Shown: in pieces, positions 1 to 64,000 of the stretch | How positions within the stretch are numbered: position 1 is the first letter of the stretch | Layout of the letters: each line of letters starts with the position of its first letter | NCBI GenBank assembly: GCA_922989275.2 | Contig: OV277863.1 | Coordinates: forward strand, 47,412,999 to 47,476,998 | Direction of reading: 5' to 3' | DNA length: 64,000 nucleotides | From: Gari tellinella | Taxonomy: Eukaryota > Mollusca > Bivalvia > Cardiida > Psammobiidae | Notes under the pieces: model-generated | Database searches by the model: none | Told to the model about the DNA's origin: nothing | The model's input: the letters and a program-made list of their open reading frames with translations, nothing else | Program-made: the position numbers and the translations under genes

Positions 1-780
1 ATAGATCAGATTTAGGACTTTAAATGCTCGCCTGACTTTCGAGAAATCTGGAAAATATCAGTGAATGGTAGGATAGTAGCAGGAGCAGGGACTGACTGCA
101 GATCTGATCAAATGAATGACTCTCTAGCTTGTAAAAAACCAAGAAAGTATGCATGCTTTATGTCTTTGTAGGTGATTGTACATTATAATGATAGCAATCT
201 GCTCCCCACAAAGTCTCATCAGATCATTGTGCTACCAGTCAAGGCTGGATTGTATGGGGAACTGTTTTGTCATAGATCACGCAATACGTGCTAAGCATGC
301 TAATTTCTACTTGTAGCCATCCCATGTTGTTTTTTTGTTTTTTTCCTGTTTACCTACCTAGACTGTGTACAGTTTGCCTTTGCGGAGACAAAAGGCCTAT
401 TACATAAACCTATCTACCATAACCTATTTTATATGCCTGTTGAAAATAGGACATCAACTGTTTGTCCAGATTGTTAATGTGAACACTAAAAGAGATTTTG
501 TTTTATTTTCATGACACTTGGCAGTTTTTGCCCTAACCCACTTGCCCGAAGCCTGGGGCAAGTAGTTTCTGATTCGGACATGTGATATTTGCATCAGAAT
601 TTGGCATATTACAGTTAGAAAAGCAGATTTTGTCAGTTTTGGGAAAGTGGTTTGAAAAAATGAAGGAAAGTACTGATTTGGAAGAAGCTTAGTTGCCTTA
701 GAATATTATAGAGGAGTTCATAAATTGCCACATCGTGACCATCTTTGGAATTATGCCCCATTACAGGCATATCTTGTGCC
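1..780. other. No recognisable gene or repeat family
   Basis: AT-rich, no long ORF, and no copy of the foldback families found elsewhere in the window. I see nothing assignable here; it may be intronic or intergenic. Confidence 0.5.
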
Positions 781-2400
781 CTGTCTGTTTGGCTGCAACC
801 TTAAAGTTGGCAATAGTTTTTGAACTATAATACCCAATACACACTCAATACATTGAATATAAGTGTTTATCATATGAAGAAGTATATAGGTACGCAGGTT
901 TTTGGTATGTTGGGTCAAGGTCACAGGAGGTCAAAAGGTCAAATATTTGAAATGGCATTAACCTTTGACCATCAAGAGATAAGAACTTCATATTTTGTAT
1001 ACATATTACTCTAATTAGGAGGAATTTAAATATGTATCTTTAAGACATCTCCAGTCAAAGGGCAAGGTCACGGAGGTCAAAATGTTACGTTTATTTGCAA
1101 CCTTAATGTTTGGCATTACTTTGAACTATAACCAATACACACTCAATACATGACATTTTATGCGTTGCCCAAATGAAGAGGTATATGAATATGCAGTGTT
1201 TGGGCAGGTCAGGTCAAAGTCACAGAGGTCAAATGGTCAAATACTTGAAATTGCCTTAACATTAGACCCTCAAGTAAATAGGAACTTCATATGTGGTATA
1301 CATAGACTGTCAAGTCAGGGTGGTCAAAAGGTTGTGTTTATTTGCAACCTGAATGTTGGCAATAACTTTTGAACAATAACCAATACACAATCAATACATG
1401 ACATGTGTTTCCCATGGCAGGGGAATTTTAATATATATATTTTAGGTATGCCAAGTCTAAGGTCAAGGCCACAGAGGCTAAAAGGTCAAATTTATTTGCA
1501 ACCTTAACATTGGCAATTACTTTTGAACTATAACCAATACACACTCAATACATGACATAGGTATTGCTCATATCAAGAGGTATATGAATAAACTGGTCTT
1601 GGGCATGTCAGGACAAAGGTCAAGGTTAACTATTAAATGTTAAGTATGGCAATAACTTTTGAACTGTAACAAATACACACTCAATACATTGCATATGTGT
1701 TTCCCATATGAAGAGGTATATAAATATGCAAGGTTTTGGCATGTTGGGTCAAAATTCAAAGTCACAGAGGTCAAAAAGTCAAATACATGTATTTGGAATG
1801 AAAATACTCTTTGACCTTCAAGTGATAGGGCTTCCTATTTGGTATACATATTGCTCTAATGAAGCGGAATTATAAATATGTATATTTTAGACTTGTCCAA
1901 TTAAAAGTCAAGGTCACAGAGGTCAAAATGTCAAATTTATTCTCAACTTTTATATAGGCCTTATTTTTAAACTATAACTAATACAAAGTTAATACATGGT
2001 ATGTGTAATGTTGCCAATATGAAGAGGTATATGAATGCATAGGTTTTATGATTGGCAGTTGTCTGATCAAAGGTCAAGGTCACAGGGGTAATTTCTTTTT
2101 TAAAATTAGCTTTTACCTTTAACCATCAGCTGATCAGGACATCCTATTTGGTGTACATGTTTCACTAACTGAGACACATATAAATATGTATATTTCAGAC
2201 ATGTCGAGTGAAAGGTCAAGGTCAAATAAGTCAAAAGGTCAAAGTTTTTAAATAGCAATAACCTTTGAACCTCAGCTAACCTGGACTTCATATATTGTAT
2301 ACATGTTTCTCTAATTCAGAGGAGTATGAATATATCTCTTTCAGACATGTCTGGTCAAAGGTCAGGTTCACAGTTGTCAAAAGGTCAAATATGTTTGTTA
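780..2400 (+). repeat. Satellite-like degenerate tandem array rich in AGGTCA
   Basis: A block reading roughly TTTTGAACTATAACCAATAC followed by ACACTCAATACATGACAT recurs near 812, 1114, 1355, 1508, 1648 and 1955. The spacings are multiples of about 150 bp (302, 241, 153, 140, 307). Between these lie repeated blocks ATGAAGAGGTATATGAAT and strings of AGGTCA such as CAAGGTCACAGAGGTCA (about 1910-1926). Units are diverged, so the array is old. Short ORFs here simply follow the repeat. Confidence 0.75.
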
Positions 2401-2569
2401 TGGGGGAGTAGGCATAGTGTTTCATAAACTATGACTGTGTTTTTAGATGTAATTAAAATTCTCTGTAAGAACAAAAGATATTTGTCATAGAAATAATGCA
2501 ACAACAAAACTGTTTAACAGTTAAACTTGTGTAAATTGCCAAAGATGCCTTTATATATTTCTTCACATA

Positions 2570-2761
2570 CAGAGCTCCAGATAAGGGGAGTTTTTCAAAG
2601 ACTAAAATCTTTATTTCTGCTTGAAACCCTATGGTGTCACTACTCATTAGAATCGCCTCAAAGAGACGATTCTAATGAGTAGTAACACCATAGGATTTTG
2701 TGCTGTATAAGTGAGAAAATGTTTGATTTGTTCAGATTACTCCCCCTTATCTGGAGCCCTG
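2570..2761 (-). mobile_element. Family B MITE, near full length
   Basis: Left end CAGAGCTCCAGATAAG and right end CTTATCTGGAGCCCTG form inverted repeats. The centre is a foldback of TACTCATTAGAATCG arms around CTCAAAGAG. The flanks TTCACATA and TTCTCATA match at 7 of 8 bases, a possible target duplication. hAT-like by its termini only; no transposase. Confidence 0.8.
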
Positions 2762-2925
2762 TTCTCATAAGGAAATTTTACTCTAAAATACTGTGGTTAT
2801 GTAAGAAAGAAAATGACTGAAAACAAAATGAAATAAAATTGAAATCTACTAGATACTTTTTGCTTATATTTGTTCTGCTTTAAGGAGTCACCTGCATAAA
2901 GGTTTTGCACTATGGGCTATAGGGA

Positions 2926-3105
2926 ATTTAAACTCTTCACCTGCTGAATACACATATATAAAACTGACAGGTCACTATGAACATCTATCATCTGAACTAT
3001 TACACTGGCTAATAGATTATGGATACTTTTCCCAAGAGAAGAGTGATACTCATGTCAGATATAAGAGAACTGTGGAGACCCTTAGGAGCTGTCAGATCAG
3101 CATTT
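2926..3105. repeat. Family J fragment
   Basis: Carries the J flank ATCTATCATCTGA, then a purine-rich link, then AGGAGCTGTCAGATCAG, which is one arm of the J hairpin. The other arm is missing. Compare the fuller copy near 25240-25393. Confidence 0.45.
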
Positions 3106-3315
3106 GCTTTTTTGTAAAAAGCATTGATATACACTTTAAATGCTTCAGAAGGGTTAAATACAGGTAGAAATTTGTTTTCCAGAAGTATGTTTCTCAGGTT
3201 AAAGGTCCATTTGGTTATAAACATCTAAAAATTTAATGTCTAATTGATTTTATAATAAGATTTCCTTTATCAATAAATAAATAAAATATTCAGCTTTCTC
3301 ATGTATGCCATTATG

Positions 3316-3432
3316 CAGAGCTACAGATAAGAGGGAGTAAACTCAAGTTTTCCAACATGTTGTCACACCATAGGGTTTGGTGCAGATATAAAGATTTTAT
3401 GTTTTGAAATACTCCCCTAATCTTGTGCTCTG
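3316..3432 (+). mobile_element. Family B MITE with core deleted
   Basis: Ends CAGAGCTACAGATAAG and CTTGTGCTCTG are recognisable. The interior keeps CACCATAGGGTTTGG but has lost the paired CATTAGAATCG arms. TATG lies on both sides. Confidence 0.6.
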
Positions 3433-4052
3433 TATGCTTTCAGTAAACTTTGTAAAGCTTTGTGTATTATCTGGAAGAGAGGATTCAGTAGTCGTGCTTG
3501 GTGGAAGCATAAGGATTTTAGTAATGGAAATACTCTCTCTTTTGAAATACTCTCCTTATCTATAGTTATGGGTCTCCTTAGAGATCATTTGATATTCGGC
3601 ACACATTCTTTCAGATAGTTATTTTGTAGCAGGTTATAATTTGAAGCCAATTTTAGAATCTTTCCGATGAAATTACTGTCCTGGTTTTACGTGAAGCATC
3701 TCTTAGATGGCATATGCAATTATCTGAGGTGGAACACCCTGTCTGTAATTTTTGCAACCTCAGGAAATCAATGTGTGATGAAATTCATTAGTCCGGCACT
3801 TGCATCAGAATGCTTTTTGTCAGCAATAATTACATTTCTATCTCACAAATTGGCTGGCTGTCGATATCAAAGGTATGATCAAAAGTTAACATCCAAGCTC
3901 TGTATACATACCACCAAACGTGTTGGAGAAAAATAGGTTACTCAAAGAAGATCAAACACTGAATGGATGCTGAGAGTCAAGGGTCTTATAGTGGTTTCAC
4001 ATTTGTAGGATTATCTATAAGACATGTAGTTAGCCATGGCCTTGCTAAATAT
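3433..4052. other. No supported gene
   Basis: A weak open frame at 3667-3936 has no recognisable domain, no splice context and no similarity to the local repeats. I do not call a gene. Confidence 0.4.
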
Positions 4053-4215
4053 CAGGGGCTCCAGATAAGACAGAATGAATGGAACATTTCCAAATATTTT
4101 TCTTCTTTTGAATCATTATGCTCCACCAAATCCTATTTGCCATGACTGCTCATTAGAATCGTCTCTTCTAGATGATTCTAATGAGTAGTTACAGCATAGG
4201 ATTTAGATGAGACAT
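4053..4215 (+). mobile_element. Family B MITE, right end lost
   Basis: Starts CAGGGGCTCCAGATAAG and contains the CTCATTAGAATCGTCTC foldback. The right half stops after CATAGGATTT, where a D-type element begins. Confidence 0.6.
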
Positions 4216-4232
4216 AAGGAAGTTTGTATTTA

Positions 4233-4422
4233 TATCTATTTGCATGCTGGGTAATTTTTTATCGTCTGCAACAATAATTGTTGTCTGCAAAATTCTAAAA
4301 TTAGCATTTTTAAAATTTCTTTTCAAAACAGGGTCAGAATGGCAAACAGTTTGGATCCAAACTGTATGCAAAGGTAATCACTGTGGCAGATATATCCGCC
4401 GCTAGCGTGCAAAAAGAGTTAA
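4233..4422 (+). mobile_element. Family D foldback element, TTAA type
   Basis: Begins TTTGCATGCTGGGTAATTTT, includes two GTCTGCAA blocks, a shortened CAAACAGTTTGGATCC hairpin and ends GTGCAAAAAGAGTTAA. The left TTAA is not visible and the hairpin has lost its inner GACGCCG part. Confidence 0.6.
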
Positions 4423-4569
4423 GCTCTGAATATGTTTGTCCCGTAAAAAAGACTTTTGGCAGATTTGTGTTACATCATGTAACTTATGTCATCTTAATAT
4501 GACCAGTCCAGCTGTAAGAGGGCAAATGGGACTCAACTTTAAAACTTGTTTATCAAGATCTGCACTTTT

Positions 4570-5672
4570 TAGCTCACCTGAGCACAAAGTGCTCAAGGTG
4601 AGCTTTTGTGGTCAGTCAATGTCCGGCGTCGTGCGTTGTGCGTCAACAATTTCTTTAAACATCTTCTTCTCCAAAACCACTTGCCTGATTGCAACCAAAC
4701 TTCACAGGAATGTTCCTTGGGTCAAGCTCTTTCAAAGTTGTTCAAAGAATTTGAAACCATGCAGAACTCTGGTTGCTATGGCAACCAAAGTGAAAAAATA
4801 AGGAAATTTTAAAAAATCTTCTTGTCACAAACCACAAGAGCCAGAGCTTAGATATTTGGCACATGTCATTACCTATAGGTCTTCTATCAAAGTTGTTCAA
4901 TTTTGCCCCTGGGGTCAAAATTGGCCCCGCCCCGGGGTCAACGTTTTACATAGAGTTATATAGTGAAATGTTCAAACATCTTTTTCTCTGAAACCAATAT
5001 GTCCAGAGCTTTGATATTTAGCATGGTATTACTTCTAGAGGTATTTGACTTATATTGTTGAATTGGTTCCGGTCTGTTGCATATCTGGGTCACCGGAGCT
5101 AAAAATAGATTTTTTTCCATGAGAACTTAAAAAATCTTCTCGATTGAAACCATAGTACACTGAGCTTAGATATTTTGCACATAGCATCGTCTACAGATCC
5201 TCTATTAAAGTTGTTCAAATTTTGTCCCTGGGGTCAAAATTGGTCCCGCCCCGGGGATCACAGTTTTACAAAGAGTTATATAGTGAAATGTTCAAACATC
5301 TTTTTCTCTGGAACCAATATGACCAGAGCTTAAATATTTGGCATGGTATAACTTCTAGAAGTCCTTCACACATATTGTTGAATTGGTTATGGTCTGTTGC
5401 ATATCTGGGTCACCGGAGCTAAAAATAGATTTTTTCAATGAAAACTTCAAAAATCTTCTTGTCTGAAACCATAGTACACTGAGTTTAGATATTTTGCACA
5501 TATCATTGTTTACAGGTCCTTTATCTTAGTTGTTCAAATTTTGCCCCTGGGGTCAAAATTGGCCCCACCCTGGGGGTCACCTTTTACAAATCTTCTTTTC
5601 TGAAATCATGTGACCCATCCTAGTGTCACCATGGTCAGGTGAGCGATCAAGGGCCATTCTGGCCCTCTTGTT
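4570..5672 (+). repeat. Mollusc-type repeat with 320-bp internal tandem units
   Basis: Opens AGCTCACCTGAGCACAAAG and closes TCAGGTGAGCGATCAAGG followed by GGCCCTCTTGTTT, so GCTCACCTGA recurs inverted at the two ends. Inside, CCCCTGGGGTCAAAATTGG recurs near 4906, 5225 and 5546 (period about 320 bp), and ATATCTGGGTCACCGGAGC occurs near 5082 and 5401. I recognise this opening as a common interspersed repeat of bivalves (memory, not searched). No protein is encoded. Confidence 0.75.
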
Positions 5673-6012
5673 TCTTATATGATTAGTCTGACATGAGTGA
5701 AAAATGTCCTTATTATTTTAGCCAACGTATGCATGTCTATGCCTGAGTGTCTAGAGTACCAATTTAAGTTTTTCATAGCCACTTCATAAAAAAAGTAAAT
5801 GTCACCAAACAGTCTAATAGCATAATTTTTCCTATATTTCATTTGTTGATATTGATTGTACACAATCTGTAAGTCCCAACAGAGTGTTTTTTTCAGTCAA
5901 TGTCTGTGAACCGTTTCATTTTTATATCACTTTTGTCACAATATTTTTTACATGTTTTTGCCATGTTGTCTTGCAGGATATTTTAGCATTAAACAACAGT
6001 GATATCATTTTA

Positions 6013-6262
6013 TTAACCCTTTTCCCAATAGAAGCGACTTTTAGCGTATTTAATTTATTCCTCCGCTGAAGAAAATAGTTAGTTTATACCCTCATGAACA
6101 ATTACCATTACAAATATTTTATATAGCCTAGCAGATTTTAGCTTAAAGCAGGCTGAAAGTAAAGCAGAATGTGCCTTAAGGCACATTCTGCTTTACTTTC
6201 AATCTGCTTTAAGTGGCCACCTGTCTTCAAAACTAGAAACAGGCTATGAGGTAAAGGGTTAA
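6013..6262 (+). mobile_element. Family A MITE (TTAA, piggyBac-like), full length
   Basis: Bounded by TTAACCCTTTTCCCAATAG and GTAAAGGGTTAA. A near-perfect hairpin lies at about 6143-6213 with arms AAAGTAAAGCAGAATGTGCC. TTAA at each edge fits a piggyBac-type target. The left 130 bp is almost identical to the copy at 50721, so this subfamily moved recently compared with most copies here. Confidence 0.88.
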
Positions 6263-6626
6263 AACCATATTTCTATAGGTTGTATGAAATGCCATGTATG
6301 AATTTTGCAAATTCTATTTCTTTGAGTTCTTCTAAACTCTTGATTGTATTCTGCTTAAAAAGTATATGGCCTTATGGAATTCTCTTGTTCCTCTACCAAA
6401 TACCGTGAGTCAATGGTAATTCTGACCTTGGTCTTTATCCAAACACTTTGCAAATGCCAATTAAACTACCATTAGATTCCAAATGTTGCAAATGGTTGTG
6501 ACAGGTGTCAAAAATCTTCTGATATACAGTATTAAAATGTTTGCACAACAGCCGCTCAATCAAGAAACAAGTATTTTACCTCTATACAGGTTACTGCTGA
6601 ATGTATGAGGAATGCAGAAATCTCAT

Positions 6627-6700
6627 AATTCTTGTATGACCAAAGTAATGCAGAAAGCTCCTGTAGGAGTTTTCTGCGTTACTTTTGTCATACAAGAATT
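6627..6700. repeat. G-type hairpin
   Basis: Inverted repeat AATTCTTGTATGACCAAAG... with inner arms GCAGAAAGCTCC around TGTA. No clear element ends outside the stem. Confidence 0.75.
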
Positions 6701-7942
6701 GTAACACTTTCATTAAAGGACTACAAAATCTTCTTTTAATTGGCAGTTATACGCAAGTTTTACTACTGTTTTAATTAGAAACAGGGTATAAAGGTATCTG
6801 ATTTTGATTCTATCTTACTGCTTATGTGCCTCATGCTTTTATGAATCATATTTGAGGATTAAAGGTATTCAGTTTTAAATGTACTGACAACATCAAAGTG
6901 TGAGGGCTTCCTCCAAAATTTGATTTAATGCTTGTTTAATTTCATAACATCAGCTTCGTTTAATTACCCCATAATGTAACAGTAAACACCTGATGAACTG
7001 TAATACTCTTCATACTTGATTGCAAGCACATGCAGGGAATTCTGCAGATAAAATAATATATTTCACAATTTAGTAATCTACCATTGGAGCTAGATTTTCA
7101 ATATTCAGTATTGGACAGTTTCTAATGTCTGGAATATACCAGTGTACAGAACTGAATTCCTGCTTCAATCGCAGAAAGTTGGCATAATTTTGATGTTTGA
7201 GTCAGGCTGCTGCTTAATTACACGTACACCTTATAAAGGTGCAGCTAAAAGTTTCAGTCAATAGTTTTCTGCTTTTGTTTCATTTTGCTTTAATCCGAAA
7301 ACTCAGCCATCTGTCATGAACACAACCAGAATCTAAGAGTTGATTTGAATGGTCGTAATAAGGGGAAATTACTTTTCTCCTTAAATTTTTTTCAAAACAC
7401 CTATAATCCTGCAGGATCCCTCTGATCAAGGACTTCTCTTTTGTAATATTGTGAATATTATTGGGACACATCCTTAAACAGTCAACATGTCATAAAAATA
7501 GTAAGTCATTTTGAAGTTTGAGTAATTTAAGGTTCTAAAACAAAACAAAAATTCAATATTGACAGTAATGATGCAGTACTATTAGCAGGTTTAACATTAT
7601 TTCCTTTTTCAAGATTTTAAAGTTGTAATTTTTTGCTCTACCGGACCAGCTTTTTTCAACGATCAGTAAAATTAAAAAAAAAAAACTTGTTTATTAATCC
7701 ATCCTAATAGTGGGATTGTTTTACTGCCCCAGCCAAAGAAAACAAGAGGTAAAGTTCCGTAACATCATAAACACTTTCCCGACCTTCTTATAGAATACTA
7801 GGCATTGGTTCATGAAGTAGTCTCCTTTGCGTTTTCTATTGTTTTATCATCTCATGCAATATTTAGACAAATGTAATGTTTGTCATCAACTGGTGTCTCA
7901 CTCTCTGATCACTGTGAATGGGGAGAAGTTGATATTCCTGGT
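6701..7942. other. No gene or clear repeat
   Basis: AT-rich, only short ORFs in either strand. I see nothing to annotate. Confidence 0.4.
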
Positions 7943-8193
7943 TTAACCCTTTCCCCCATAGAAGCGCCTTTTAGCGCATTCAGTTTATTCTTGCTCTGAA
8001 GAAAATAGTTCCAATTTATACATTCATAAATATGTATAATACAAAATATTTTCTTTATTCTAGCAGATGATAGCTTAAAGCAGGCTGAAAGTAAAGCAGA
8101 ATGCGCTTAAAGCGCATTCTGCTTTACTTTCAACCTGCTTTAAGTTGACACCTATATTCAATACTAGAGATATGCTATGTGGGAAAGGGTTAA
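7943..8193 (+). mobile_element. Family A MITE, full length
   Basis: TTAACCCTTTCCCCCATAG at the left, GTGGGAAAGGGTTAA at the right, hairpin at about 8074-8144 with core GCAGAATGCGC. Same orientation as the 6013 copy. Confidence 0.88.
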
Positions 8194-8229
8194 GTGGCAA
8201 ATGACAATTTTACTGATGGACGAGATTTC

Positions 8230-8445
8230 AACCCTTACCCATCATGCTGAATTTAGATTGCTTCTTGTTTTGACATCGGCAAATTATAAAAATGTTCAAA
8301 CTTAGCATTAAATATAATTTTTGCAAGAATATACATTTTACATTAAAACAATTTTCAAACTGTTTGGATCCTGATTAGATGCCAAGTTACTTGGCATCTA
8401 ATCAGGATCTAAACTGTTAACAAGTGAGATTCTGATTGGATCAAA
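8230..8445 (+). mobile_element. Family D element, diverged
   Basis: Starts near AACCCTTACCCATCATGCTG and carries a strong hairpin at 8357-8418 (CAAACTGTTTGGATCCTGAT against ATCAGGATCTAAACTGTT). The right boundary is unclear. Confidence 0.5.
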
Positions 8446-8677
8446 ACTGTAAAAGCAAGTGGGGTTGGAGACAATGTTCAGCACTATAAGAGTGGAGAAG
8501 AAGCCTTTTTGTGTCTGTACTCCTGCAGCAGTATCGCACACATTGACAGTGAGAATCCAAAGAAATGCCAGACTTTTCTTAACCAGAGACCCTTAACCTC
8601 TGCACTATCTGCTCTAATGGTCTCCTGTTAGCAGGAATAGAGCCAATAAAGACAGAAAAGGCTAAGAATTACTAGCA

Positions 8678-9084
8678 ATGCATTACTCCCAGGGCTCCAG
8701 ATAAGGGGAGTATTTCAAAAACTAAAATCTTTATTTCTGCTTTAAACCCTATGGTGTCACTACTCATAAGAATCGTCTCAAAGAGACGATTCTAATGAGT
8801 AGCAACATCATAGGATTTGATGCTGTATGAGTGAGAAAAGGTTGGATTTGTTCAGAAAACTCCATCTTATCTGGAGCCTTGACTCCATAGATACACATTT
8901 TTATGCCTTTAATTTATTATTCCACTGAAGAAAATAGTTCCAATGTATACAGCCATGAAAGAAATATTTTCTATGTTCTTAAAGATGGTAGCTTAAAGCA
9001 ATCTGCTTTACTTTCAACCTGCTTTAACTGTGGTCACCTGTCTTCAAAAACTAGAAACAAGTCATATATGGGGTAATAGGTTAA
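8678..9084 (+). mobile_element. Family A MITE interrupted by a B insertion
   Basis: The left end CATTACTCC is separated from its continuation ACTCCATAGATACAC by a complete B element (8690-8881). The right part continues with the A sequence through GAAGAAAATAGTTCC to GGGGTAATAGGTTAA. The central hairpin has been reduced to part of one arm. Confidence 0.75.
8690..8881 (-). mobile_element. Family B MITE nested in A, 5-bp target duplication
   Basis: CAGGGCTCCAGATAAG to CTTATCTGGAGCCTTG. It is flanked by ACTCC at 8685-8689 and 8882-8886. Removing the element and one ACTCC restores the A sequence CATTACTCCATAGATACAC, so the duplication is secure. Confidence 0.9.
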
Positions 9085-9159
9085 CCAATCTCATACTAAT
9101 AACCAATATTAATTGGTGACCTTTTTTGCAAACAATATTTATCAGGATGCAATGCACCA

Positions 9160-9307
9160 GGCTCCAAGGTTATAAATATTTTGAGTTGAGTCTGAAGTTG
9201 TTCTCAAGCATTTGATTGGTCAGATTTGAGCCTAGGCTCAAACATGACCAATCAAATGCTTGAGAACGAACTCAGACTCAACTGAAACTCTTTATAACCT
9301 TGGACCC
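9160..9307. repeat. Long imperfect palindrome
   Basis: Arms of about 70 bp: GGCTCCAAGGTTATAAA pairs with TTTATAACCTTGGACC, and inner arms CAAGCATTTGATTGGTCA pair with TGACCAATCAAATGCTTG around GAGCCTAGGCTC. Not a copy of families A-E. Confidence 0.8.
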
Positions 9308-9325
9308 AGATATTAGTGTTTTCTT

Positions 9326-9796
9326 CTGACCTGTCGGAGTTATTTTTAGATTTGAACATTCTAAAACTTTCAAAGGGATGCGTTTTCTCTACATACGGTT
9401 AATGATACGGATAGCTGTAATTTTTGTGCGCAATGTACAGTAGAGGATACCTTATTATTTCCCGTTTAAACGCAAACACAATGCACTAAACTGTGGAAAT
9501 TTACTTTAAGAAATTTTAATTATATTTTTTAATCTGAGTAGCAAACAGGTTGGTGCCTGATCAGACACCGGGATCTGGCTCCAACCTGTTTGCAATGGAA
9601 ATAATAGCTTTAGTATATAAATGCGTTTGTTGGGAAAGAATAAAATATCAGTAAAGTGAGCGCAGCAGTCTCGTGCTGCACGAGGATCATACTTATCTGA
9701 AGTAGGAAAGTGTGCGATTACATATTCGATGTTACCTTGCTTACCCATTTACATCATTAACTATTCTGTTCTAAAAATAACTCCGACAGGTCAGAA
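9326..9796. mobile_element. Inverted-repeat element with a D-type core
   Basis: Terminal inverted repeats CTGACCTGTCGGAGTTATTT at the left (9328 on) and AAATAACTCCGACAGGTCAG at the right (to about 9794) match over at least 25 bp. Inside is a GCAAACAGGTTGGTGCC / TGGCTCCAACCTGTTTGC hairpin and a TACAGTAGAGGATACC block related to the TA-type element at 53070. Confidence 0.7.
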
Positions 9797-9889
9797 AAAT
9801 CAGACAATATAAGGTGAGTGACTTCAATTACTAACATCTTTATGTCTCAATCACACCCTTAATAATTATTGTTGTGACTGTACTCAGTA

Positions 9890-9980
9890 GAAGCTTTCTG
9901 ATGAGTAGTCAGTCACAGCATAGGGTTTGGTTGAGCATAAATAAGAAAATGCTGGAACTGTTCAGTTTTCTAAGTACACC
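9890..9980 (-). mobile_element. Family B right-half fragment
   Basis: Contains GATGAGTAGTCAGTCACAGCATAGGGTTTGG-like sequence and the AAATGCTGGAACTGTTCAG half of B; the other half is absent. Confidence 0.5.
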
Positions 9981-10010
9981 TGTGGATGTGAGGCCAAGTA
10001 ACACCAAATA

Positions 10011-10460
10011 CAGTAAAACCTCTCTATTACCACCACTAATTTTAATTAATTATTTGGTGTTAATGACAGGCCACTGCTTAAAGCAAGGTGAGAGTAAAAC
10101 AGAAACCCTCAGGGAGCTTTCTGTTTTACTGTCACCTTGCATTAACCCTTTGAACCCTAGTCCCGTGTATAGGCGTCCTTTTCAAACAGTGTACATGTGA
10201 ATAGTACACTTGTCCTATGCAAACAGTGAAGACCCAGATCAGAGGGCTCCGAAAGGAGCCCTCTGATCAGGGTCTTCACTGTTTGTCATAATGCCAAACA
10301 GTGACAAAAATAACCCTCAAAAGTCAATAATGGACTAGACTAAAATGGAAACTGGAATTGTCCATTTAAAGTTTCAGGGAGGAAAGAATTAAGCTGTCAC
10401 CTGTCTTTTATACAATCAATTAGCCTTCTTTATAAGGGTGGTAATAGTGAGGGTTTACTG
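10011..10460 (+). mobile_element. Family E element carrying a nested C: composite copy 1
   Basis: Outer ends CAGTAAAACCTCTCTATTAC and GTAATAGTGAGGGTTTACTG, flanked by TA on both sides (pogo/Tc1-type target). The E hairpin (CTTAAAGCAAGGTGAGAGTA, core near GCAGAAAGCTCC) is followed by a complete C element at 10142-10392, then the E right half AAGCTGTCACCTGTC. The same arrangement recurs at 36268-36723. Confidence 0.85.
10142..10392 (+). mobile_element. Family C MITE (TTAA) nested in E
   Basis: TTAACCCTTTGAACCCTAG to GGAGGAAAGAATTAA with a strong hairpin GACCCAGATCAGAGGGCTCC around GAAA. TTAA on each side; excising the element leaves TTAA between CACCTTGCA and GCTGTCACC, matching uninterrupted E at 43639. 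Confidence 0.88.
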
Positions 10461-11700
10461 TAGCAGAAGGAAAGGAAACGTATGTGTATAGTACATGAAT
10501 TTGGAAGACAGCTTTTTAAGAAGACAACATAATGTAAATCAAATACTTAAAACCTATAGTAACAAATAATGTTTGGATCATGAGAATATAAAAGGTTAAA
10601 AGCACATTGTCTGGGAAACAACATGAACACAAAAGGAGAAAGCGGCCTTAGTGTATTGGAACTGTAAGCTATGTAATTCTTGCTGACCGCTTTCTCCCTT
10701 TATGTTAACTGAAGCATACTATAGCGCAGCCTCAGTGCTTTCCTTTCTCTTTAGTTACAGCTGTTATTGGTTCAATACTATTTAGTATTTAGTCGCCTTT
10801 TCATAGTTATACATTCTATGTTTATTGGTATACTTTCTCGAAACTAACTTTCTTGGATAAATAAACTAACTATCAAAGCAATTATTTCTTTTTAACTGAA
10901 TTTCTTTATTCTTTACCCTAACACTGGGGTAAAACTGGGTGTGAACCCTTGTTTAAATTATACTTTTTAAACAAAAATCCATAGAAACTGGTCAAACAAA
11001 CTCTTTTCACAAACCTTGTCATTCTCGATTATTCACAAAGCCACACATGATTCATAGCAGCCAACTCTTGTAATAAATGTCCTCATTGTCAAATATTCAC
11101 AAAACTTTCCAGTAAACACAACGTCAACTGTAATTCAGAAATTAACAAATCTTCGTGACCCAAATGAAAACTAGTGCCCCTTATTCATTTATCTTATCAT
11201 CTTAAAATGTCTTAACGCGAGGCGTTGCAAAATAGCAGTATGGCGCCTTCAAGCAAACAAATCACAAAATAATGTTCAGGATCCAAACAAAACTATGGTA
11301 CCCTCTCTCTATTACACTGAATGTTGGCCGAAGCTGATGGCTGTGAAGAGAAGGGTTTCCGCCTTGTCTCCTTTAAAGTCATCTCTGCCTAGACGTCACT
11401 GAAAAATAAAAGGAAAGGACCGAAAGACACCCGTCCTTTAAATTATCCCCACATAGGGGAGGGCGGGAGGGTTTTGATGTTTATGTTAGCTGAAAAATAG
11501 CTTGCCTGTTAGTTTGTAGAACCAAGAAGAAAGAGGCGGTGTCGAGGTAAATGTTTCACTCGCACGTGATTTACCTCAATCTCAAGAGTCCGGTAAAGCG
11601 CTAACGAAGCTTGACGAAAACACACCACCGGGCTCTTGGTATGACGACCTAATAGTGTTGCTCCCATACAAACGGTGCTATTCTTTATAAATAGCACTCA
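10461..11700. other. No gene found
   Basis: One loose inverted repeat, GGAGAAAGCGG (about 10640) against CCGCTTTCTCC (about 10690). The rest is AT-rich with slightly more CpG near 11210-11650. No recognisable domain in its short ORFs. Confidence 0.4.
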
Positions 11701-11719
11701 TTATTGTAATTTATTATAT

Positions 11720-12160
11720 ACATATCGATGATTTATAGAGATTTCTCAGTTAGATAAATTTGATATCGTCACTGTTGATATCATCACTACATGACTGTAG
11801 TGATGTCAGATGATATCACTTTTTGTGACGTCACGTCATAATTAGTTTAGTGACGTCGGGGTAATAAATTTTGTGTGTTTTTTCTGTAAAAACGTCATTA
11901 AAATATATATAATAAATAGAATAATCAATTCCTTTGAATAAATATATATGAAAAATATATCACTTGAATGGGTTGTTATCTGGCTAAAAATCTCGTTCTG
12001 CGGACTCGTTTTTTAACCAGATAACAACCCATTCTTGTGATATATTTTTCATATCAATCAAAAGAAATTGATTATCCTCTATATATAATTTTATATCAAT
12101 AATATCATGTCACATAAACCTAAATAGTTTCATGTTAATAATTATGTTATACATGAAAAT
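11720..12160. mobile_element. Long foldback element with TGACGTCA site
   Basis: A long inverted repeat spans about 11917-12082: AATATATCACTTGAATGGGT and TTGTTATCTGG pair with CCAGATAACAACCC and TTGTGATATATTTTTCATAT. To its left is TGACGTCA at 11826-11833 and further GACGTC words. Related in style to the foldbacks at 22392 and 34521. Confidence 0.65.
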
Positions 12161-12651
12161 TCATTATTCAAGAGTGTAGAGCTCTCATTAATAAGTTATA
12201 CTGCTGACATTTAATATGTTTTGAAAACTGTAATAGTGTGTCCTTTTGTGACTTGACTGGTATTTGTAAACAGATTTTAATCCAGATAAGTGTAAATTAA
12301 GTTGGCTTCTGATCTGAATTTCAAAACTGTGTTACACTCTTTGATTAAAGCTTTAAAAAATATTTCAGGCGGTCATACATGTGATATTTTCTTGGACCCA
12401 AATAGGGAGATCTGGAAATTTTAATAGGGAGATTGGGGTTCCAAATAGGGAGCTTTTTTCGCAACACTTTTTTCGCGACAAAACTAGGCGCAGGCGATTA
12501 AAATCCAACACATTTATCTATTTTCATAAGTTAATCACTAATTGCTTAATTTTTTTAAAATCATTGAATAGATAAGTCTATAGACCACTAAGACAGAGAC
12601 AATTTTCACCCAGAGATATTCTAATACTGACATGGGCCTATTATTCTAGCA

Positions 12652-12800
12652 TCTAGGCTGAAAGTAAAGCAGAATACCGTACTCTTCAGGAGCATTCTGC
12701 TTCAGTAAAAGCTTAAAAGCCTGCTTTAAGCTAGATCTACCATATGCTAGGATATAAGAACTATTTCTTATGGTTCTTATATTGTTCATGACTAGTAAAG
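12652..12800 (-). mobile_element. Family A fragment
   Basis: Hairpin GGCTGAAAGTAAAGCAGAAT with a damaged partner arm, then CCATATGCTAGGATATAAG and CTATTTCTTATGGTTC, the right half of a reverse-oriented A. TTAA ends are missing. Confidence 0.55.
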
Positions 12801-12969
12801 ATAAACTGGAACTACATGATTGTATATCCATTTTTTTGAGAGAATGAATGAAGTAGTTCAAATCAGAGACAGTGTATACCAAGTGCTGTCTCTGTTCAAA
12901 TGGTCTAGATTTCTATCTATGGAGTAAATCTAGAAAGAGTTAGCAACTTAACAATCTGTTATTATAATT

Positions 12970-13030
12970 AAAGTTTGCAGACAGTATGGATCCAGATGAG
13001 ACGCCGCATCATCTTGTCTAGATACAAAAA
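12970..13030. repeat. D-type hairpin fragment
   Basis: GCAGACAGTATGGATCCAGA followed by TGAGACGCCGC; only one arm is clear. Confidence 0.4.
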
Positions 13031-14401
13031 GTTTGACATTTTCTGAAAGAAAATACACAAAGATTAGAGAATTGTTGCAGACAAAGTCTGCAGACGACAT
13101 TTACTAGCGCCGTAAAGTGGGCATGGTTTTAACAACGAAATAACGCGTCTAGATTTTCTACCGCGAAAACTGATTGCAAATCAATTTTACGAGCGTAATT
13201 GGTTGTAAAATCTAACTTAATAATTATACATTTGCACAAATCGTATGTAACAAACAGAAGAATTTAGGTCCAATGTTTAATTTTAATTGATTGTTAGAAA
13301 ACGATGCTGGGGAAAACTTTTTAGACTAACAAAATATGCGTGATTCCCGTAGCAAATATTAAGGCGCTCCGTCATTTTGTAACGGTATGATTTTCGAAGT
13401 ATTTTTCTGTTACGTGAATATTCAAAGTATTATGTGGTGGAAATCAATTCATAAATGTTAAATTCTGATCAGCTTTCATATAAAATGTGTGCTTGTCCAG
13501 AACTTATCTGATTTTAATCCGACCCGTATCGGCGACATAGATCTTTTTCCTTCGCATCACCGCTTCTAAAATATGTCGTTGCTAGGTCTCCGATTCGGGG
13601 CGAACCTGTCAATCACTTTTTTTGATAACCAATTAGATCTACAATACATCAAAAGCATGTATGTCAAACCCCACTAGGCGCGTGTGGTCAAACATTGTTT
13701 GGCAGCCTGCCATATACATGCCATGTATAGTGCTACACACTCAAACTACCGAGGATTGCGTAACGTGTTTACACGCATCAGTAGCGTTTGGTGATAAGCG
13801 TGCGTATGGATTAGGCCAATTTTAAGATTTTAAGAGTCGGCGAACGAGGTAAATTATAATAAAAGTTCATATTGTAAAAAATGAACCTGGTTCCATGAAA
13901 TATCGGGAGATTTCGTCTCCCGACCGGGAGATCGTGAGTAGAGGTCTAATTTCGGGAGCTCCCGACCATATCGGGAGATATCACATGTATGGGCGGAAAA
14001 TGAAAAGCATAATATTATGATAGGAGAAGGGTTATTGTTTCTATGACTATCTTTTTTTATTTGGAAACACATAAAAATCCATTAGCTCTGTTGCATTTGA
14101 AAATCATCTTCAAAAACTCAACTGTCTTAACTCCTATCAGTTACACTAGCTGTCATCATCTGAAAATATCCTCTGCTCAAGACCTAAACTGTCTTAACCT
14201 TTCTCCTGCTATAGTGTATATTGATAATTTATAAAAACAGTGATACCTAAATTACACATATCCTGATCAGGGTCTGAACTATTTTCTTAAAGGGTCTTTC
14301 CGTCTTATCGTTTGAACAATTTCTATAAACATAGGTTTGACTATCAGCAGGTGCTTGTAAAAATCATCAATAAGAATGTGTCACAGTTTCAACAGACACC
14401 C

Positions 14402-14566
14402 CATAGCATGTTTGTACTTTGAACCTGCTTTTAGCTATCCTTCTCTAGGAATTAGGAAATACTTCTTATAATACTGATATTCATGACTGTATAAAATGGA
14501 ACTATTTTGTTCAATGTAGGAATGAATTCAAGACATAAAAAGGCATATTTATGGGGTAATGGGTTA
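14402..14566 (-). mobile_element. Family A right-half fragment
   Basis: From GAACCTGCTTTTAGC through ATTCATGACTGTATAAAATG to ATGGGGTAATGGGTTAA. The left half is lost or too diverged to place. Confidence 0.6.
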
Positions 14567-14833
14567 ATTAATGCAGAAATCATCCCACAGAGACATCACC
14601 TAATCACAGATTACGTTTGCTAATAGCATAAAAATGTGCTATCTGATAGATCATTGCCTGTATAGTCTCTGACTGGGTTTGAAAAATTTCAGTCCGAAAG
14701 GATTATTACCACTATCGGGATGAAAGAGTTCCGGAGTATGGAGGAAATTGGGCAGACTTCATTATCTATACTATCAAACTTGTACTTACAGCCATTCAAA
14801 TGACACTCCATTGAAAGTCTAAGGCATTTGGTA

Positions 14834-14906
14834 GCTTAATGCAGGACAAAAGTAATGCAGAAAGCTCCTTAAGGAGCTTTCTGCATTACTTTTGTCCTGT
14901 ATTAAG
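14834..14906. repeat. G-type hairpin, near perfect
   Basis: CTTAATGCAGGACAAAAGTA and ATGCAGAAAGCTCC pair with their complements around TTAA. Same core as E but without E termini. Confidence 0.8.
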
Positions 14907-15353
14907 CAGCAACTTGTCTTTAGAGATGTCAATGTTTCATCGATTAATTGCCAATTAACACAAGTTTGGCTGTGGTTATCTATTCTGCACAAGTTTCATA
15001 ATATAAGAAATGGTCGAGAATGGCAAACGAGAATGGCAAACGTTGTATGTGAGATATTACTGCAGATAGTGTATTATTACGAGACTGATGGTCGGAAACC
15101 CATTAATTACACTATAACACATTTTTACTGATTTACCCTTTTTTCTTCCCAAAATCTTTAGTGTAATAACATTGAAAGAAGGTTTGCTGCAGTGTTTTCA
15201 TACCGTTGAGCGGTAAAGGAATGCATGGTTTTTAAGTATTAAATGAGACTACAAAATATATAAAATATATAAATATACAACTATATTTGTTAGTAAATAA
15301 GAAACTGAAAGATACAACTCGCAGTCACTCAGTCTATTCTCCTTTTTATTAGG

Positions 15354-15510
15354 TTTCTACAACAACAACTACTACTATTTCTATTAATTACTACTATATT
15401 ACTACTATATACAACCTATTTAGTTATATATCTACTACTACTACTTCATGTACTACTGCTACTACTACTGCTTTTACTAACACTACTATTACAACTTCTA
15501 CTTCTACTGC
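15354..15510. repeat. Degenerate ACT trinucleotide microsatellite
   Basis: Runs of ACT/TAC (for example ACTACTACTACTT, CTACTACTACTG) broken by TTACTAT and TTCT interruptions. Confidence 0.85.
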
Positions 15511-15816
15511 ATGTAAACTGTAAATGTCTGTTTCCTTTTCCTGTTTATTTCACTGTTATTCTTCATTTGTCTCTCTGTTGTGATGTTTTCTAATTGACCA
15601 CACGAAACCAGCAAAGTTTTGCTGAATCTCATCATGTCTTTTATCTTGTTTTGAAACAGGTGATTACAATAAGAAGATGGAAAGTAAAACAGGAGTCTCC
15701 TAGAAAAGGTTTTACAAGACAATGGCTGCTCAAGTATTGAAAAGTGTGCTGACCTTATTTTGTGAAGTCCCTGCATTAAAAAAGAGAGAAAATAATCTTT
15801 CCTGCAGATGGGTTCT

Positions 15817-15882
15817 GAAGTACGATGAAAAGTAAGCAGAAAGCTCCTACAGGAGCTTTCTGCTTACTTTTCATCATGCTTC
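15817..15882. repeat. G-type hairpin variant
   Basis: GATGAAAAGTAAGCAGAAAG pairs with CTTTCTGCTTACTTTTCATC around CTCCTACAGGAG. Right flank CAATCTGTGACCTGTATAAAG is partly repeated immediately downstream. Confidence 0.75.
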
Positions 15883-15889
15883 AATCTGT

Positions 15890-16479
15890 GACCTGTATAA
15901 AGCCTTGTGACCTGTATAAAGCCTATCAGTAAGTGTTCAGCTTAGTGGATGTTTTTTTGCGGGACTTTGCTGTTAATTCAATTTTTGCCTGATATATAAC
16001 TGTTCATCACAGTACGGGTATTAAATAGACTACATGGAATCAGATAGGGTGGGAATTTTTCTTGGATGATTTATGGCATAAATTTCCTGTAATATTAATC
16101 TTGTCTGACTATAGGATCATGATATGAACAGTGGGGCCGTAAGACAGCGGCGGAGCATTTAGCAACTGGGAGTGAATGATGAAAACTATTGTATTCTCTA
16201 CTGTTATTCTGGGGAAATAATCCCGGAAAACATAGATTCCTCACAGCAAGTTATTTTCCAACTGTGATCTACACAATGGTTAGATATTAATTTTCCATGA
16301 CAACAAAGCTCAAAACACTGATTGCTATGCCAACCAATTGTAAGTGATGACTGTTTACTTGTGCTAAATTGAGCCTTGGGATGGTTTAGTTGCTTTTAAC
16401 TATAGAACCTGTTCATGATATATCGTTCCTTATTGTTATAGGTATTCAGGAGTTATTCACCCTTTAGATGCTGAAGTTT
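15890..16479. other. No gene found
   Basis: Unassigned AT-rich sequence with no clear repeat. Confidence 0.35.
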
Positions 16480-16719
16480 TTAACCCTAGACCAGAGGTGC
16501 CACATGCATTATACCTATTCATCCTACAGATACCTAAATCTTTATGCTTTCATCATGTCCTACCTGTTAAAGAGGCAAAGAAAAAATATTCTGCAGCCTG
16601 ACAGGTGGCTACTTAAAGCTGGCTAAAAGTAGAGCAGAAAGCTCCTAAAGGAGCTTTATGCTCTACTTCCAGTCTACTTTAAGCAACCACATGTCTTAAT
16701 TCTTGAAGGGGAGGGTTAA
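16480..16719. mobile_element. TTAA element with a GCAGAAAGCTCC core
   Basis: TTAACCCTAGACCAGAGG to GAAGGGGAGGGTTAA. The hairpin at 16612-16684 has A-like outer arms (CTTAAAGCTGGCTAAAAGTA) but the G/E inner core GCAGAAAGCTCC. It is a core-swapped relative of family A. Confidence 0.65.
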
Positions 16720-17316
16720 ATTGTCTGATTGAATGGCCTTTTTACATTGACTGCATGCCGTGCGGGATTACCCAATATATGTGAAAAAAAAAATCTTTAA
16801 AGAGTTATACCTCTACCTTGCATCTGGATCATTTGCAAAGTCTGATGAACATTTCTTACTCGTTCAATCAATCGTTCTCAGCACTAACAGCTAGTAAGAT
16901 AAAGGTACAGATGACTGCCTATTGGAGACTTCAAGATTGATTTAAAAAAAAAAAATGAAAATATTAATTTGAAAATTCAGAATTAAGACTTAAAAAATGT
17001 TCACTGACATTTATATAGAGTGATTTACGATTTGGTGTCTGAAGGAAATTGAAAATAAATTCATTTTGGTTTTTCGGTCTTGTTTGGTTTCATGGAAATC
17101 AAAGTAAGTTCCTAGCTATGCTGTCTGATACAGGTGAACTTATTTCATAAAGATCTTGTCTATTAGCCCTTTCCCCTGCATAAATGTCATAGGACGCTTC
17201 TATAGATGTGATTCCTAAAAAAAATGCCCAAAATCAATTTTCATTCATGGTGTTCAAACAGGTGGCAGCTTAAAGAAAGATTAATGTAAATCAGAAAGCT
17301 CCTATAAGAACCTGCC

Positions 17317-17556
17317 TTAAAGCCATTACTCCTTAGCCTGTTTCTAGTTTTAAAGACAGATTATCATTTAAAGCAGGTTGAAAGTAAAGCAGAATGTGCC
17401 TTAAGGCCTGCTTTAAGCTACTCTCTGTCCTGATTGAGAAAGTATTCTTTGAATACATATTAATAACTGTATAAACTGGAGCTATTTCCTTCAGTAAAGG
17501 AACAAATTGAAGGTGTAAAAAGGCTTACCCTGTGTATTTAAGTGGTAATGGGTTAA
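17317..17556 (-). mobile_element. Family A MITE
   Basis: TTAAAGCCATTACTCCTTAG to GTGGTAATGGGTTAA; hairpin right arm partly deleted after GTGCCTTAAGG. Just upstream (17164-17316) lies a diverged TTAA/G-like stretch with TCAGAAAGCTCCTATAAG. Confidence 0.7.
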
Positions 17557-17764
17557 ATACAGTTTGATATCAGCGATTAGCACATATTGCTATATATAAT
17601 GGAGGAAGGGTTAAATCCTTTGTATCGTGATAGTCGTAAATATTTTATTCAGTTTTGTAGAATTTAAATCTTCAGTGACACCAAGGGAACTGTCATTAAT
17701 CTTACTGTTACAGATTTTATGTGATTTCAACTCTTCCATTGTCAAATTTAATCATATGTTTTAT

Positions 17765-18030
17765 TTAACCCCTTTTTGCAGATAAAACATTGTCTGCTAG
17801 AATTTGTTGTTGGCCCATATGGAAGATTGGGCTTGCCTAAATGTGTAGCCTCAGTAAATAAAGTCGTTATTATTATTATTATTATTGTTGTCTGCAATTT
17901 TAAGCAAATTCAAGTTTTTGAAGTTTGACTGGAACTACTGATACTGTGCCAAACAGTTTTGATCTTGATCAGACATTGCGTAACATGGAATCCCTTCTGG
18001 ATCCAAACAGTTTGCAAAGTCGACTTTTGG
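17765..18030 (+). mobile_element. Family D element split by a LINE tail
   Basis: TTAACCCCTTTTTGCAGA, GTCTGCTAGAATTTGTTG, then an inserted 76-bp LINE-tail-like piece, then GTCTGCAATTTTAAGC and the CAAACAGTTTTGATC / GGATCCAAACAGTTTGC arms. Right TTAA not seen. Confidence 0.65.
17810..17885 (+). mobile_element. Probable non-LTR retrotransposon 3' tail
   Basis: Ends in AATAAAGTCG(TTA)n, typical of a CR1/L2-type LINE 3' end. It is flanked by TGTTG at 17805-17809 and 17886-17890. Excising it with one TGTTG restores the D sequence AATTTGTTGTCTGC. Too short to classify further. Confidence 0.55.
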
Positions 18031-18158
18031 TTAGCACATACGTATTTCCTTTTTTCGCTCTTCAATGAAATAAATCAATTTAAAGAAGTTGGCCTTTTGA
18101 AAAAACTTTGTTAATATATTTATTTTATCTGAAAGTGATTTTGTTCCCTATTATAGTG

Positions 18159-18352
18159 GCAGCGCTCTAAATCAGAGGGTCTAAACTGAACAGATCCATT
18201 ATTTTCCCACTTTATCATTTCAACACCAAATCCTATGGTATAACTTCTCATTAGAATCGCCTCGAAGAAACAATTCTAATGAGTAGTAATACCATTGGGT
18301 TAAATACAAACTTTTTTTTTTTTTTTAAATACTCCCCTTATATGGAGCTCCG
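18159..18352 (+). mobile_element. Family B MITE, diverged
   Basis: CGCTCTAAATCAGAGGG at the left, TTATATGGAGCTCCG at the right, core CTCATTAGAATCGCCTC with its partner. A long T run lies at about 18311-18326. No clear target duplication. Confidence 0.65.
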
Positions 18353-18438
18353 TACAATGGAAAAACATTAAAATTTTGGTGTTGACTAATCCGATGCAAT
18401 TCAGGTCTGATCTGGATCTATGTGTCAATATATGTAAC

Positions 18439-18693
18439 AATAACCCATTACCCCATAGCCTGGTTCTAGTTTTGAAAACGAGTTGCTATTTAAAGCAGGT
18501 TGAAAGTAAAGGAGAATGTGCTTTAAGACGAATTCTGCTTTACTTTCAGCCTGCTTTAAGCAGAAATCTACTAGAGTATAGAAATTATTTCTTGTGGTAC
18601 ATAGTCAAGACTGTATGAAGTAGAGCTGTTTCTCTTTAGTGAATTAATAAGACTAAAGGCATAAAAAGGCATAATTATTGGGTAATGGGCTAA
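18439..18693 (-). mobile_element. Family A MITE, full length
   Basis: ATAACCCATTACCCCATAGC to TGGGTAATGGGCTAA. The hairpin arm carries GGAGAATGTGCTTTAAG with several mismatches. The short frame at 18376-18618 is only a translation of this repeat. Confidence 0.8.
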
Positions 18694-18899
18694 TAGAAGG
18701 AGAAGGGATGATACCCATAACAAGTCACAAATTAAGGCAGACTTTATATATGGCATGTGACTAGCTACCTGTAAGGATGCATGAATTAGTTATGACATGT
18801 CTGCTGTCAAACTTCTGTTCAAGGAAGGCAATGTACAGTAAAAACGAGTGATAAAACACTGCTTTAAACATAAAATTGGGTCGTATGGAAATGTGGCAG

Positions 18900-18972
18900 C
18901 TTACTGCAGGACAAACGTAATGCAGAAAGCTCTTATAGGAGCTTTCTGCATTTCTTTTGTCCTGCATTAAGG
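18900..18972. repeat. G-type hairpin
   Basis: CTGCAGGACAAACGTAATGC with AGAAAGCTC arms paired to GAGCTTTCTGCAT...TTTGTCCTGCA around TTATAG. Confidence 0.75.
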
Positions 18973-19346
18973 TATGACATGTATAAAAGAGATCTTGATT
19001 CTTCTTTATTCAATGGGCACTGGACAAGGGGTTTACAGTAGCTGCAAGTCTGCGACAGTCAGTCATAGTTAGGACAATGCATTGACATTATAATGCCTTC
19101 TACTAATGTGTCATCGTAGCCGTAAATGTGTCACACTGATGTAAGCATTCCAGTTGCTTCTCTTGTGGAATATGATGTGTTGCCATGCTTACTGACCCAA
19201 TTTCTATTTACTCAAAATGTTTTCAAAAACTACTATTTAGGATAGTGAAATATATGTAAAGAAATAGAAAGTTTTTAGATAGTAGTTATAAATAATAATA
19301 AAAACTTAATTGATTATGAATAACATACTTAGTTCGATCAACACCA

Positions 19347-20004
19347 ATTTTTATGCCCCTGTACGACTTAGTCCGGGCATATTGTTTTTGGTCTGTCTGT
19401 TTGTCTGTCTGTTCATAACTTTAACCATAACTTTACAACTACATGTGATAGAGATTTCATACTTGGCATGTGTACTCAACTCAAGAAGCTCTTTGACTTT
19501 AATTCAGTACAACTTGGGTCTGCCCGGCAAAGGTCAAGCTAATTTAGAGGTCATTTTAAGGTCAAAAGGGCTGATTTTTCATTTGGCATAATTACTAGTG
19601 ATGCAGACTTCATAATTGGCATGTGTGCTCAACTCAAGAAGCTCTTCTGTTCAGTACAACTTGGGTCATCCCCAATAAAGGTCAAGGTCATTTAGACATC
19701 ATTTAAAGCTCAAATGGGCAAATTATTCATTTGGTCATAACTGTGAAATTACTATAGTGCTTCATAATTGGCATGTGTGCTCAACTCAAGAAACTCTTAG
19801 GCTCAGTACAACTTAGGTCATGCCTTGGCCTTGCAAAGGGCAAGATCAATTGAAGGTCTATTGGGCCGATTTTTATTTAATTTTTTGACAAAGCTTGTTT
19901 CAGCCATGGTGTATGATTGTATTTTTCAGCCAAATGAATACATGTCAGTGACAAAACACTTCTAGGGCATTCAGGTCACTTACTGTGACACCGTTCTTGT
20001 TTTA
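19347..20004 (+). repeat. Bivalve-type repeat with 150-bp tandem units
   Basis: GGCATGTGTGCTCAACTCAA followed by GAAGCTCTT recurs near 19459, 19609 and 19762 (periods about 150 and 153 bp), each followed by CAGTACAACTTGGGTCATGC-like sequence and AAGGTCAA. It opens ATGCCCCTGTACGACTTAG with a GTCTGTCTGTTTGTCTGT stretch and closes CACTTACTGTGACACCGTTC. The 93-aa frame inside is repeat-derived. Confidence 0.75.
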
Positions 20005-20475
20005 AATTCAATTTTGACACCATTTAAAGCAATGTAATTTAAACCACGAGAGAAAAAGCCCTGATGGGAGAAAATTAATTGAATGAGCAAGTAATAAAAA
20101 TTCAAACTTCTGTACGATATCCAATGTCATACCATTTAAATAAATCATGCATTAAGAAAACAAACAACCAAACAAACAGGCTCACAGTTTAAATTGTGTT
20201 GTTCATCGATCTAGGTTATCATTTTCATCTGGTCTGTCCCATACAAGGACACGTTACATAATTGGCCCATACTATTGTTGGGTGTTTGATGTATGTATTC
20301 CCCTGTCTTTGTGACAATGGGGTAAATGTTGTGTAAAAGATTTATTTAATTTTCCAATTAAGCCTGTCAGGTCTAGGTGTCCTGACCTTGCTTTGAATGC
20401 TGAATAAATGTCATCTGCAGAGAACAGCCTTGCGCACGCCGCTACTGAAATTCTGATATTGATCCGCAAAATGTA

Positions 20476-20678
20476 TTAACCCATTATCCCATAGCTTAAG
20501 TTGTTTCTAGTTTTGAAGATAGGTGACCACTTAAAGCAGGTTGAATGTAAAGCAAAATGTGCCTTAAGGCACATTCTGCTTTACTTTCAGCTTCCTTTAA
20601 GCTACCATTATGCTAGAATATAGGAACTATTTCTTATGATATATATACACTACTTTATCAAATGGAGTAACGGGTTAA
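20476..20678 (-). mobile_element. Family A MITE
   Basis: TTAACCCATTATCCCATAGC to GGAGTAACGGGTTAA with hairpin core AAATGTGCCTTAAGGCACAT. A deletion has removed about 60 bp of the right half. Confidence 0.82.
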
Positions 20679-20908
20679 AGAATATTAACTCAGTAGCAAA
20701 CAAATTTGAAAATTTATGTCTGATCTTGGTCCAAACTGTTTGCAAATGCTAGTGAAATCACTGAGTATTTTAACCCATTGTAGCTGATTCTGATGTCCTT
20801 TGAAAACAGTGTAGATCCAGATCAGGCCTGATGCGTGCTAGTCAGAGACCTGATCCCAGGCTCCAAACTATTTGAGATTATGAATTTGCCAAGTTCAGTT
20901 CAAATGCT

Positions 20909-21139
20909 TTAACCAATAACCTATTTCTTGTTTTGAAGGACAGGTGACCACTATCTTAAAACTACAATAGTAGTATAGTAGTAGTTGAAAGTAAAGCAAA
21001 TGTGCTTTTTAAAAGTACCATCTGCTAGGATTATACCAGTAGAAAACATTTTTTATAGATGCATATTCATGACTGTATATTTTCTTTAGTGGAGGACTTT
21101 AAGATCTAAAAAGCTGGTCTATATTGCATAATGGGTTAA
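20909..21139 (-). mobile_element. Family A MITE with damaged hairpin
   Basis: TTAACCAATAACCTATTTC to TTGCATAATGGGTTAA. The right arm is lost and a TAGTAGTATAGTAGTAG run has expanded at the hairpin base. Confidence 0.7.
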
Positions 21140-21344
21140 ATTATAAAAGCCATTGCAGGTGCTTTCAGTGTAGGATGATTGGTATTTGGAATGATTAAGA
21201 GTTAAGAATTAATTGTCTAATTATGTCTCTCAGGTCTAGGTGTCCTGGCTTGGAACCAGACTTTGACTCTGAAGGTGCTCTCAGTTCATCGATTGTGGGT
21301 GACCTATTGATTTATCTCATGTCGAGCAATCAGTGACAATTATC

Positions 21345-21490
21345 TATTAAACCCTTACAATGCAGGCACTGGGTATGATAGCAAACAGTGTAGACTCCAA
21401 TCAGGAGTCATTTACTCACTGCCCTTATCCCATAACCTGGTGCTTCAATTCGAAGAAAGGTGACCACTTAAAGCAGGTTGAAAGTAAAAC
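21345..21490 (-). mobile_element. K and A fragments, juxtaposed
   Basis: AAACCCTTACAATGCAGGC, then CAAACAGTGTAGACTCCAAT (K arm), then CCCTTATCCCATAACCTGG and CCACTTAAAGCAGGTTGAAA (left half of A). Neither is complete. Confidence 0.5.
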
Positions 21491-21988
21491 AATAATGAAC
21501 TAATGCTAGTCCATAAATAATGCATAAAAAATAATCTTGATATTTTTTTGTAGACTTCAGTTTTTAAGAAGATTAAAATTCATTGCAAGATAAGTGATAG
21601 TCACTATTTTATGTCTTATGTAAAACAAATACATCTTGTATATAGTCAAGAAACCAGAAAGTCCAAATCTTGTTGCCATACTTATAACAAGACTGCTCTT
21701 ATGCTTCATGCAGTGACAGCTTAAAGTGTGGTTCATAATAATAATAAAAAAAACCACAAACAAAGTTGTAGCAGAAGACAAAGGTTGAAGCTTTTCATTT
21801 CATCTGATCTTTATGAAACTTGATGATAATGATTGTCTTGAAGGAATCTAGTTCAAGTTTGAATGTGGGTCATGTTTGCTCAAAAAATAGGTCACTAGGT
21901 CAAATCATAGAAAAACCTTGTTAACACTCTAGAGGCTACAAATCTCATTCAATCTTCATGAAACTTGGTTGAAATATTTGTCTCAATC

Positions 21989-22085
21989 ATATCTAGATCA
22001 ATTTTAAAAAATGTGGGTTGTGTACGGTCAAAAACTTAGTTTTTGACCGTACACAACCCACATTTTTTAAAATTGATCTAGATAT
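21989..22085. repeat. Perfect 97-bp palindrome
   Basis: Two 48-bp arms that I read as exact reverse complements around a single T at 22037. The arms start ATATCTAGATCAATTTT and meet at GGTCAAAAACT/AGTTTTTGACC. The left arm is ordinary array sequence, so the right arm is an inverted copy of it. Confidence 0.9.
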
Positions 22086-22391
22086 GGGTCAGTCTAGATC
22101 AAATCATAGAAAAAACTTACTAACACTCTTGAGGCTTCAAATCTCATTGGATTTTAATGCAACTTGGTCAGAATGTTTTCCTTATTGATATCTAGGTCAA
22201 GTTGGAATATGAATTATATTGGGTTAAAAACTAGGTCACGAGGTCAAATCATAGGAAAACCTTGTTAACACTCTAGAGGCTACAAATCTCATCCGATCTT
22301 CATGAAACTTGGTCAAAATGATTGCCTAATTGATATCTAGGTCAAGTTTGAATGTTTCAGAATCTAGGTCACTAGGTGAAATTATAGAAAA

Positions 22392-22924
22392 ATATATGAT
22401 ATTACATGAGTGTTCATAATTTATTGGATTTATTAAACGAGTCTTTTAGAAAACGATAAAAACGAGGCTTTGCCGAGTTTTTATCGTTTTCTAAAACGAC
22501 GAGTTTGATAAATCCAATAAATTATTAACACAAATGTTATATTCTTTTTATAACATAACATAGAAATGTTATTTATCACAGCCTTCCAGGAGGTCAAGAG
22601 AATACTAAGCGCGATATAAGTATATCTATACAGGAAAAAAATTGTTCAAAAATTAACCCCGTTCACTAGCATAATGTTTATGTTATTATATGTATTAATA
22701 GACACTTTCATGTAGATCTAATATTAATTAATTACACCAAAAATCTATAAATTGAATCTACATGATGGAATGAAGACGTTGGAAATCGAACGCATAGAAC
22801 GCATTTTAATGACGTCACAAGTAAACAATGTCGTGGCGTACCTCATTTGCATAGTTATATAACTAGTTATATATGACATTTAAACAACGGGTGTTATTCA
22901 ACGCTCACGCCATCTGTTATGTTA
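22392..22924. mobile_element. Foldback element with TGACGTCA, inserted in the array
   Basis: The array sequence ATAGAAAAA / ACCTTGTTAACACT is split by about 533 bp. The insert has a strong hairpin at 22411-22531 (GTGTTCATAATTTATTGG... around GAGGCTTTGCCGAG), outer AT-rich inverted ends, and TGACGTCA at 22810-22817. It is more CpG-containing than its flanks. No ORF. Confidence 0.7.
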
Positions 22925-23307
22925 TAAACCTTGTTAACACTAGAGGCTACACATCTCTTTGGATTTTAATGCAACTTAGTCAGAATGTTTCCTTATTGAT
23001 ATCTAGGTCAAGTTAGAATATGGGTCATGTTGGGTCAAAATCTAGGTCACTAGGTCAAGTCAAAGAAAAACAGTGTTAACCCTCTTATAAGAGCTAGCTA
23101 CAAATCTCATAAGATCTGAATGAAATATTGTCAGAATGTTTGCCTAAATCAAATCTAGGTCAAAATCAAACTTGATTGTGTCTGGTCAAAAACTAGGTCA
23201 AATCATAGAAAAATCTTGTTAACACTCTTTCTTACTTTCAGCCTGCTTTAAGATATATCTATGTACTATTTGCTAGGTTAGGGAAAATATCTCGTATGGT
23301 TCATATC

Positions 23308-24149
23308 CATCTACATCTACAGATTACGTTAAGCTGTCACACTTGACAATTATTTAACGGTGCGCAAGTATAAGAGAGAAAAGATATATAAAGCAAAAAA
23401 GTAAAGTCAGAAAGAGCTAGTACGGGCAAGGGAAAGGCTTTGCATGTAGTGAAAAGTTAGAAAAAAAAGAGAAAATGTACCATCTACTACACCCCATCAG
23501 AGAGACCAATCCGGCTTGCGTGGCGCTACCAGGACACTTAGTCCCGCCGGCACAGCTCCCTCCAACAACTGAGGAGCAGCAGATGGCATGAAGATCCCCT
23601 AGAAGGGTTGGCAGGATAGCTCCCTCTTAAAAGATGCCAAAGAGGGAGCCTCAGCGGTGCTGGATGGTAGTCTGTTCCACAGTGGTATGGTTCTGGGGAA
23701 AAAACTGTACTTAAAGTAGTCTGTAGATGGAGTATACTGCTGAAATCTGAGTTGGTGTGACGATCTAGTCCTGGATGTTACTGGTGTCAAATAGGGAGAT
23801 GCTGGTATGCCTATCAAATGGTTTACAATTTTGTAGAAAATGATCAACTGGGCCTTTTCTCTCCTAGTTCCAAGGGATTCCCAATGCAGATGGTCCAACA
23901 TCTCTGTCACGCTGCTTGTGTTGCGATATCTGTTGGTCACAAATCGAGCTGCTCTGCGCTGGACCATCTCCAGCTGATGTTCAAGTTCTTTCTGATAGGG
24001 ATTCCAAATTGAGCAACAGTACTCTAAATTGGATCTGACGAGAGTCTTGTAGGCATTTGTCTTTGTGTTCTCTGATGCTCTGTGCAGATTTCTTTTCAGG
24101 AAGCCAAGCATGTTATTGGCTTTTTTAGACGTCCTGTCAATATGGTTTT
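23308..24149 (-). mobile_element. 5'-truncated non-LTR (LINE) retrotransposon
   Basis: Inserted inside the A copy at 23230-24230. On the minus strand it runs from a truncated 5' edge near 24149, through the C-terminal part of reverse transcriptase, to a 3' untranslated region ending near 23308 in a short GTAGAT tandem tail. Tail and 5' truncation are standard for target-primed insertion. Confidence 0.85.
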
Positions 24150-24153
24150 TCAT
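23599..24153 (-). CDS. LINE reverse transcriptase, C-terminal fragment (CR1/L2-like)
   Basis: A 184-residue open frame ending at a normal stop. It aligns, from my knowledge of the family, with the end of the reverse transcriptase ORF of CR1/L2/Jockey-type non-LTR elements, downstream of the catalytic palm. Landmarks: LGFLKRNL-like block at residues 16-23, LEYCCSIWNPY at 43-53, QRRAARFV at 65-72, LGTRREKAQL at 94-103 and FFPRTIPLWNRLP at 151-163. The palm with the catalytic aspartates, the endonuclease and the first ORF are absent because the copy is 5'-truncated. The apparent start methionine lies at the truncation edge and is probably not a real start. The frame has no internal stop, so the insertion is fairly young, but it cannot move by itself. 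Exact clade is uncertain. Confidence 0.88.
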   Translation of the reverse strand: MKNHIDRTSKKANNMLGFLKRNLHRASENTKTNAYKTLVRSNLEYCCSIWNPYQKELEHQLEMVQRRAARFVTNRYRNTSSVTEMLDHLHWESLGTRREKAQLIIFYKIVNHLIGIPASPYLTPVTSRTRSSHQLRFQQYTPSTDYFKYSFFPRTIPLWNRLPSSTAEAPSLASFKRELSCQPF

Positions 24154-24230
24154 GACTGTTTAAAGTAGAACTATCGAGGAATAAATTAAAAGCATAAAAA
24201 AGTGTATTCATTTTATGGGGTAGCGGGTTG

Positions 24231-24774
24231 CTGAGAGATCCAGATGATTCTTAGAGAATGGCTGCATTGTATAAGTATGACTGTATTGTAAAATTAATGT
24301 TGATTTAACTATTAAAAAAAACTGTTTCTCTACTAAAAATATATGTTTATTCTTTTTTTATAACTGATTTTATTGGTATCTCTGAAAGTTTATGGTCATA
24401 AAATTAAACTAACCCTTCTCCTACAGAATGTCACAGACCTATAGCAAACAGTTTGAATCATTATCAAAGCTCTTGTAAAATATGCCATAATGAAGCTTCT
24501 TCTGTTGTAGAGATGACATTTCAAATCAATTTGTTTAAAAAATACAATGTCCTATGCAGATGATACTTTTGAAGCAGGGAGTATTTTAGAGGCAAAAGCA
24601 GGATAAAAACAGATAGCTTAACATTTATGCACCCAATGCAGTATACAGATATATCACTTAACACTTAAACTGTCTTGCACTGAATTTTCAAATAGACTTG
24701 ATTGGTTTTCTGATAAATGAGTAGTTAACATTGACAATCAAAAGGATTTGTCCCCAAAATGTAATATAGTATGA
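24231..24774. other. Diverged foldback debris, no gene
   Basis: AACCCTTCTCCTACAGAATG and AGCAAACAGTTTGAATC near 24411-24460 suggest an old D/K-type copy. Nothing else assignable. Confidence 0.35.
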
Positions 24775-24840
24775 CAAACAGTGCAGACCCCGATCAGAGG
24801 GTTCCTTCAGGAACCCTCTGATCAGGGTCTGCATTGTTTG
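24775..24840. repeat. K-type hairpin
   Basis: CAAACAGTGCAGACCCCGAT and CAGAGGGTTCC pair with GGAACCCTCTGATC and AGGGTCTGCATTGTTTG around TTCA. Same core as family C without its TTAA ends. Confidence 0.8.
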
Positions 24841-24972
24841 CAAAAGATGAATACATCTGGTTCCAGTTGTATAAGAGTTCGCACTTAAACTAAAGACATT
24901 TAAGCATTGTGTAAAAAATATTCCTAACAGCCATTGACTTGCGACTGTATGTAAGCAGTATCTTTTCAAAAT

Positions 24973-25184
24973 TTAACCCTTATCCTGCGGTGATGTCGTC
25001 TGCTTCAATATTGTCGTCTGCAAAGTTTGTTAAATTTAGATTTATTCATTTTTAAAGTAAAGAAACCTAAAGAAGAGTGTCAAACAGTTTGGATCCAGAT
25101 CAGACACCGCGTTACGCGGTGTCTGATCTGGATCTAAACTGTTTGCAAAAATCAATAAAGTCGCGACCACAGGCAAAGGGTTAA
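24973..25184 (+). mobile_element. Family D MITE (TTAA), best copy in the window
   Basis: TTAACCCTTATCCTGCGG to CACAGGCAAAGGGTTAA. Two GTCGTCTGC blocks, then a near-perfect hairpin CAAACAGTTTGGATCCAGAT with inner arms CAGACACCGCG around TTA. Use this copy as the reference for D. Confidence 0.88.
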
Positions 25185-25234
25185 CCTAGATTCCACTCAC
25201 TGAATAGTCATACATAAAACTTCACCCACAATTC

Positions 25235-25393
25235 AACATCTATCATCTGACCTCCTACATCAGCAAGTAAAATAAGGAAAATTTCCCAGGAAAGAGTGCT
25301 GCAGATGGATCCTTTAAAAAACAGTGTAGACCCAGATGAAACAGCTCCAGCTCCTTCAGGAGCTGTCTGATCTGGTTCTACATTGTTTTCAAA
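25235..25393. repeat. Family J foldback
   Basis: ATCTATCATCTGACCTCC, then AAACAGTGTAGACCCAGATG and CAGCTCC arms paired with GGAGCTGTCTGATCTGG and TTCTACATTGTTTT. No terminal repeats are clear. Confidence 0.65.
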
Positions 25394-27297
25394 CAAGAAA
25401 TATCTTTAAAAAAGATATTCGGCGGAATGGGTGGTGAAGGTAATGATGTACATGGACTTGATTTTATCCAAGTTGCAATAAATAGGATGGTAAATCAGGA
25501 TATTAAGCTTAATATTTATCTAATAAGACACGCGCAGTAATCTACGACCACATACATATAATCAAAGACTGAAGGTCTTGAGAGTCGCCAAGAATGAGTT
25601 TTTGCAATCATTAAACTACTGGATCTGAGGTTAATCATTAGTTTGTAAAGGCAGTTGGTCTCTCAAAGACTGAAGGTGAAAGTACAGCAGAGAGCATTTA
25701 CACACGTTTATGCTTTTGATCGGGCTACATTTTGCTGCAAGTTGTCAGCTGTTTTTATTCCATCAATAAGTACTTTTTCAGAGGTGGTTGTAGAGAGATT
25801 TACTTGAAAATTATTGACAGATGGTACAGTTTGCACATGGATCTACTGCTTGGTTCACGTGGGGGGTGTCAAATTTCCACTTCCATCTTTATAAGCCAAT
25901 TGAATTGCACTTACTTCTTCCTAGGATGTGACTGAAAGTGATGAGAATTTTTAAAGACAGATCTAGATCACGGAATTATACTTCCATGTCTAGATCTACG
26001 TGTATCATTTTTATTTTGTAATTTGTAGATACCATAAATTACTAAAATTCGTATGTGTGTGCTCTTTTGTTAGTTGTTTATACTTTAAATATGGTTTGAT
26101 TGTTTACCTGATTTTGATTTGAGATTTTTGGAAAGCACCCCCGAAATATGCCGAATATGAATTGTTTGAAACGACCCCTCAAATGAGAAATTCATGTTGC
26201 CACCGGTAAATCACGGAATTATACAAAATGTGTATAATTTCTGTGGGTAAATACTTCAAGAATTCGTGAATGGAATTTGTCTTGTAGAGTTATAGTTCTA
26301 TGTTCTGATTTATTATAAAAATATCTACAAAGTGTAGCAATGTACGTTTTAGGTATCTAGATACGTCAGAGACATACAGAGTTTCTGTATGTCTCTGGAT
26401 ACGTGTTGTTGGGTTTTCGCATTTAACCAAGAGATTGCGATCGCGTTAAAAAAATCACGGTTTATTTACATTTGAGGTCACAGAGTTGCGCATGCGCTGG
26501 AGGAAAACGGTGTTAACACAAAAAATACCCATCATGCTCGAAATCTTTTCGACCGTCAAACGCCAGTTTTCTCGTAATCTCACTGAATTGTTACTGCTAT
26601 TCTTTCTTTTTCATATACTTGGTACTAGATGAAAATTATGATTAATTCTGTTATGAACAATTTCGTTCTGATTTGCAGAACGCATCAAATCATTGCCGAA
26701 CTTGAGACAATATGTCATATCTTAAAATAGAAACACTTTGTCATTCAAATCACTACCTAACGGTCGGGACACGTAAAATTTCTCGGTTATAACTCACTAG
26801 CAGTAGCGGAAAGTCGTGTTTACTACTGGTACCGCTACATAGCAAATCAGCCTATAACAGTCTGTGTCTCTTATTTTTACAAATTTGTAAAAGTCAGTAG
26901 TCAAGTCTAACCGCTACCCAATCAGACTATTCGATTTTAAGCACGTGTCCTTAAGCTTTCATTTCTGGTCATTCACGATTGGTTGGGCCATATAAGGTTT
27001 GAGGCTCAATGAGAAATCAGACCAGCTCCGCCGAAAAACATCAATATATGTATGCTTATATAGCAGGAGAGGGGTTAATATTTGATTGTTCTAAAGGTTG
27101 CAGGTCGATCATGATTTAGATGGTTGCAGATGAGTGCATGCACAGTATACAATTATCCTCCATCAATAAAACTAACACACAATTATTAATCATCATTAGA
27201 CCATGCTATATAATGGTTTTTGAATCCCATACTTGATTAAATATTTAAGATCTTACTAAAAATGTTAAGTGAGATATTCCATGTGGTAGGAGGACCA
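25394..27297. other. Repeat-poor, CpG-richer stretch without a gene
   Basis: Starts with the palindromic ATATCTTTAAAAAAGATAT, which recurs inverted at about 53332. It contains a hairpin AGAGACATACAGAG / CTGTATGTCTCT (26366-26397) and AATTATACAAAATGTGTATAATT (26213-26240). CpG is commoner from 26400 to 27000. Frames are short. The stretch could be an older element; I cannot name it. Confidence 0.4.
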
Positions 27298-27298
27298 G

Positions 27299-27551
27299 GG
27301 CTGCCATAAGTTGACATGAAAATTCCTAAGATTTCCAAATTTGCATTTTTCAAGTGCGATTTTACGAATCGTACCTTTACTCCATAGCCTTTTTCTTGTT
27401 TTGTTGACATGCGACTACTTAAAGCAGGCTGTAAGTAAAGTAGAATGCGCCTTAGGGCGCATTCTGCTTTACTTTCAGCCTGTTTTAAGCTACCATGAAA
27501 TTGGAAAAAATCCGGAAATTTAGGAAAAATCCGGAGAAATGGCAGCCCTGG
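27299..27551 (-). mobile_element. Family P element, copy 1, 6-bp target duplication
   Basis: CAGGGCTGCCATAAGTTGAC to AAATGGCAGCCCTG, flanked on both sides by GAGGAC. The interior from TTTACTCCATAGCC to TTTTAAGCTACCAT is an A segment with its GCAGAATGCGCC hairpin. Confidence 0.88.
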
Positions 27552-27553
27552 AG

Positions 27554-28510
27554 GACAATGCCCTTTAACCCTGGGAGTCCTGAAAAAAATGTTGGCTTGA
27601 AAATGCTGTCAGCTTAAATTATGAAATTTACCCACTCTTGATCTGAGTAGTAAAACAGGATCTTGGTAGCAATTATTACAAACAGCTTAATTGGACCTAG
27701 ACCAGGCTTCACTGAAAGTTGTCCAGGGGCCAGATCAGAATCATGTTCAGGTCTTTGATACAGTTTTGTAGTGATAAGAAGTGTTAACTGATACTAAACG
27801 AGTCAGTAAATCATTTGAATGATGAGATGTAATTATTAAATAGCTTTATCTGTGGCTTTACTCCAGAGCAGGTCCCACAAATGGGCAGCCAATGATCAAA
27901 CTTTTCAAACTGATCAAAGATTTTTTAAAAAAAGCCTCTAATATAAGCTCAGAGACAGATTATGGAGATCAAAATTGTTTTTAATGCACTTTGATCATGA
28001 TAAGTGAAGATCTTCGACCATTGCAAAAATCAGAATGCTTATAATATACATGTTGTAGTGGACATCTGTTCATCATAGATTCGAGGGTTTAATGACAAAA
28101 AGGTGTAGGTCTTGACCAGATCTAACGAGCAAGCTACTTTTGTAGATAAATAAATGATCCACTACTGTTTGTAGTAGTTAAAGATGTTTGTTTTTTTCAT
28201 CCCAGCCACTCAAAGAGAATATGTAAAGGTGGGTGTATTAAAGATTGGCTTTGGAGGTTCTTAGGTATCGCTGAGGCAATTACTTTGGTTTAACTATCTT
28301 CATTCTTCATATTTATTGGGTGCTGCTTTACTAATATACACTTGAGCTTGAAGATCAGTTGACAGTCTGTCTGTCTGTCTGTGTCTACAACTCGAAACCT
28401 GGGCCATAATGTTTTAACTTCAGTATGTTATTGTGACCTAATAGAATTTGCATGCATCAAGCAACTTTCAGTATGATTATTTGAAGGCCAATATCAGGTT
28501 GTAACTTAAT
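27554..28510. other. No gene found
   Basis: AT-rich, includes a short GTCT microsatellite near 28367-28385. Otherwise unassigned. Confidence 0.35.
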
Positions 28511-28576
28511 AATGCAGAACAAAGGTAATGTAGAAAGCTCCTTTTGGAGCTTTCTACATTACTTTTGTTTTGCATT
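28511..28576. repeat. G-type hairpin
   Basis: AATGCAGAACAAAGGTAATG and TAGAAAGCTCC pair with GGAGCTTTCTACATTACTTT around TTTT. Confidence 0.75.
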
Positions 28577-29092
28577 GAGTCTGCGAGCACTCTGTTTTCA
28601 GATATCTTCTTACATCTTCCTACTAGGATTGGCTAAACTGCATCACGGAAACAATTGCTAGCTATAGGATGGATTTCAGAAATTGTTTCCATGGCTCTGA
28701 AGTAACATTATATTGCTTTGTTCTGAGACAGTCCCAGAACTATTCTGGTTGTTACAAAGGCGGCACAATTCTATAGGATCTACTGTTTTATAATTTGCCA
28801 AGTTATCAGGTGACGAATCTAGTGATAACATAACAAGTTTCCCCAGAGTTAAAAGCCGTACATCTCAATCTCCCTGTATTGAGGACAGCTGTAAGCGTTA
28901 TTTCTGGCAAGCTACTGCAGCTTTATGTGGAAAAATGACATCTTTCATAATTGCATTTTACACATCAGTTTTTCCGCTGGAAAGAATATAGGCATGTATG
29001 TATATATAACTATGTAGGTGATAATATTATGAGAAAGTGAAAGAAAATGATACGCAGTAAAACCTGTGTTCTTGGTGGCTATTCATACTGAA

Positions 29093-29216
29093 CAGAGCTC
29101 CAGTTAAGAGAGGGTAAACTGAACAAATCCAGCATTTTCTCTCATTTCAGCACCAAATTCTATGGTGTCACTACTCATTAGAATTGTCACGAAAAACAAT
29201 TCTAATGAGCAGTAAC
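29093..29216 (+). mobile_element. Family B fragment, right third missing
   Basis: CAGAGCTCCAGTTAAGAG through CACTACTCATTAGAATTG and its partner, cut after GAGCAGTAACA. It is preceded by an E-like end CAGTAAAACCTGTGTTCTTG (29055). Confidence 0.6.
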
Positions 29217-29285
29217 ATACTGTCTATCTTGTTTGACTATCAGTTCACACTCTTATCAGTGGTATAGCAAAACACCTATTTTGAC

Positions 29286-29574
29286 TTAACCCATTACCCC
29301 ATAAATACACCTTTATACACCTAATTTATTCCTCCCTGGAGAAAATAGTCCCACTTTATATAGTCATTAATATGTACCAGAAGAAATATGTTCTATATCC
29401 TAGTAGATAGTTACAACTGAAAGCAGACTGAATGTAAAGCAGAATGTGCCTACAGGCACATTCTGCTGTACTTTCAGCAGGTTTTAAGCTAGTATCTACT
29501 AGATTTACTTTCAACCTGCTTTAAGTGGTCACCGGTCTCCAAAACTAGAAACAGGCTATGGGGTAATGGGCTAA
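29286..29574 (+). mobile_element. Family A MITE with an extra half-hairpin
   Basis: TTAACCCATTACCCCATAAA to GGGGTAATGGGCTAA. Longer than usual: after the first hairpin a second TTTACTTTCAACCTGCTTTA arm occurs with CTAGTATCTACTAGA between, as if the right arm were duplicated. Confidence 0.8.
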
Positions 29575-29742
29575 AAGTCCTACTTTTGAATATTGTTGAG
29601 ACACAAGTAAAAGTCAACGTTAAGTTTCTATGTTACAAAACGTGAACTTCATTCCCAAATTTATCATTCTATAATGTTAGCATTAAACATTTCCTCTTTA
29701 GTTAAATATTAATAAAAATTAATAATCTCCTATTTCCAGTGT

Positions 29743-29996
29743 TTAACCCTTTACCCCATGATAGCCTGATTTTAGTTTTGAAAAAAGGGGACAGCTTAAA
29801 GCAGGTTGAAACTAAAGCAGAATGCGCCCTAAGGCGCATTCTGCTTTACTTTCAGCCTGCTTTAAGCTACCACCTGCTGGAATAAAAAAATATTCCTTCT
29901 GATACATTTTCATGACTGTATAGATTGGAATTATTTTCTTCCACGGAGGATTAAACGGAATGCGCTAAAAGTCGCTTCTATAAGGGAAAGGGTTAA
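29743..29996 (-). mobile_element. Family A MITE, full length
   Basis: TTAACCCTTTACCCCATGAT to AAGGGAAAGGGTTAA, hairpin core AATGCGCCCTAAGGCGCATT. D/A debris follows to about 30115. Confidence 0.87.
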
Positions 29997-30533
29997 GGCA
30001 GGTGACTACTTTGAGTAAATTGAAAATATAGCAGAATGCAGCGCCGCATCTGTATCCAAAATGTTTGCGAAGGTAACCACAGTACGTTTCACCACTAGTA
30101 TGCAAAGAGTTAGAGAGTGATCTCTTAATGCCAGATTGACTGTACAGATAGAAAGGCGCAGCCAGTAGGCAGCTTATAGTCTTGGAATAAAGACCAATGC
30201 TTCCTTATGCAAATCCTTAATCTATGTGCGTTAACTAAGATAACTGTACAAATTGTCAATTATGTAGATGAGGTTTGTCTTGTAAGTGTCTGAGCTGTGT
30301 GAATATGAATTTCATCCTGGTGCTATACTTACCTCTTCCCTCTTGTTCTTTATATATACTATATTTATATATAAAACCAGAAATCCAGATATATTTCAAA
30401 TACTGACTCAAGTAGTATTGAGCTAATGTTTGTTGTTGTTGTTTTCTATTTTCATGTACTGTTCCTGATGTGTGCTTGGTGCAGGTATGTAAAACTTTAG
30501 TTTATTTGAGTTTTGATAAGATTTTATTACAAT

Positions 30534-30556
30534 CCCCCCCCCCCCCATCCCCCCAT
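30534..30556. repeat. Poly-C tract
   Basis: Two C runs broken by ATCC. The length of such a run is the kind of thing assemblies get wrong. Confidence 0.8.
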
Positions 30557-30572
30557 AAAAGGGCCTTTTTTT

Positions 30573-30764
30573 CAGGGCTCCAGATAAAAGGTAAACTGAA
30601 CAAATCCAACATTTTTAACCCATTTCAGCACTGAATGATGTGGTGTAACTACTCATTATAGAATCCTCTCAAAGAGACAATTCAAATGAGTAGTAACACC
30701 ATAGCGTTTAATGTAGAAATAAAGATTTTTGTTTTTGAAATACGTCCCCCTGTTTGGGTCTGTG
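30573..30764 (+). mobile_element. Family B MITE
   Basis: CAGGGCTCCAGATAAAAGG, AACAAATCCAACATTTTT, core CTCATTATAGAATCC; the right end is decayed to CCCCTGTTTGGG. A second, partial B copy lies at 30797-30912. Confidence 0.65.
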
Positions 30765-30796
30765 CTATCTTTCGTATTTTGCCAATATACCATATG

Positions 30797-30912
30797 TATT
30801 TGCCTCTCATTAGAATCGCCTTGAAAAGAGGATTCTTTGAGTGCTCACAAAATATGGTTTGGTGGATACAAATGAACAAATATTGTTGGAAATGTTCAGC
30901 CTTCCCTCTCTT
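30797..30912. mobile_element. Family B fragment
   Basis: CTCATTAGAATCGCCTTG, ATATGGTTTGGTGG and TTCCCTCTCTTATCTAC retain the B order with many changes. Confidence 0.4.
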
Positions 30913-31167
30913 ATCTACATAGTTCTGTGTAAACTATAGCTATATTCCAAAAGTAAACTGCAATTTTCAGGATTCCAAAACATAATTGCAATAATGGTTG
31001 TGTTTTAACTCTTGTCATGTCATACTTTACTTATTGTCCTGGATTTAGCTGGAAGCTGATGTTTTAGCATGTCTCTTCATTGAGTCATTGCAGAACTGTA
31101 CATCTGCAATGGTCTGCATTGTTTGTTGGTGATATTAATTGTAAAAGTGAAACACTGATTTTGACTA

Positions 31168-32209
31168 CAGTAGAACTTCGATGTGTCGATGTTGAAGGGA
31201 CCATCATAAAAAAACTCGACACATCGAAGCCTCGACTCATGTTTACCTGATGTTCCCTCGAATTTTTTTTCAAATATACTCGATCTCCATAAAGCCGACA
31301 TGTCCGTATGTTACCTGTTGATATTGATTATTTCCAATTAAAAACATTCGAACGTAATTATGTCTGCCTCGTATGAATGCATATTTACTAATTTTACAAA
31401 AAAACGAATCTTAAAGATGTTCGTTAAGCCAAAATTCGTTTCCCGTAACTCGAGTTTCAGGGGAAAAAAACAACGGTATGGACGGATGTCGCTTTTTATC
31501 TGCACACCGGTTCTTGTACCCATTCCAGCATATACATTCTCTCGAAACGCTGGAACCAGATTCAGGGGAAACCCTTTTCTTAAAATAGTAGCAATATCTC
31601 CTTAGAGGGATAAGGTTAATTGCATAACTATTGATGCTACACATTTCTGGATGGGTTCCGCGTGAGTTGTTCTTTGTCTATTACACACACATTCTCTTCC
31701 GGCATAAAAACATCGACCGAACTACGCATATGCTTTAACGTTCGGTTTATATTGACTTTACACAAAACGAAATAAGGGTGCTATGATAAAGTCCGTGACG
31801 AATAAATTATGGAAAAGAGTTGATGAATCAAGGAATACACGGGGCATTTGACACATTCAGAAGGTGTTGGCCTGTTTGTCCTGGATAATTGGGTAGTCAG
31901 GTCATTCTGATTCACGACAATCAATCGAGTAAAGATGGTCACGGAGGTGTGAAAAACTCCACACACCATATGCCGGTCAGTCAAATTTTGTACAGTCGAA
32001 CATCGACACATGTGCAGTGAATTTTGAGTGAAACAGTACGTACGGACCGAGAAAAAAAGTCGATATAGCGAAAAACTCGACTTATAAAAACTCGAGTCAT
32101 ACGTAGGTTTTTAATAAGGTTATATAGGGAGAAAAATTGGGACTTTAAGAAAAAATCGACACATCGAGAAACTCGACTCTTCGAAGTTCGACACATCGAA
32201 GTTCTACTG
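31168..32209. mobile_element. Pogo/Tigger-like non-autonomous element (F1)
   Basis: CAGTAGAACTTCGATGTGTC at the left and GACACATCGAAGTTCTACTG at the right are inverted repeats, flanked by TA. Near both ends AAACTCGAC and ACATCGA words repeat, as expected for transposase binding sites. 1042 bp, no convincing transposase in its short ORFs. Superfamily is inferred from ends and TA target. Confidence 0.82.
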
Positions 32210-32308
32210 TATATTGATTGATTGTTCGAAAATGTTTATTTTATGATGTCATGGTCTGTAGTCTAAGTAGTGTAAAGTGTTTCTCTTTACATACTAGCTG
32301 CAGATATG

Positions 32309-32495
32309 TGCCACAATGATTACCTTTGCAAGCAGTTTGGATCAAGATGAGATGATGCGACTAACACAGCGTCTAATTAGGATCCAAACTGTTTGACACT
32401 CTGACCCTGTTTTGCAAAGTGATTTGAAAATTTCTATTTTATGAACAATTATAGCAGACAATGAAAAAATTACCCAGCATGCAAAGAGTTAAAAC
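32309..32495 (-). mobile_element. Family D element
   Basis: Reverse orientation: TGCAGATATGTGCCACAATG, GCAGTTTGGATCAAGATGAG and AGGATCCAAACTGTTTG arms, then TTACCCAGCATGCAAAGAGT ending TTAA. Right TTAA clear, left end lost. Confidence 0.65.
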
Positions 32496-32628
32496 TTTCA
32501 CCTGATCAGTCCATCAGTCACTGGTAGGATCACCTGTTCTGAATCACCAATCAAAGAGTTTTCGCTTTTGTAAGTATACAATAAAACAGTTTGCTATTAA
32601 CCAAGTTTCTATGGTATTTTCTAAATCT

Positions 32629-32880
32629 TTAACCCATTCCCCCATAAATACGCCTTTTTACGCCTTTAAATCATTCCTGTTCTGACAAAAATAGTTCAAT
32701 TTTATACAGTCATGAAAAGGAAACATAAGATATATTTTCTATATCCTATCAGATATTGGCTTAAAGCAGGCTGAAAGTAAAGCAGAATGCGCCTAAGGGC
32801 GCATGCTGCTTTACTTTCAACCTGCTTTAAGTTTTCAACTATTTTCAAAAATAGAAACAGGCTATGGGATAATGGGTTAA
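32629..32880 (+). mobile_element. Family A MITE, full length
   Basis: TTAACCCATTCCCCCATAAA to GGATAATGGGTTAA with GCAGAATGCGCC core. TTAACCAAGTTTCTATG occurs at 32597 and again at the right edge (32877). Confidence 0.87.
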
Positions 32881-32896
32881 CCAAGTTTCTATGATA

Positions 32897-33088
32897 CAGA
32901 GCACCAGATAAGGGTAGTTTTTCAAAAAATAAAATCTTAATTTCTGAATTAAACCCTATGGTGTCACTACTCATTAGAATCGTCTCGAAGAGACGATTCT
33001 AATGAGTATAACACCATAGGTTTTGGTTCTGAAATGGGTGAGAAAATGTTTGATTTGTTGAAAAAACTCCCTCTTATCTGGAGCCCTG
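32897..33088 (-). mobile_element. Family B MITE, 5-bp target duplication
   Basis: CAGAGCACCAGATAAGGG to CTTATCTGGAGCCCTG with TGATA at 32892-32896 and 33089-33093. Intact core AGAATCGTCTCGAAGAGACG. Confidence 0.87.
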
Positions 33089-33267
33089 TGATATTTTCTT
33101 GGATTTTAAACAACAGTTAAACCTGAGTGTAGCAGCCACTCTGGAAGTCTCTGAGTCCTGTGTTTCTGATTTTTCATAAATATGCAAAATCTGTTCTGAA
33201 GTACCTTTCAATGAAGCTAAGATTTCTAGAGACATAATGGCTGCTTAATGCAGTACAACATTAACAT

Positions 33268-33746
33268 TTGACCCTTTACCCCATAACCTGTTACTAGTTT
33301 TGAAGACAGGTATGTGACTACTTAAAGCAGGATGAAAGTAAAGCAGAATGTGCATTAAGGCCCATTCTGTTTTAGTTTCAGCCTGCTTTAAAGGAAAACG
33401 GACAGCTGATGACAATATGGTCTTAGATCCTAGATTTTATCCTAAAAGCAACATTCATGAAGGTCCTGCAATTATTACTCATCGATAAGGTACGAAAAAG
33501 ATCTCTAACTACTTTATTTTTTATTATTTTTCAAAATTTCAAAGGCAGAAGGCGATTTTTTTTCAATATCTTTCATTTAAAAGATATTTATCACCAGCTG
33601 TCCATTTCCCTTTAAGATACCATAAATATAAAGAAAAAGAAAATGTTTCTTATGGTACATATTGTCTGCATAAAGTGGAACTATTTTCTGAACAGGAGGA
33701 ATAAATCAGAGGTGAAAGAAGGCATATTTATGGGGTAAAGGGTTAA
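33268..33746 (-). mobile_element. Family A MITE split by Q
   Basis: TTGACCCTTTACCCCATAAC to ATGGGGTAAAGGGTTAA. Interrupted after GCCTGCTTTAA by the 220-bp Q element and resumed at AGATACC. Flanking GCTTAATGCAG (33244) and TTCTGCATGCAGC (33770) suggest it landed in a G-type copy. Confidence 0.82.
33392..33611. mobile_element. Q: TTAA-flanked insertion in A
   Basis: AGGAAAACGGACAGCTGATG at the left, CACCAGCTGTCCATTTCCCT at the right, imperfect inverted repeats, TTAA at 33388-33391 and 33612-33615. Interior has TTTTTTCAATATC and TTAAAAGATATTT. No ORF. Confidence 0.78.
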
Positions 33747-33942
33747 AGAAAGTTTGTGCATTATGTTTGTTCTGCATGCAGCTACCAGCTACTGTGTAAA
33801 GACTGTTCAGTGGTAATCAGTCTTATGAATATTTGCTGAACCCTTTATGTGCTGCATCTTTCTTTTGGACTTTTCCAGTTTATGCTGATTTTTAGGAGCT
33901 GTTTTACAAGATAGATCAGAAAAATATAAAAAGGTATACTGC

Positions 33943-34002
33943 AAAAAGTGCTGACCCTGGTCAGAGGACTCTTTAAGGGTCTACACTTTTTGTGAATTAT
34001 AC
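33943..34002. repeat. K-type hairpin, decayed
   Basis: GCAAAAAGTGCTGACCCTGG, CAGAGGACTC and GGGTCTACACTTTTTGTG form a loose stem. Confidence 0.5.
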
Positions 34003-34224
34003 ATACTGATATACTTGGGTCCAGCAATGGGTCAGATTCGGGCAGGTCTGACTGTATTGGCCTTGTCTAAGAAACCAGAGAAACTGACTTATTCAGTTGT
34101 TTATCAGACAGAATGGAATCATTCATTTGATTATGGCACCTAATGTAAATGTTTATTCTATAAAGCATTTTGTTCAGCCTTCACCCTGCTAGTTGTCGGC
34201 ATCAATAAATGTCATAGATTTATG

Positions 34225-34413
34225 CAGAGCTCCAGTTAAGGGGAGTATTTAAAAAAAAACACTAAACATCTTATTACTGCATTTAAACCTTAATGTGTCA
34301 CTACTCATTATTGTCTCTTTGAGACGATTCTAATGAGTAGTAACACCATAGGATTTGGTGCTGAATAAAGTGAGAACATTTGTTCAGTTTACTTCCTCTT
34401 ATCTGGAGCCCTG
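34225..34413 (-). mobile_element. Family B MITE
   Basis: CAGAGCTCCAGTTAAGG to CTTATCTGGAGCCCTG; the left arm of the core is shortened to CTCATTATTGTCTC. Confidence 0.75.
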
Positions 34414-34520
34414 TTAATATGGCAAAGTTTTGATCACTTAAACCAAATGGTATTGACTGCATCAGTATCCATACTATATTTATAATAAACATATGCCTAC
34501 AGAGATCAAGATGGTCATAA

Positions 34521-34812
34521 ATAGAGAATATTTGGTGACTAGCTTTGAATGAGAAATGTTATATGGCAAGGTGTATGAATATATCTGGTGAGCCGCAGGC
34601 GAACCTGATATTTTCAGAAGCCGAGCCAGATAACAGTTCTCATTCAAAGCTAGTCACCATATATTCTATTTATCCTTGTCACAATAGCATAATATATAGA
34701 GAATGCTTTTTTTAGCGCTAGAGTAATTTTTGCTCTAAGATTCTCGCTAAAGAACTAGAAATGTTATTGTAGTAAAGCGCGCTATTATATAGATGACGTC
34801 AGTGACGTCACA
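34521..34812. mobile_element. Foldback element with two TGACGTCA sites
   Basis: ATAGAGAATATTTGGTGACT and AGCTTTGAATGAGAA pair with TTCTCATTCAAAGCTAGTCA and CCATATATTCTAT (to about 34671). To the right are TGACGTCA at 34794-34801 and 34803-34810. Same style as 11720 and 22392. Confidence 0.65.
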
Positions 34813-35370
34813 TCCTAGTAAGGTTGGAAAGCAATAAAAGAACCTTTAACAATCTAGTGTTTTTTACTCAGGACATCTAAAAGGTGGACGATTGTAGAAG
34901 TATCACAGCAAGCGACTTGTTGCGCGTACTCTCAAACATTTGATAGCAAAGAATATTTTGAATAAACGTCGTTACACGTCTGGATTCTGTTGATAAGAGT
35001 TTTAGAATACTTTTCCTAACAGCGGGAAAAATTAGCGTCTCGGTGTAAAAATAGTTCCGGCTACAGGTCATGTGACCAACTGACATAATAACATCGGTCA
35101 TGTGATCAACTAGCATAATAAAGCAAAGTTTATCTGTCACTCCTTTATCCGTCAGGAAAATAGGCACGTGACAGGATAAGATGGTCATCTGTGAAAAGGA
35201 GCTTTCTGAATTACTTTAGTCCTGTCTGCATTAAGCAAGCTGCCACATTCATATAAGACTGCACATTTAACTGTTAGCATGATAATGGTGATACCTTGAA
35301 ACCATTGCAAACAGTTTGGAATGCGTAATGTGGTGTCTCATCAGGATCCCAACTGTTTCACATGTTCCCT
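34813..35370. other. Mixed debris, no gene
   Basis: GGTCATGTGACCAACTGAC (35068) and GGTCATGTGATCAACTAGC (35096) are a short tandem duplication. AAAGGAGCTTTCTG (35195) is a G arm and GCAAACAGTTTGGAATGC (35309) a D fragment. Confidence 0.45.
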
Positions 35371-35625
35371 TTAACTCTTTACCTGATAGAAGCGCCTTAT
35401 AACGTGTTTAGTAAATTCTTCCGCTGAAGAAAACAGTTCCAATTTATAAAACCACGAGTACAAATCATTAGAAATATATTCTATATTCTAGCAGATGGTA
35501 GCTTAATAAAGCAGGCTGAAAGTGAAGCAGAATGCGCCTTACGGCGCATTCTGCTTTACTTTCAACCTGCTTTAAGACTTCACCTATCTTCAAAACTAGA
35601 AACATGCTATGGGGTAAAGGGTTAA
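35371..35625 (+). mobile_element. Family A MITE, full length
   Basis: TTAACTCTTTACCTGATAG to GGGGTAAAGGGTTAA, hairpin core AATGCGCCTTACGGCGCATT. Confidence 0.85.
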
Positions 35626-35979
35626 TGAGTATGGAAACCTATTAATGGTTGTTTGATTCAATTCAGGACAGTGTGACTGAGGTTCCCAAAGAGCACAGTC
35701 CAACTGTGCAGGTGGGGTTTACTGGAAAAATTCACAATATTTCATGTGGTTTAATTAATCATTTCATTAGGACAATTAATTTCACCTGGTTTAAGTTTTG
35801 TGCTCTTGTATTGAACAGATAATCTGCTTTGCTTAGAATTAAAATACAACATTCACAAAACTGGTATTTGATGAAAAATGTTTTTCTGTGTTAAACTTCC
35901 GCTCCAAGCATTGCTGATTTTGCAACAATTGAGAGGTACAAAAACCTTCTATTCCAGAAGTCTTTTCTGAGGTCAGTGA

Positions 35980-36124
35980 CAGACCTCCAGATAAGAGGGA
36001 GTAAAACAAACAAATCCAACATTTTCACACTCATTTCAGCACAAAATCCTATGGTGTTACTACTGACACCATAGGGTTTAATGCAGAAATAGATATTTTA
36101 GTTTACTCCCCTTATCTAGAGTTC
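35980..36124 (+). mobile_element. Family B MITE lacking the central hairpin
   Basis: CAGACCTCCAGATAAGAG to CTTATCTAGAGTTCG. GGTGTTACTAC runs directly into TGACACCATAGGG, so the CATTAGAATCG foldback has been cleanly lost. Confidence 0.75.
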
Positions 36125-36267
36125 GAATGCCAATAATTTCATTGTATTCAAGACAAATGGGAGTGAAACTAATACTTTCAAATATATTTTCCTTTATTAT
36201 ATGTCTTAAACCTTATTTTGTGAATCATCACAAAGAGTGGGTTCTGCCGAGCAATAACAACATAGGG

Positions 36268-36723
36268 TCTCTCTATTACGACCACAAAATTGTGTTATTA
36301 GGTGTTCACAACAGGTGACTGCTTAAAACCTTACCATGCTTGCAAAACTAGCATCAAGTTTTTCTCGACTCCTTTATAGGAGCTCTGTTTTACTGACACC
36401 TTGCTTTAACCCTTTGAACCCTAGTTCCGCATATTGGCGTCCTTTGCAAACATACGTACATTTGAATAGTATACTTGTCGTATGCAAACAGTTAAGACCC
36501 AGATCAGAGGGCTCCTAGGAGCCCTCTGATCAGGGTCTTCACTGTTTGTCATAATGCAAAACATTGACAAAAACAACCCTTAAAAGTCAGAAATGGACTA
36601 GACTAAAATGGAAACTGTGATTGTCCATTTTAAGTTTCAGGGAGGAAAGAGTTAAGCTGTCACTTGACATTTATACAATCAATTAGCTTCCATTTTACTA
36701 GTTGTAATAGAGATTTTACTGTA
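36268..36723 (+). mobile_element. Family E element carrying nested C: composite copy 2
   Basis: Left end decayed (TCTCTATTACGACCAC), right end TTGTAATAGAGATTTTACTG then TA. C lies at 36406-36655 between CACCTTGCT and GCTGTCACTTG, the same junctions as at 10142-10392. Confidence 0.82.
36406..36655 (+). mobile_element. Family C MITE nested in E
   Basis: TTAACCCTTTGAACCCTAG to GGAGGAAAGAGTTAA, hairpin GACCCAGATCAGAGGGCTCC with the shortest possible loop. TTAA on both sides. Confidence 0.87.
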
Positions 36724-36777
36724 TATGGGTTTTAGTATGTGAAATACTTGCATTCTCTATAACAATGACACAGTAAT

Positions 36778-36971
36778 CAGGGCTCCAGATAAGATGGAGT
36801 AAACTGAACAAATCTAACATTTTCTCCTTAATTCTTGCTCAAATCATATGGTGTTACTACTCATTAGAATCGTCTCGATCAGACAATTCTAATGAGTAGT
36901 GACACCATAGGGTTTAATGCAGTAATATAAAGATTATAGTTTTTGAAAAACTCTACTTATCTGGAGTCCTG
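36778..36971 (+). mobile_element. Family B MITE, 5-bp target duplication
   Basis: CAGGGCTCCAGATAAG to CTTATCTGGAGTCCTG with GTAAT on both sides (36773-36777, 36972-36976). Confidence 0.87.
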
Positions 36972-37325
36972 GTAATGTTGAGAATTCAGGCGCATGTGGT
37001 ACTACATGTCCAGAGAGAGGTCTTTGGAGCTGTTGTATGTCAAACTTAAACCATTAAAGATTCCATCGATCAGTCTGTCTGTCAACTGGGTAAGATCATG
37101 CCGTGACAATAATACCTTTGGAAGACCCAAATGTCTATAGAATAGTGAAAAATTTATGTTTCTGTTACACCTAGCTGTGTTTTAACCTTGTTTGCTTCCT
37201 CTCAATATACATCTGTTTGAGGGGAGAGAAAAAATTGATGCTAGTTTTGCAAGTTCTGTGAACTCCCACTGCTACTATATTACTCAAAAGGATACTTTGT
37301 GCTCCTTTATTAAAGCATGTGACAG

Positions 37326-37401
37326 CTTAAAGCAAGATGATGGTAGAGCAGAAAACACCTTTATAGGAACTTACTTTCTGCTTTACTTTAATCCTGCTTG
37401 A
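37326..37401. repeat. G/E-type hairpin, decayed
   Basis: GCTTAAAGCAAGATGATGG and AGAGCAGAAAAC pair with TTTCTGCTTTACTTTAATCC and TGCTTGAAGC. Confidence 0.6.
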
Positions 37402-37465
37402 AGCTGCACGCTGTTTTATCCTCATCAGTGAGTGATGGTTGGGGAGGTAGTGAATAGGGGAATGG

Positions 37466-37720
37466 TTAACCCATTACCCCATAAATACACATTTTTACGC
37501 TTTTAATTTATTCTTCCACTGGAGAAAATAGAACTTTCCAATTTATACGGCAATGAATATGTATGGTAAAAAATATGTTCTATAGTTTAGCAGATGTTTG
37601 CTTAAGGCAGGCTGAAAATAAAGTAGAATGCGCCTTAAAAAAATTCTGCTTTACTTTCAACCTGCTTTAAGTGGTCACCTATTTTCAAAACAAGAAATGG
37701 GCTATGGGGTAATGGGTTAA
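37466..37720 (+). mobile_element. Family A MITE, full length
   Basis: TTAACCCATTACCCCATAAA to GGGGTAATGGGTTAA; hairpin loop side degraded to TTAAAAAAATTC. Confidence 0.85.
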
Positions 37721-37799
37721 AGACAACCCTCAATTCTTCTGTTATTACTTATTAGCACATATTGATGTTTGTTGTGTTTTATAAAAAATAAAATAAAAT

Positions 37800-37862
37800 C
37801 TACACCCAGACCCAAACCCTGATCAGACGAGCTGTCTGATCAGGGTCTGCAGTGTTTTCTTA
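37800..37862. repeat. J-type hairpin
   Basis: ACCCTGATCAGACGAGCTGT against ACAGCTCG-like TCTGATCAGGGTCTGC. Confidence 0.5.
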
Positions 37863-37976
37863 CAGGGTCCTTTTATCATGAGTGTATTTCATTAGCCAAT
37901 TTAGTAGTTCAGGTAGTTCATAATAGGCAGAGTTGTAGTTAGGAATATAAAGAGGAGAAGGGTTATTGAGTGTTAT

Positions 37977-38232
37977 TTAACCCTTTCCCCCATAGAAGCG
38001 CCTTTTAGCGAATATGATTTATTACTCCGCTGAAGAAAATAGTCCCAATTTAATCAGTCATAAATATAATTATATTATAGATAATATTTTCCATATTCTA
38101 GCACATGATAGCTTAAAGCAGGCTGAAAGTAAAGCAGAATGCGCCCTAAGGCGCATTCTGCTTTACTTTCAACCTGCTTTAAGTAGTCACCTATCTTCAA
38201 TACGAGAAATAGGCTATCAGGTAATGAGTTAA
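37977..38232 (+). mobile_element. Family A MITE, full length
   Basis: TTAACCCTTTCCCCCATAG to CAGGTAATGAGTTAA, near-perfect hairpin with AATGCGCCCTAAGGCGCATT. Overlapping frames on both strands are repeat translations. Confidence 0.87.
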
Positions 38233-38528
38233 GGGTGAAAACTTGAGGAATAGTGCAGCTTTGTTTGTTGGTGCACAATTTGCCTTTCTTCACAGGTCTA
38301 CAGGAGCATGCAGTTCTGTCAACTTCAACATAGGTGCAATTGATGCTGTATTTTACAATTTATGATTTGTCCCAGCACCCACAAGCAATTTATTCGCGTG
38401 TTTTGACCCTTTGAAAGCTAACAAATCTTTGTTCTCTTCAAAAAGTTATCTTCTAGATTGTAAACGAACAATAAATGCATGATTTGCATTGTAAAAGAAT
38501 CCATAGAAAATATTACAAGTAGTGCAGG

Positions 38529-38721
38529 CAGGGCTCCAGATAAGAGGTAGTTTTTTCAACAAATCCCACATTTTCTCACTATTTTTAGCACCAAATCCTA
38601 TGGTGTTACTACTCATTAGAATCGTCTCGAAGAGACGATTCTAATGAGTAGTGACACCATAGGGTTTAATTCTGAAATAAAGATTTTAGTTTTTGAAAAA
38701 CTACCCTTATCTGGTGCTCTG
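38529..38721 (+). mobile_element. Family B MITE, 7-bp direct repeats
   Basis: CAGGGCTCCAGATAAGAGG to CTTATCTGGTGCTCTG with GTGCAGG at 38522-38528 and 38722-38728. Perfect core foldback. Confidence 0.87.
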
Positions 38722-38765
38722 GTGCAGGGTAATAGACACATAATTGGAATATAGAGGGATTTACT

Positions 38766-39016
38766 GAGCCCATTACCCAATAAATACACCTTTTTATGCT
38801 TCTAATTTATCTCTCCACAGAAGAAAATAGTTCTAATTTATACAGTTGTGAATATTTAATATTAGATATATTTTCTATATTCTAGCAGCTTGTAGCTTAA
38901 AGCAGAATGAAAGTAAATTAGAATGAGCCTGAAGGCACATTCTGCTTTACTTTCAACCTGCTTTAAGTGGTCACATATCTTCAATCTAGAAAACAGGGTA
39001 TAAGGTAAAGGGTTAA
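38766..39016 (+). mobile_element. Family A MITE
   Basis: GCCCATTACCCAATAAATAC to AAGGTAAAGGGTTAA; left TTAA mutated. Hairpin has mismatches (TTAGAATGAGCC). Confidence 0.8.
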
Positions 39017-39167
39017 AGGAAGAATCATAGATAGTGATTGAGATGATGACTGTTTAAAGCATGATATAAGAGAAAGTAAAGCAGAAAGCTCCTGCAGGAG
39101 TTTGAACCAACAGTTTACCTTAACACAAAACAAGCCTAACTTAGATGAATAGTATATTTTGGAACAT

Positions 39168-39387
39168 TTAACCCTTTTACTCCATCTATACTAATTTTAA
39201 CGCATTTGATTTATTCCTCCTTTGAAGAAAATAGTTCCAATTTATACAGTCATGCATATGCATCATTAGAAATATTTTCAATTTTCTAGCAGGTGGTAGC
39301 TTAAAGCAACTTTTAAAATAAAGCAGAGTGCCCTTTAAGTGGGTCAGCTATCTTCAATACTAGACAGACTATGGAGTAAATGGTTAT
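39168..39387 (+). mobile_element. Family A MITE with reduced hairpin
   Basis: TTAACCCTTTTACTCCATC to ATGGAGTAAATGGTTA. Only stubs of the foldback remain (CTTAAAGCAACTTTTAAAAT). A G fragment with AGTAAAGCAGAAAGCTCC lies just upstream at 39075. Confidence 0.7.
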
Positions 39388-39869
39388 AATGGTTTTGTCC
39401 ATAACTGTTTGCCTCAGTACTCCGATGGGCTTTACTAGACCATGATCCATCGATGTTATATGGGAGTATCCTCACACATGCCGGTCGGTTTTATTGTTTT
39501 GTGTCCCTTTAATAACAAGGTCATATCGAGATGTCACCTCTAGTTTATTTACTCATCCAAAGTACATATCGATTTGTTCGTGCATATTAAATGATCTAAT
39601 AACCCGTACCCACTTACATTGTCGAAGATTTTTCATTCTGCATGGAAAATTTACTCCTCCACATACACAGAGTAATTACCTTTCAGAAAATAACCTTGCC
39701 TTAATTGTGCTGGTGACCCAGTAATTAGAGTTGTAAAATGACTTAATTCTTACTGTGCAGATAATGAACATATTCATTCATTTGCATACAGTGAAGATCC
39801 AGATTAGAGGGTTCTTAAAATGACTTAATCTTTACTGTGCTCATAACAAAAATTTAGATCATTAAAATT

Positions 39870-39936
39870 TTGCAAACAGTGTAGACCCAGATTTTAGGAG
39901 CCCTCTGATCAGGGTCTGCACTGTTTGCCATAATTC
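39870..39936. repeat. K-type hairpin, one arm shortened
   Basis: GCAAACAGTGTAGACCCAGA, then GGAGCCCTCTGATCAGGGTC and TGCACTGTTTGC. A second K arm lies upstream at 39788. Confidence 0.6.
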
Positions 39937-40261
39937 TAATTTATAGCGATCCTTACCCATCAAGATGCAATGTAAACTGATCATTATTTAGAAAATTGAA
40001 GTGTCCGTTTGGAAAGTTGTCGGCGTAAGGGTTTATAATGCATGCTTTGTGCTTAATTACTGATTATTGATGTGGGTTATTGTTAAGTGAATGAGGGTGC
40101 TTGTTAGTAAAGGTTCTGTTAATCATCCATACTGTGAACTGTATTTAATTAATCCTTACAATGCTAAAATAAACTAATTATACTCTTCCATTTTAGAAGT
40201 TTTTGACAAAGTTATGTAACTCTCAAGGGGTATTGTCCCCAAAGTGGTAAAGATATGGTCA

Positions 40262-40332
40262 CATAATTACAACAAACACTGCAGATCATGATCAGAGGGC
40301 TCCGATCTGGGTCTACACTGTTTGCAAAGGAA
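40262..40332. repeat. K-type hairpin, one arm shortened
   Basis: AACACTGCAGATCATGATCA and GAGGGCTCC run straight into GATCTGGGTCTACACTGTTT. Confidence 0.6.
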
Positions 40333-40492
40333 GTGTAATACTCTGTCTCTCATCATCTCATGCATTGTAAAGGCTAAAAATATGCTATGAAATCTGGATA
40401 TGCCTCTCATATTTCAGTCATTTAAGTTTGTTCAGTGTCACTGGTAAAGAAAGAAATCAATTCACCATAATACATTCACTGAAATCAAAGAC

Positions 40493-40748
40493 TTAACCCA
40501 TTAGTCCATAAATACGCCTATTAACGCCTTTAATACATTCCTTCGCCAAAGAAAATAGTTCCACTTTGTACAGCCATGAATAAGTATCATAAGAAATATT
40601 TTCTATATTCTAGCAGATGGTAGCTAAATGAAACAGGCTGAAAGTAAAGCAAAATGCATCTTCAGGCGCATTCTGCTTTACTTTCAACCTGCTTTAAGTG
40701 GTCACCTATCTTCAAAACTAGAAACAAGCCATGGGGGTAAAGGTTTAA
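40493..40748 (+). mobile_element. Family A MITE between long direct repeats
   Basis: TTAACCCATTAGTCCATAAA to GGGGGTAAAGGTTTAA. A block of about 68 bp containing GTTCAGTGTCACTGGTAAAG lies at 40427-40496 and, diverged, at 40763-40830. Confidence 0.83.
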
Positions 40749-40973
40749 GCAAGGTTTAGATTTGTTCAGTATCACTGATAAAGAAGGAAATCAATTAACC
40801 ATAAAACATTTAATTAAAGCGAGGACTTAAATAGATAGATAATAGAAGAAATTTCATGGAATACTTGGTTATGTTTGAAACTGATAAAGTAAATGACAAT
40901 TTTATTGGGTTAAGGAGCCACCTAACATTGTCCAGTTTGAATGGTTGTAGTACCTCAAATGACTCTGTCTGGC

Positions 40974-41248
40974 CTAACCCTTTTCTCAATAGCCTGTTTC
41001 TGGTAGTTTTGAAGACAGATGACTAAAAGCAGGTCGAAAGTAAAGCAGAATGTGCCTTAAGGCACATTCTGCTTTACTTTCAGCCTGCTTTAATTAAGCT
41101 ACCATCTGCTAGGATATAGGAAATGTTACTCCTGTTGCACGTTCGTAACTGTATATAAGATATAGACATATTTTCTTCGGTTGATGAATTATACTTAAAT
41201 GCTATATTGGATACATAAAAATGAGTATCTTATAGAGTAAAAGGTTAA
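40974..41248 (-). mobile_element. Family A MITE
   Basis: CTAACCCTTTTCTCAATAGC to GAGTAAAAGGTTAA; hairpin core AATGTGCCTTAAGGCACATT near perfect, right half extended by small insertions. Confidence 0.8.
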
Positions 41249-41674
41249 GTTGTCACCTCACCTTGACACATTTGACTAGTTTTTATGCTCACCCACATTG
41301 GTCAATTTACATTTGCTAGTGACCACTAGAAAGTGTTGTTTAACATTTCAAGTAAAAACGTTAATTTCAGCTTGAAATGTTTTCCATTAGGCTTATATCC
41401 CTTTCCATACAATAATATCTATTTCAACATGATCAGACAATTTTCAAACTAAATTTTGTTAGCCTATAATTATTTAAACTTTTGATTAATCAAATGTGTG
41501 TTAGACTGTTTGGATCCCAACATACCTTGCATTTGGTCTTTATTTTAACTGTATAGTAAGTGACAGTAAGATCATACTTACTAAATTAATTTATTGTCTT
41601 ATAACCGTATAAAGGCTGGATACATTACAGTATCCCGTGATGCAGTCTTGCCATCTTATTCTGACCCAATACTA

Positions 41675-42858
41675 TACTAAAAGAAATTAGAAACGCAACT
41701 TTTTTAAACGTAAGATATTCATGTACAAATATTTTCTCAATAATTTGCACGACTTTTCCGTGACTGCAACGAGACACACTTTCCCAGTGATGGAAAAACG
41801 TCGTCGAACGCCCACTGATATCACGAATAGCACGGGCTTAGCGTAAACTAAAGGTCACGTGACTACAGGTAATTGTATAGAGTAAACCTGTTCGTTTACA
41901 TTACAAAAATCATCAGTAAGACCAAGTTAGTAAATTTTAAAAGAAAGAAATCTGATTTGGTCAAAGATGGCACTGCCGCGCTTATGCAATGATCACCGTT
42001 AAGCAGCCGTTCTGGTGCAAATGAATGGAAGTTCTCAGAGTAACGTTGTTTATCATCTTACAGTGCAAAAAAGCACTATTTCCAGGCTGTATGATCGTCT
42101 GCGTACCATTGGTACAATGAACGACCGTCTTCGACCTGGCCTTCCCCGAGTAACGTCACGTCGTGATGACGTTTTTATAAAGCTGACGCACTTACGTCAC
42201 TGGTTCCAGACACCCGAAGAAACCGCCAAAAAGTTTTGAGGTCCTAATAGCACCAGACCATGATCACGAATTGTGTCAAACAGGCTCCGGAACGCCGGAA
42301 TCAGAGCAAGAAAACCATATGTAGGATTGCCGTTAACAAGGTCTCGACGTCAACGTTGTATGAATTGGCTGCAGGTACGTCGTCTAGAATTGTTGTCCAT
42401 GCATCGATGGAGGAGTGTGTTGTTAATGGACAAATACAGCCCCTATCTTTTGCCCCTTGAACATCTATGAAACATCTTGGACAGACGTGTTTGAGACGTC
42501 ATCCAGCACCGACGACGCATGGCGAATTGAGACGTGCATTGCAAGAGGAGTGGAAAACATCCCTATTTGTCAAATTGAAGGACTCATCTACTCTCTGCAT
42601 AGGCTTATTCGCGCTGCCATGGCGGCATATGGGGGTCATACCAGATATTGACCATATCGTTGGGACTTTACACTGACGCGACTTGCTCAATGTCATCTCT
42701 CCATCACACTTTTTAAGTATGCACAATTTCTTAGGATGCAACATGTTGATAAATGTTTAACGTTGAAGATAATATATAACTTTAATAACTAAACTATATA
42801 AACACATGCAATATATTTATCCAAAGTTCGAGTTGCGTTTCTAAATTCCTTTAGTATA
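41675..42858 (+). mobile_element. Decayed Tc1-like transposon
   Basis: Inverted ends ACTAAAAGAAATTAGAAACG (left) and CGTTTCTAAATTCCTTTAGT (right) match at about 23 of 25 bases, both next to TA as Tc1/mariner requires. The 1.18-kb interior holds the transposase remnant described separately. Confidence 0.9.
41967..42651 (+). pseudogene. Tc1-like transposase remnant, catalytic core deleted
   Basis: The first ATG (41967) opens MALPRLCNDHR and is stopped at 42000. The same frame then gives a helix-turn-helix block with STISRLYDRLRTIG and the RLRPGLPRVTSRRDD linker, a stop at 42237, another at 42261, and the second DNA-binding part NRLRNAGIRARKPYVGLPLT followed by MNWLQ. It then jumps to YSPYLLPLEHL, the end of the DDE domain, omitting roughly 110-130 residues that in intact relatives carry the first two catalytic aspartates. 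After that, the C-terminal RRHPAPTTHGELRRALQEEW lies in a second frame and IRAAMAAYGGHTRY in a third. So there is one large in-frame deletion, at least three stops and two frameshifts. It is an inactive fossil of a Tc1-type element; family identity is strong, function is none. Confidence 0.9.
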
Positions 42859-42916
42859 TATAGACATGTTTATCTTTACTCTAAATATGGTGCAGCCAAA
42901 GTGTGTATAAACTTTG

Positions 42917-42982
42917 CAAACAGTGTAGACCCAGATCAGAGGGCTCCTAAAGGAGCCCTCTGATCTGGGTCTGCACTGTTTG
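42917..42982. repeat. K-type hairpin, near perfect
   Basis: CAAACAGTGTAGACCCAGAT and CAGAGGGCTCC pair with their complements around TAAA. Confidence 0.82.
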
Positions 42983-42999
42983 TTTTACTTTAAAACTTC

Positions 43000-43638
43000 T
43001 GGAACAGGCTGAAAGAAAATTGTTATAAACTGGTCTTATTTGGAAAGCAGAATAGACCATATGATAAATCAGCATTGTGAGGGTTAATACTGCAAATCTG
43101 ACCACTTTAAAGCTTTGATGGTTGTTTCTCACTGACACGTTAACATTACTGACACCAGCCCAGACCAAACACTGACACCCTCCATTCAATTGGTGGGAAA
43201 ACTTCTCACTTCCCCGTAAAAGCATTTTGTGTATGTGGCGGTAAGGTCTTCGTGGCTACATTGTATCTTGTGAACTACCTTTGTTGCTCTTAAAAAGTCC
43301 CATCGGAGCTGTATTGTCCTGCGCTCTATATATTATGCCCCATTGAACTGGGCTACAAATTAATTGAATATTTGAATGCTGTACAGATCAATAAACAGAT
43401 AAATCTGTCCAGTTCATCTGGCTTGTATCAAAGCACGATTTAAGGCCCAAGTTTATTTGATAAGATGTTTATTTTTGCTTGTGAAAAATCAATGAATTGT
43501 GAATAAAATGTGTGGTTAAATGACACAAGTGGCACATGTTGATGCTGCACATGTTTGGTGAATTGCTGCATCCACTTTGAAATCCTCCCATAGCCGCTGG
43601 TGCAAATCACAACATATTCAACTCATACAGCTACTATA
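43000..43638. other. No gene found
   Basis: Unassigned AT-rich DNA; the 92-residue minus-strand frame at 42947-43225 starts inside the K hairpin and has no recognisable domain. Confidence 0.35.
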
Positions 43639-43844
43639 CAGTACAACCTTTCTATAAAGACCACTAAAAAGAAGGCTAATTGACTGCATAAAGAGACAGG
43701 TGACAGCTTAAAGCAAGGTGACCATAAAACAGAAAGCTCCTAAAGGAGCTTTCTGTTTTATGGTCACCTTGCTTTAAGCATTCACCTGCCTTCAACATCT
43801 GATAATTAACACCTTTTAGTGGTGGTAATAGAAAGGTATAACTG
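43639..43844 (+). mobile_element. Family E element (TA), uninterrupted copy
   Basis: CAGTACAACCTTTCTATAAA to GGTAATAGAAAGGTATAACTG with TA on both sides. Perfect-looking hairpin GCTTAAAGCAAGGTGACCAT with GCAGAAAGCTCC core replaced by ACAGAAAGCTCC. This copy shows the pre-insertion state for the composites at 10011 and 36268. Confidence 0.85.
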
Positions 43845-44036
43845 TATGCAACAGAAAAAAAGTTGTTAAACCCCCAAATTGATACCGTATATTACCGTAA
43901 CTGTATAACCCCATTTTAAAGTCCCCTGGTTCCCATTCAAAATCTCGCCTTTAGTTTAAACTATTATATTTGCTGCTAATATAAGAATAAAATTCCCCAT
44001 AAAAGAGTGCATACTATGTCAGACAGACTATAAAGA

Positions 44037-44096
44037 ACTCACTGTGTGCAGACTTTGATCCGGAGCTGTCTGATCTGGCTCTACACTGTTTTCAAT
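44037..44096. repeat. J-type hairpin, one arm short
   Basis: GTGTGCAGACTTTGATCCGG then AGCTGTCTGATCTGGCTCTA and CACTGTTTTCAA. Confidence 0.5.
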
Positions 44097-44465
44097 AACC
44101 ACCTATATATTTACTAGTAGCAGGAAAAGGATTGGGTGACAGTTGAAGTAAATGGCACTTGTTTGATCAAAAAACAAAAAACACTGAAACTTAATAACAG
44201 ACAGGAATAAACCAGTTATTGGTTATAATATTTTATTGTCGATAAAATGATTCAGAAAACAACACTCTGCTTAGGTTTTCATTGATTTATAAATTAATTA
44301 TTTATAATGCTTGTTTAGTCATCATCATTTGTAACTGAAATACAATTATCAATATTATTGTTAGTTATTTTATAAGCGACACCTCTGTGCCCAGAGGCCA
44401 GGATCAGAAATAATACAGTCAAACTTGTATTAACCCTTCACACCATTTATATGCCTCTCTTTAAC

Positions 44466-44667
44466 TGTAACCCTTTCCCCCATAGAAGCGCATTTTAGCG
44501 CATTCAGTTTATTTCTTCCACTGAAGAAAATAGTTCCAATTTATACAGTCATAAAAATGTATCATATAAGGAATATTTTCTTTATTCTAGCAGTGGGTAG
44601 CTTAAAGCAGGCTGAAAGTATAGCCACTTAATTCCAAAACTAGAAACAGATATGGGGTAAAGGGTCA
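44466..44667 (+). mobile_element. Family A deletion derivative lacking one hairpin arm
   Basis: GTAACCCTTTCCCCCATAG to ATATGGGGTAAAGGGTCA. After CTTAAAGCAGGCTGAAAGTA the rest of the hairpin is absent and the element resumes at CCACTTAATTCC. Confidence 0.8.
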
Positions 44668-44723
44668 TTTCATTACTCCACTAAAGAAACAGATCCTTTC
44701 ATGATCAAATTTATTGTGAGGTT

Positions 44724-44940
44724 TTTACCCCTTTACAGCCATAGTGTCGTCTGCTTCAATATTGTTGTCTGCAATACAGTTTCAAAGTTAGATTTCAGGC
44801 TGTGTAACTGACATAATTTCAAAACAAGTGGCAAACAGTTTTAATCCTGATCAAACGCAGCGTTATGCAGTGTCTGATCGGGATCAAATTAAACTGTTTG
44901 CAACTGCGTTATATGACGTTATTGAGAGTGAAAGTGTTAA
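44724..44940 (+). mobile_element. Family D MITE
   Basis: TTTACCCCTTTACAGCCATA to GAGTGAAAGTGTTAA with GTCGTCTGC and TTGTCTGC blocks and a GCAAACAGTTTTAATCCTGA hairpin. Confidence 0.8.
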
Positions 44941-45100
44941 GAAAAATATTCTATATTCTAGCAGGTGGTAGCTTAAAGCAGGCTGAAAGTATTTTAGCAA
45001 AACACACTATTTAAAGGTACATTCTGTTTTACTTTCAAACTGCTTTAAGTGGTCACATTTCTTCAAAACTAGAAACAGACTAGAAACAGACTATGGAGTC
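44941..45100 (+). mobile_element. Family A right-half fragment next to D
   Basis: ATATTCTATATTCTAGCAGG, damaged hairpin, then AAGTGGTCACATTTCTTC. AAACTAGAAACAGACT is locally duplicated near 45066-45090. Confidence 0.65.
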
Positions 45101-45182
45101 AAGAGTGGTTTCACTGTATGCTCAATGGCATTATAAAAGTAGGGATCTAACAGCTTTAAAGGTACCTGTCTTGGAGACAATT

Positions 45183-45416
45183 TTAACCCATTACCCCATA
45201 AACATGCCTTTTAAAACCTTCCATTTATTCCTCCATTTTATACTGTACTGAACATGTACCATAAGTAATATTTTCTATATCTTAGCAGATGGAAGCTTAA
45301 AGCAAGCTGAAAGTAAAGCAGAATGTGCCTTAAGGCACATTCTGCTTTACTTTCAACCTGCTTTAAGTGGTCACCTATCTTCAGAACTAGAAACAGGCTA
45401 TGGAGTAAAGGGTTAG
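45183..45416 (+). mobile_element. Family A MITE between long direct repeats
   Basis: TTAACCCATTACCCCATAAA to ATGGAGTAAAGGGTTAG with a perfect AATGTGCCTTAAGGCACATT core. GGTACCTGTCTTGGAGACAA ends the block on the left (about 45160-45180) and recurs at about 45481-45501. Confidence 0.85.
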
Positions 45417-45656
45417 CACAGAGTGATTTCTTTGTATGCCCAATGGACATTATAATAGTAGCGATCTAACAGCTCAATTAAGGTACCTGTCTTGGAGACA
45501 ATTTTAATGAATAGTTGCAGTATAATATGCTTTTATTTTGAAATAAAGTCTAAAATGTTCAAATTATCTAGAGTCCTTCTGTAACTTACTGTTACATATG
45601 ATGTGCTGACCCTTGGCTTTTATTGTAGCTGGTAAAGAAATCAGATTATTGACAAT

Positions 45657-45860
45657 ATGTCTAACTGCGAAATCATGAGACAGGTCAATTTAGTCTCGGT
45701 AGGATGCTTTGTATTAGCTTTAATCGTGTTGTCACATTGCAGCTTACAGCATAATAAAATGAGATATCGGGGAAAAGACCCCGTCAAATACTGCCCTGGT
45801 CATAGAAAGAAAACGATTTGTTTTATCCATAGTCGCACTCGCTGCACAGGCTCTAGATGA
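45657..45860 (+). CDS. Candidate small secreted peptide (speculative)
   Basis: A 67-residue frame whose N-terminus resembles a signal peptide, especially from Met7: a basic residue, then a hydrophobic stretch at residues 12-25 (LVSVGCFVLALIVL), then SHCS as a possible cleavage region. The predicted mature part is basic with Cys46, Cys55 and Cys63 (plus Cys28 near the cut). A splice-acceptor-like TTTTATTGTAG ends at 45628, 29 bp before the start. The last four residues and stop lie in the family B element starting at 45847, so the real 3' end, if any, would differ, for example by splicing. I do not recognise the peptide. A chance ORF in AT-rich DNA is the more likely explanation. Confidence 0.2.
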   Translation: MSNCEIMRQVNLVSVGCFVLALIVLSHCSLQHNKMRYRGKDPVKYCPGHRKKTICFIHSRTRCTGSR

Positions 45861-46026
45861 GCGAGACTAAACTGAACAAATCCAACAGTTTTTCACTTAT
45901 TTCAGCGCCAAATCCTAGAACTGTCTTAAAGAGATGATTCTAATGAGTAGTATTAATAATTACCATAGGGTTTAATGCAGAAATAAAGATTTTAACTTTT
46001 GAAATACTCCCCTTATCTGGAACCCT
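45847..46026 (+). mobile_element. Family B MITE, left arm damaged
   Basis: CAGGCTCTAGATGAGCGAG to CTTATCTGGAACCCTG. The left half of the core foldback is missing (CAAATCCTAGAACTGTC). Confidence 0.7.
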
Positions 46027-46294
46027 GTTTGTACACATGAACCATAGATGTTTATTGGGTCTGCATGACTCATACAAAAAAGACCTGATCACGAGGGAGT
46101 TGGGCCCACAAGTTATAGATTATCCAATAATATGGTAAATAACATGAAAATAATTCATTATTTTAATAACTATATATATCCTACTTTATTTGAATGTAGC
46201 ATGCAGTACTAGGTGTTTGGATAATCAAACGTCTTCCACAGAAATGCTTTCCCCTGCAACATAGTTATGTTTTAGCGTAGTGATATTGATGCTT

Positions 46295-46365
46295 TTTAAA
46301 AACACTGCTTTTTTAGACACAGATCTTCAGAAGCTGATCAAGATCTGCACTGTTTTGCTATAGGA
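46295..46365. repeat. J-type fragment
   Basis: AAAAACACTGCTTTTTTAGA and AGATCTTCAGAAGCTGATCA, then AGATCTGCACTGTTTT. Confidence 0.4.
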
Positions 46366-46509
46366 TCTGTCTAACATGAAACTGCACTCATTCCCTAGGA
46401 AATCTTTTCTCACCTTTTAGCCAGTGTGATGTTAGAGAGTTTCATACACTGTATGGATACTTGGAGAGAAGGGTTAATTAATGTAAACATGCCTTTATGT
46501 GAGTAGCTG

Positions 46510-46735
46510 TAATAGTGGAATTTGAACACTTTGCCTGCTGATCCCGACATTCCTGATTGCTGCAAACAGTTTAGATCCATATCAGAAGCCGCATAACGCA
46601 GCATCTGATCTGGATCCAAACTGTATGACACTCCTCTTTAGGTTTATTTACCTAAGCCATGTATAAATCTAAATTTAATAAGTTCTGCAGAAGACAATAT
46701 CGAAGCAGAGGATATCACTGCAAGATAAGGGTTAA
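46510..46735 (-). mobile_element. Family D MITE
   Basis: TTTGCCTGCTGATCCCGAC, hairpin GCAAACAGTTTAGATCCATA / TGATCTGGATCCAAACTGTA, then GCAGAAGACAATATCGAAGC and AAGATAAGGGTTAA. Confidence 0.75.
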
Positions 46736-47138
46736 CTGTATCATATCTGTGGTAGCAGTTTCATATAGTTTATTTAAACCAATAGCTACGAGTATGATAG
46801 AATGGGTTAATGAACTATAAATTCAATAGCTATGCAGATGCCAGAACCAGTCAAAGCAGGTGCTTTATCAATTAGCAGGTGTCTTTGAACAATTTCATTT
46901 TCATAATGCATACTATATTAGTCAATAAGGATCCCTTAACCCCATAAATTCACTGTGTCCAGGGTATGCACATGATGTGTCACATGAATGATGAGTTGGG
47001 GGCACGAGATGAAGAGGTATATTATAGTGTCATTGAACCTACAACAAACAAAAAATATACTGTCCAACCAGGAAACCTCGAAAACTTTACCTTACTTAAG
47101 ACAAAATTTATTAGTATTTCTAGGATTGAATTGTAATA

Positions 47139-48405
47139 CAGTCGAGCACCAGTATCTCGAACGTCAGAATCTCGACTACAATGCCTATCTCAACGATTGT
47201 CTCAAGTCCCGGAAATATTTGTTCTTATTCTTATGTAATCTTACCTGCCCTATTTCGACTATGGCTAATTTCGATTACCACCGGTATTTCGACTAGATAT
47301 TGGCCATATTCATTTAATTGTTCTCAATTAACACCCAGTATCTTGACGACTGTAAGTCATCATGCATTGATACGCTCGCCGACTTTGATCGCGATAATCG
47401 GACTGAGGAAATCACAGGTAAAATCATTAACCGGAACTGTCGGTAGCTTTACATATTGGCTGAATGGGTGTTAGGTGATAATTGTCAAACAACAGTAAAT
47501 TATCGCTTAAAGTTTGGTCGCCGCATCCTTAAAATCAGTCTCCTAATAACCATCATTATCGGTGTTGATTCAATTCATCAAGAGTAGCGCCCCTTGACAA
47601 AAGGGATGTTGAGGAAAATAGTACCGCGGAGAAGGAGGGAAAATACGAAAAATACATGAAATTCCGCAATAAACAAAACAGAGTGGTAAAAAGCTATACA
47701 TAGCTTATGTTATATTGTTATGAACTGTCCGACAAATAAATATTGAGCCGAATCGACTGAGATGTCTTGCGGAATCACGGTCAATGTCTCATGAATATTC
47801 AATGAGGTCAAATGCATGAAATGTACACAATTGACCCAAATACTAAATATAAGGATTTTGTATGAATTATGCTTATCGCAATTACGTTTTCTTAACCTAG
47901 GGTGGTTTTTCACCAGCTCCAATGAATTTCACTGTGATTTCCTAAGTAAAACGAGGTTTTCGTGAGTATTTGACAGCCGGAAGTAAACCGGTTTGTTGAT
48001 GCACAGCTTTACCGGACGCGCAGACTTACCGTACTCGACTGTAATAACCAAAACAACCCATGTATAATTCCATGTTTGGTGTTTGCAAAATAAATATATT
48101 ACGTTTTTATAATCTCCCTGGTCAAGTACTAAATAAAATGTGAGTTATTGATTGTCTTTATCGTTCATGTTTTGTGTACAAAAAATACAGTAAACGTGTA
48201 ACATCGAAATCGGCATATAACGTGTTAAAAATGTTACTGCCTTTCACAAACACGCGAGAGTACATACGTACAGCGGTTTTATTGTTCACAGGCTTATACT
48301 TTCTGTAAGTTTTGAATTTTTTACCAGTTTGGTTATCTCGAGCCCATGCTTATCTCGACGCTATTTCGATCGTCCCGAGACCGTTGAGATACTGAAGTTT
48401 GACTG
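47139..48405. mobile_element. Pogo/Tigger-like non-autonomous element (F2)
   Basis: CAGTCGAGCACCAGTATCTC at the left; the right end reads GAGATACTGAAGTTTGACTG. TA on both sides. TCTCGA and TATCTCGA words recur near both ends. 1267 bp, more CpG than its flanks, no transposase I can recognise in its frames. Confidence 0.75.
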
Positions 48406-48659
48406 TAATTCAATCTAGCTTTGATGAAGCATAGCAGTATTTCAAAAATAATTCTTCTCTTTTAGCACAAATTCATGCATTTGAAGAAGAAGGTTTCAGG
48501 AACCGTGAGTGTTAGGAGAACAAGGCTTCAGAAGCTGTTTGCACTTTCAACACTTAAGTAACTTTTGTGGGTTATTAGGTTTCCTTATGGATTATTTTAG
48601 TTACCAAAACATGAACCAGTCTACTTAGAATTCTGGGTAGTTAAATAAATACTGCTCTA

Positions 48660-48722
48660 AATTAGCAAACAGCTCCTATACCTATAGGAGCCTTCTGATC
48701 TGGGTCTACACTGTTTTCAAAT
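48660..48722. repeat. J/K hairpin fragment
   Basis: GCAAACAGCTCCTATACCTA, TAGGAGCCTTCTGATCTGGG, then TCTACACTGTTTTC. Confidence 0.5.
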
Positions 48723-49213
48723 GAAATGAGTATATTTGAAACAGGTCCACGGTGATGAAAGAGTCGAAGGAATTGTCTGACATACGTCTACACTCTGATC
48801 TGAGGAAATCTTTTCTTGTACTAGCCAATGTAATAATTTAGATCATAGAGGGTTCATTGTGGGCAAACTTTTATGAGTAGTGACTTAGCATGAGAAGGAT
48901 ATCAAACAGCATGGACATGGAAACATACATGACTGTCCAGTTGAACAATATTTTGGTTTGTTGTGATGTGTCAAATACTTTTTGTTCGTTCAAAAGCTGT
49001 CTATAGTAAACAAGGCAGCTGTTTATGGTCCAGTGAGATGGCAGATGTTGCTCATATAGTTGGTAAGTTTGAGATCAGTGACTGTTAGGTGGAACATTTA
49101 TCAAAATTTGAATGACATTTGCTATTTGGATGTATACCAGTCACAGTGTCTAATGTATGGGTTGTGATTTCTTGAAAGTAATTGTGCTGCTGTTCTTTTT
49201 CAAACATAATCAC
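48723..49213. other. No gene found
   Basis: Unassigned AT-rich sequence. Confidence 0.35.
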
Positions 49214-49219
49214 ATTACA

Positions 49220-49477
49220 CAGGGCTGCCATTTCTCCGGATATTTCCTAAATCCTCGTTTTTTTTTTACTAGATCATGGTAGCTTAAAGCAGGCTGAAAG
49301 TAAAGCAGAATGCGCCATAAGGCGCATTCTGCTTTACTTCCAGTCTGCTTTAAGTAGTCACGTGTCAACAAAACTAGAAACAAGCTATGGGGTATAGTTA
49401 GGATTCGTAAATTCGCACTTATTAAAATGCAAATTTGGAAATCTTAGGATTTTTCATGTTAACGTATGGCAGCCCTG
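49220..49477 (+). mobile_element. Family P element, copy 2, 6-bp target duplication
   Basis: CAGGGCTGCCATTTCTCC to ACGTATGGCAGCCCTG, flanked by ATTACA at 49214-49219 and 49478-49483. Contains an A segment from CATGGTAGCTTAAAGC to GCTATGGGGTATAG with the GCAGAATGCGCC hairpin. Confidence 0.9.
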
Positions 49478-49600
49478 ATTACATTGTGACACTTGTGAAG
49501 CAGATGGTAATTTTGTTGCCATTCAACGGAACAACAGGTAGAAACAAGATGCTACAACCCTGTCTGTTACGACCTCATCAGGTGCAAGAGGGAAGCTGAA

Positions 49601-49781
49601 GGCTGTGTATTCAAAAACTAAAATTTGAATTTCTGTATTAAACCCTATGCTGTCACTACTCATTAGAATTGTCTCTTTGATACGATTCTAATAAGTAGTA
49701 ACACCGTAGGATTTGGGGCTGAAATAAGTGAGAAAATGTTGGATTTGTGCAGTTGACTCCCCCCTTATCTGTAGCTCAGTG
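49601..49781 (-). mobile_element. Family B MITE, left end lost
   Basis: TTCAAAAACTAAAATTTGAA, core CTCATTAGAATTGTCTC, to CTTATCTGTAGCTCAG. Confidence 0.65.
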
Positions 49782-49811
49782 CAGGCTCAAATCTTGACAC
49801 TGTAGAGCAGT

Positions 49812-49875
49812 GAACCCATTACCCCATAGCCTATTTGTAGTTTGAACACATGTGACCACTTATAATTGTTATGGT
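49812..49875 (-). mobile_element. Family A left-end fragment
   Basis: AACCCATTACCCCATAGCC and TTGAACACATGTGACCACTT only. Confidence 0.5.
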
Positions 49876-50014
49876 GAGGAACTAATATAAAATGAGAAAT
49901 AACATTGAAAGTACAAGATTCTCCACAGCACTTAGAATGATCGAATACTCTATATTAATTTGACAAAGTTTGCAGATGACATTGTATAGATATATGATCT
50001 AGTCAGGAGAAGAG

Positions 50015-50506
50015 TTAACCCATTACCCCATAGGCTGTTGCTAGTTTTGAAGACATGTGGCCACTTAAAGACTTTTCCTCAGTCCATTGAGGGACCACCA
50101 GCCCATTGTTCTGAAGGTGTCAGTGTTACTATCAAATCATGTGCAAATCACGTGCAGCACAATCTCAGTTTACCTGGTGAGGTCCAGATTATACTCATGC
50201 TCTAGTGATTTTCAATGGTTATTTATAACCCAACTATCAAATATAAAGGTAGAGTCTCACACGAGAAGCTTCAATGGTTCTTTGCTAATGGTATGTCCAC
50301 AAGACCCATGCTCTTTGCAAGGAAATTGTCTGGCAAGGTGTTATGACCAAAAGGTCGTCAGGAGATGTCTTTAAAGCAGGTTGAAAGTAAAGCAAATTAA
50401 GGCACATTCTGCTACTACAATCTGTATGAAGTGGAACTATTGTCTTCAGTGGAGGAATAAAATAAAAGGCATAAAACGGCGTATTTGTGGGGTAAATGGT
50501 TATATA
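50015..50506 (-). mobile_element. Family A MITE split by R
   Basis: TTAACCCATTACCCCATAGG to TGTGGGGTAAATGGTTA. Interrupted at CCACTTAA by the 302-bp R insertion and resumed at TTAAAGCAGGTTG. Hairpin right arm mostly deleted. Confidence 0.75.
50069..50370. mobile_element. R: TTAA-flanked insertion in A
   Basis: Starts AGACTTTTCCTCAGTCC and ends AGGAGATGTCT, with TTAA at 50065-50068 and 50371-50374. Terminal inverted match is weak (AGACTTTTCC against AGACATCTCC). The 95-residue frame inside has no recognisable domain. Confidence 0.6.
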
Positions 50507-50720
50507 AGTATTTACAGCTTATTGGCCAATTAAGTGTCATGATTGTACAGAACCACATGTACATGTGATCGATGTGTTTTAGATCATAATTATGTTCAAC
50601 AGTATGTAAATCTTTTTTCATTTGGCATGTAAAGAAAACAACAATTAAAGACTACTTGTCTTGTTCATCTCAAAATTCCTCTCTATGTAACCCGCCTCAA
50701 CTTGAACAAGTTTCATTTCT

Positions 50721-50972
50721 TTAACCCTTTCCCCAATAGAAGCGACTTTTAGCGTATTTAATTTATTCCTCCGCTGAAGAAAATAGTTCCAGTTTATACC
50801 CTCATGAACAATTACCATTACAAATATTTTATATAGCCTAGCAGATTTTAGCTTAAAGCAGGCTGAAAGTAAAGCAGAATGCGCCTTAAGGCGCATTCTG
50901 CTTTACTTTCAACCTGCTTTAAGTTGTCACCTATTTTCAAAACTAGAAACAGGCTATGGGGTAAAGGGTTAA
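50721..50972 (+). mobile_element. Family A MITE, young copy
   Basis: TTAACCCTTTCCCCAATAG to GGGGTAAAGGGTTAA, perfect AATGCGCCTTAAGGCGCATT core. Left half nearly identical to the 6013 copy. Confidence 0.9.
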
Positions 50973-51059
50973 AAATAGTCAAGTTTTCTTGCAAATTTTT
51001 GCCAACTGCATGTCTGAAAATTACTTTTCCTTTCTGAAATGACTTTGAACTAAAATCTG

Positions 51060-51173
51060 AGGGTCAAGAGGTATTGATCCAGATGAGATGTAGAGTTACT
51101 CAGCATCTCATCTAGATTCAAACAGTTTGCAAACATCATCTGTATAATGCTACAAGCATTTTGAAGGGTTAAA
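51060..51173 (-). mobile_element. Family D fragment
   Basis: TTGATCCAGATGAGATGTAG and AGCATCTCATCTAGATTC arms, AAACAGTTTGCAAACATC, then TTTTGAAGGGTTAA. Confidence 0.55.
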
Positions 51174-51412
51174 ATGCCTCTCAATAGAATATCTGTTGGC
51201 GCAGAAACTAAGAAACAAAAAGATGTTACAAAAAGATGTTGCAAGAAGATGTAAGAGATTTCTAACTGCCAATGCTTTAATTTTGATTGATGCAACTATA
51301 AAATGTTTTTGTTTTCTTCAATCTACTAAAGTTGCACTCAAACTTAGTTCTTTAAGTAAAAGCTACCTTAGAGCCCCATTTAAACACTCCCGGAGGAGAT
51401 GCAAAGTCTCAA

Positions 51413-51485
51413 AAGCTTAAAGCAGACTAGTAAAGCAGAATGCTCCTTAAGGAGCATTCTGCTTTACTTTCAGCCCGTTTTAAGC
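51413..51485. repeat. A/G intermediate hairpin
   Basis: GCTTAAAGCAGACTAGTAAA with GCAGAATGCTCC core: the outer part is A-like and the inner tip (CTCCTTAAGGAG) is G-like. Confidence 0.7.
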
Positions 51486-51659
51486 AACCATTCTGTACTC
51501 AGTACTGAAAACAAGTTAAGGTGAAATGGATTTCAGTACAATATTTTTTGGCAGATGAATGTTGGGGAAAAGGGGATGGGCATTATAATGTTGTTCAAAA
51601 TGAATACTCATCATAGAAATATTGGTATTGCCAAAACTTTCAGCTATATTTATTATATA

Positions 51660-51852
51660 CAGAGCAACAGATAAGGGTAGTTTTTCAAAACTTAAAATCT
51701 TTATTTCTGAATTAAACCCTATGGTGTCACTACTCATTAGAATCGTCTCTTCGAGACGATTCTAATGAGTAGTAACACCATAGGATTTGGGGCTGATATG
51801 AGTGATAAAATGTTTGATTTGTTGAAAAAACTAAGTCTTATCTGGAGCCCTG
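51660..51852 (-). mobile_element. Family B MITE, 6-bp direct repeats
   Basis: CAGAGCAACAGATAAGGG to CTTATCTGGAGCCCTG with TATATA on both sides; core arms AGAATCGTCTC perfect. TATATA is low-complexity, so the duplication is less secure than at 8690. Confidence 0.82.
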
Positions 51853-51855
51853 TAT

Positions 51856-52040
51856 ATAAGAGGAATATTTCCACAGCTAAAACCTGTATGTCTGCACAAA
51901 GCCTATGGTATGATTTAACTCATTAGAATCTCCATCATCTCAATGACATGATTCTATTGAGAAGTATACACTATAGGGATTTGTAAAAAGACATATATGA
52001 GGAAATGTTAAAAACCATTAGTTGGCGGCCTCTTATCTGG
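51856..52040 (-). mobile_element. Family B, strongly diverged copy
   Basis: ACAGCTAAAACCTGTATG, AAGCCTATGGTATGATTTAA, CTCATTAGAATCTCC with ATGATTCTATTGAGAAG, then CCTCTTATCTGGC. Confidence 0.5.
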
Positions 52041-52154
52041 CATCTCATCTGGATCCAAACTGTTTGACAAGGGAATACTGTTTGATCCTTGGTGTGCAAG
52101 GAAAAATTCCTCAGGAAAGATAGCAGATTTAGTTTGGACTTCATGAAAGTGATT

Positions 52155-52240
52155 TCAAACAATGCAGACACAGACCAGACAGCTACATTAAGAATTTAGG
52201 AGCTGTCTGATCTAGGTGTATCTACAGTGTTTTAAAAAAT
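52155..52240. repeat. J-type hairpin, decayed
   Basis: CAAACAATGCAGACACAGAC and CAGACAGCT, then TTAGGAGCTGTCTGATCTAG and CTACAGTGTTTT. Confidence 0.55.
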
Positions 52241-52289
52241 CATCAATATAATGGTAAAGATATAACATGTCTTCAACACCATTATATAC

Positions 52290-52370
52290 AGTAATCCTTC
52301 TCTACAACAACACCCAATGGAGACACAGATTGTATGTGTTGTTCGGAGAAAGTTGTTATAGGGAGGGAAA
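52290..52370. mobile_element. TA-type terminal fragment
   Basis: TACAGTAATCCTTCTCTACA and TGTTGTTCGGAGAAAG with AGTTGTTATAGGGAGGG resemble pogo-like ends; a complete element is not visible. Confidence 0.35.
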
Positions 52371-52380
52371 ATTAATACTC

Positions 52381-52631
52381 TTAACTCTTTCCTCCCTAAA
52401 ACTTTAAATGGACAATTCCAGTTTCCATCTAAGTCTAGTCCATTTCTGACTTTTAAGGGTTGTTTTTGTCAATGTTTGGCCTTATAACAAACAGTGAAGA
52501 CCCTGGTCAGAGGGCTCCTATAGGAGCCCTCTGATCTGGGTCTTTACTGTTTGCATAGGACAAGTGTTCTATTCACATGTACACTGATTGCAAAGGACCC
52601 CAATATGCGTGATTAGGGTTCAAAGGGTTAA
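52381..52631 (-). mobile_element. Family C MITE, reverse orientation
   Basis: TTAACTCTTTCCTCCCTAAA to GGGTTCAAAGGGTTAA; hairpin GACCCTGGTCAGAGGGCTCC around TATA. Confidence 0.87.
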
Positions 52632-52742
52632 AGTGCTGAGTATGACTTGGCTTTCATTTGCAAACAGTATGAACCCAGATAAGACGCCGTGTAAAGCATC
52701 CTCTGATCTGGGTTCTGTTTGTCACTCACCTTTATGTTTTTT

Positions 52743-53345
52743 TCCCGTCGCAGACGGGTCTGTTTTGTAATTTGACCGCAACTCTATGAAACAATTTAAC
52801 CAATCAGGAATTATCAGAAATCCTGGTCAATGATCAGGTGCTTGAAATGCAGTACTCTTATCGGCCAATGGCCTAGACTGGCGTTCTGTTATTTTTTCAC
52901 ATCAATCTTGCGAGTGTAAACCTGGCAAAACATTGAGATGCAGTCTATGTCATCATTTCTAAATTTAGCGTGGATAAGCTCTAAATTTAGCATGTGGGAA
53001 AGTCTGTTTACGAAAGATGTTAAGTCAGAATCGGTGTATACACTTGTCTCTGGTTAAGTGAATACTGTACAGTGGAGAATGTGTTATCTGTTTACGCTAA
53101 AACTATTATTTGCAGTGCAAACAATTTGGAGCCAGATCAGACGCCGGGTAACCCGGCGTCTGATCAGGCTCCAAACTCTTTGCCACCAAGATAAACATGA
53201 AATATCAGAATTGTCCAAAAGTTGTTCTTTTCTACGTTTTAGTGTTTTGCGTTTGCGTACGTTTGCGTTTAAACAGGAAAGAATAACAGATTCTCCACTG
53301 TACCCCACACAAAACTTTAACCTGCGACGGAATATCTTTTTTAAA
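52743..53345. mobile_element. Possible inverted-repeat element enclosing 53070-53300
   Basis: CCCGTCGCAGACGGG near the left, AACCTGCGACGG near the right (53321). The right edge carries GAATATCTTTTTTAAAGATA, shared inverted with 25396. Confidence 0.35.
53070..53300. mobile_element. TA-type MITE with a D-type hairpin core
   Basis: CAGTGGAGAATGTGTTATC at the left, GATTCTCCACTG at the right, TA outside both. The centre GCAAACAATTTGGAGCCAGA with CAGACGCCGGG is the D hairpin (53116-53183), but the ends are pogo-like, not TTAACCC. Confidence 0.75.
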
Positions 53346-53473
53346 GATATTTCTTGTCTGTCATAATCTCTAATACGTAATTTTGAAGAAAAACATAGCA
53401 GACAACATATTTAAACATACCATATTGCAGCAGTGAAAGAGTTCAACATACATGTCTTGTTTGGGGAACAGCA

Positions 53474-53850
53474 TCAATCATTGTTGTAAGAAGGCAGGGC
53501 TGCCATTTCTCCAGATTTTTCCAAAATCTTCGGATTTTATCTTAGCAGATGATAGCTTAAAACAGGCTGAAAGTAAAGCAGAATGCGCCTTAAGGCACAT
53601 TCTGCTTTACTTTCAACCTGATTTAAGTAATCGCGCTTGAAAAATAGAAACTTTGGAAATCTTAGGATTTTTCAATATCAACTTATGGCAGCCCTGAGAA
53701 GGGACTTGTTGTTTGGAGGGCTGTTGTGAAGTTGGAGCACTGCAATGAAGCTGTCCTTAGAAGATGCTGAGATCAATCATTGTTGAAAGGAGGGAATTGT
53801 TGTTCTGAGGGCTGTTGTAGGGAGAGAGCACTGTAATGAAGATGCTGAGA
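53474..53850 (+). repeat. Local tandem duplication containing P
   Basis: ATCAATCATTGTTG... TTGTTG...GAGGGCTGTTGT...GAGCACTGCAATGAAG... occurs as two diverged units (from about 53474, minus the P insert, and from about 53772). Confidence 0.75.
53495..53696 (+). mobile_element. Family P element, copy 3, 6-bp target duplication
   Basis: CAGGGCTGCCATTTCTCC to ACTTATGGCAGCCCTG flanked by AGAAGG (53489-53494, 53697-53702). A-type hairpin inside. An empty version of the target lies about 95 bp downstream of the excised target. Confidence 0.92.
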
Positions 53851-54027
53851 TGGAGTGATGATATAATGCTGGCTCTATATTTCACTAAAACATTTACACA
53901 TCACATGAATCCCAAGAGATATTCAAAAATATACTGGAACCATGGAGCTGTCTGCTTTAATTTCATCCTGTTGTTATAGCTGTGAGCTGTCTTTAACTTT
54001 TGACAATGTATAGCAAGACCATGCATG

Positions 54028-54206
54028 CATGATAACTTTTGCAAACGGTTTGGATTTTGATAAGACAACGTTATACTATGCATCTGATCAGGATTAAAAC
54101 TGTTTGACTTTTTGAAAAGAAATTTAGAAAAATATAGATTTATGAATGTAGCAGATGATAATTGTTGAAACTGATAAAAAAAAAAAAGCAGCATTCGAAC
54201 GGTTAA
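54028..54206 (-). mobile_element. Family D element, diverged
   Basis: GCAAACGGTTTGGATTTTGA and TCTGATCAGGATTAAAACTG arms, GTAGCAGATGATAATTG, ending AACGGTTAA; a long A run lies near 54177. Confidence 0.65.
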
Positions 54207-54704
54207 GATTATCAATAATTGATTGTAACCTGGTGGTTTTACTGTACAAGTATATATGACTGAACATGTTGTTTGTAGAGAATATGTTGTAGATATATCC
54301 AGGCATCATTTCTTTAGGGGGTTACTGAGAGTTTTGATGGATAGACGTATCATACGGCTGTGGAATTGGACGCTGTCACGCCATACATTTGTTTTTGTTT
54401 TATTTTATTGTAGTATTTTTCATATATTTTCTACTTATATTCGGCCGAGATGAAATTTTATGTTCATTTTTTGACAAGGTTGAGAGGAAGTATTGCCCCT
54501 GAGAGATGCTGATTAAATATCAGATGATTTGGATTCATGCTTCTATGAAAGTACCTTGTGGAATACTTATAGTAAGCACATACAAACAGTGAAGGATGAC
54601 CGTGATAACACAATTATCTGCAGTAAAAGTTCCCTATAATGACCAATAAATTGTTTTTGAATTATCAGGTGTTTCCAGCAGGTGGCTCAGTTTAAAGCAA
54701 GGCT
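54207..54704. other. No gene; E left-half at the end
   Basis: CAGTAAAAGTTCCCTATAAT (54622) starts an E fragment running to GTTTAAAGCAAGGC, where the A fragment at 54705 begins. Confidence 0.45.
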
Positions 54705-54775
54705 TTAACCCATTACCCCATAGCCTGTTTCCAGTTTAGAAGACAGGTCGACCACTTAAAGCAGGATGAAAGTAC
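54705..54775 (-). mobile_element. Family A left-end fragment
   Basis: TTTAACCCATTACCCCATAG to CCACTTAAAGCAGGATGAAA, then cut. Confidence 0.55.
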
Positions 54776-55111
54776 TCACTACTTTTATCTTCGACTTCTG
54801 GTTCAAAGGCATGAAATAAAGCTTCTTTTTTTTTTCAGAAAAAGTAGATGCTGTGGGAGTTTTGTATGGCATGTACAGTACTTGAGTTTCATATTACAAC
54901 AGTTACTATATGTCATCATAAAAGTTAATTAAGTTTTGAATGCAATTTGTTTTTCTATAGAACTGTTTTACCAGGTACACATATCATTAAATGAGATTGT
55001 AAAATGTCATATAAGCTAGGATTGTGTCCCTTACACAATAAATGGGGCATATTATGTACATATGTATGCACTCTTGCTAAAATAATCTTTATAGAAAACT
55101 GCCCAGTGTGA

Positions 55112-55260
55112 GCATCTGTCATCTGAGCAATTGCATTGGGTAAAAATACAAGTAATTATTTTCCCTGGAAAAAGTCCTGACACTTCAGACAGAACCTACA
55201 AGAAAACAGTGCAGATCCTGATCATATAGCTCCTTCAAGAGCTGTTAAATGTTTTCTAAA
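55112..55260. repeat. Family J fragment
   Basis: CATCTGTCATCTGAGC, AAACAGTGCAGATCCTGATC, AGCTCCTTCAAGAGCTG; partner arm truncated. Confidence 0.5.
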
Positions 55261-55414
55261 AGCATCAATATACCCAAATAGTATGAACATTGTTAATTTG
55301 TTGGAGTAGTGTAAGGGCATTATCAACTTTTTGAACTTTAGTTGAAATCAAATTTATAAAGGTTTATTTTTTGCTAAACACAACATTTACTGTCACTTTG
55401 CAAGTTTCTCTAAT

Positions 55415-55618
55415 CTGGACTCAAGATAGGGGGCTAATTTCACTTTACTTTCAAAATATAAAATCTTTATATATGCATTAAACTCTATGGTGCTACTAAG
55501 CATTAGAATTGTTTCTCCGAGACAATTCTAATGAGTAGAAACACCATAGGATTTGCTGCTGACATAAGAGAAGAAATGTTGGATTTGTTCAGTTTACTCC
55601 CTGTTATCTGGAGCCCAG
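55415..55618 (-). mobile_element. Family B MITE, 6-bp target duplication
   Basis: CTGGACTCAAGATAGGG to GTTATCTGGAGCCCAG with TCTAAT at 55409-55414 and 55619-55624. Core CATTAGAATTGTTTCTCC with its partner. Confidence 0.82.
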
Positions 55619-55619
55619 T

Positions 55620-55776
55620 CTAATGAGTCCACTTACAGGAAGACTAATTGACTGTACAAAAGACAAGCAGGAGCTAAAAAACAAATTGAAAATAAAACAA
55701 AAAGAGCTTTCTGTTTTACTTTCACCTTGCTTTAAATTAAGCAGCCACCTGTCCGAAAAATTTAGTGGTTAATTTA
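55620..55776. mobile_element. Family E right-half fragment
   Basis: GACTAATTGACTGTACAAAA, GAGCTTTCTGTTTTACTTTC and ACCTTGCTTTAAATTAAGC, ending TTAATTTACTGTA. Confidence 0.55.
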
Positions 55777-55954
55777 CTGTACTTTTAGATCCAGATCTTG
55801 TACCCCAGGAATACGAAACACTCATGATCAGAACTAAGAGGTTGCTACAATGTTGTTTGACTTCATACAAAAGAGTTCAATCTGGTTGTGGCTAAAATTT
55901 ATTATGTTGTTATACTTAACCCTAACTATTCAGGATTATGGAGTGTATTCATCA

Positions 55955-56026
55955 TTTGCAAACAGTGTAGATCCAGCTCAAGGAGATCCTTATGGAGCCT
56001 TCTGATAAAGGCCTGCACTGTTTGTC
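55955..56026. repeat. K-type hairpin, decayed
   Basis: GCAAACAGTGTAGATCCAGC and AAGGAGATCC pair loosely with GGAGCCTTCTGAT and GGCCTGCACTGTTTG. Confidence 0.6.
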
Positions 56027-56073
56027 ATGCTTAGAATTAATTTGAAAACAAATCCCTTGAGAGACAATATTAA

Positions 56074-56245
56074 CCCTTAGCCCGCCAAATAAATTGCCAT
56101 CTGCTATATTTCTCGTCTGCTTCAAGTTTCAAAGTGCTTCCAAGTTGCTCAAAATTGCTGAAAATGTTGTCAGAGTGTCAAACAGCTTGGATCCGGATGA
56201 GACGCCGAGTTACTATAGTCCTGAGTGGCAGGCTAAGGGTTAACT
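56074..56245 (+). mobile_element. Family D element, hairpin truncated
   Basis: TAACCCTTAGCCCGCCAAAT, GTCTGCTTCAAG, CAAACAGCTTGGATCCGGAT, then directly GGCAGGCTAAGGGTTAA. Confidence 0.65.
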
Positions 56246-56338
56246 GCATGGTCATTATTTAGATAAGGTAATTGTCCACATTTGGGGAGCCTGAATGGCA
56301 ATAAAAGGGTTAAAATTCCAATGTTTCAGACAGTTTCA

Positions 56339-56563
56339 TTAAACTCTATGCAAGCTAGTGGCGGATATATGTGCCACAGTGATAAACCTTTGCAAACAGT
56401 TTGGATCCTGATGAGACAATGCGTAACCTGGTATCTCATCAGAACCAAAACTGTTTGATACGCTGACCCTGATCATTCGTTTTGAAAAGAAATTTAGAAA
56501 ATTCTATTTCTAGAACATTATTGTTGCAGACAAAACAATTACCCAGCATGTAAAGAGTTCACA
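56339..56563 (-). mobile_element. Family D element
   Basis: AACTCTATGCAAGCTAGTGG, GCAAACAGTTTGGATCCTGA / TCATCAGAACCAAAACTGTT, GTTGCAGACAAAACAATTAC and CCCAGCATGTAAAGAGTTCA. Same subtype as 4233 and 32309. Confidence 0.7.
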
Positions 56564-56808
56564 TACTCAAGCTATACTGTTGTTTTGATAGAATGATAAT
56601 TGAACATTTTTCTATCTGGAACATTTATTTTCTAATTACTAATTTTTTATAGCAAATTTACATTTCAGAAGGGAAAGAGTAAGCATTGGCTGGGAATGTA
56701 GTCAAACTTTGTGTTATTATAGAAGATATAATAGACATAAACAGTTCCATTGGGTTATAAGCTCTAGCTGGTTCTGAATATTCATATTTAAAAACTCTAC
56801 TCACCATA

Positions 56809-57003
56809 CAGGGCTCCAGATAAGAGGGTGTAAACCGAAAAAAATCTAACATTTTCTCACTTATTTCAGCACCAAAACCTATGGTGTCACTACTCATTAG
56901 AATCGTCTCTTTGAGACGATTCTAATGAGTAGTGACACCATAGGATTTAACACAGAAATAAAAATTTAAGTTTTTGAAAATACTCCCCTTAACTGGAGCC
57001 TTG
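56809..57003 (+). mobile_element. Family B MITE, full length
   Basis: CAGGGCTCCAGATAAGAGG to CTTAACTGGAGCCTTG, perfect core AGAATCGTCTCTTTGAGACG. Flanks CCATA and CTATA differ at one base. Confidence 0.85.
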
Positions 57004-57067
57004 CTATAATATTATATAAATATCCATCAGCTAAACTATTGTGTAGGATGAAATGAAATACGAAGTA

Positions 57068-57604
57068 TCACGACGACCCGTTTCCCACAGAAGCCCCTCA
57101 TATAAATTCAATGATTACTTCAGTTGGTATTATATACATATAAAATGTACTTCGTTTGATAACGTATACATATTCTCTATACTCTGTGCGAAACGACCCT
57201 CGTGATACTCCGTTGGCCCCCAGTGAGGTATAGAACTAGCAACTTTCCATGCCAAAAGCCGATGTTCTACCAACTAAGCTAAATAGACCAGTTGAATGTA
57301 TGGGACAGCTATTAACCATTGTCAGGCTTCAATATATGACAAACTCAGTTCTTTTGATTCACCATTTATTATACAAGTAGGCAACAAGAGGGTTTTACAT
57401 CGTGCCAAATTACAATTGCCTTCTATATACATCACGACGAGCGGTTTCGCACAGAAGCCCCTCATATAAATTCAATGACAACTTCAGTTGGTATTATATA
57501 CATATACAATGTACTTCATTTGATAACGTATACATATTCTCTATACTCTGTATACGGGACTTCTGTGCGAAACGACCTTTGAGATACTCCGTTGGCCCCC
57601 AGTG
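57068..57604 (+). repeat. Two copies of a 155-172-bp unit (S)
   Basis: TCACGACGACCCGTTTCCCA (57068) and TCACGACGAGCGGTTTCGCA (57432) begin near-identical units including AGAAGCCCCTCATATAAATT and GATACTCCGTTGGCCCCCAG. Copy 2 retains GGGACTTCTGTGCGAAACG, an inverted partner of its own start CGTTTCGCACAGAAG-like end; copy 1 has lost 16 bp there. Confidence 0.8.
57217..57289 (-). tRNA. tRNA-like pseudogene or SINE head
   Basis: On the minus strand TAGCTTAGTTGGTAGAACAT fits the tRNA A box and D arm exactly, followed at normal distance by AGTTCTATACC, a damaged B box. The anticodon stem does not pair well, so it is not a working tRNA. It directly follows S copy 1, whose GGCCCCCAGTG runs into it. 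Confidence 0.4.
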
Positions 57605-57643
57605 GAAATTTAAGAGTGCAGACTCAAGTCAGACATATGCTTT

Positions 57644-57718
57644 TTGAAAACAGTGTAGATCCTGATCAGACAGCTCCTTCAGGAGCTGTCTGATCTGGAT
57701 CTTCACTGTTTTCAAAAA
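57644..57718. repeat. J-type hairpin, near perfect
   Basis: GAAAACAGTGTAGATCCTGA and CAGACAGCTCC pair with GGAGCTGTCTGATC and GGATCTTCACTGTTTTC around TTCA. Confidence 0.8.
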
Positions 57719-58130
57719 GGGTCAATACACGCTATTATATAAATTAAGTAAGAATATGAAAGGGTAAAAAATTGATAGTCACAAATTTTGGCATTTAGAA
57801 TATCCCTAAATGTAGTAAATGTATTGAGTGTATTAAAATTCTTATATAAGCTGATAAAATTTCAAAATCTTTCAGTTTCATCCTTCAATGGAAAATTCAT
57901 TTTGAAAAGGAAAAAAAAAGTGATTTGAGCATTGTTTTATGAGAAGAATTCTTGGAACAGACAATGCAGGGAAATTTGGTTAACTATCATGCAATAAAGT
58001 TGTTAACATTTTGGAAAACTAACACGAAAAAACTGAAAACAGTTTCTCCTATTTGGAAAAAACAAACCGATTTTCATTAACTATTAAAAAAAGATACATT
58101 AGACAACAGACGGTACCTTAAAACAGAATG
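57719..58130. other. No gene found
   Basis: AT-rich unassigned sequence; a G-like CAGAATGAAAGTAATGCAG starts near 58124. Confidence 0.35.
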
Positions 58131-58241
58131 AAAGTAATGCAGAAAAGCTTCTTATGCTTCATTAAATAAAAGACACATTGACTGTATTTAACCCTTTACC
58201 CAATAAACTATTTATAACATTAAATACAAGTGATCACTTAA

Positions 58242-58778
58242 AGGGACTCGCAACCGGATGGTGTACTTGTCAAAATAAAATAAAATACTCAAATAAAAGC
58301 AAATTTGTGGCATTATTTGGCTTCTGACATTAAAAAAATATGATCAGTCCAAAAAAAGTCTCAAGAATCGTCACCGAATCTTAGATTTTTAGATATTTTC
58401 CATCGTTTTTCTATAGCGTTAGCTAACGGTATAGTTGTTGTTGTTGCTTCTCTACACGGGCTCAGACATAAACACGAGCCGAATTACGCAGTTGTATGCA
58501 CTTTCGATCGCTACACATTGAAATACGTTAAATCGATCCGAGATAAACGGATAGTTCCGTGATCCATTGGTCTAAGCGGTTTCCCCTATTTTGCCTTCTG
58601 TCCGCCAATGCCGGGCCCCGGGTTCGAATCCCACCAGAGACCAATATTTTTTTATATTGAAATACATTTTTTTAAACAGAATTTCTTATCCTAAACTAAT
58701 TCTTTACCATTTATATAAGCGTTTGACACATATTTACAAATTACTATTTTTAATGCACCATCTGGTTGCGAGTCGCTT
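58242..58778 (+). mobile_element. H: TTAA-flanked element containing a tRNA-like sequence
   Basis: AGGGACTCGCAACCGGATGG at the left and CCATCTGGTTGCGAGTCGCT at the right are inverted repeats with few mismatches. TTAA lies immediately outside each (58238-58241, 58779-58782). The interior has a tRNA-like sequence at 58561-58643. About 537 bp, no ORF. Confidence 0.82.
58561..58643 (+). tRNA. tRNA-like sequence with good A and B boxes, inside H
   Basis: TGGTCTAAGCGG (58568-58579) fits the Pol III A box and GGTTCGAATCC (58621-58631) is a consensus B box. The 42-base gap suggests a class II (Leu/Ser-like) origin. The 5' GATCCAT does not pair with the 3' CAGAGAC, and only 3 base pairs of the T stem form, so a working tRNA is unlikely. 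A SINE head or captured pseudogene is likelier. Confidence 0.5.
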
Positions 58779-59066
58779 TAAAGCAGGTTGAAAGTAAAGC
58801 AGAATGTGCCTGAAGGCACATTCTGCTTTACTTTCAGCCTGCTTTAAACTACCATCTGCTAGGCTATATAAAATATTTGTTCTGGTAATTGTCCATAGGG
58901 TATAAACTGGAACTATTTTCTTTAGCGGAGGAATATATCAAATACGCTAAAAGTCGCTTCTATGGGGGAAAGGGTTAAGACAGATTAATGTCTGCTTAAT
59001 GCAGAACAAAAGTTATGCAGAAAAGCTTCTTAGGCTTCATGAAATAAAATATTCACTTATTGCATT

Positions 59067-59275
59067 TAACTCGTTCACTGCCAATGTTGCCAAAAGCCGA
59101 CTTTGCAAACTGTTTGACATTGGCATCATCATTTCTTCAGTCAAAACATCCCTAAATGATGGCTTAATTTGACTTTAAAATCATTGCAGACAACACTGCC
59201 AATGCAGACAATATTTTGGCAGTTAGAGGGTTATGAAGCAGACAATAAAACTTGACAGAGAAAGAGTTAAGACAG
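59067..59275 (+). mobile_element. Family D-like element, diverged
   Basis: TTAACTCGTTCACTGCCAAT to GAGAAAGAGTTAA with TTTGCAAACTGTTTGACATT and ATTGCAGACAACACTGCC blocks; the GGATCC hairpin is gone. Confidence 0.5.
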
Positions 59276-59283
59276 ATGTCTGC

Positions 59284-59534
59284 TTAACCCTTTCCTCCCT
59301 GAAACTTTAATTGGACAATTCCGGTTTCCATTTTAGTCTAGTCCTTTACTGACTTTTAAGGGTTGTTTTTGCCTATGTTTGACATTTTGACAAACAGTGA
59401 AGACCCTGATCAGAGGGCTCCTTTCGGAGCCCTCTGATCTGGGTCTTCACTGTTTTCACAGGACAAGTGTACCATTCACATGTACACTGTTTGAAAAGGA
59501 TGCCTATATGCGGGACTAGGGTTCAAAGGGTTAA
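59284..59534 (-). mobile_element. Family C MITE nested in a G-type copy
   Basis: TTAACCCTTTCCTCCCTGAA to GGGTTCAAAGGGTTAA. Left context GTCTGC and right context TACAGAAAGC fit the G sequence GCTTAATGCAG, so the insertion used its TTAA. Confidence 0.85.
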
Positions 59535-59544
59535 TACAGAAAGC

Positions 59545-59735
59545 TTATCCCATTACTTCATTAATCCTTTTATTTATTCTTTAATTCGCTTAAAAGAAAA
59601 TAGTTCCTCTTTATACAATCTTGAATATATGCTTCTTAAGAAATATTTCCTATATCCTAGACTCGAGAAGCATTCTGCTTTACTTTCAGTCTGCTTTAAG
59701 CAACTTTCTGTCTTCAATACTGAAAACCACCTGGT
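59545..59735 (+). mobile_element. Family A, damaged
   Basis: CCCATTACTTCATTAATCC, AAAAGAAAATAGTTCC, AGAAGCATTCTGCTTTACTT and AAGCAACTTTCTGTC. Left hairpin arm and right end lost. Confidence 0.55.
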
Positions 59736-60483
59736 TAATGATAATGTATTACTTTTATTTGGCAGTAATTTAAGCTCACATCTAAATATGCTCCTACATT
59801 GTGCATTTGCCTAACACTGGCTTCATCATTTTAACACACATGTTCACACTACTGACTTTCCAAATGGACACTTCCTAATGTTCTTACTAATGACCACATG
59901 GGGAGTTTGCAACAAAAATATTTGAAACTGTTGTCATCTTTTTCGCAAATGATGAATATACTAATTTCCAGCACAGTAAAGGTGGACATCCAAAAACAAC
60001 CCCAATATTATCAGGAGACAAATATTACTCTGACTTTTCCCTCTTTCCTGTCTGTTTTGAATTTGTGTTAATCAAATAATGACAGAGAATGGTAACAATT
60101 GAAACACTTTGATTGACTACATTTCGCTCCGGGTTGACACTTTTTAAGCAGAATGTTTGTGACAGGGAAAAGAATGAAGTCAAAGACCATGGATTTATTT
60201 TTGTTTCAAATTAAGTGTGTAATGAGTTTTTGTCTCGTTGGCTCTTAGGAGAATACATGGCTGATGAAGATGTTTCCCTAGTCTGACTTGTCTGTCGAAG
60301 CTTGTCTTTCCACAGGATTCACGTTGTCTGGAGGTTTCATCTTTTTGCTTTTTTGGTGATAGCTGACAAGATATCCCTGACAAAAAATATTTTATTATGA
60401 AAGGCAAGCCAAGAGGGCATGTACATGAAGTGTGCTAGTCAGTAGTGTTTACAATATTGTGTCTGGTGCATCATTCTTAGAAC
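59736..60483. other. No gene found
   Basis: Unassigned. The minus-strand 70-residue frame at 60195-60407 has no recognisable features. Confidence 0.35.
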
Positions 60484-62060
60484 AAGGCTCGATGTAGATG
60501 AGAGGGAGTAAACTGAACAAATCCAACATTATCTCACTTATTTAAACACCAAACCCTATGGTGTAACTACTCATTAGAATCGTCTCAAAGAGATGATTCT
60601 AATAAGTAGTAACACCATAGGGTTTAGGGTAGAAATGAAGATTTTAGTTTTTGAAATACAGTAAACTCCGCTTATAACGATATTCAGGGGACCGTGGAAT
60701 AAGTATCGTTACATCCGGATATCGTTACAAGCGATCTGGTGGGTCTTGACGACAGTATCCGAATTTTGTTCTATCCGAAACAATGGTTACTACATAGAGT
60801 TCTGCGCATTTTAAGACTAACGAAAACAATACTATTCTGACCTGTTATAAACTTTAATGGTTGTTATCTCTTTGTTTCAACTGGCACAAATAAACTTATT
60901 GTGCAGCTATTTCACTATTTACAAATGATTTACGTACTGTCTTTCTAGTTGTTCATACATACTGGATAACGAAAGTAAACCGGAAATGAACATGGTTTAA
61001 TCCAGACAGGGTTCTAAATTAAGCTCGCATACTCGCAAACTGCGAGTGGAATAAGATCACTGCAAGAATTAAGTGACTTTTCCAGAAACTCGCAAAAAAA
61101 TGCGAGTAGCGTTTTTCGGACAGATAAACACAATACTACGCCTGGCAAACTATGCTCGCTTTATTCCGTACCATTTAGAGTGGCAGAAATTGACGAGTAG
61201 ATAACCGAGTATGTTTCGTAAGCCAATCATAGCTTCTCGGGCAGTTTCAACATCTTTTTTGTTGGTAAGAATGACGTAATGACGGACTTTCCCAATAATC
61301 ATTGGCTAATGAAACACAAAAACTTTGCTACAGTACTTCGGAGTTCCGATGTCTGCAAATATGCGGGTAAACAATTCTAATCACTGACTTGACAACCCGA
61401 CAAGTTCGTCAAAGACGAGGCCATTTAAAACAAAGTTTGTGTTTTTCTAAGTCCTTTATAGACCTGTTGAATTATCTGGTATTTGGAGTTTAATCCAACA
61501 CTTTGTCTTTCCGACCGTACACATACATATTACAGGTCCGTTACACATAAGAATTAAGTATCGTGTAGGCGAGTGAATGAAAACAAAGACCGAACGTGTA
61601 GTGATTTTTATTCACAAAATATAACATATATAAAATATGAATTCATGTAGAAATTTTGTCATCTCAAAGTGATTTGATGAGATAACAAAACTTGGAAACC
61701 CTCATGTAATGGTAAGTATGCTCATAATTGGACTGGTTACATGGTGCAGTGCACACGCACTATTGTTTGTTTGAAACTTGTTAGCGATATTTTTCATAAC
61801 TTTCCCGGATTTGTCTTCGCACCTCTACACAGGTGAAAATATCGTTACATGCGATCAAACTGGAGGCATGGGACTGAAAATTAACATCGTTACATCCAGA
61901 TTATCTTAACAAGCGATATCGTTACAAACGGAGTTAGCTACATTGAATTATATAGAAGGCTGGCAGGGACCGAAGGATCTGAATCGTTACAAGCGATATA
62001 TCGTTACTAGCGATATCGTTACAAGTGGAGTTTACTGTACTCCACTTTTTTAGTGCTCTG
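60484..62060 (+). mobile_element. Family B MITE split by a Tigger-like element
   Basis: AAGGCTCGATGTAGATGAG, AACAAATCCAACATTATC and the core run up to TTTTTGAAATA, then the 1379-bp F3 insert, then ACTCCACTTTTTTAGTGCTCTG. Removing F3 and one TA gives a normal B right end. Confidence 0.82.
60659..62037. mobile_element. Pogo/Tigger-like non-autonomous element (F3)
   Basis: CAGTAAACTCCGCTTATAAC at the left, GTTACAAGTGGAGTTTACTG at the right, TA on both sides. ATCGTTACA words repeat at least three times near the left end and six times near the right, some as GATATCGTTACAAGCGAT. No transposase recognised. Confidence 0.85.
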
Positions 62061-63269
62061 TTGAAAGGCAAAGTTGTTTTGTGTTATAAGTTAAACACCA
62101 TCCCATTGGATGCTGGATACCCTGAGTAATTCAGATCAGATTCCAAGTTATACTATATCTGATCAGGATCCAAATGATGACAATTTGATTTATACCTGAA
62201 AATATAGTGAAGAAGAGTATATAGTTCCAGCATTAAACTTTTAGTTATTCCATAAATGTGCATTTTACACTTTCATGTATAACCCCACACTGAAGAAAAT
62301 TTTAGTTCCACCTTTTACTGTCATGAATATGTACCACAAGAAAGGTTACGTGTATTTGATTCAGTCTTTTACATTTAAAGACTATACCAATTTAAAACAA
62401 GGATATTTCGAGTTAAGAAAATAGTATCACAAACTAAAATTATAATTGGATGAAGATGAAAAATTTGGCATAATTTGAGAATGAGATGTGACAAATATAA
62501 AAAAATAAGATTTGTGTCCATTCTGTCTACTAAATTACCCAGTAATCAGGAATGATTTTACTGCATTGTCTGGCACCGTATTGCTGTGGAGTTTTAACTT
62601 TGAAATCTTCGGAATGGTTACTCTATTAGCTACTGGAATTGAATTTATTCAATTTTAAGACAATTATTGAATTTTTTATGACTAAGAAAAACGCTAAATT
62701 TCCCCGAGAACCATACTTACCGAAATAAGTGTTTACTGTTAAACTTCTGTTTATCCTTAGGGCATTTTTTTCAGCCAATTGTATAGCCGTTATTGGGCTA
62801 TGTTTCCCATGGCAAAATAAAATTATCTTTTTTACCCCTAATTTTCAGCAAAAAATGCCTAATTGCTAGAAGAAAAAAAGTGCTGAGCGATATAGTATAC
62901 ATATACATAAATATATGTACATGTACCAGGTCAAGTAAATGGAAAATCATTGATCAGTCAAATAAACTGATACAATTTGTTTCATTTTGTTTCTTGTGTG
63001 CAAAATTCTCAGTCACACTGATTCAATGCCAAAATTGTAATTCCAAGAATATTCCCAAAATGTTTGTTTTTTAGGCTCTGACCTTTCCAAAGGGACTCAA
63101 AGGGACAAAAAAGGTGATTTTATAAAGGATAAAGGAAAAGGTAAAGGTGTTTTAGGCTTTTAGCTGGCAATTTTATTTACTAGTAAGTAGAGGAAAGGGG
63201 CCTTGACACAACTATGAATATTTCTATACAATTCAAGGATAAGAGGAAAGTGAAAGGACCATTTCTGGG
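62061..63269. other. Mostly unassigned; A fragment at 62248-62345
   Basis: ATTCCATAAATGTGCATTTT, CTGAAGAAAATTTTAGTTCC and TGTCATGAATATGTACCACA are an A left half. A short AGATCAGATTCC / GATCAGGATCC stem lies at 62133-62172. The remainder holds no gene I can support. Confidence 0.45.
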
Positions 63270-63521
63270 TTAACCCTTTACCTCATAGCCTGTTTAAAGT
63301 TTTGAAGACAGGTGACCACTTAAAGCAGGTTGACAGTAAAGCAGAATGTGCCTTAAGGCACATTCTGCTTTACTTTCAGCCAGCTTAAAGCTAAAATCTG
63401 CTAGGCTATATGAAATATTTATAATGGTAATTGTTCATGAGGGTATAAACTGGAACTATTTTCTTCAGCGAAGGAATAATCTAAATACGCTAAAAGTCGC
63501 TTCTATGGGGAAAAGGGTTAA
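63270..63521 (-). mobile_element. Family A MITE, full length
   Basis: TTAACCCTTTACCTCATAGC to GGGGAAAAGGGTTAA, hairpin GTGCCTTAAGGCAC. Right half very close to the copy ending at 58978. Confidence 0.88.
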
Positions 63522-63680
63522 CTAATTGGCAAGAAGTCTGGGTCTATGTGATAAAAGCGTTCCTGTACAGCTATTTAGGTATGGAAGTCTGATGCAGTTT
63601 CCTTGTCACAGTGCTTACATTTGTATAATTTTCACATGGACAGTGAAACTCGAGACATCATTTCCATTGAACAGGAAGCT

Positions 63681-63937
63681 TTAACCCTTTACTTAGTAGG
63701 GGTTACTTGGTCTGGAAGACAAGTGGTTGCTTAAAACAGGCTGAAAGTAAAGCAGAAAGCTCCTGAAGGAGCTTTCTGCTTTACTTTCAACCTGCTTTAA
63801 GCATCCACCTGTCAGTATGTAGGAAAAGTTTCCTTGGCTGTTTTGATAGAGACATGGTACGTAGAAGCGTGGATAGGCAATCTCTATGAGGAATAGGTCA
63901 AGGCATGAAAGGATGTTGCTATAGAGGAAAAAGGTTG
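63681..63937 (-). mobile_element. A-type element with a G-type core
   Basis: TTAACCCTTTACTTAGTAGG to AGAGGAAAAAGGTTGA. Outer arms CAGGCTGAAAGTAAAG are A-like while the core is GCAGAAAGCTCCTGAAGGAG. Flanking segments match A only loosely. Confidence 0.7.
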
Positions 63938-64000
63938 AAAGGAAGCTTTTAAGTCCCACGTCCCCTAAAACTGGTAAGTGCTGCACTTTAGCCATGAACA

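Follow-up and report, generated by a model that had tools for sequence, protein, structure and literature searches.

In the part of its description covered here, MER6 (PMC6887750) resembles the system reported below in that a conserved module has moved between elements with different machinery and has been amplified by new ends; there, however, the module is the V domain of a SINE in one MITE family, whereas in the present case palindromes recur within a single genome in numerous MITE families whose ends are of several kinds. Internal MITE sequence is also at issue in the rice Stowaway pair Ost35/Osmar14 (PMC3660474), where it is reported to enhance transposition, although the text covered for that study describes no palindromic module across transposon superfamilies. 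The Pearl-type modular MITEs of bivalves (PMC5139131), in the portion of that report available, have internal modules common to several invertebrate repeats, but these are tandem satellite-like repeats, unlike the single hairpins with paired changes found here. Made1/hsa-mir-548 (PMC1784062) is likewise a palindromic MITE that folds to a stable hairpin; its palindrome is the terminal repeat itself, and the covered text of that study reports no sharing across different ends. Bacterial REP palindromes, according to the part of PMC3733652 covered, also form few families of high copy number and may be mobile units, but they are 20–40 bp long and the GTAG type is presumably mobilized by tyrosine transposases, whereas most of the assigned hairpins here lie inside MITEs.

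In this study, we analyzed the palindromic cores of MITEs in a window of 64,000 nucleotides from the bivalve Gari tellinella, in sampled sequence and across the genome. These cores bear on how MITEs rise to huge copy numbers, and on whether they need more than TIRs and a borrowed transposase, as they provide replicated natural cases in one genome: two hairpin modules, each with more than one kind of end, and within-family controls. A text search of publications gave no match to four core strings, the 16 publications containing at least one of six core or terminus strings were unrelated to the topic as judged by their titles, and among the matches listed none was recognized from title or abstract start as describing shared palindromic cores. 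A scan of viral contigs gave 0 matches to the core1 arm and positions 1–8000 of the window gave no match to phage records.

Shared hairpins and their host elements

Chance is excluded as the source of the shared cores. Exact matches to the core1 arm number 270,121 (135,354 + 134,767) across the 1.6-Gb genome, versus 0/0 for the control, and five hairpins that were folded have energies 10.6 to 16.6 SD below those of shuffles. Three hairpin clusters account for 188 of the 205 long palindromes in a sample of 264 kb, and nine MITE consensuses bearing two of these three hairpins match 22.7% of the sampled sequence. A survey of cores by regular expression was dropped, as it matched 86 of 300 shuffled pieces.

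The hosts of core1 are TTAACCC elements, CAGGGCTGCCAT elements with a 6-bp duplication and TA/CAGTAAAACC elements, while core2 is hosted by at least five TTAACCC families and by TA/CAGTGGAGAAT elements. Within the sample, at least one core1 arm was found inside 8/8 P and 10/10 E end pairs and core2, by the regular expression used, inside 11 of 12 T end pairs. Flanking sequence places 71 of 89 core1 and 57 of 79 core2 palindromes in one or another of nine MITE families, and 17 and 21, respectively, in none of the nine. The initial annotation's statement that foldback cores are common to elements with different termini thus holds far beyond the window. The cores are not each tied to one terminus with merely private exceptions, since amplified composites gave 16,830 matches (P with core1) and 43,603 matches (T with core2) genome-wide, with 0 for the controls.

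Most of the individual elements singled out at the outset bore inspection (Table 1). Core1, with AAAGTAAAGCAGAATGYGCC, lies in A elements and between P ends, and the three P elements have 6-bp duplications. The element at 43639 has the AAGCTCC version of core1 and a TA duplication as proposed, although its left end, CAGTACAACC, is one base off the motif, and core2 does occur in both a TTAACCC and a TA/CAGTGGAGAAT element. Of two further TTAACCC assignments, the first is weak and the second was not confirmed: the ends of the element at 16480 are present but match little beyond 7 bases, and the element at 63681 has such an end on its left side only.

Table 1. Elements and hairpins located in the window
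Feature	Position	Strand
A element, TTAACCC ends, TTAA target, core1 GTGCC/GGCAC version	6013..6262	+
core1 hairpin within the A element at 6013	6132..6225	.
A element with core1	7943..8193	+
weak case: core1 (GCAGAAAGCTCC) flanked by short TTAACCC/GGGTTAA ends	16480..16719	+
D3-type TTAACCC element with core2	24973..25184	+
core2 hairpin of the D3-type element	25081..25145	.
P element, exact CAGGGCTGCCAT ends, TSD GAGGAC, core1 and fossil A right end	27296..27550	-
A element with core1, reversed	29743..29996	-
E element, TA duplication, CAGTA-type ends, central core1 (E version, AAGCTCC)	43639..43844	+
core1 hairpin, E version (AAACAGAAAGCTCC)	43695..43790	.
P element, exact CAGGGCTGCCAT ends, TSD ATTACA, core1 and fossil A right end	49220..49477	+
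A element, core1 GCGCC/GGCGC version; 98.7% flank identity with the 6013 copy	50721..50972	+
T element, TA duplication, CAGTGGAGAAT ends, core2	53070..53300	-
P element, exact CAGGGCTGCCAT ends, TSD AGAAGG, shorter: core1 without A-end remnant	53495..53696	+
core3 hairpin in element with CAGGGCTCCAGATAA-type ends	56879..56943	.
D0-type TTAACCC element with core2 GAGGGCTCC version	59284..59534	-
A element with core1, reversed	63270..63521	-
core1 (GCAGAAAGCTCC), left TTAACCC end only; right end GGTTG	63681..63937	+

The host elements have the structure of MITEs, being short, with TIRs and target duplications, and present in many copies. Consensus lengths are 252 bp for A, 206 for E, 246 for T and 213–251 for D, and P end pairs span 189–258 bp, with one of 483 bp containing a nested A. 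The CAGGG..CCCTG ends of the P family and of the core3 hosts look hAT-like, although we place neither in a superfamily. The hAT superfamily makes 8-bp target duplications; P duplications were 6 bp where found (6 of 8 end pairs), with one of 7, and those of core3 hosts, as scored, were 6 bp in 4 of 20, with the others shorter, one of 7, or none. Duplications of TA, the Tc1/mariner-pogo type, flank 12 of 12 T and 6 of 10 E end pairs. The A and D families have TTAACCC...GGGTTAA pairs and a TTAA target, as in the piggyBac superfamily, of which a cloned end begins TTAACCC in the part of PMC4625184 covered. To judge by ends and duplications, at least three transposase classes would have mobilized these MITEs; since the elements have different ends, they should need different enzymes.

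Descent, divergence and paired changes of the cores

One transfer between terminus classes is readable from the sequences, as a capture of A into P: a fossil A right end is present in 15 of 26 P copies, reaching A column 245–247 of 252 (5–7 bp short) and scoring at least 22.5 against a shuffled maximum of 13.5. A fresh nesting was also found at locus L019, where an A element interrupts a P hairpin at its central TTAA. Otherwise the cores sort by termini. Those of E form one clade (5 rows, support 98), as do those of T (30 rows, support 92), and a single clade of P cores is not rejected (23 rows, p-AU 0.348). An apparent rejection of D1 and D3 clades in the core2 tree (p-AU 0.004 and 0.002) was discarded because copies had been mislabelled from neighboring elements. 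As the core trees follow the termini apart from the capture of A into P, exchange between classes looks rare, and these trees give no sign of a free circulation of cores among elements with different termini. The swapping by recombination or nested insertion that had been envisaged is seen in one readable capture, and within A cores may have been exchanged among copies.

Divergence in a random sample of A copies, located partly via their own core and TIRs, was 0.067 in the core, 0.113 in the TIRs and 0.167 in the flanks, with the core below the flank in 47 of 49 copies. In the other families compared, the core was not more conserved than the TIR (core/TIR 0.025/0.019 in T, 0.054/0.040 in P and 0.095/0.065 in E). 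That hairpins are more alike than the surrounding DNA suggests that they help elements to multiply, although the low core divergence in A could also stem from core exchange among A sources.

Paired changes were seen between families and variants. Both arms have changed at 17 of the 35 stem pairs of core1 and at 16 of the 31 of core2, with 96.0% and 97.7% of cells paired, respectively, and none of 500 shuffles reached the observed double-changed pairs or cells. Among copies the pattern differed between families: the 8 E copies have 12 matched changes (4.1 expected by chance) and 24 one-arm changes, and matched changes separating copies numbered 4 in D3 and 3 in D2, versus 0 matched and 79 one-arm changes in 28 T copies. 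Arm-to-arm conversion in resident copies was rejected on these counts for T, and also for A, in which 83 rows, some of them near-duplicates, gave 322 one-arm changes and, with the CpG pair set aside, 6 matched ones where 8.3 were expected by chance. Of the copies assigned to A, D and E, 104 had full ends, and in these 16 deletions extend at least 15 bp into the hairpin, in a survey that left out the misaligned T rows and one D0 row lying on an A element, and no two of the 16 agree at both end points.

Interpretation and alternatives

The reading that we favor, with a probability of roughly 0.55, is that shared palindromic modules have passed rarely between terminus classes and are kept within families by selection on source elements. 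Palindromic DNA modules of ~65–100 bp, common to MITEs with different ends, would cross between classes rarely, through the trapping of one element within another, after which the outer ends would amplify the composite, as is readable for A into P. Within a family the module would be inherited and kept in both sequence and palindromy, as we propose, because sources with a broken hairpin leave few progeny. Palindromy would thus be filtered at the amplification of source elements, and the hairpin, in the form of a cruciform or of hairpin DNA, would serve a step that all these elements share; candidate steps are end pairing, replication-coupled copying and chromatin access. The initial annotation had raised an advantage of the palindrome itself, for which the evidence is indirect, in the low divergence of A cores and the paired changes seen between families and variants and absent among resident T copies, and against which stands the lack of any core divergence below that of the TIR in T, P and E. 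If this reading is true, the hairpin is an amplification determinant independent of transposase class. Annotating repeats by internal similarity would lump elements of different mechanism.

A more far-reaching possibility, which we put forward only tentatively, is that the hairpins are portable amplification cassettes that almost any abundant MITE here must carry, whatever its transposase. They would then work through a step shared by all cut-and-paste elements, with palindromy under source-element selection.

It is unlikely that the hairpin is a functionless passenger, with a few nested composites amplified by outer transposases and likeness due to descent alone. The readable capture in P and the fresh nesting in L019 speak for this model; however, a neutral core should diverge like its flanks, which the A core does not, and double-arm changes in half of the stem pairs are unexpected without constraint or correction. 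In addition, the shorter P form without an A remnant still has the hairpin.

Rather unlikely, too, is the model in which cores are swapped or homogenized by recombination or gene conversion, with the palindrome as a hotspot of breakage and repair. The evidence in its favor comes from A, in a set that for the matched-change, CpG-pair and r2 analyses includes loci picked by exact arm. The arms are concordant at CpG pair 161/172 (24 CC, 23 TT and 7 mixed C/T of 76 copies), and the state of this pair is unlinked to the flanks (nearest neighbor 24/47 versus 23.0 expected). Values of r2 were 0.46 between arms, 0.013 between core and flank and 0.062 between flanks, a linkage test that rests on very few variable columns in the core, 2 of 72 having a second allele at 15% or above. 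In random A pairs, core distance stays at 0.115–0.124 while flank distance climbs from 0.18 to 0.32, and reaches 0.154 at a flank distance of 0.38, with only 6 pairs below 0.15. The small number of informative core columns weighs against this model, as do the sorting of cores by termini and the one-arm changes in T, which without a matched counterpart leave no overwriting of single arms visible in that family.

We regard as improbable a correction at transposition, in which stem mismatches are repaired in the hairpin or cruciform state at each move. Such mismatch repair would yield paired changes with no need of selection, and copies of the families with greater diversity (E, D3 and D2) do differ from one another by matched changes. 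By itself, however, it leaves the low core divergence unexplained, and the young T copies, which might be expected to show matched private changes, show none.

It is highly improbable that the hairpin is itself mobile, like the REP palindromes, and enters MITEs and other sites. Its edges are fairly constant across different hosts (GACAGGTG in core1 and GCAAACAG in core2) and for some hairpins no host was assigned (for instance those at window positions 14870, 42949 and 57679), but most palindromes are flanked by one of the nine MITE families. Moreover, the apparent solo copies L026 8371 and L023 72 (the latter with flanks shared with L023 848 and window 48684) have TTAACCC ends or shared flanks, and no convincing target duplication was seen by eye at a solo copy.

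We give hardly any credence to target attraction, in which TTAA elements home to the TTAA at hairpin centers and thereby give cores new termini, as the sample had 4 A ends to 49 intact TTAAs at core centers and 2 to 203 in arms, compared with 243 to 2,234 plain TTAAs elsewhere, and hence no excess at the centers in support of the target attraction that the initial annotation had listed among possible advantages, even though the nesting in L019 is one such case and TTAA is the commonest center of core1 palindromes (42).

Distribution of Hairpin Cores Among Terminus Classes

Location of the annotated motifs in the window, and inspection of the elements together with their flanks, upheld the claim of the initial annotation that the same hairpin core stands under different ends. 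Core1 is common to elements of MITE family A (TTAACCC...GGGTTAA ends, TTAA target) and of family P (6-bp target duplication), and core2 to those of the D families (ends as in A) and of family T (TA duplication), while the core of the E element (TA duplication) is a diverged core1. Two cases described as TTAACCC elements fared less well: the one at 63681 fails at its right end, and that at 16480 has the ends, which are weak at only seven bases. The remaining cases named with coordinates were confirmed, with one base of difference in the left end at 43639 (Table).

The core1 arm (one half of the hairpin stem), AAAGTAAAGCAGAATGYGCC, has 135,354 forward and 134,767 reverse matches in the 1.6-Gb genome (control 0/0), and a core2 variant arm has 7,278 and 7,237. 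Our 264-kb sample, comprising the window and 20 pieces of 10 kb from positions fixed beforehand, holds 183 core1 matches (both arms in 119), and a palindrome scan found 205 long palindromes in it, 188 of which fell into three BLAST clusters (core1 89, core2 79 and core3 20). Nine hairpin-MITE consensuses matched 59,894 of the 264,000 bases. Among 1,641 sample windows with at least six matches, 1,146 were close to a core; the other 495 are partly degenerate core carriers and partly other repeats. Flanks (element sequence beside the hairpin, inside the ends) placed 71 of 89 core1 and 57 of 79 core2 palindromes in the nine families, most of the remainder being without placement.

At least one core1 arm was present in all eight P and all ten E end pairs of the sample, and core2, by the regex used, in 11 of 12 T end pairs. 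Under strict rules, 49 of 87 TTAACCC end pairs contained core1 and 15 core2; by eye, 14 of the other 23 have a core2-like palindrome, and the remainder includes deletion forms. Core2 is contained in T and in the five TTAACCC consensuses D0–D4 (each from 3 to 11 copies), whose sequence outside it looks largely different, with short motifs such as GCAGACGA repeated across D1–D4; at least one additional TTAACCC-ended set also has it (L049, L051, L056 and a locus in the Table). Core3 hosts have CAGGGCTCCAGATAA ends, found within one mismatch in 14 of 20 copies. Core1 thus accompanies TTAA, TA and 6-bp types, core2 TTAA and TA types, and core3 one type. These composites of ends and core have been amplified: the P end with core1 at the correct spacing occurs 8,499 + 8,331 times genome-wide, and the T end with core2 21,715 + 21,888 times (controls 0/0).

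Transfer of Cores Between Ends

Swapping or nested insertion had been proposed as one origin of the shared cores. In core trees, which at ~70 columns are weakly resolved, the E cores (five rows) and the T cores (30 rows) each form one clade, with support of 98 and 92, respectively. A single clade of P cores (23 rows) was not rejected (p-AU 0.348), although the free tree requires 10 A/P changes. In another tree, with 90 cores, labels changed 11 times vs. 24.1 times after shuffling. Core transfer between terminus classes therefore looks rare at this resolution. An apparent rejection of D1 and D3 as core2 clades was set aside, as wrongly labelled copies were involved.

A set of 20 P loci had been selected on their end plus core1 and hence contains a core by construction; both P ends are present in 19. 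These 19 and seven sample pairs (a nested one omitted) were compared with A. In 15 of the 26 copies the sequence adjoining the hairpin aligns with the A right end up to column 245–247 of 252, with scores of at least 22.5 vs. a shuffled maximum of 13.5. Since these alignments share a stop 5–7 bp before the A terminus, they point to a single event, the capture of an A end by a P ancestor, with transfer from A into P. In a shorter P form the A remnant is missing and the hairpin is kept, for which a later deletion is the simplest reading. Which way the core was transferred can be read for P, not for E or T.

Conservation and Decay of the Hairpins

In 49 random-sample A copies, divergence from consensus was 0.067 in the hairpin, 0.113 in the terminal inverted repeats (TIRs) and 0.167 in the flanks; the core was less diverged than the flank in 47, and the fall in divergence coincides with the palindrome. 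With CpG, TpG and CpA contexts removed, the A core stood at 0.057 vs. 0.152 for the flank. Core/TIR/flank values, from 5 to 11 copies each, were 0.044/0.051/0.113 for D0, 0.054/0.040/0.262 for P, 0.095/0.065/0.171 for E and 0.025/0.019/0.035 for T, which is a young family; copies in all these sets were partly identified through core and TIR, and some bias remains.

Full-ended copies assigned to A, D and E (104, among them a few with a wrong family or orientation) were surveyed for deletions, leaving aside the T rows and a single D0 row. Of the deletions found, 16 extend at least 15 bp into the hairpin, no two with both end points in common. Damage to hairpins after insertion is therefore frequent, and this small sample showed no damaged form twice. 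Another 20 deletion rows lie outside the hairpin or barely touch it, at least seven being artefacts of wrong assignment.

Between families, counted on author-chosen consensuses and single copies, both sides changed in 16 of 31 core2 stem pairs (11 families and variants; of 341 cells, 47 changed on both sides, 2 had a standard change on one side and 8 were unpaired) and in 17 of 35 core1 pairs (10 sequences; 35, 4 and 14 of 350 cells, respectively). Because G-U intermediates are scarce, we infer a better fit to DNA palindromy than to RNA structure. At pair 17/53 of core2 alignment A1, four of the 11 families and variants (D0, D4, T and a window copy) have A-A or T-T, with pairing at the neighbouring positions.

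Within families, one-arm and matched changes (chance expectation in brackets) numbered 79 and 0 (1.0) in T, where two more changed on both sides without pairing, 24 and 12 (4.1) in E, 32 and 2 (0.3) in D0, 3 and 0 in D1, 14 and 3 (1.2) in D2, 11 and 4 (1.4) in D3, and 240 and 25 (14.6) in A. A different A set had 25 matched changes at one CpG pair (12.5 expected), 6 vs. 8.3 expected at other pairs, and 322 one-arm changes. Resident copies thus decay mostly arm by arm, whereas it is matched changes that set more distant copies and families apart.

The CpG pair cuts both ways. Among 76 A copies, including loci picked by exact arm, 24 were CC, 23 TT and 7 mixed, with C in one arm and T in the opposite one; the nearest neighbour by flanks agreed in 24 of 47 (23.0 expected), and linkage (r2) of pair to flank was 0.013 vs. 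0.062 among flank sites. Either this rapidly mutating pair flips concertedly in source lineages, or A sources exchange short stretches of core.

Likely Capture and Filter

Capture followed by a filter is the likely account. Composites of core and outer ends would arise rarely, the outer ends would then amplify them, and source elements with broken hairpins would leave few copies. Because the hairpin occurs with different kinds of ends, we favour its action in a step common to cut-and-paste elements, for example end pairing of a very short element via a cruciform, or replication-linked copying. Folded as single-stranded DNA, five hairpins gave −30.7 to −49.7 kcal/mol. For target attraction, also suggested as an advantage of the palindrome, no support was found in the sample.

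Earlier papers already describe modules moving between element classes in MER6 (PMC6887750), internal MITE sequences that increase transposition (PMC3660474), bivalve MITEs with modular structure (PMC5139131) and palindromic MITEs (PMC1784062). No report of palindromic cores common to several terminus classes was recognised in the open-licence literature among the matches listed.

Other Repeats

At two loci the core1 right arm continues into sequence like AAAGCGACTCGCAACCAGATGGTGC, which is also part of a repeat with ~14 sample loci; this repeat may be a SINE or a different TTAA element. A 184-aa open frame in the window is similar to the end part of a LINE reverse transcriptase, with only a single sub-threshold Pfam match.

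Table. Positions of individual elements and repeats in the window and at other loci
Locus	Position	Strand	Feature
Window	16480–16719		Element with 7-base TTAACCC ends
Window	21988–22086		Perfect palindrome, 49-bp arms, 1-nt loop; belongs to none of the three hairpin clusters; singleton cluster in sample
Window	23599–24153	minus	184-aa open frame
Window	43639		Left end differing from motif by one base
Window	57679		Core2 copy in alignment A1
Window	about 58811		Core1 right arm running into AAAGCGACTCGCAACCAGATGGTGC-like sequence
Window	63681–63937		Element with right end GGTTG
L009	about 8458		Core1 right arm running into AAAGCGACTCGCAACCAGATGGTGC-like sequence
L019	6960–7442		Complete A element inserted at central TTAA of P hairpin (fresh nested insertion)
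L020	about 5892–6040		Further palindromic repeat (GTCGAACATACC...), ~8 sample loci, not in the three clusters
L026	8371		Core2 in additional TTAACCC-ended set
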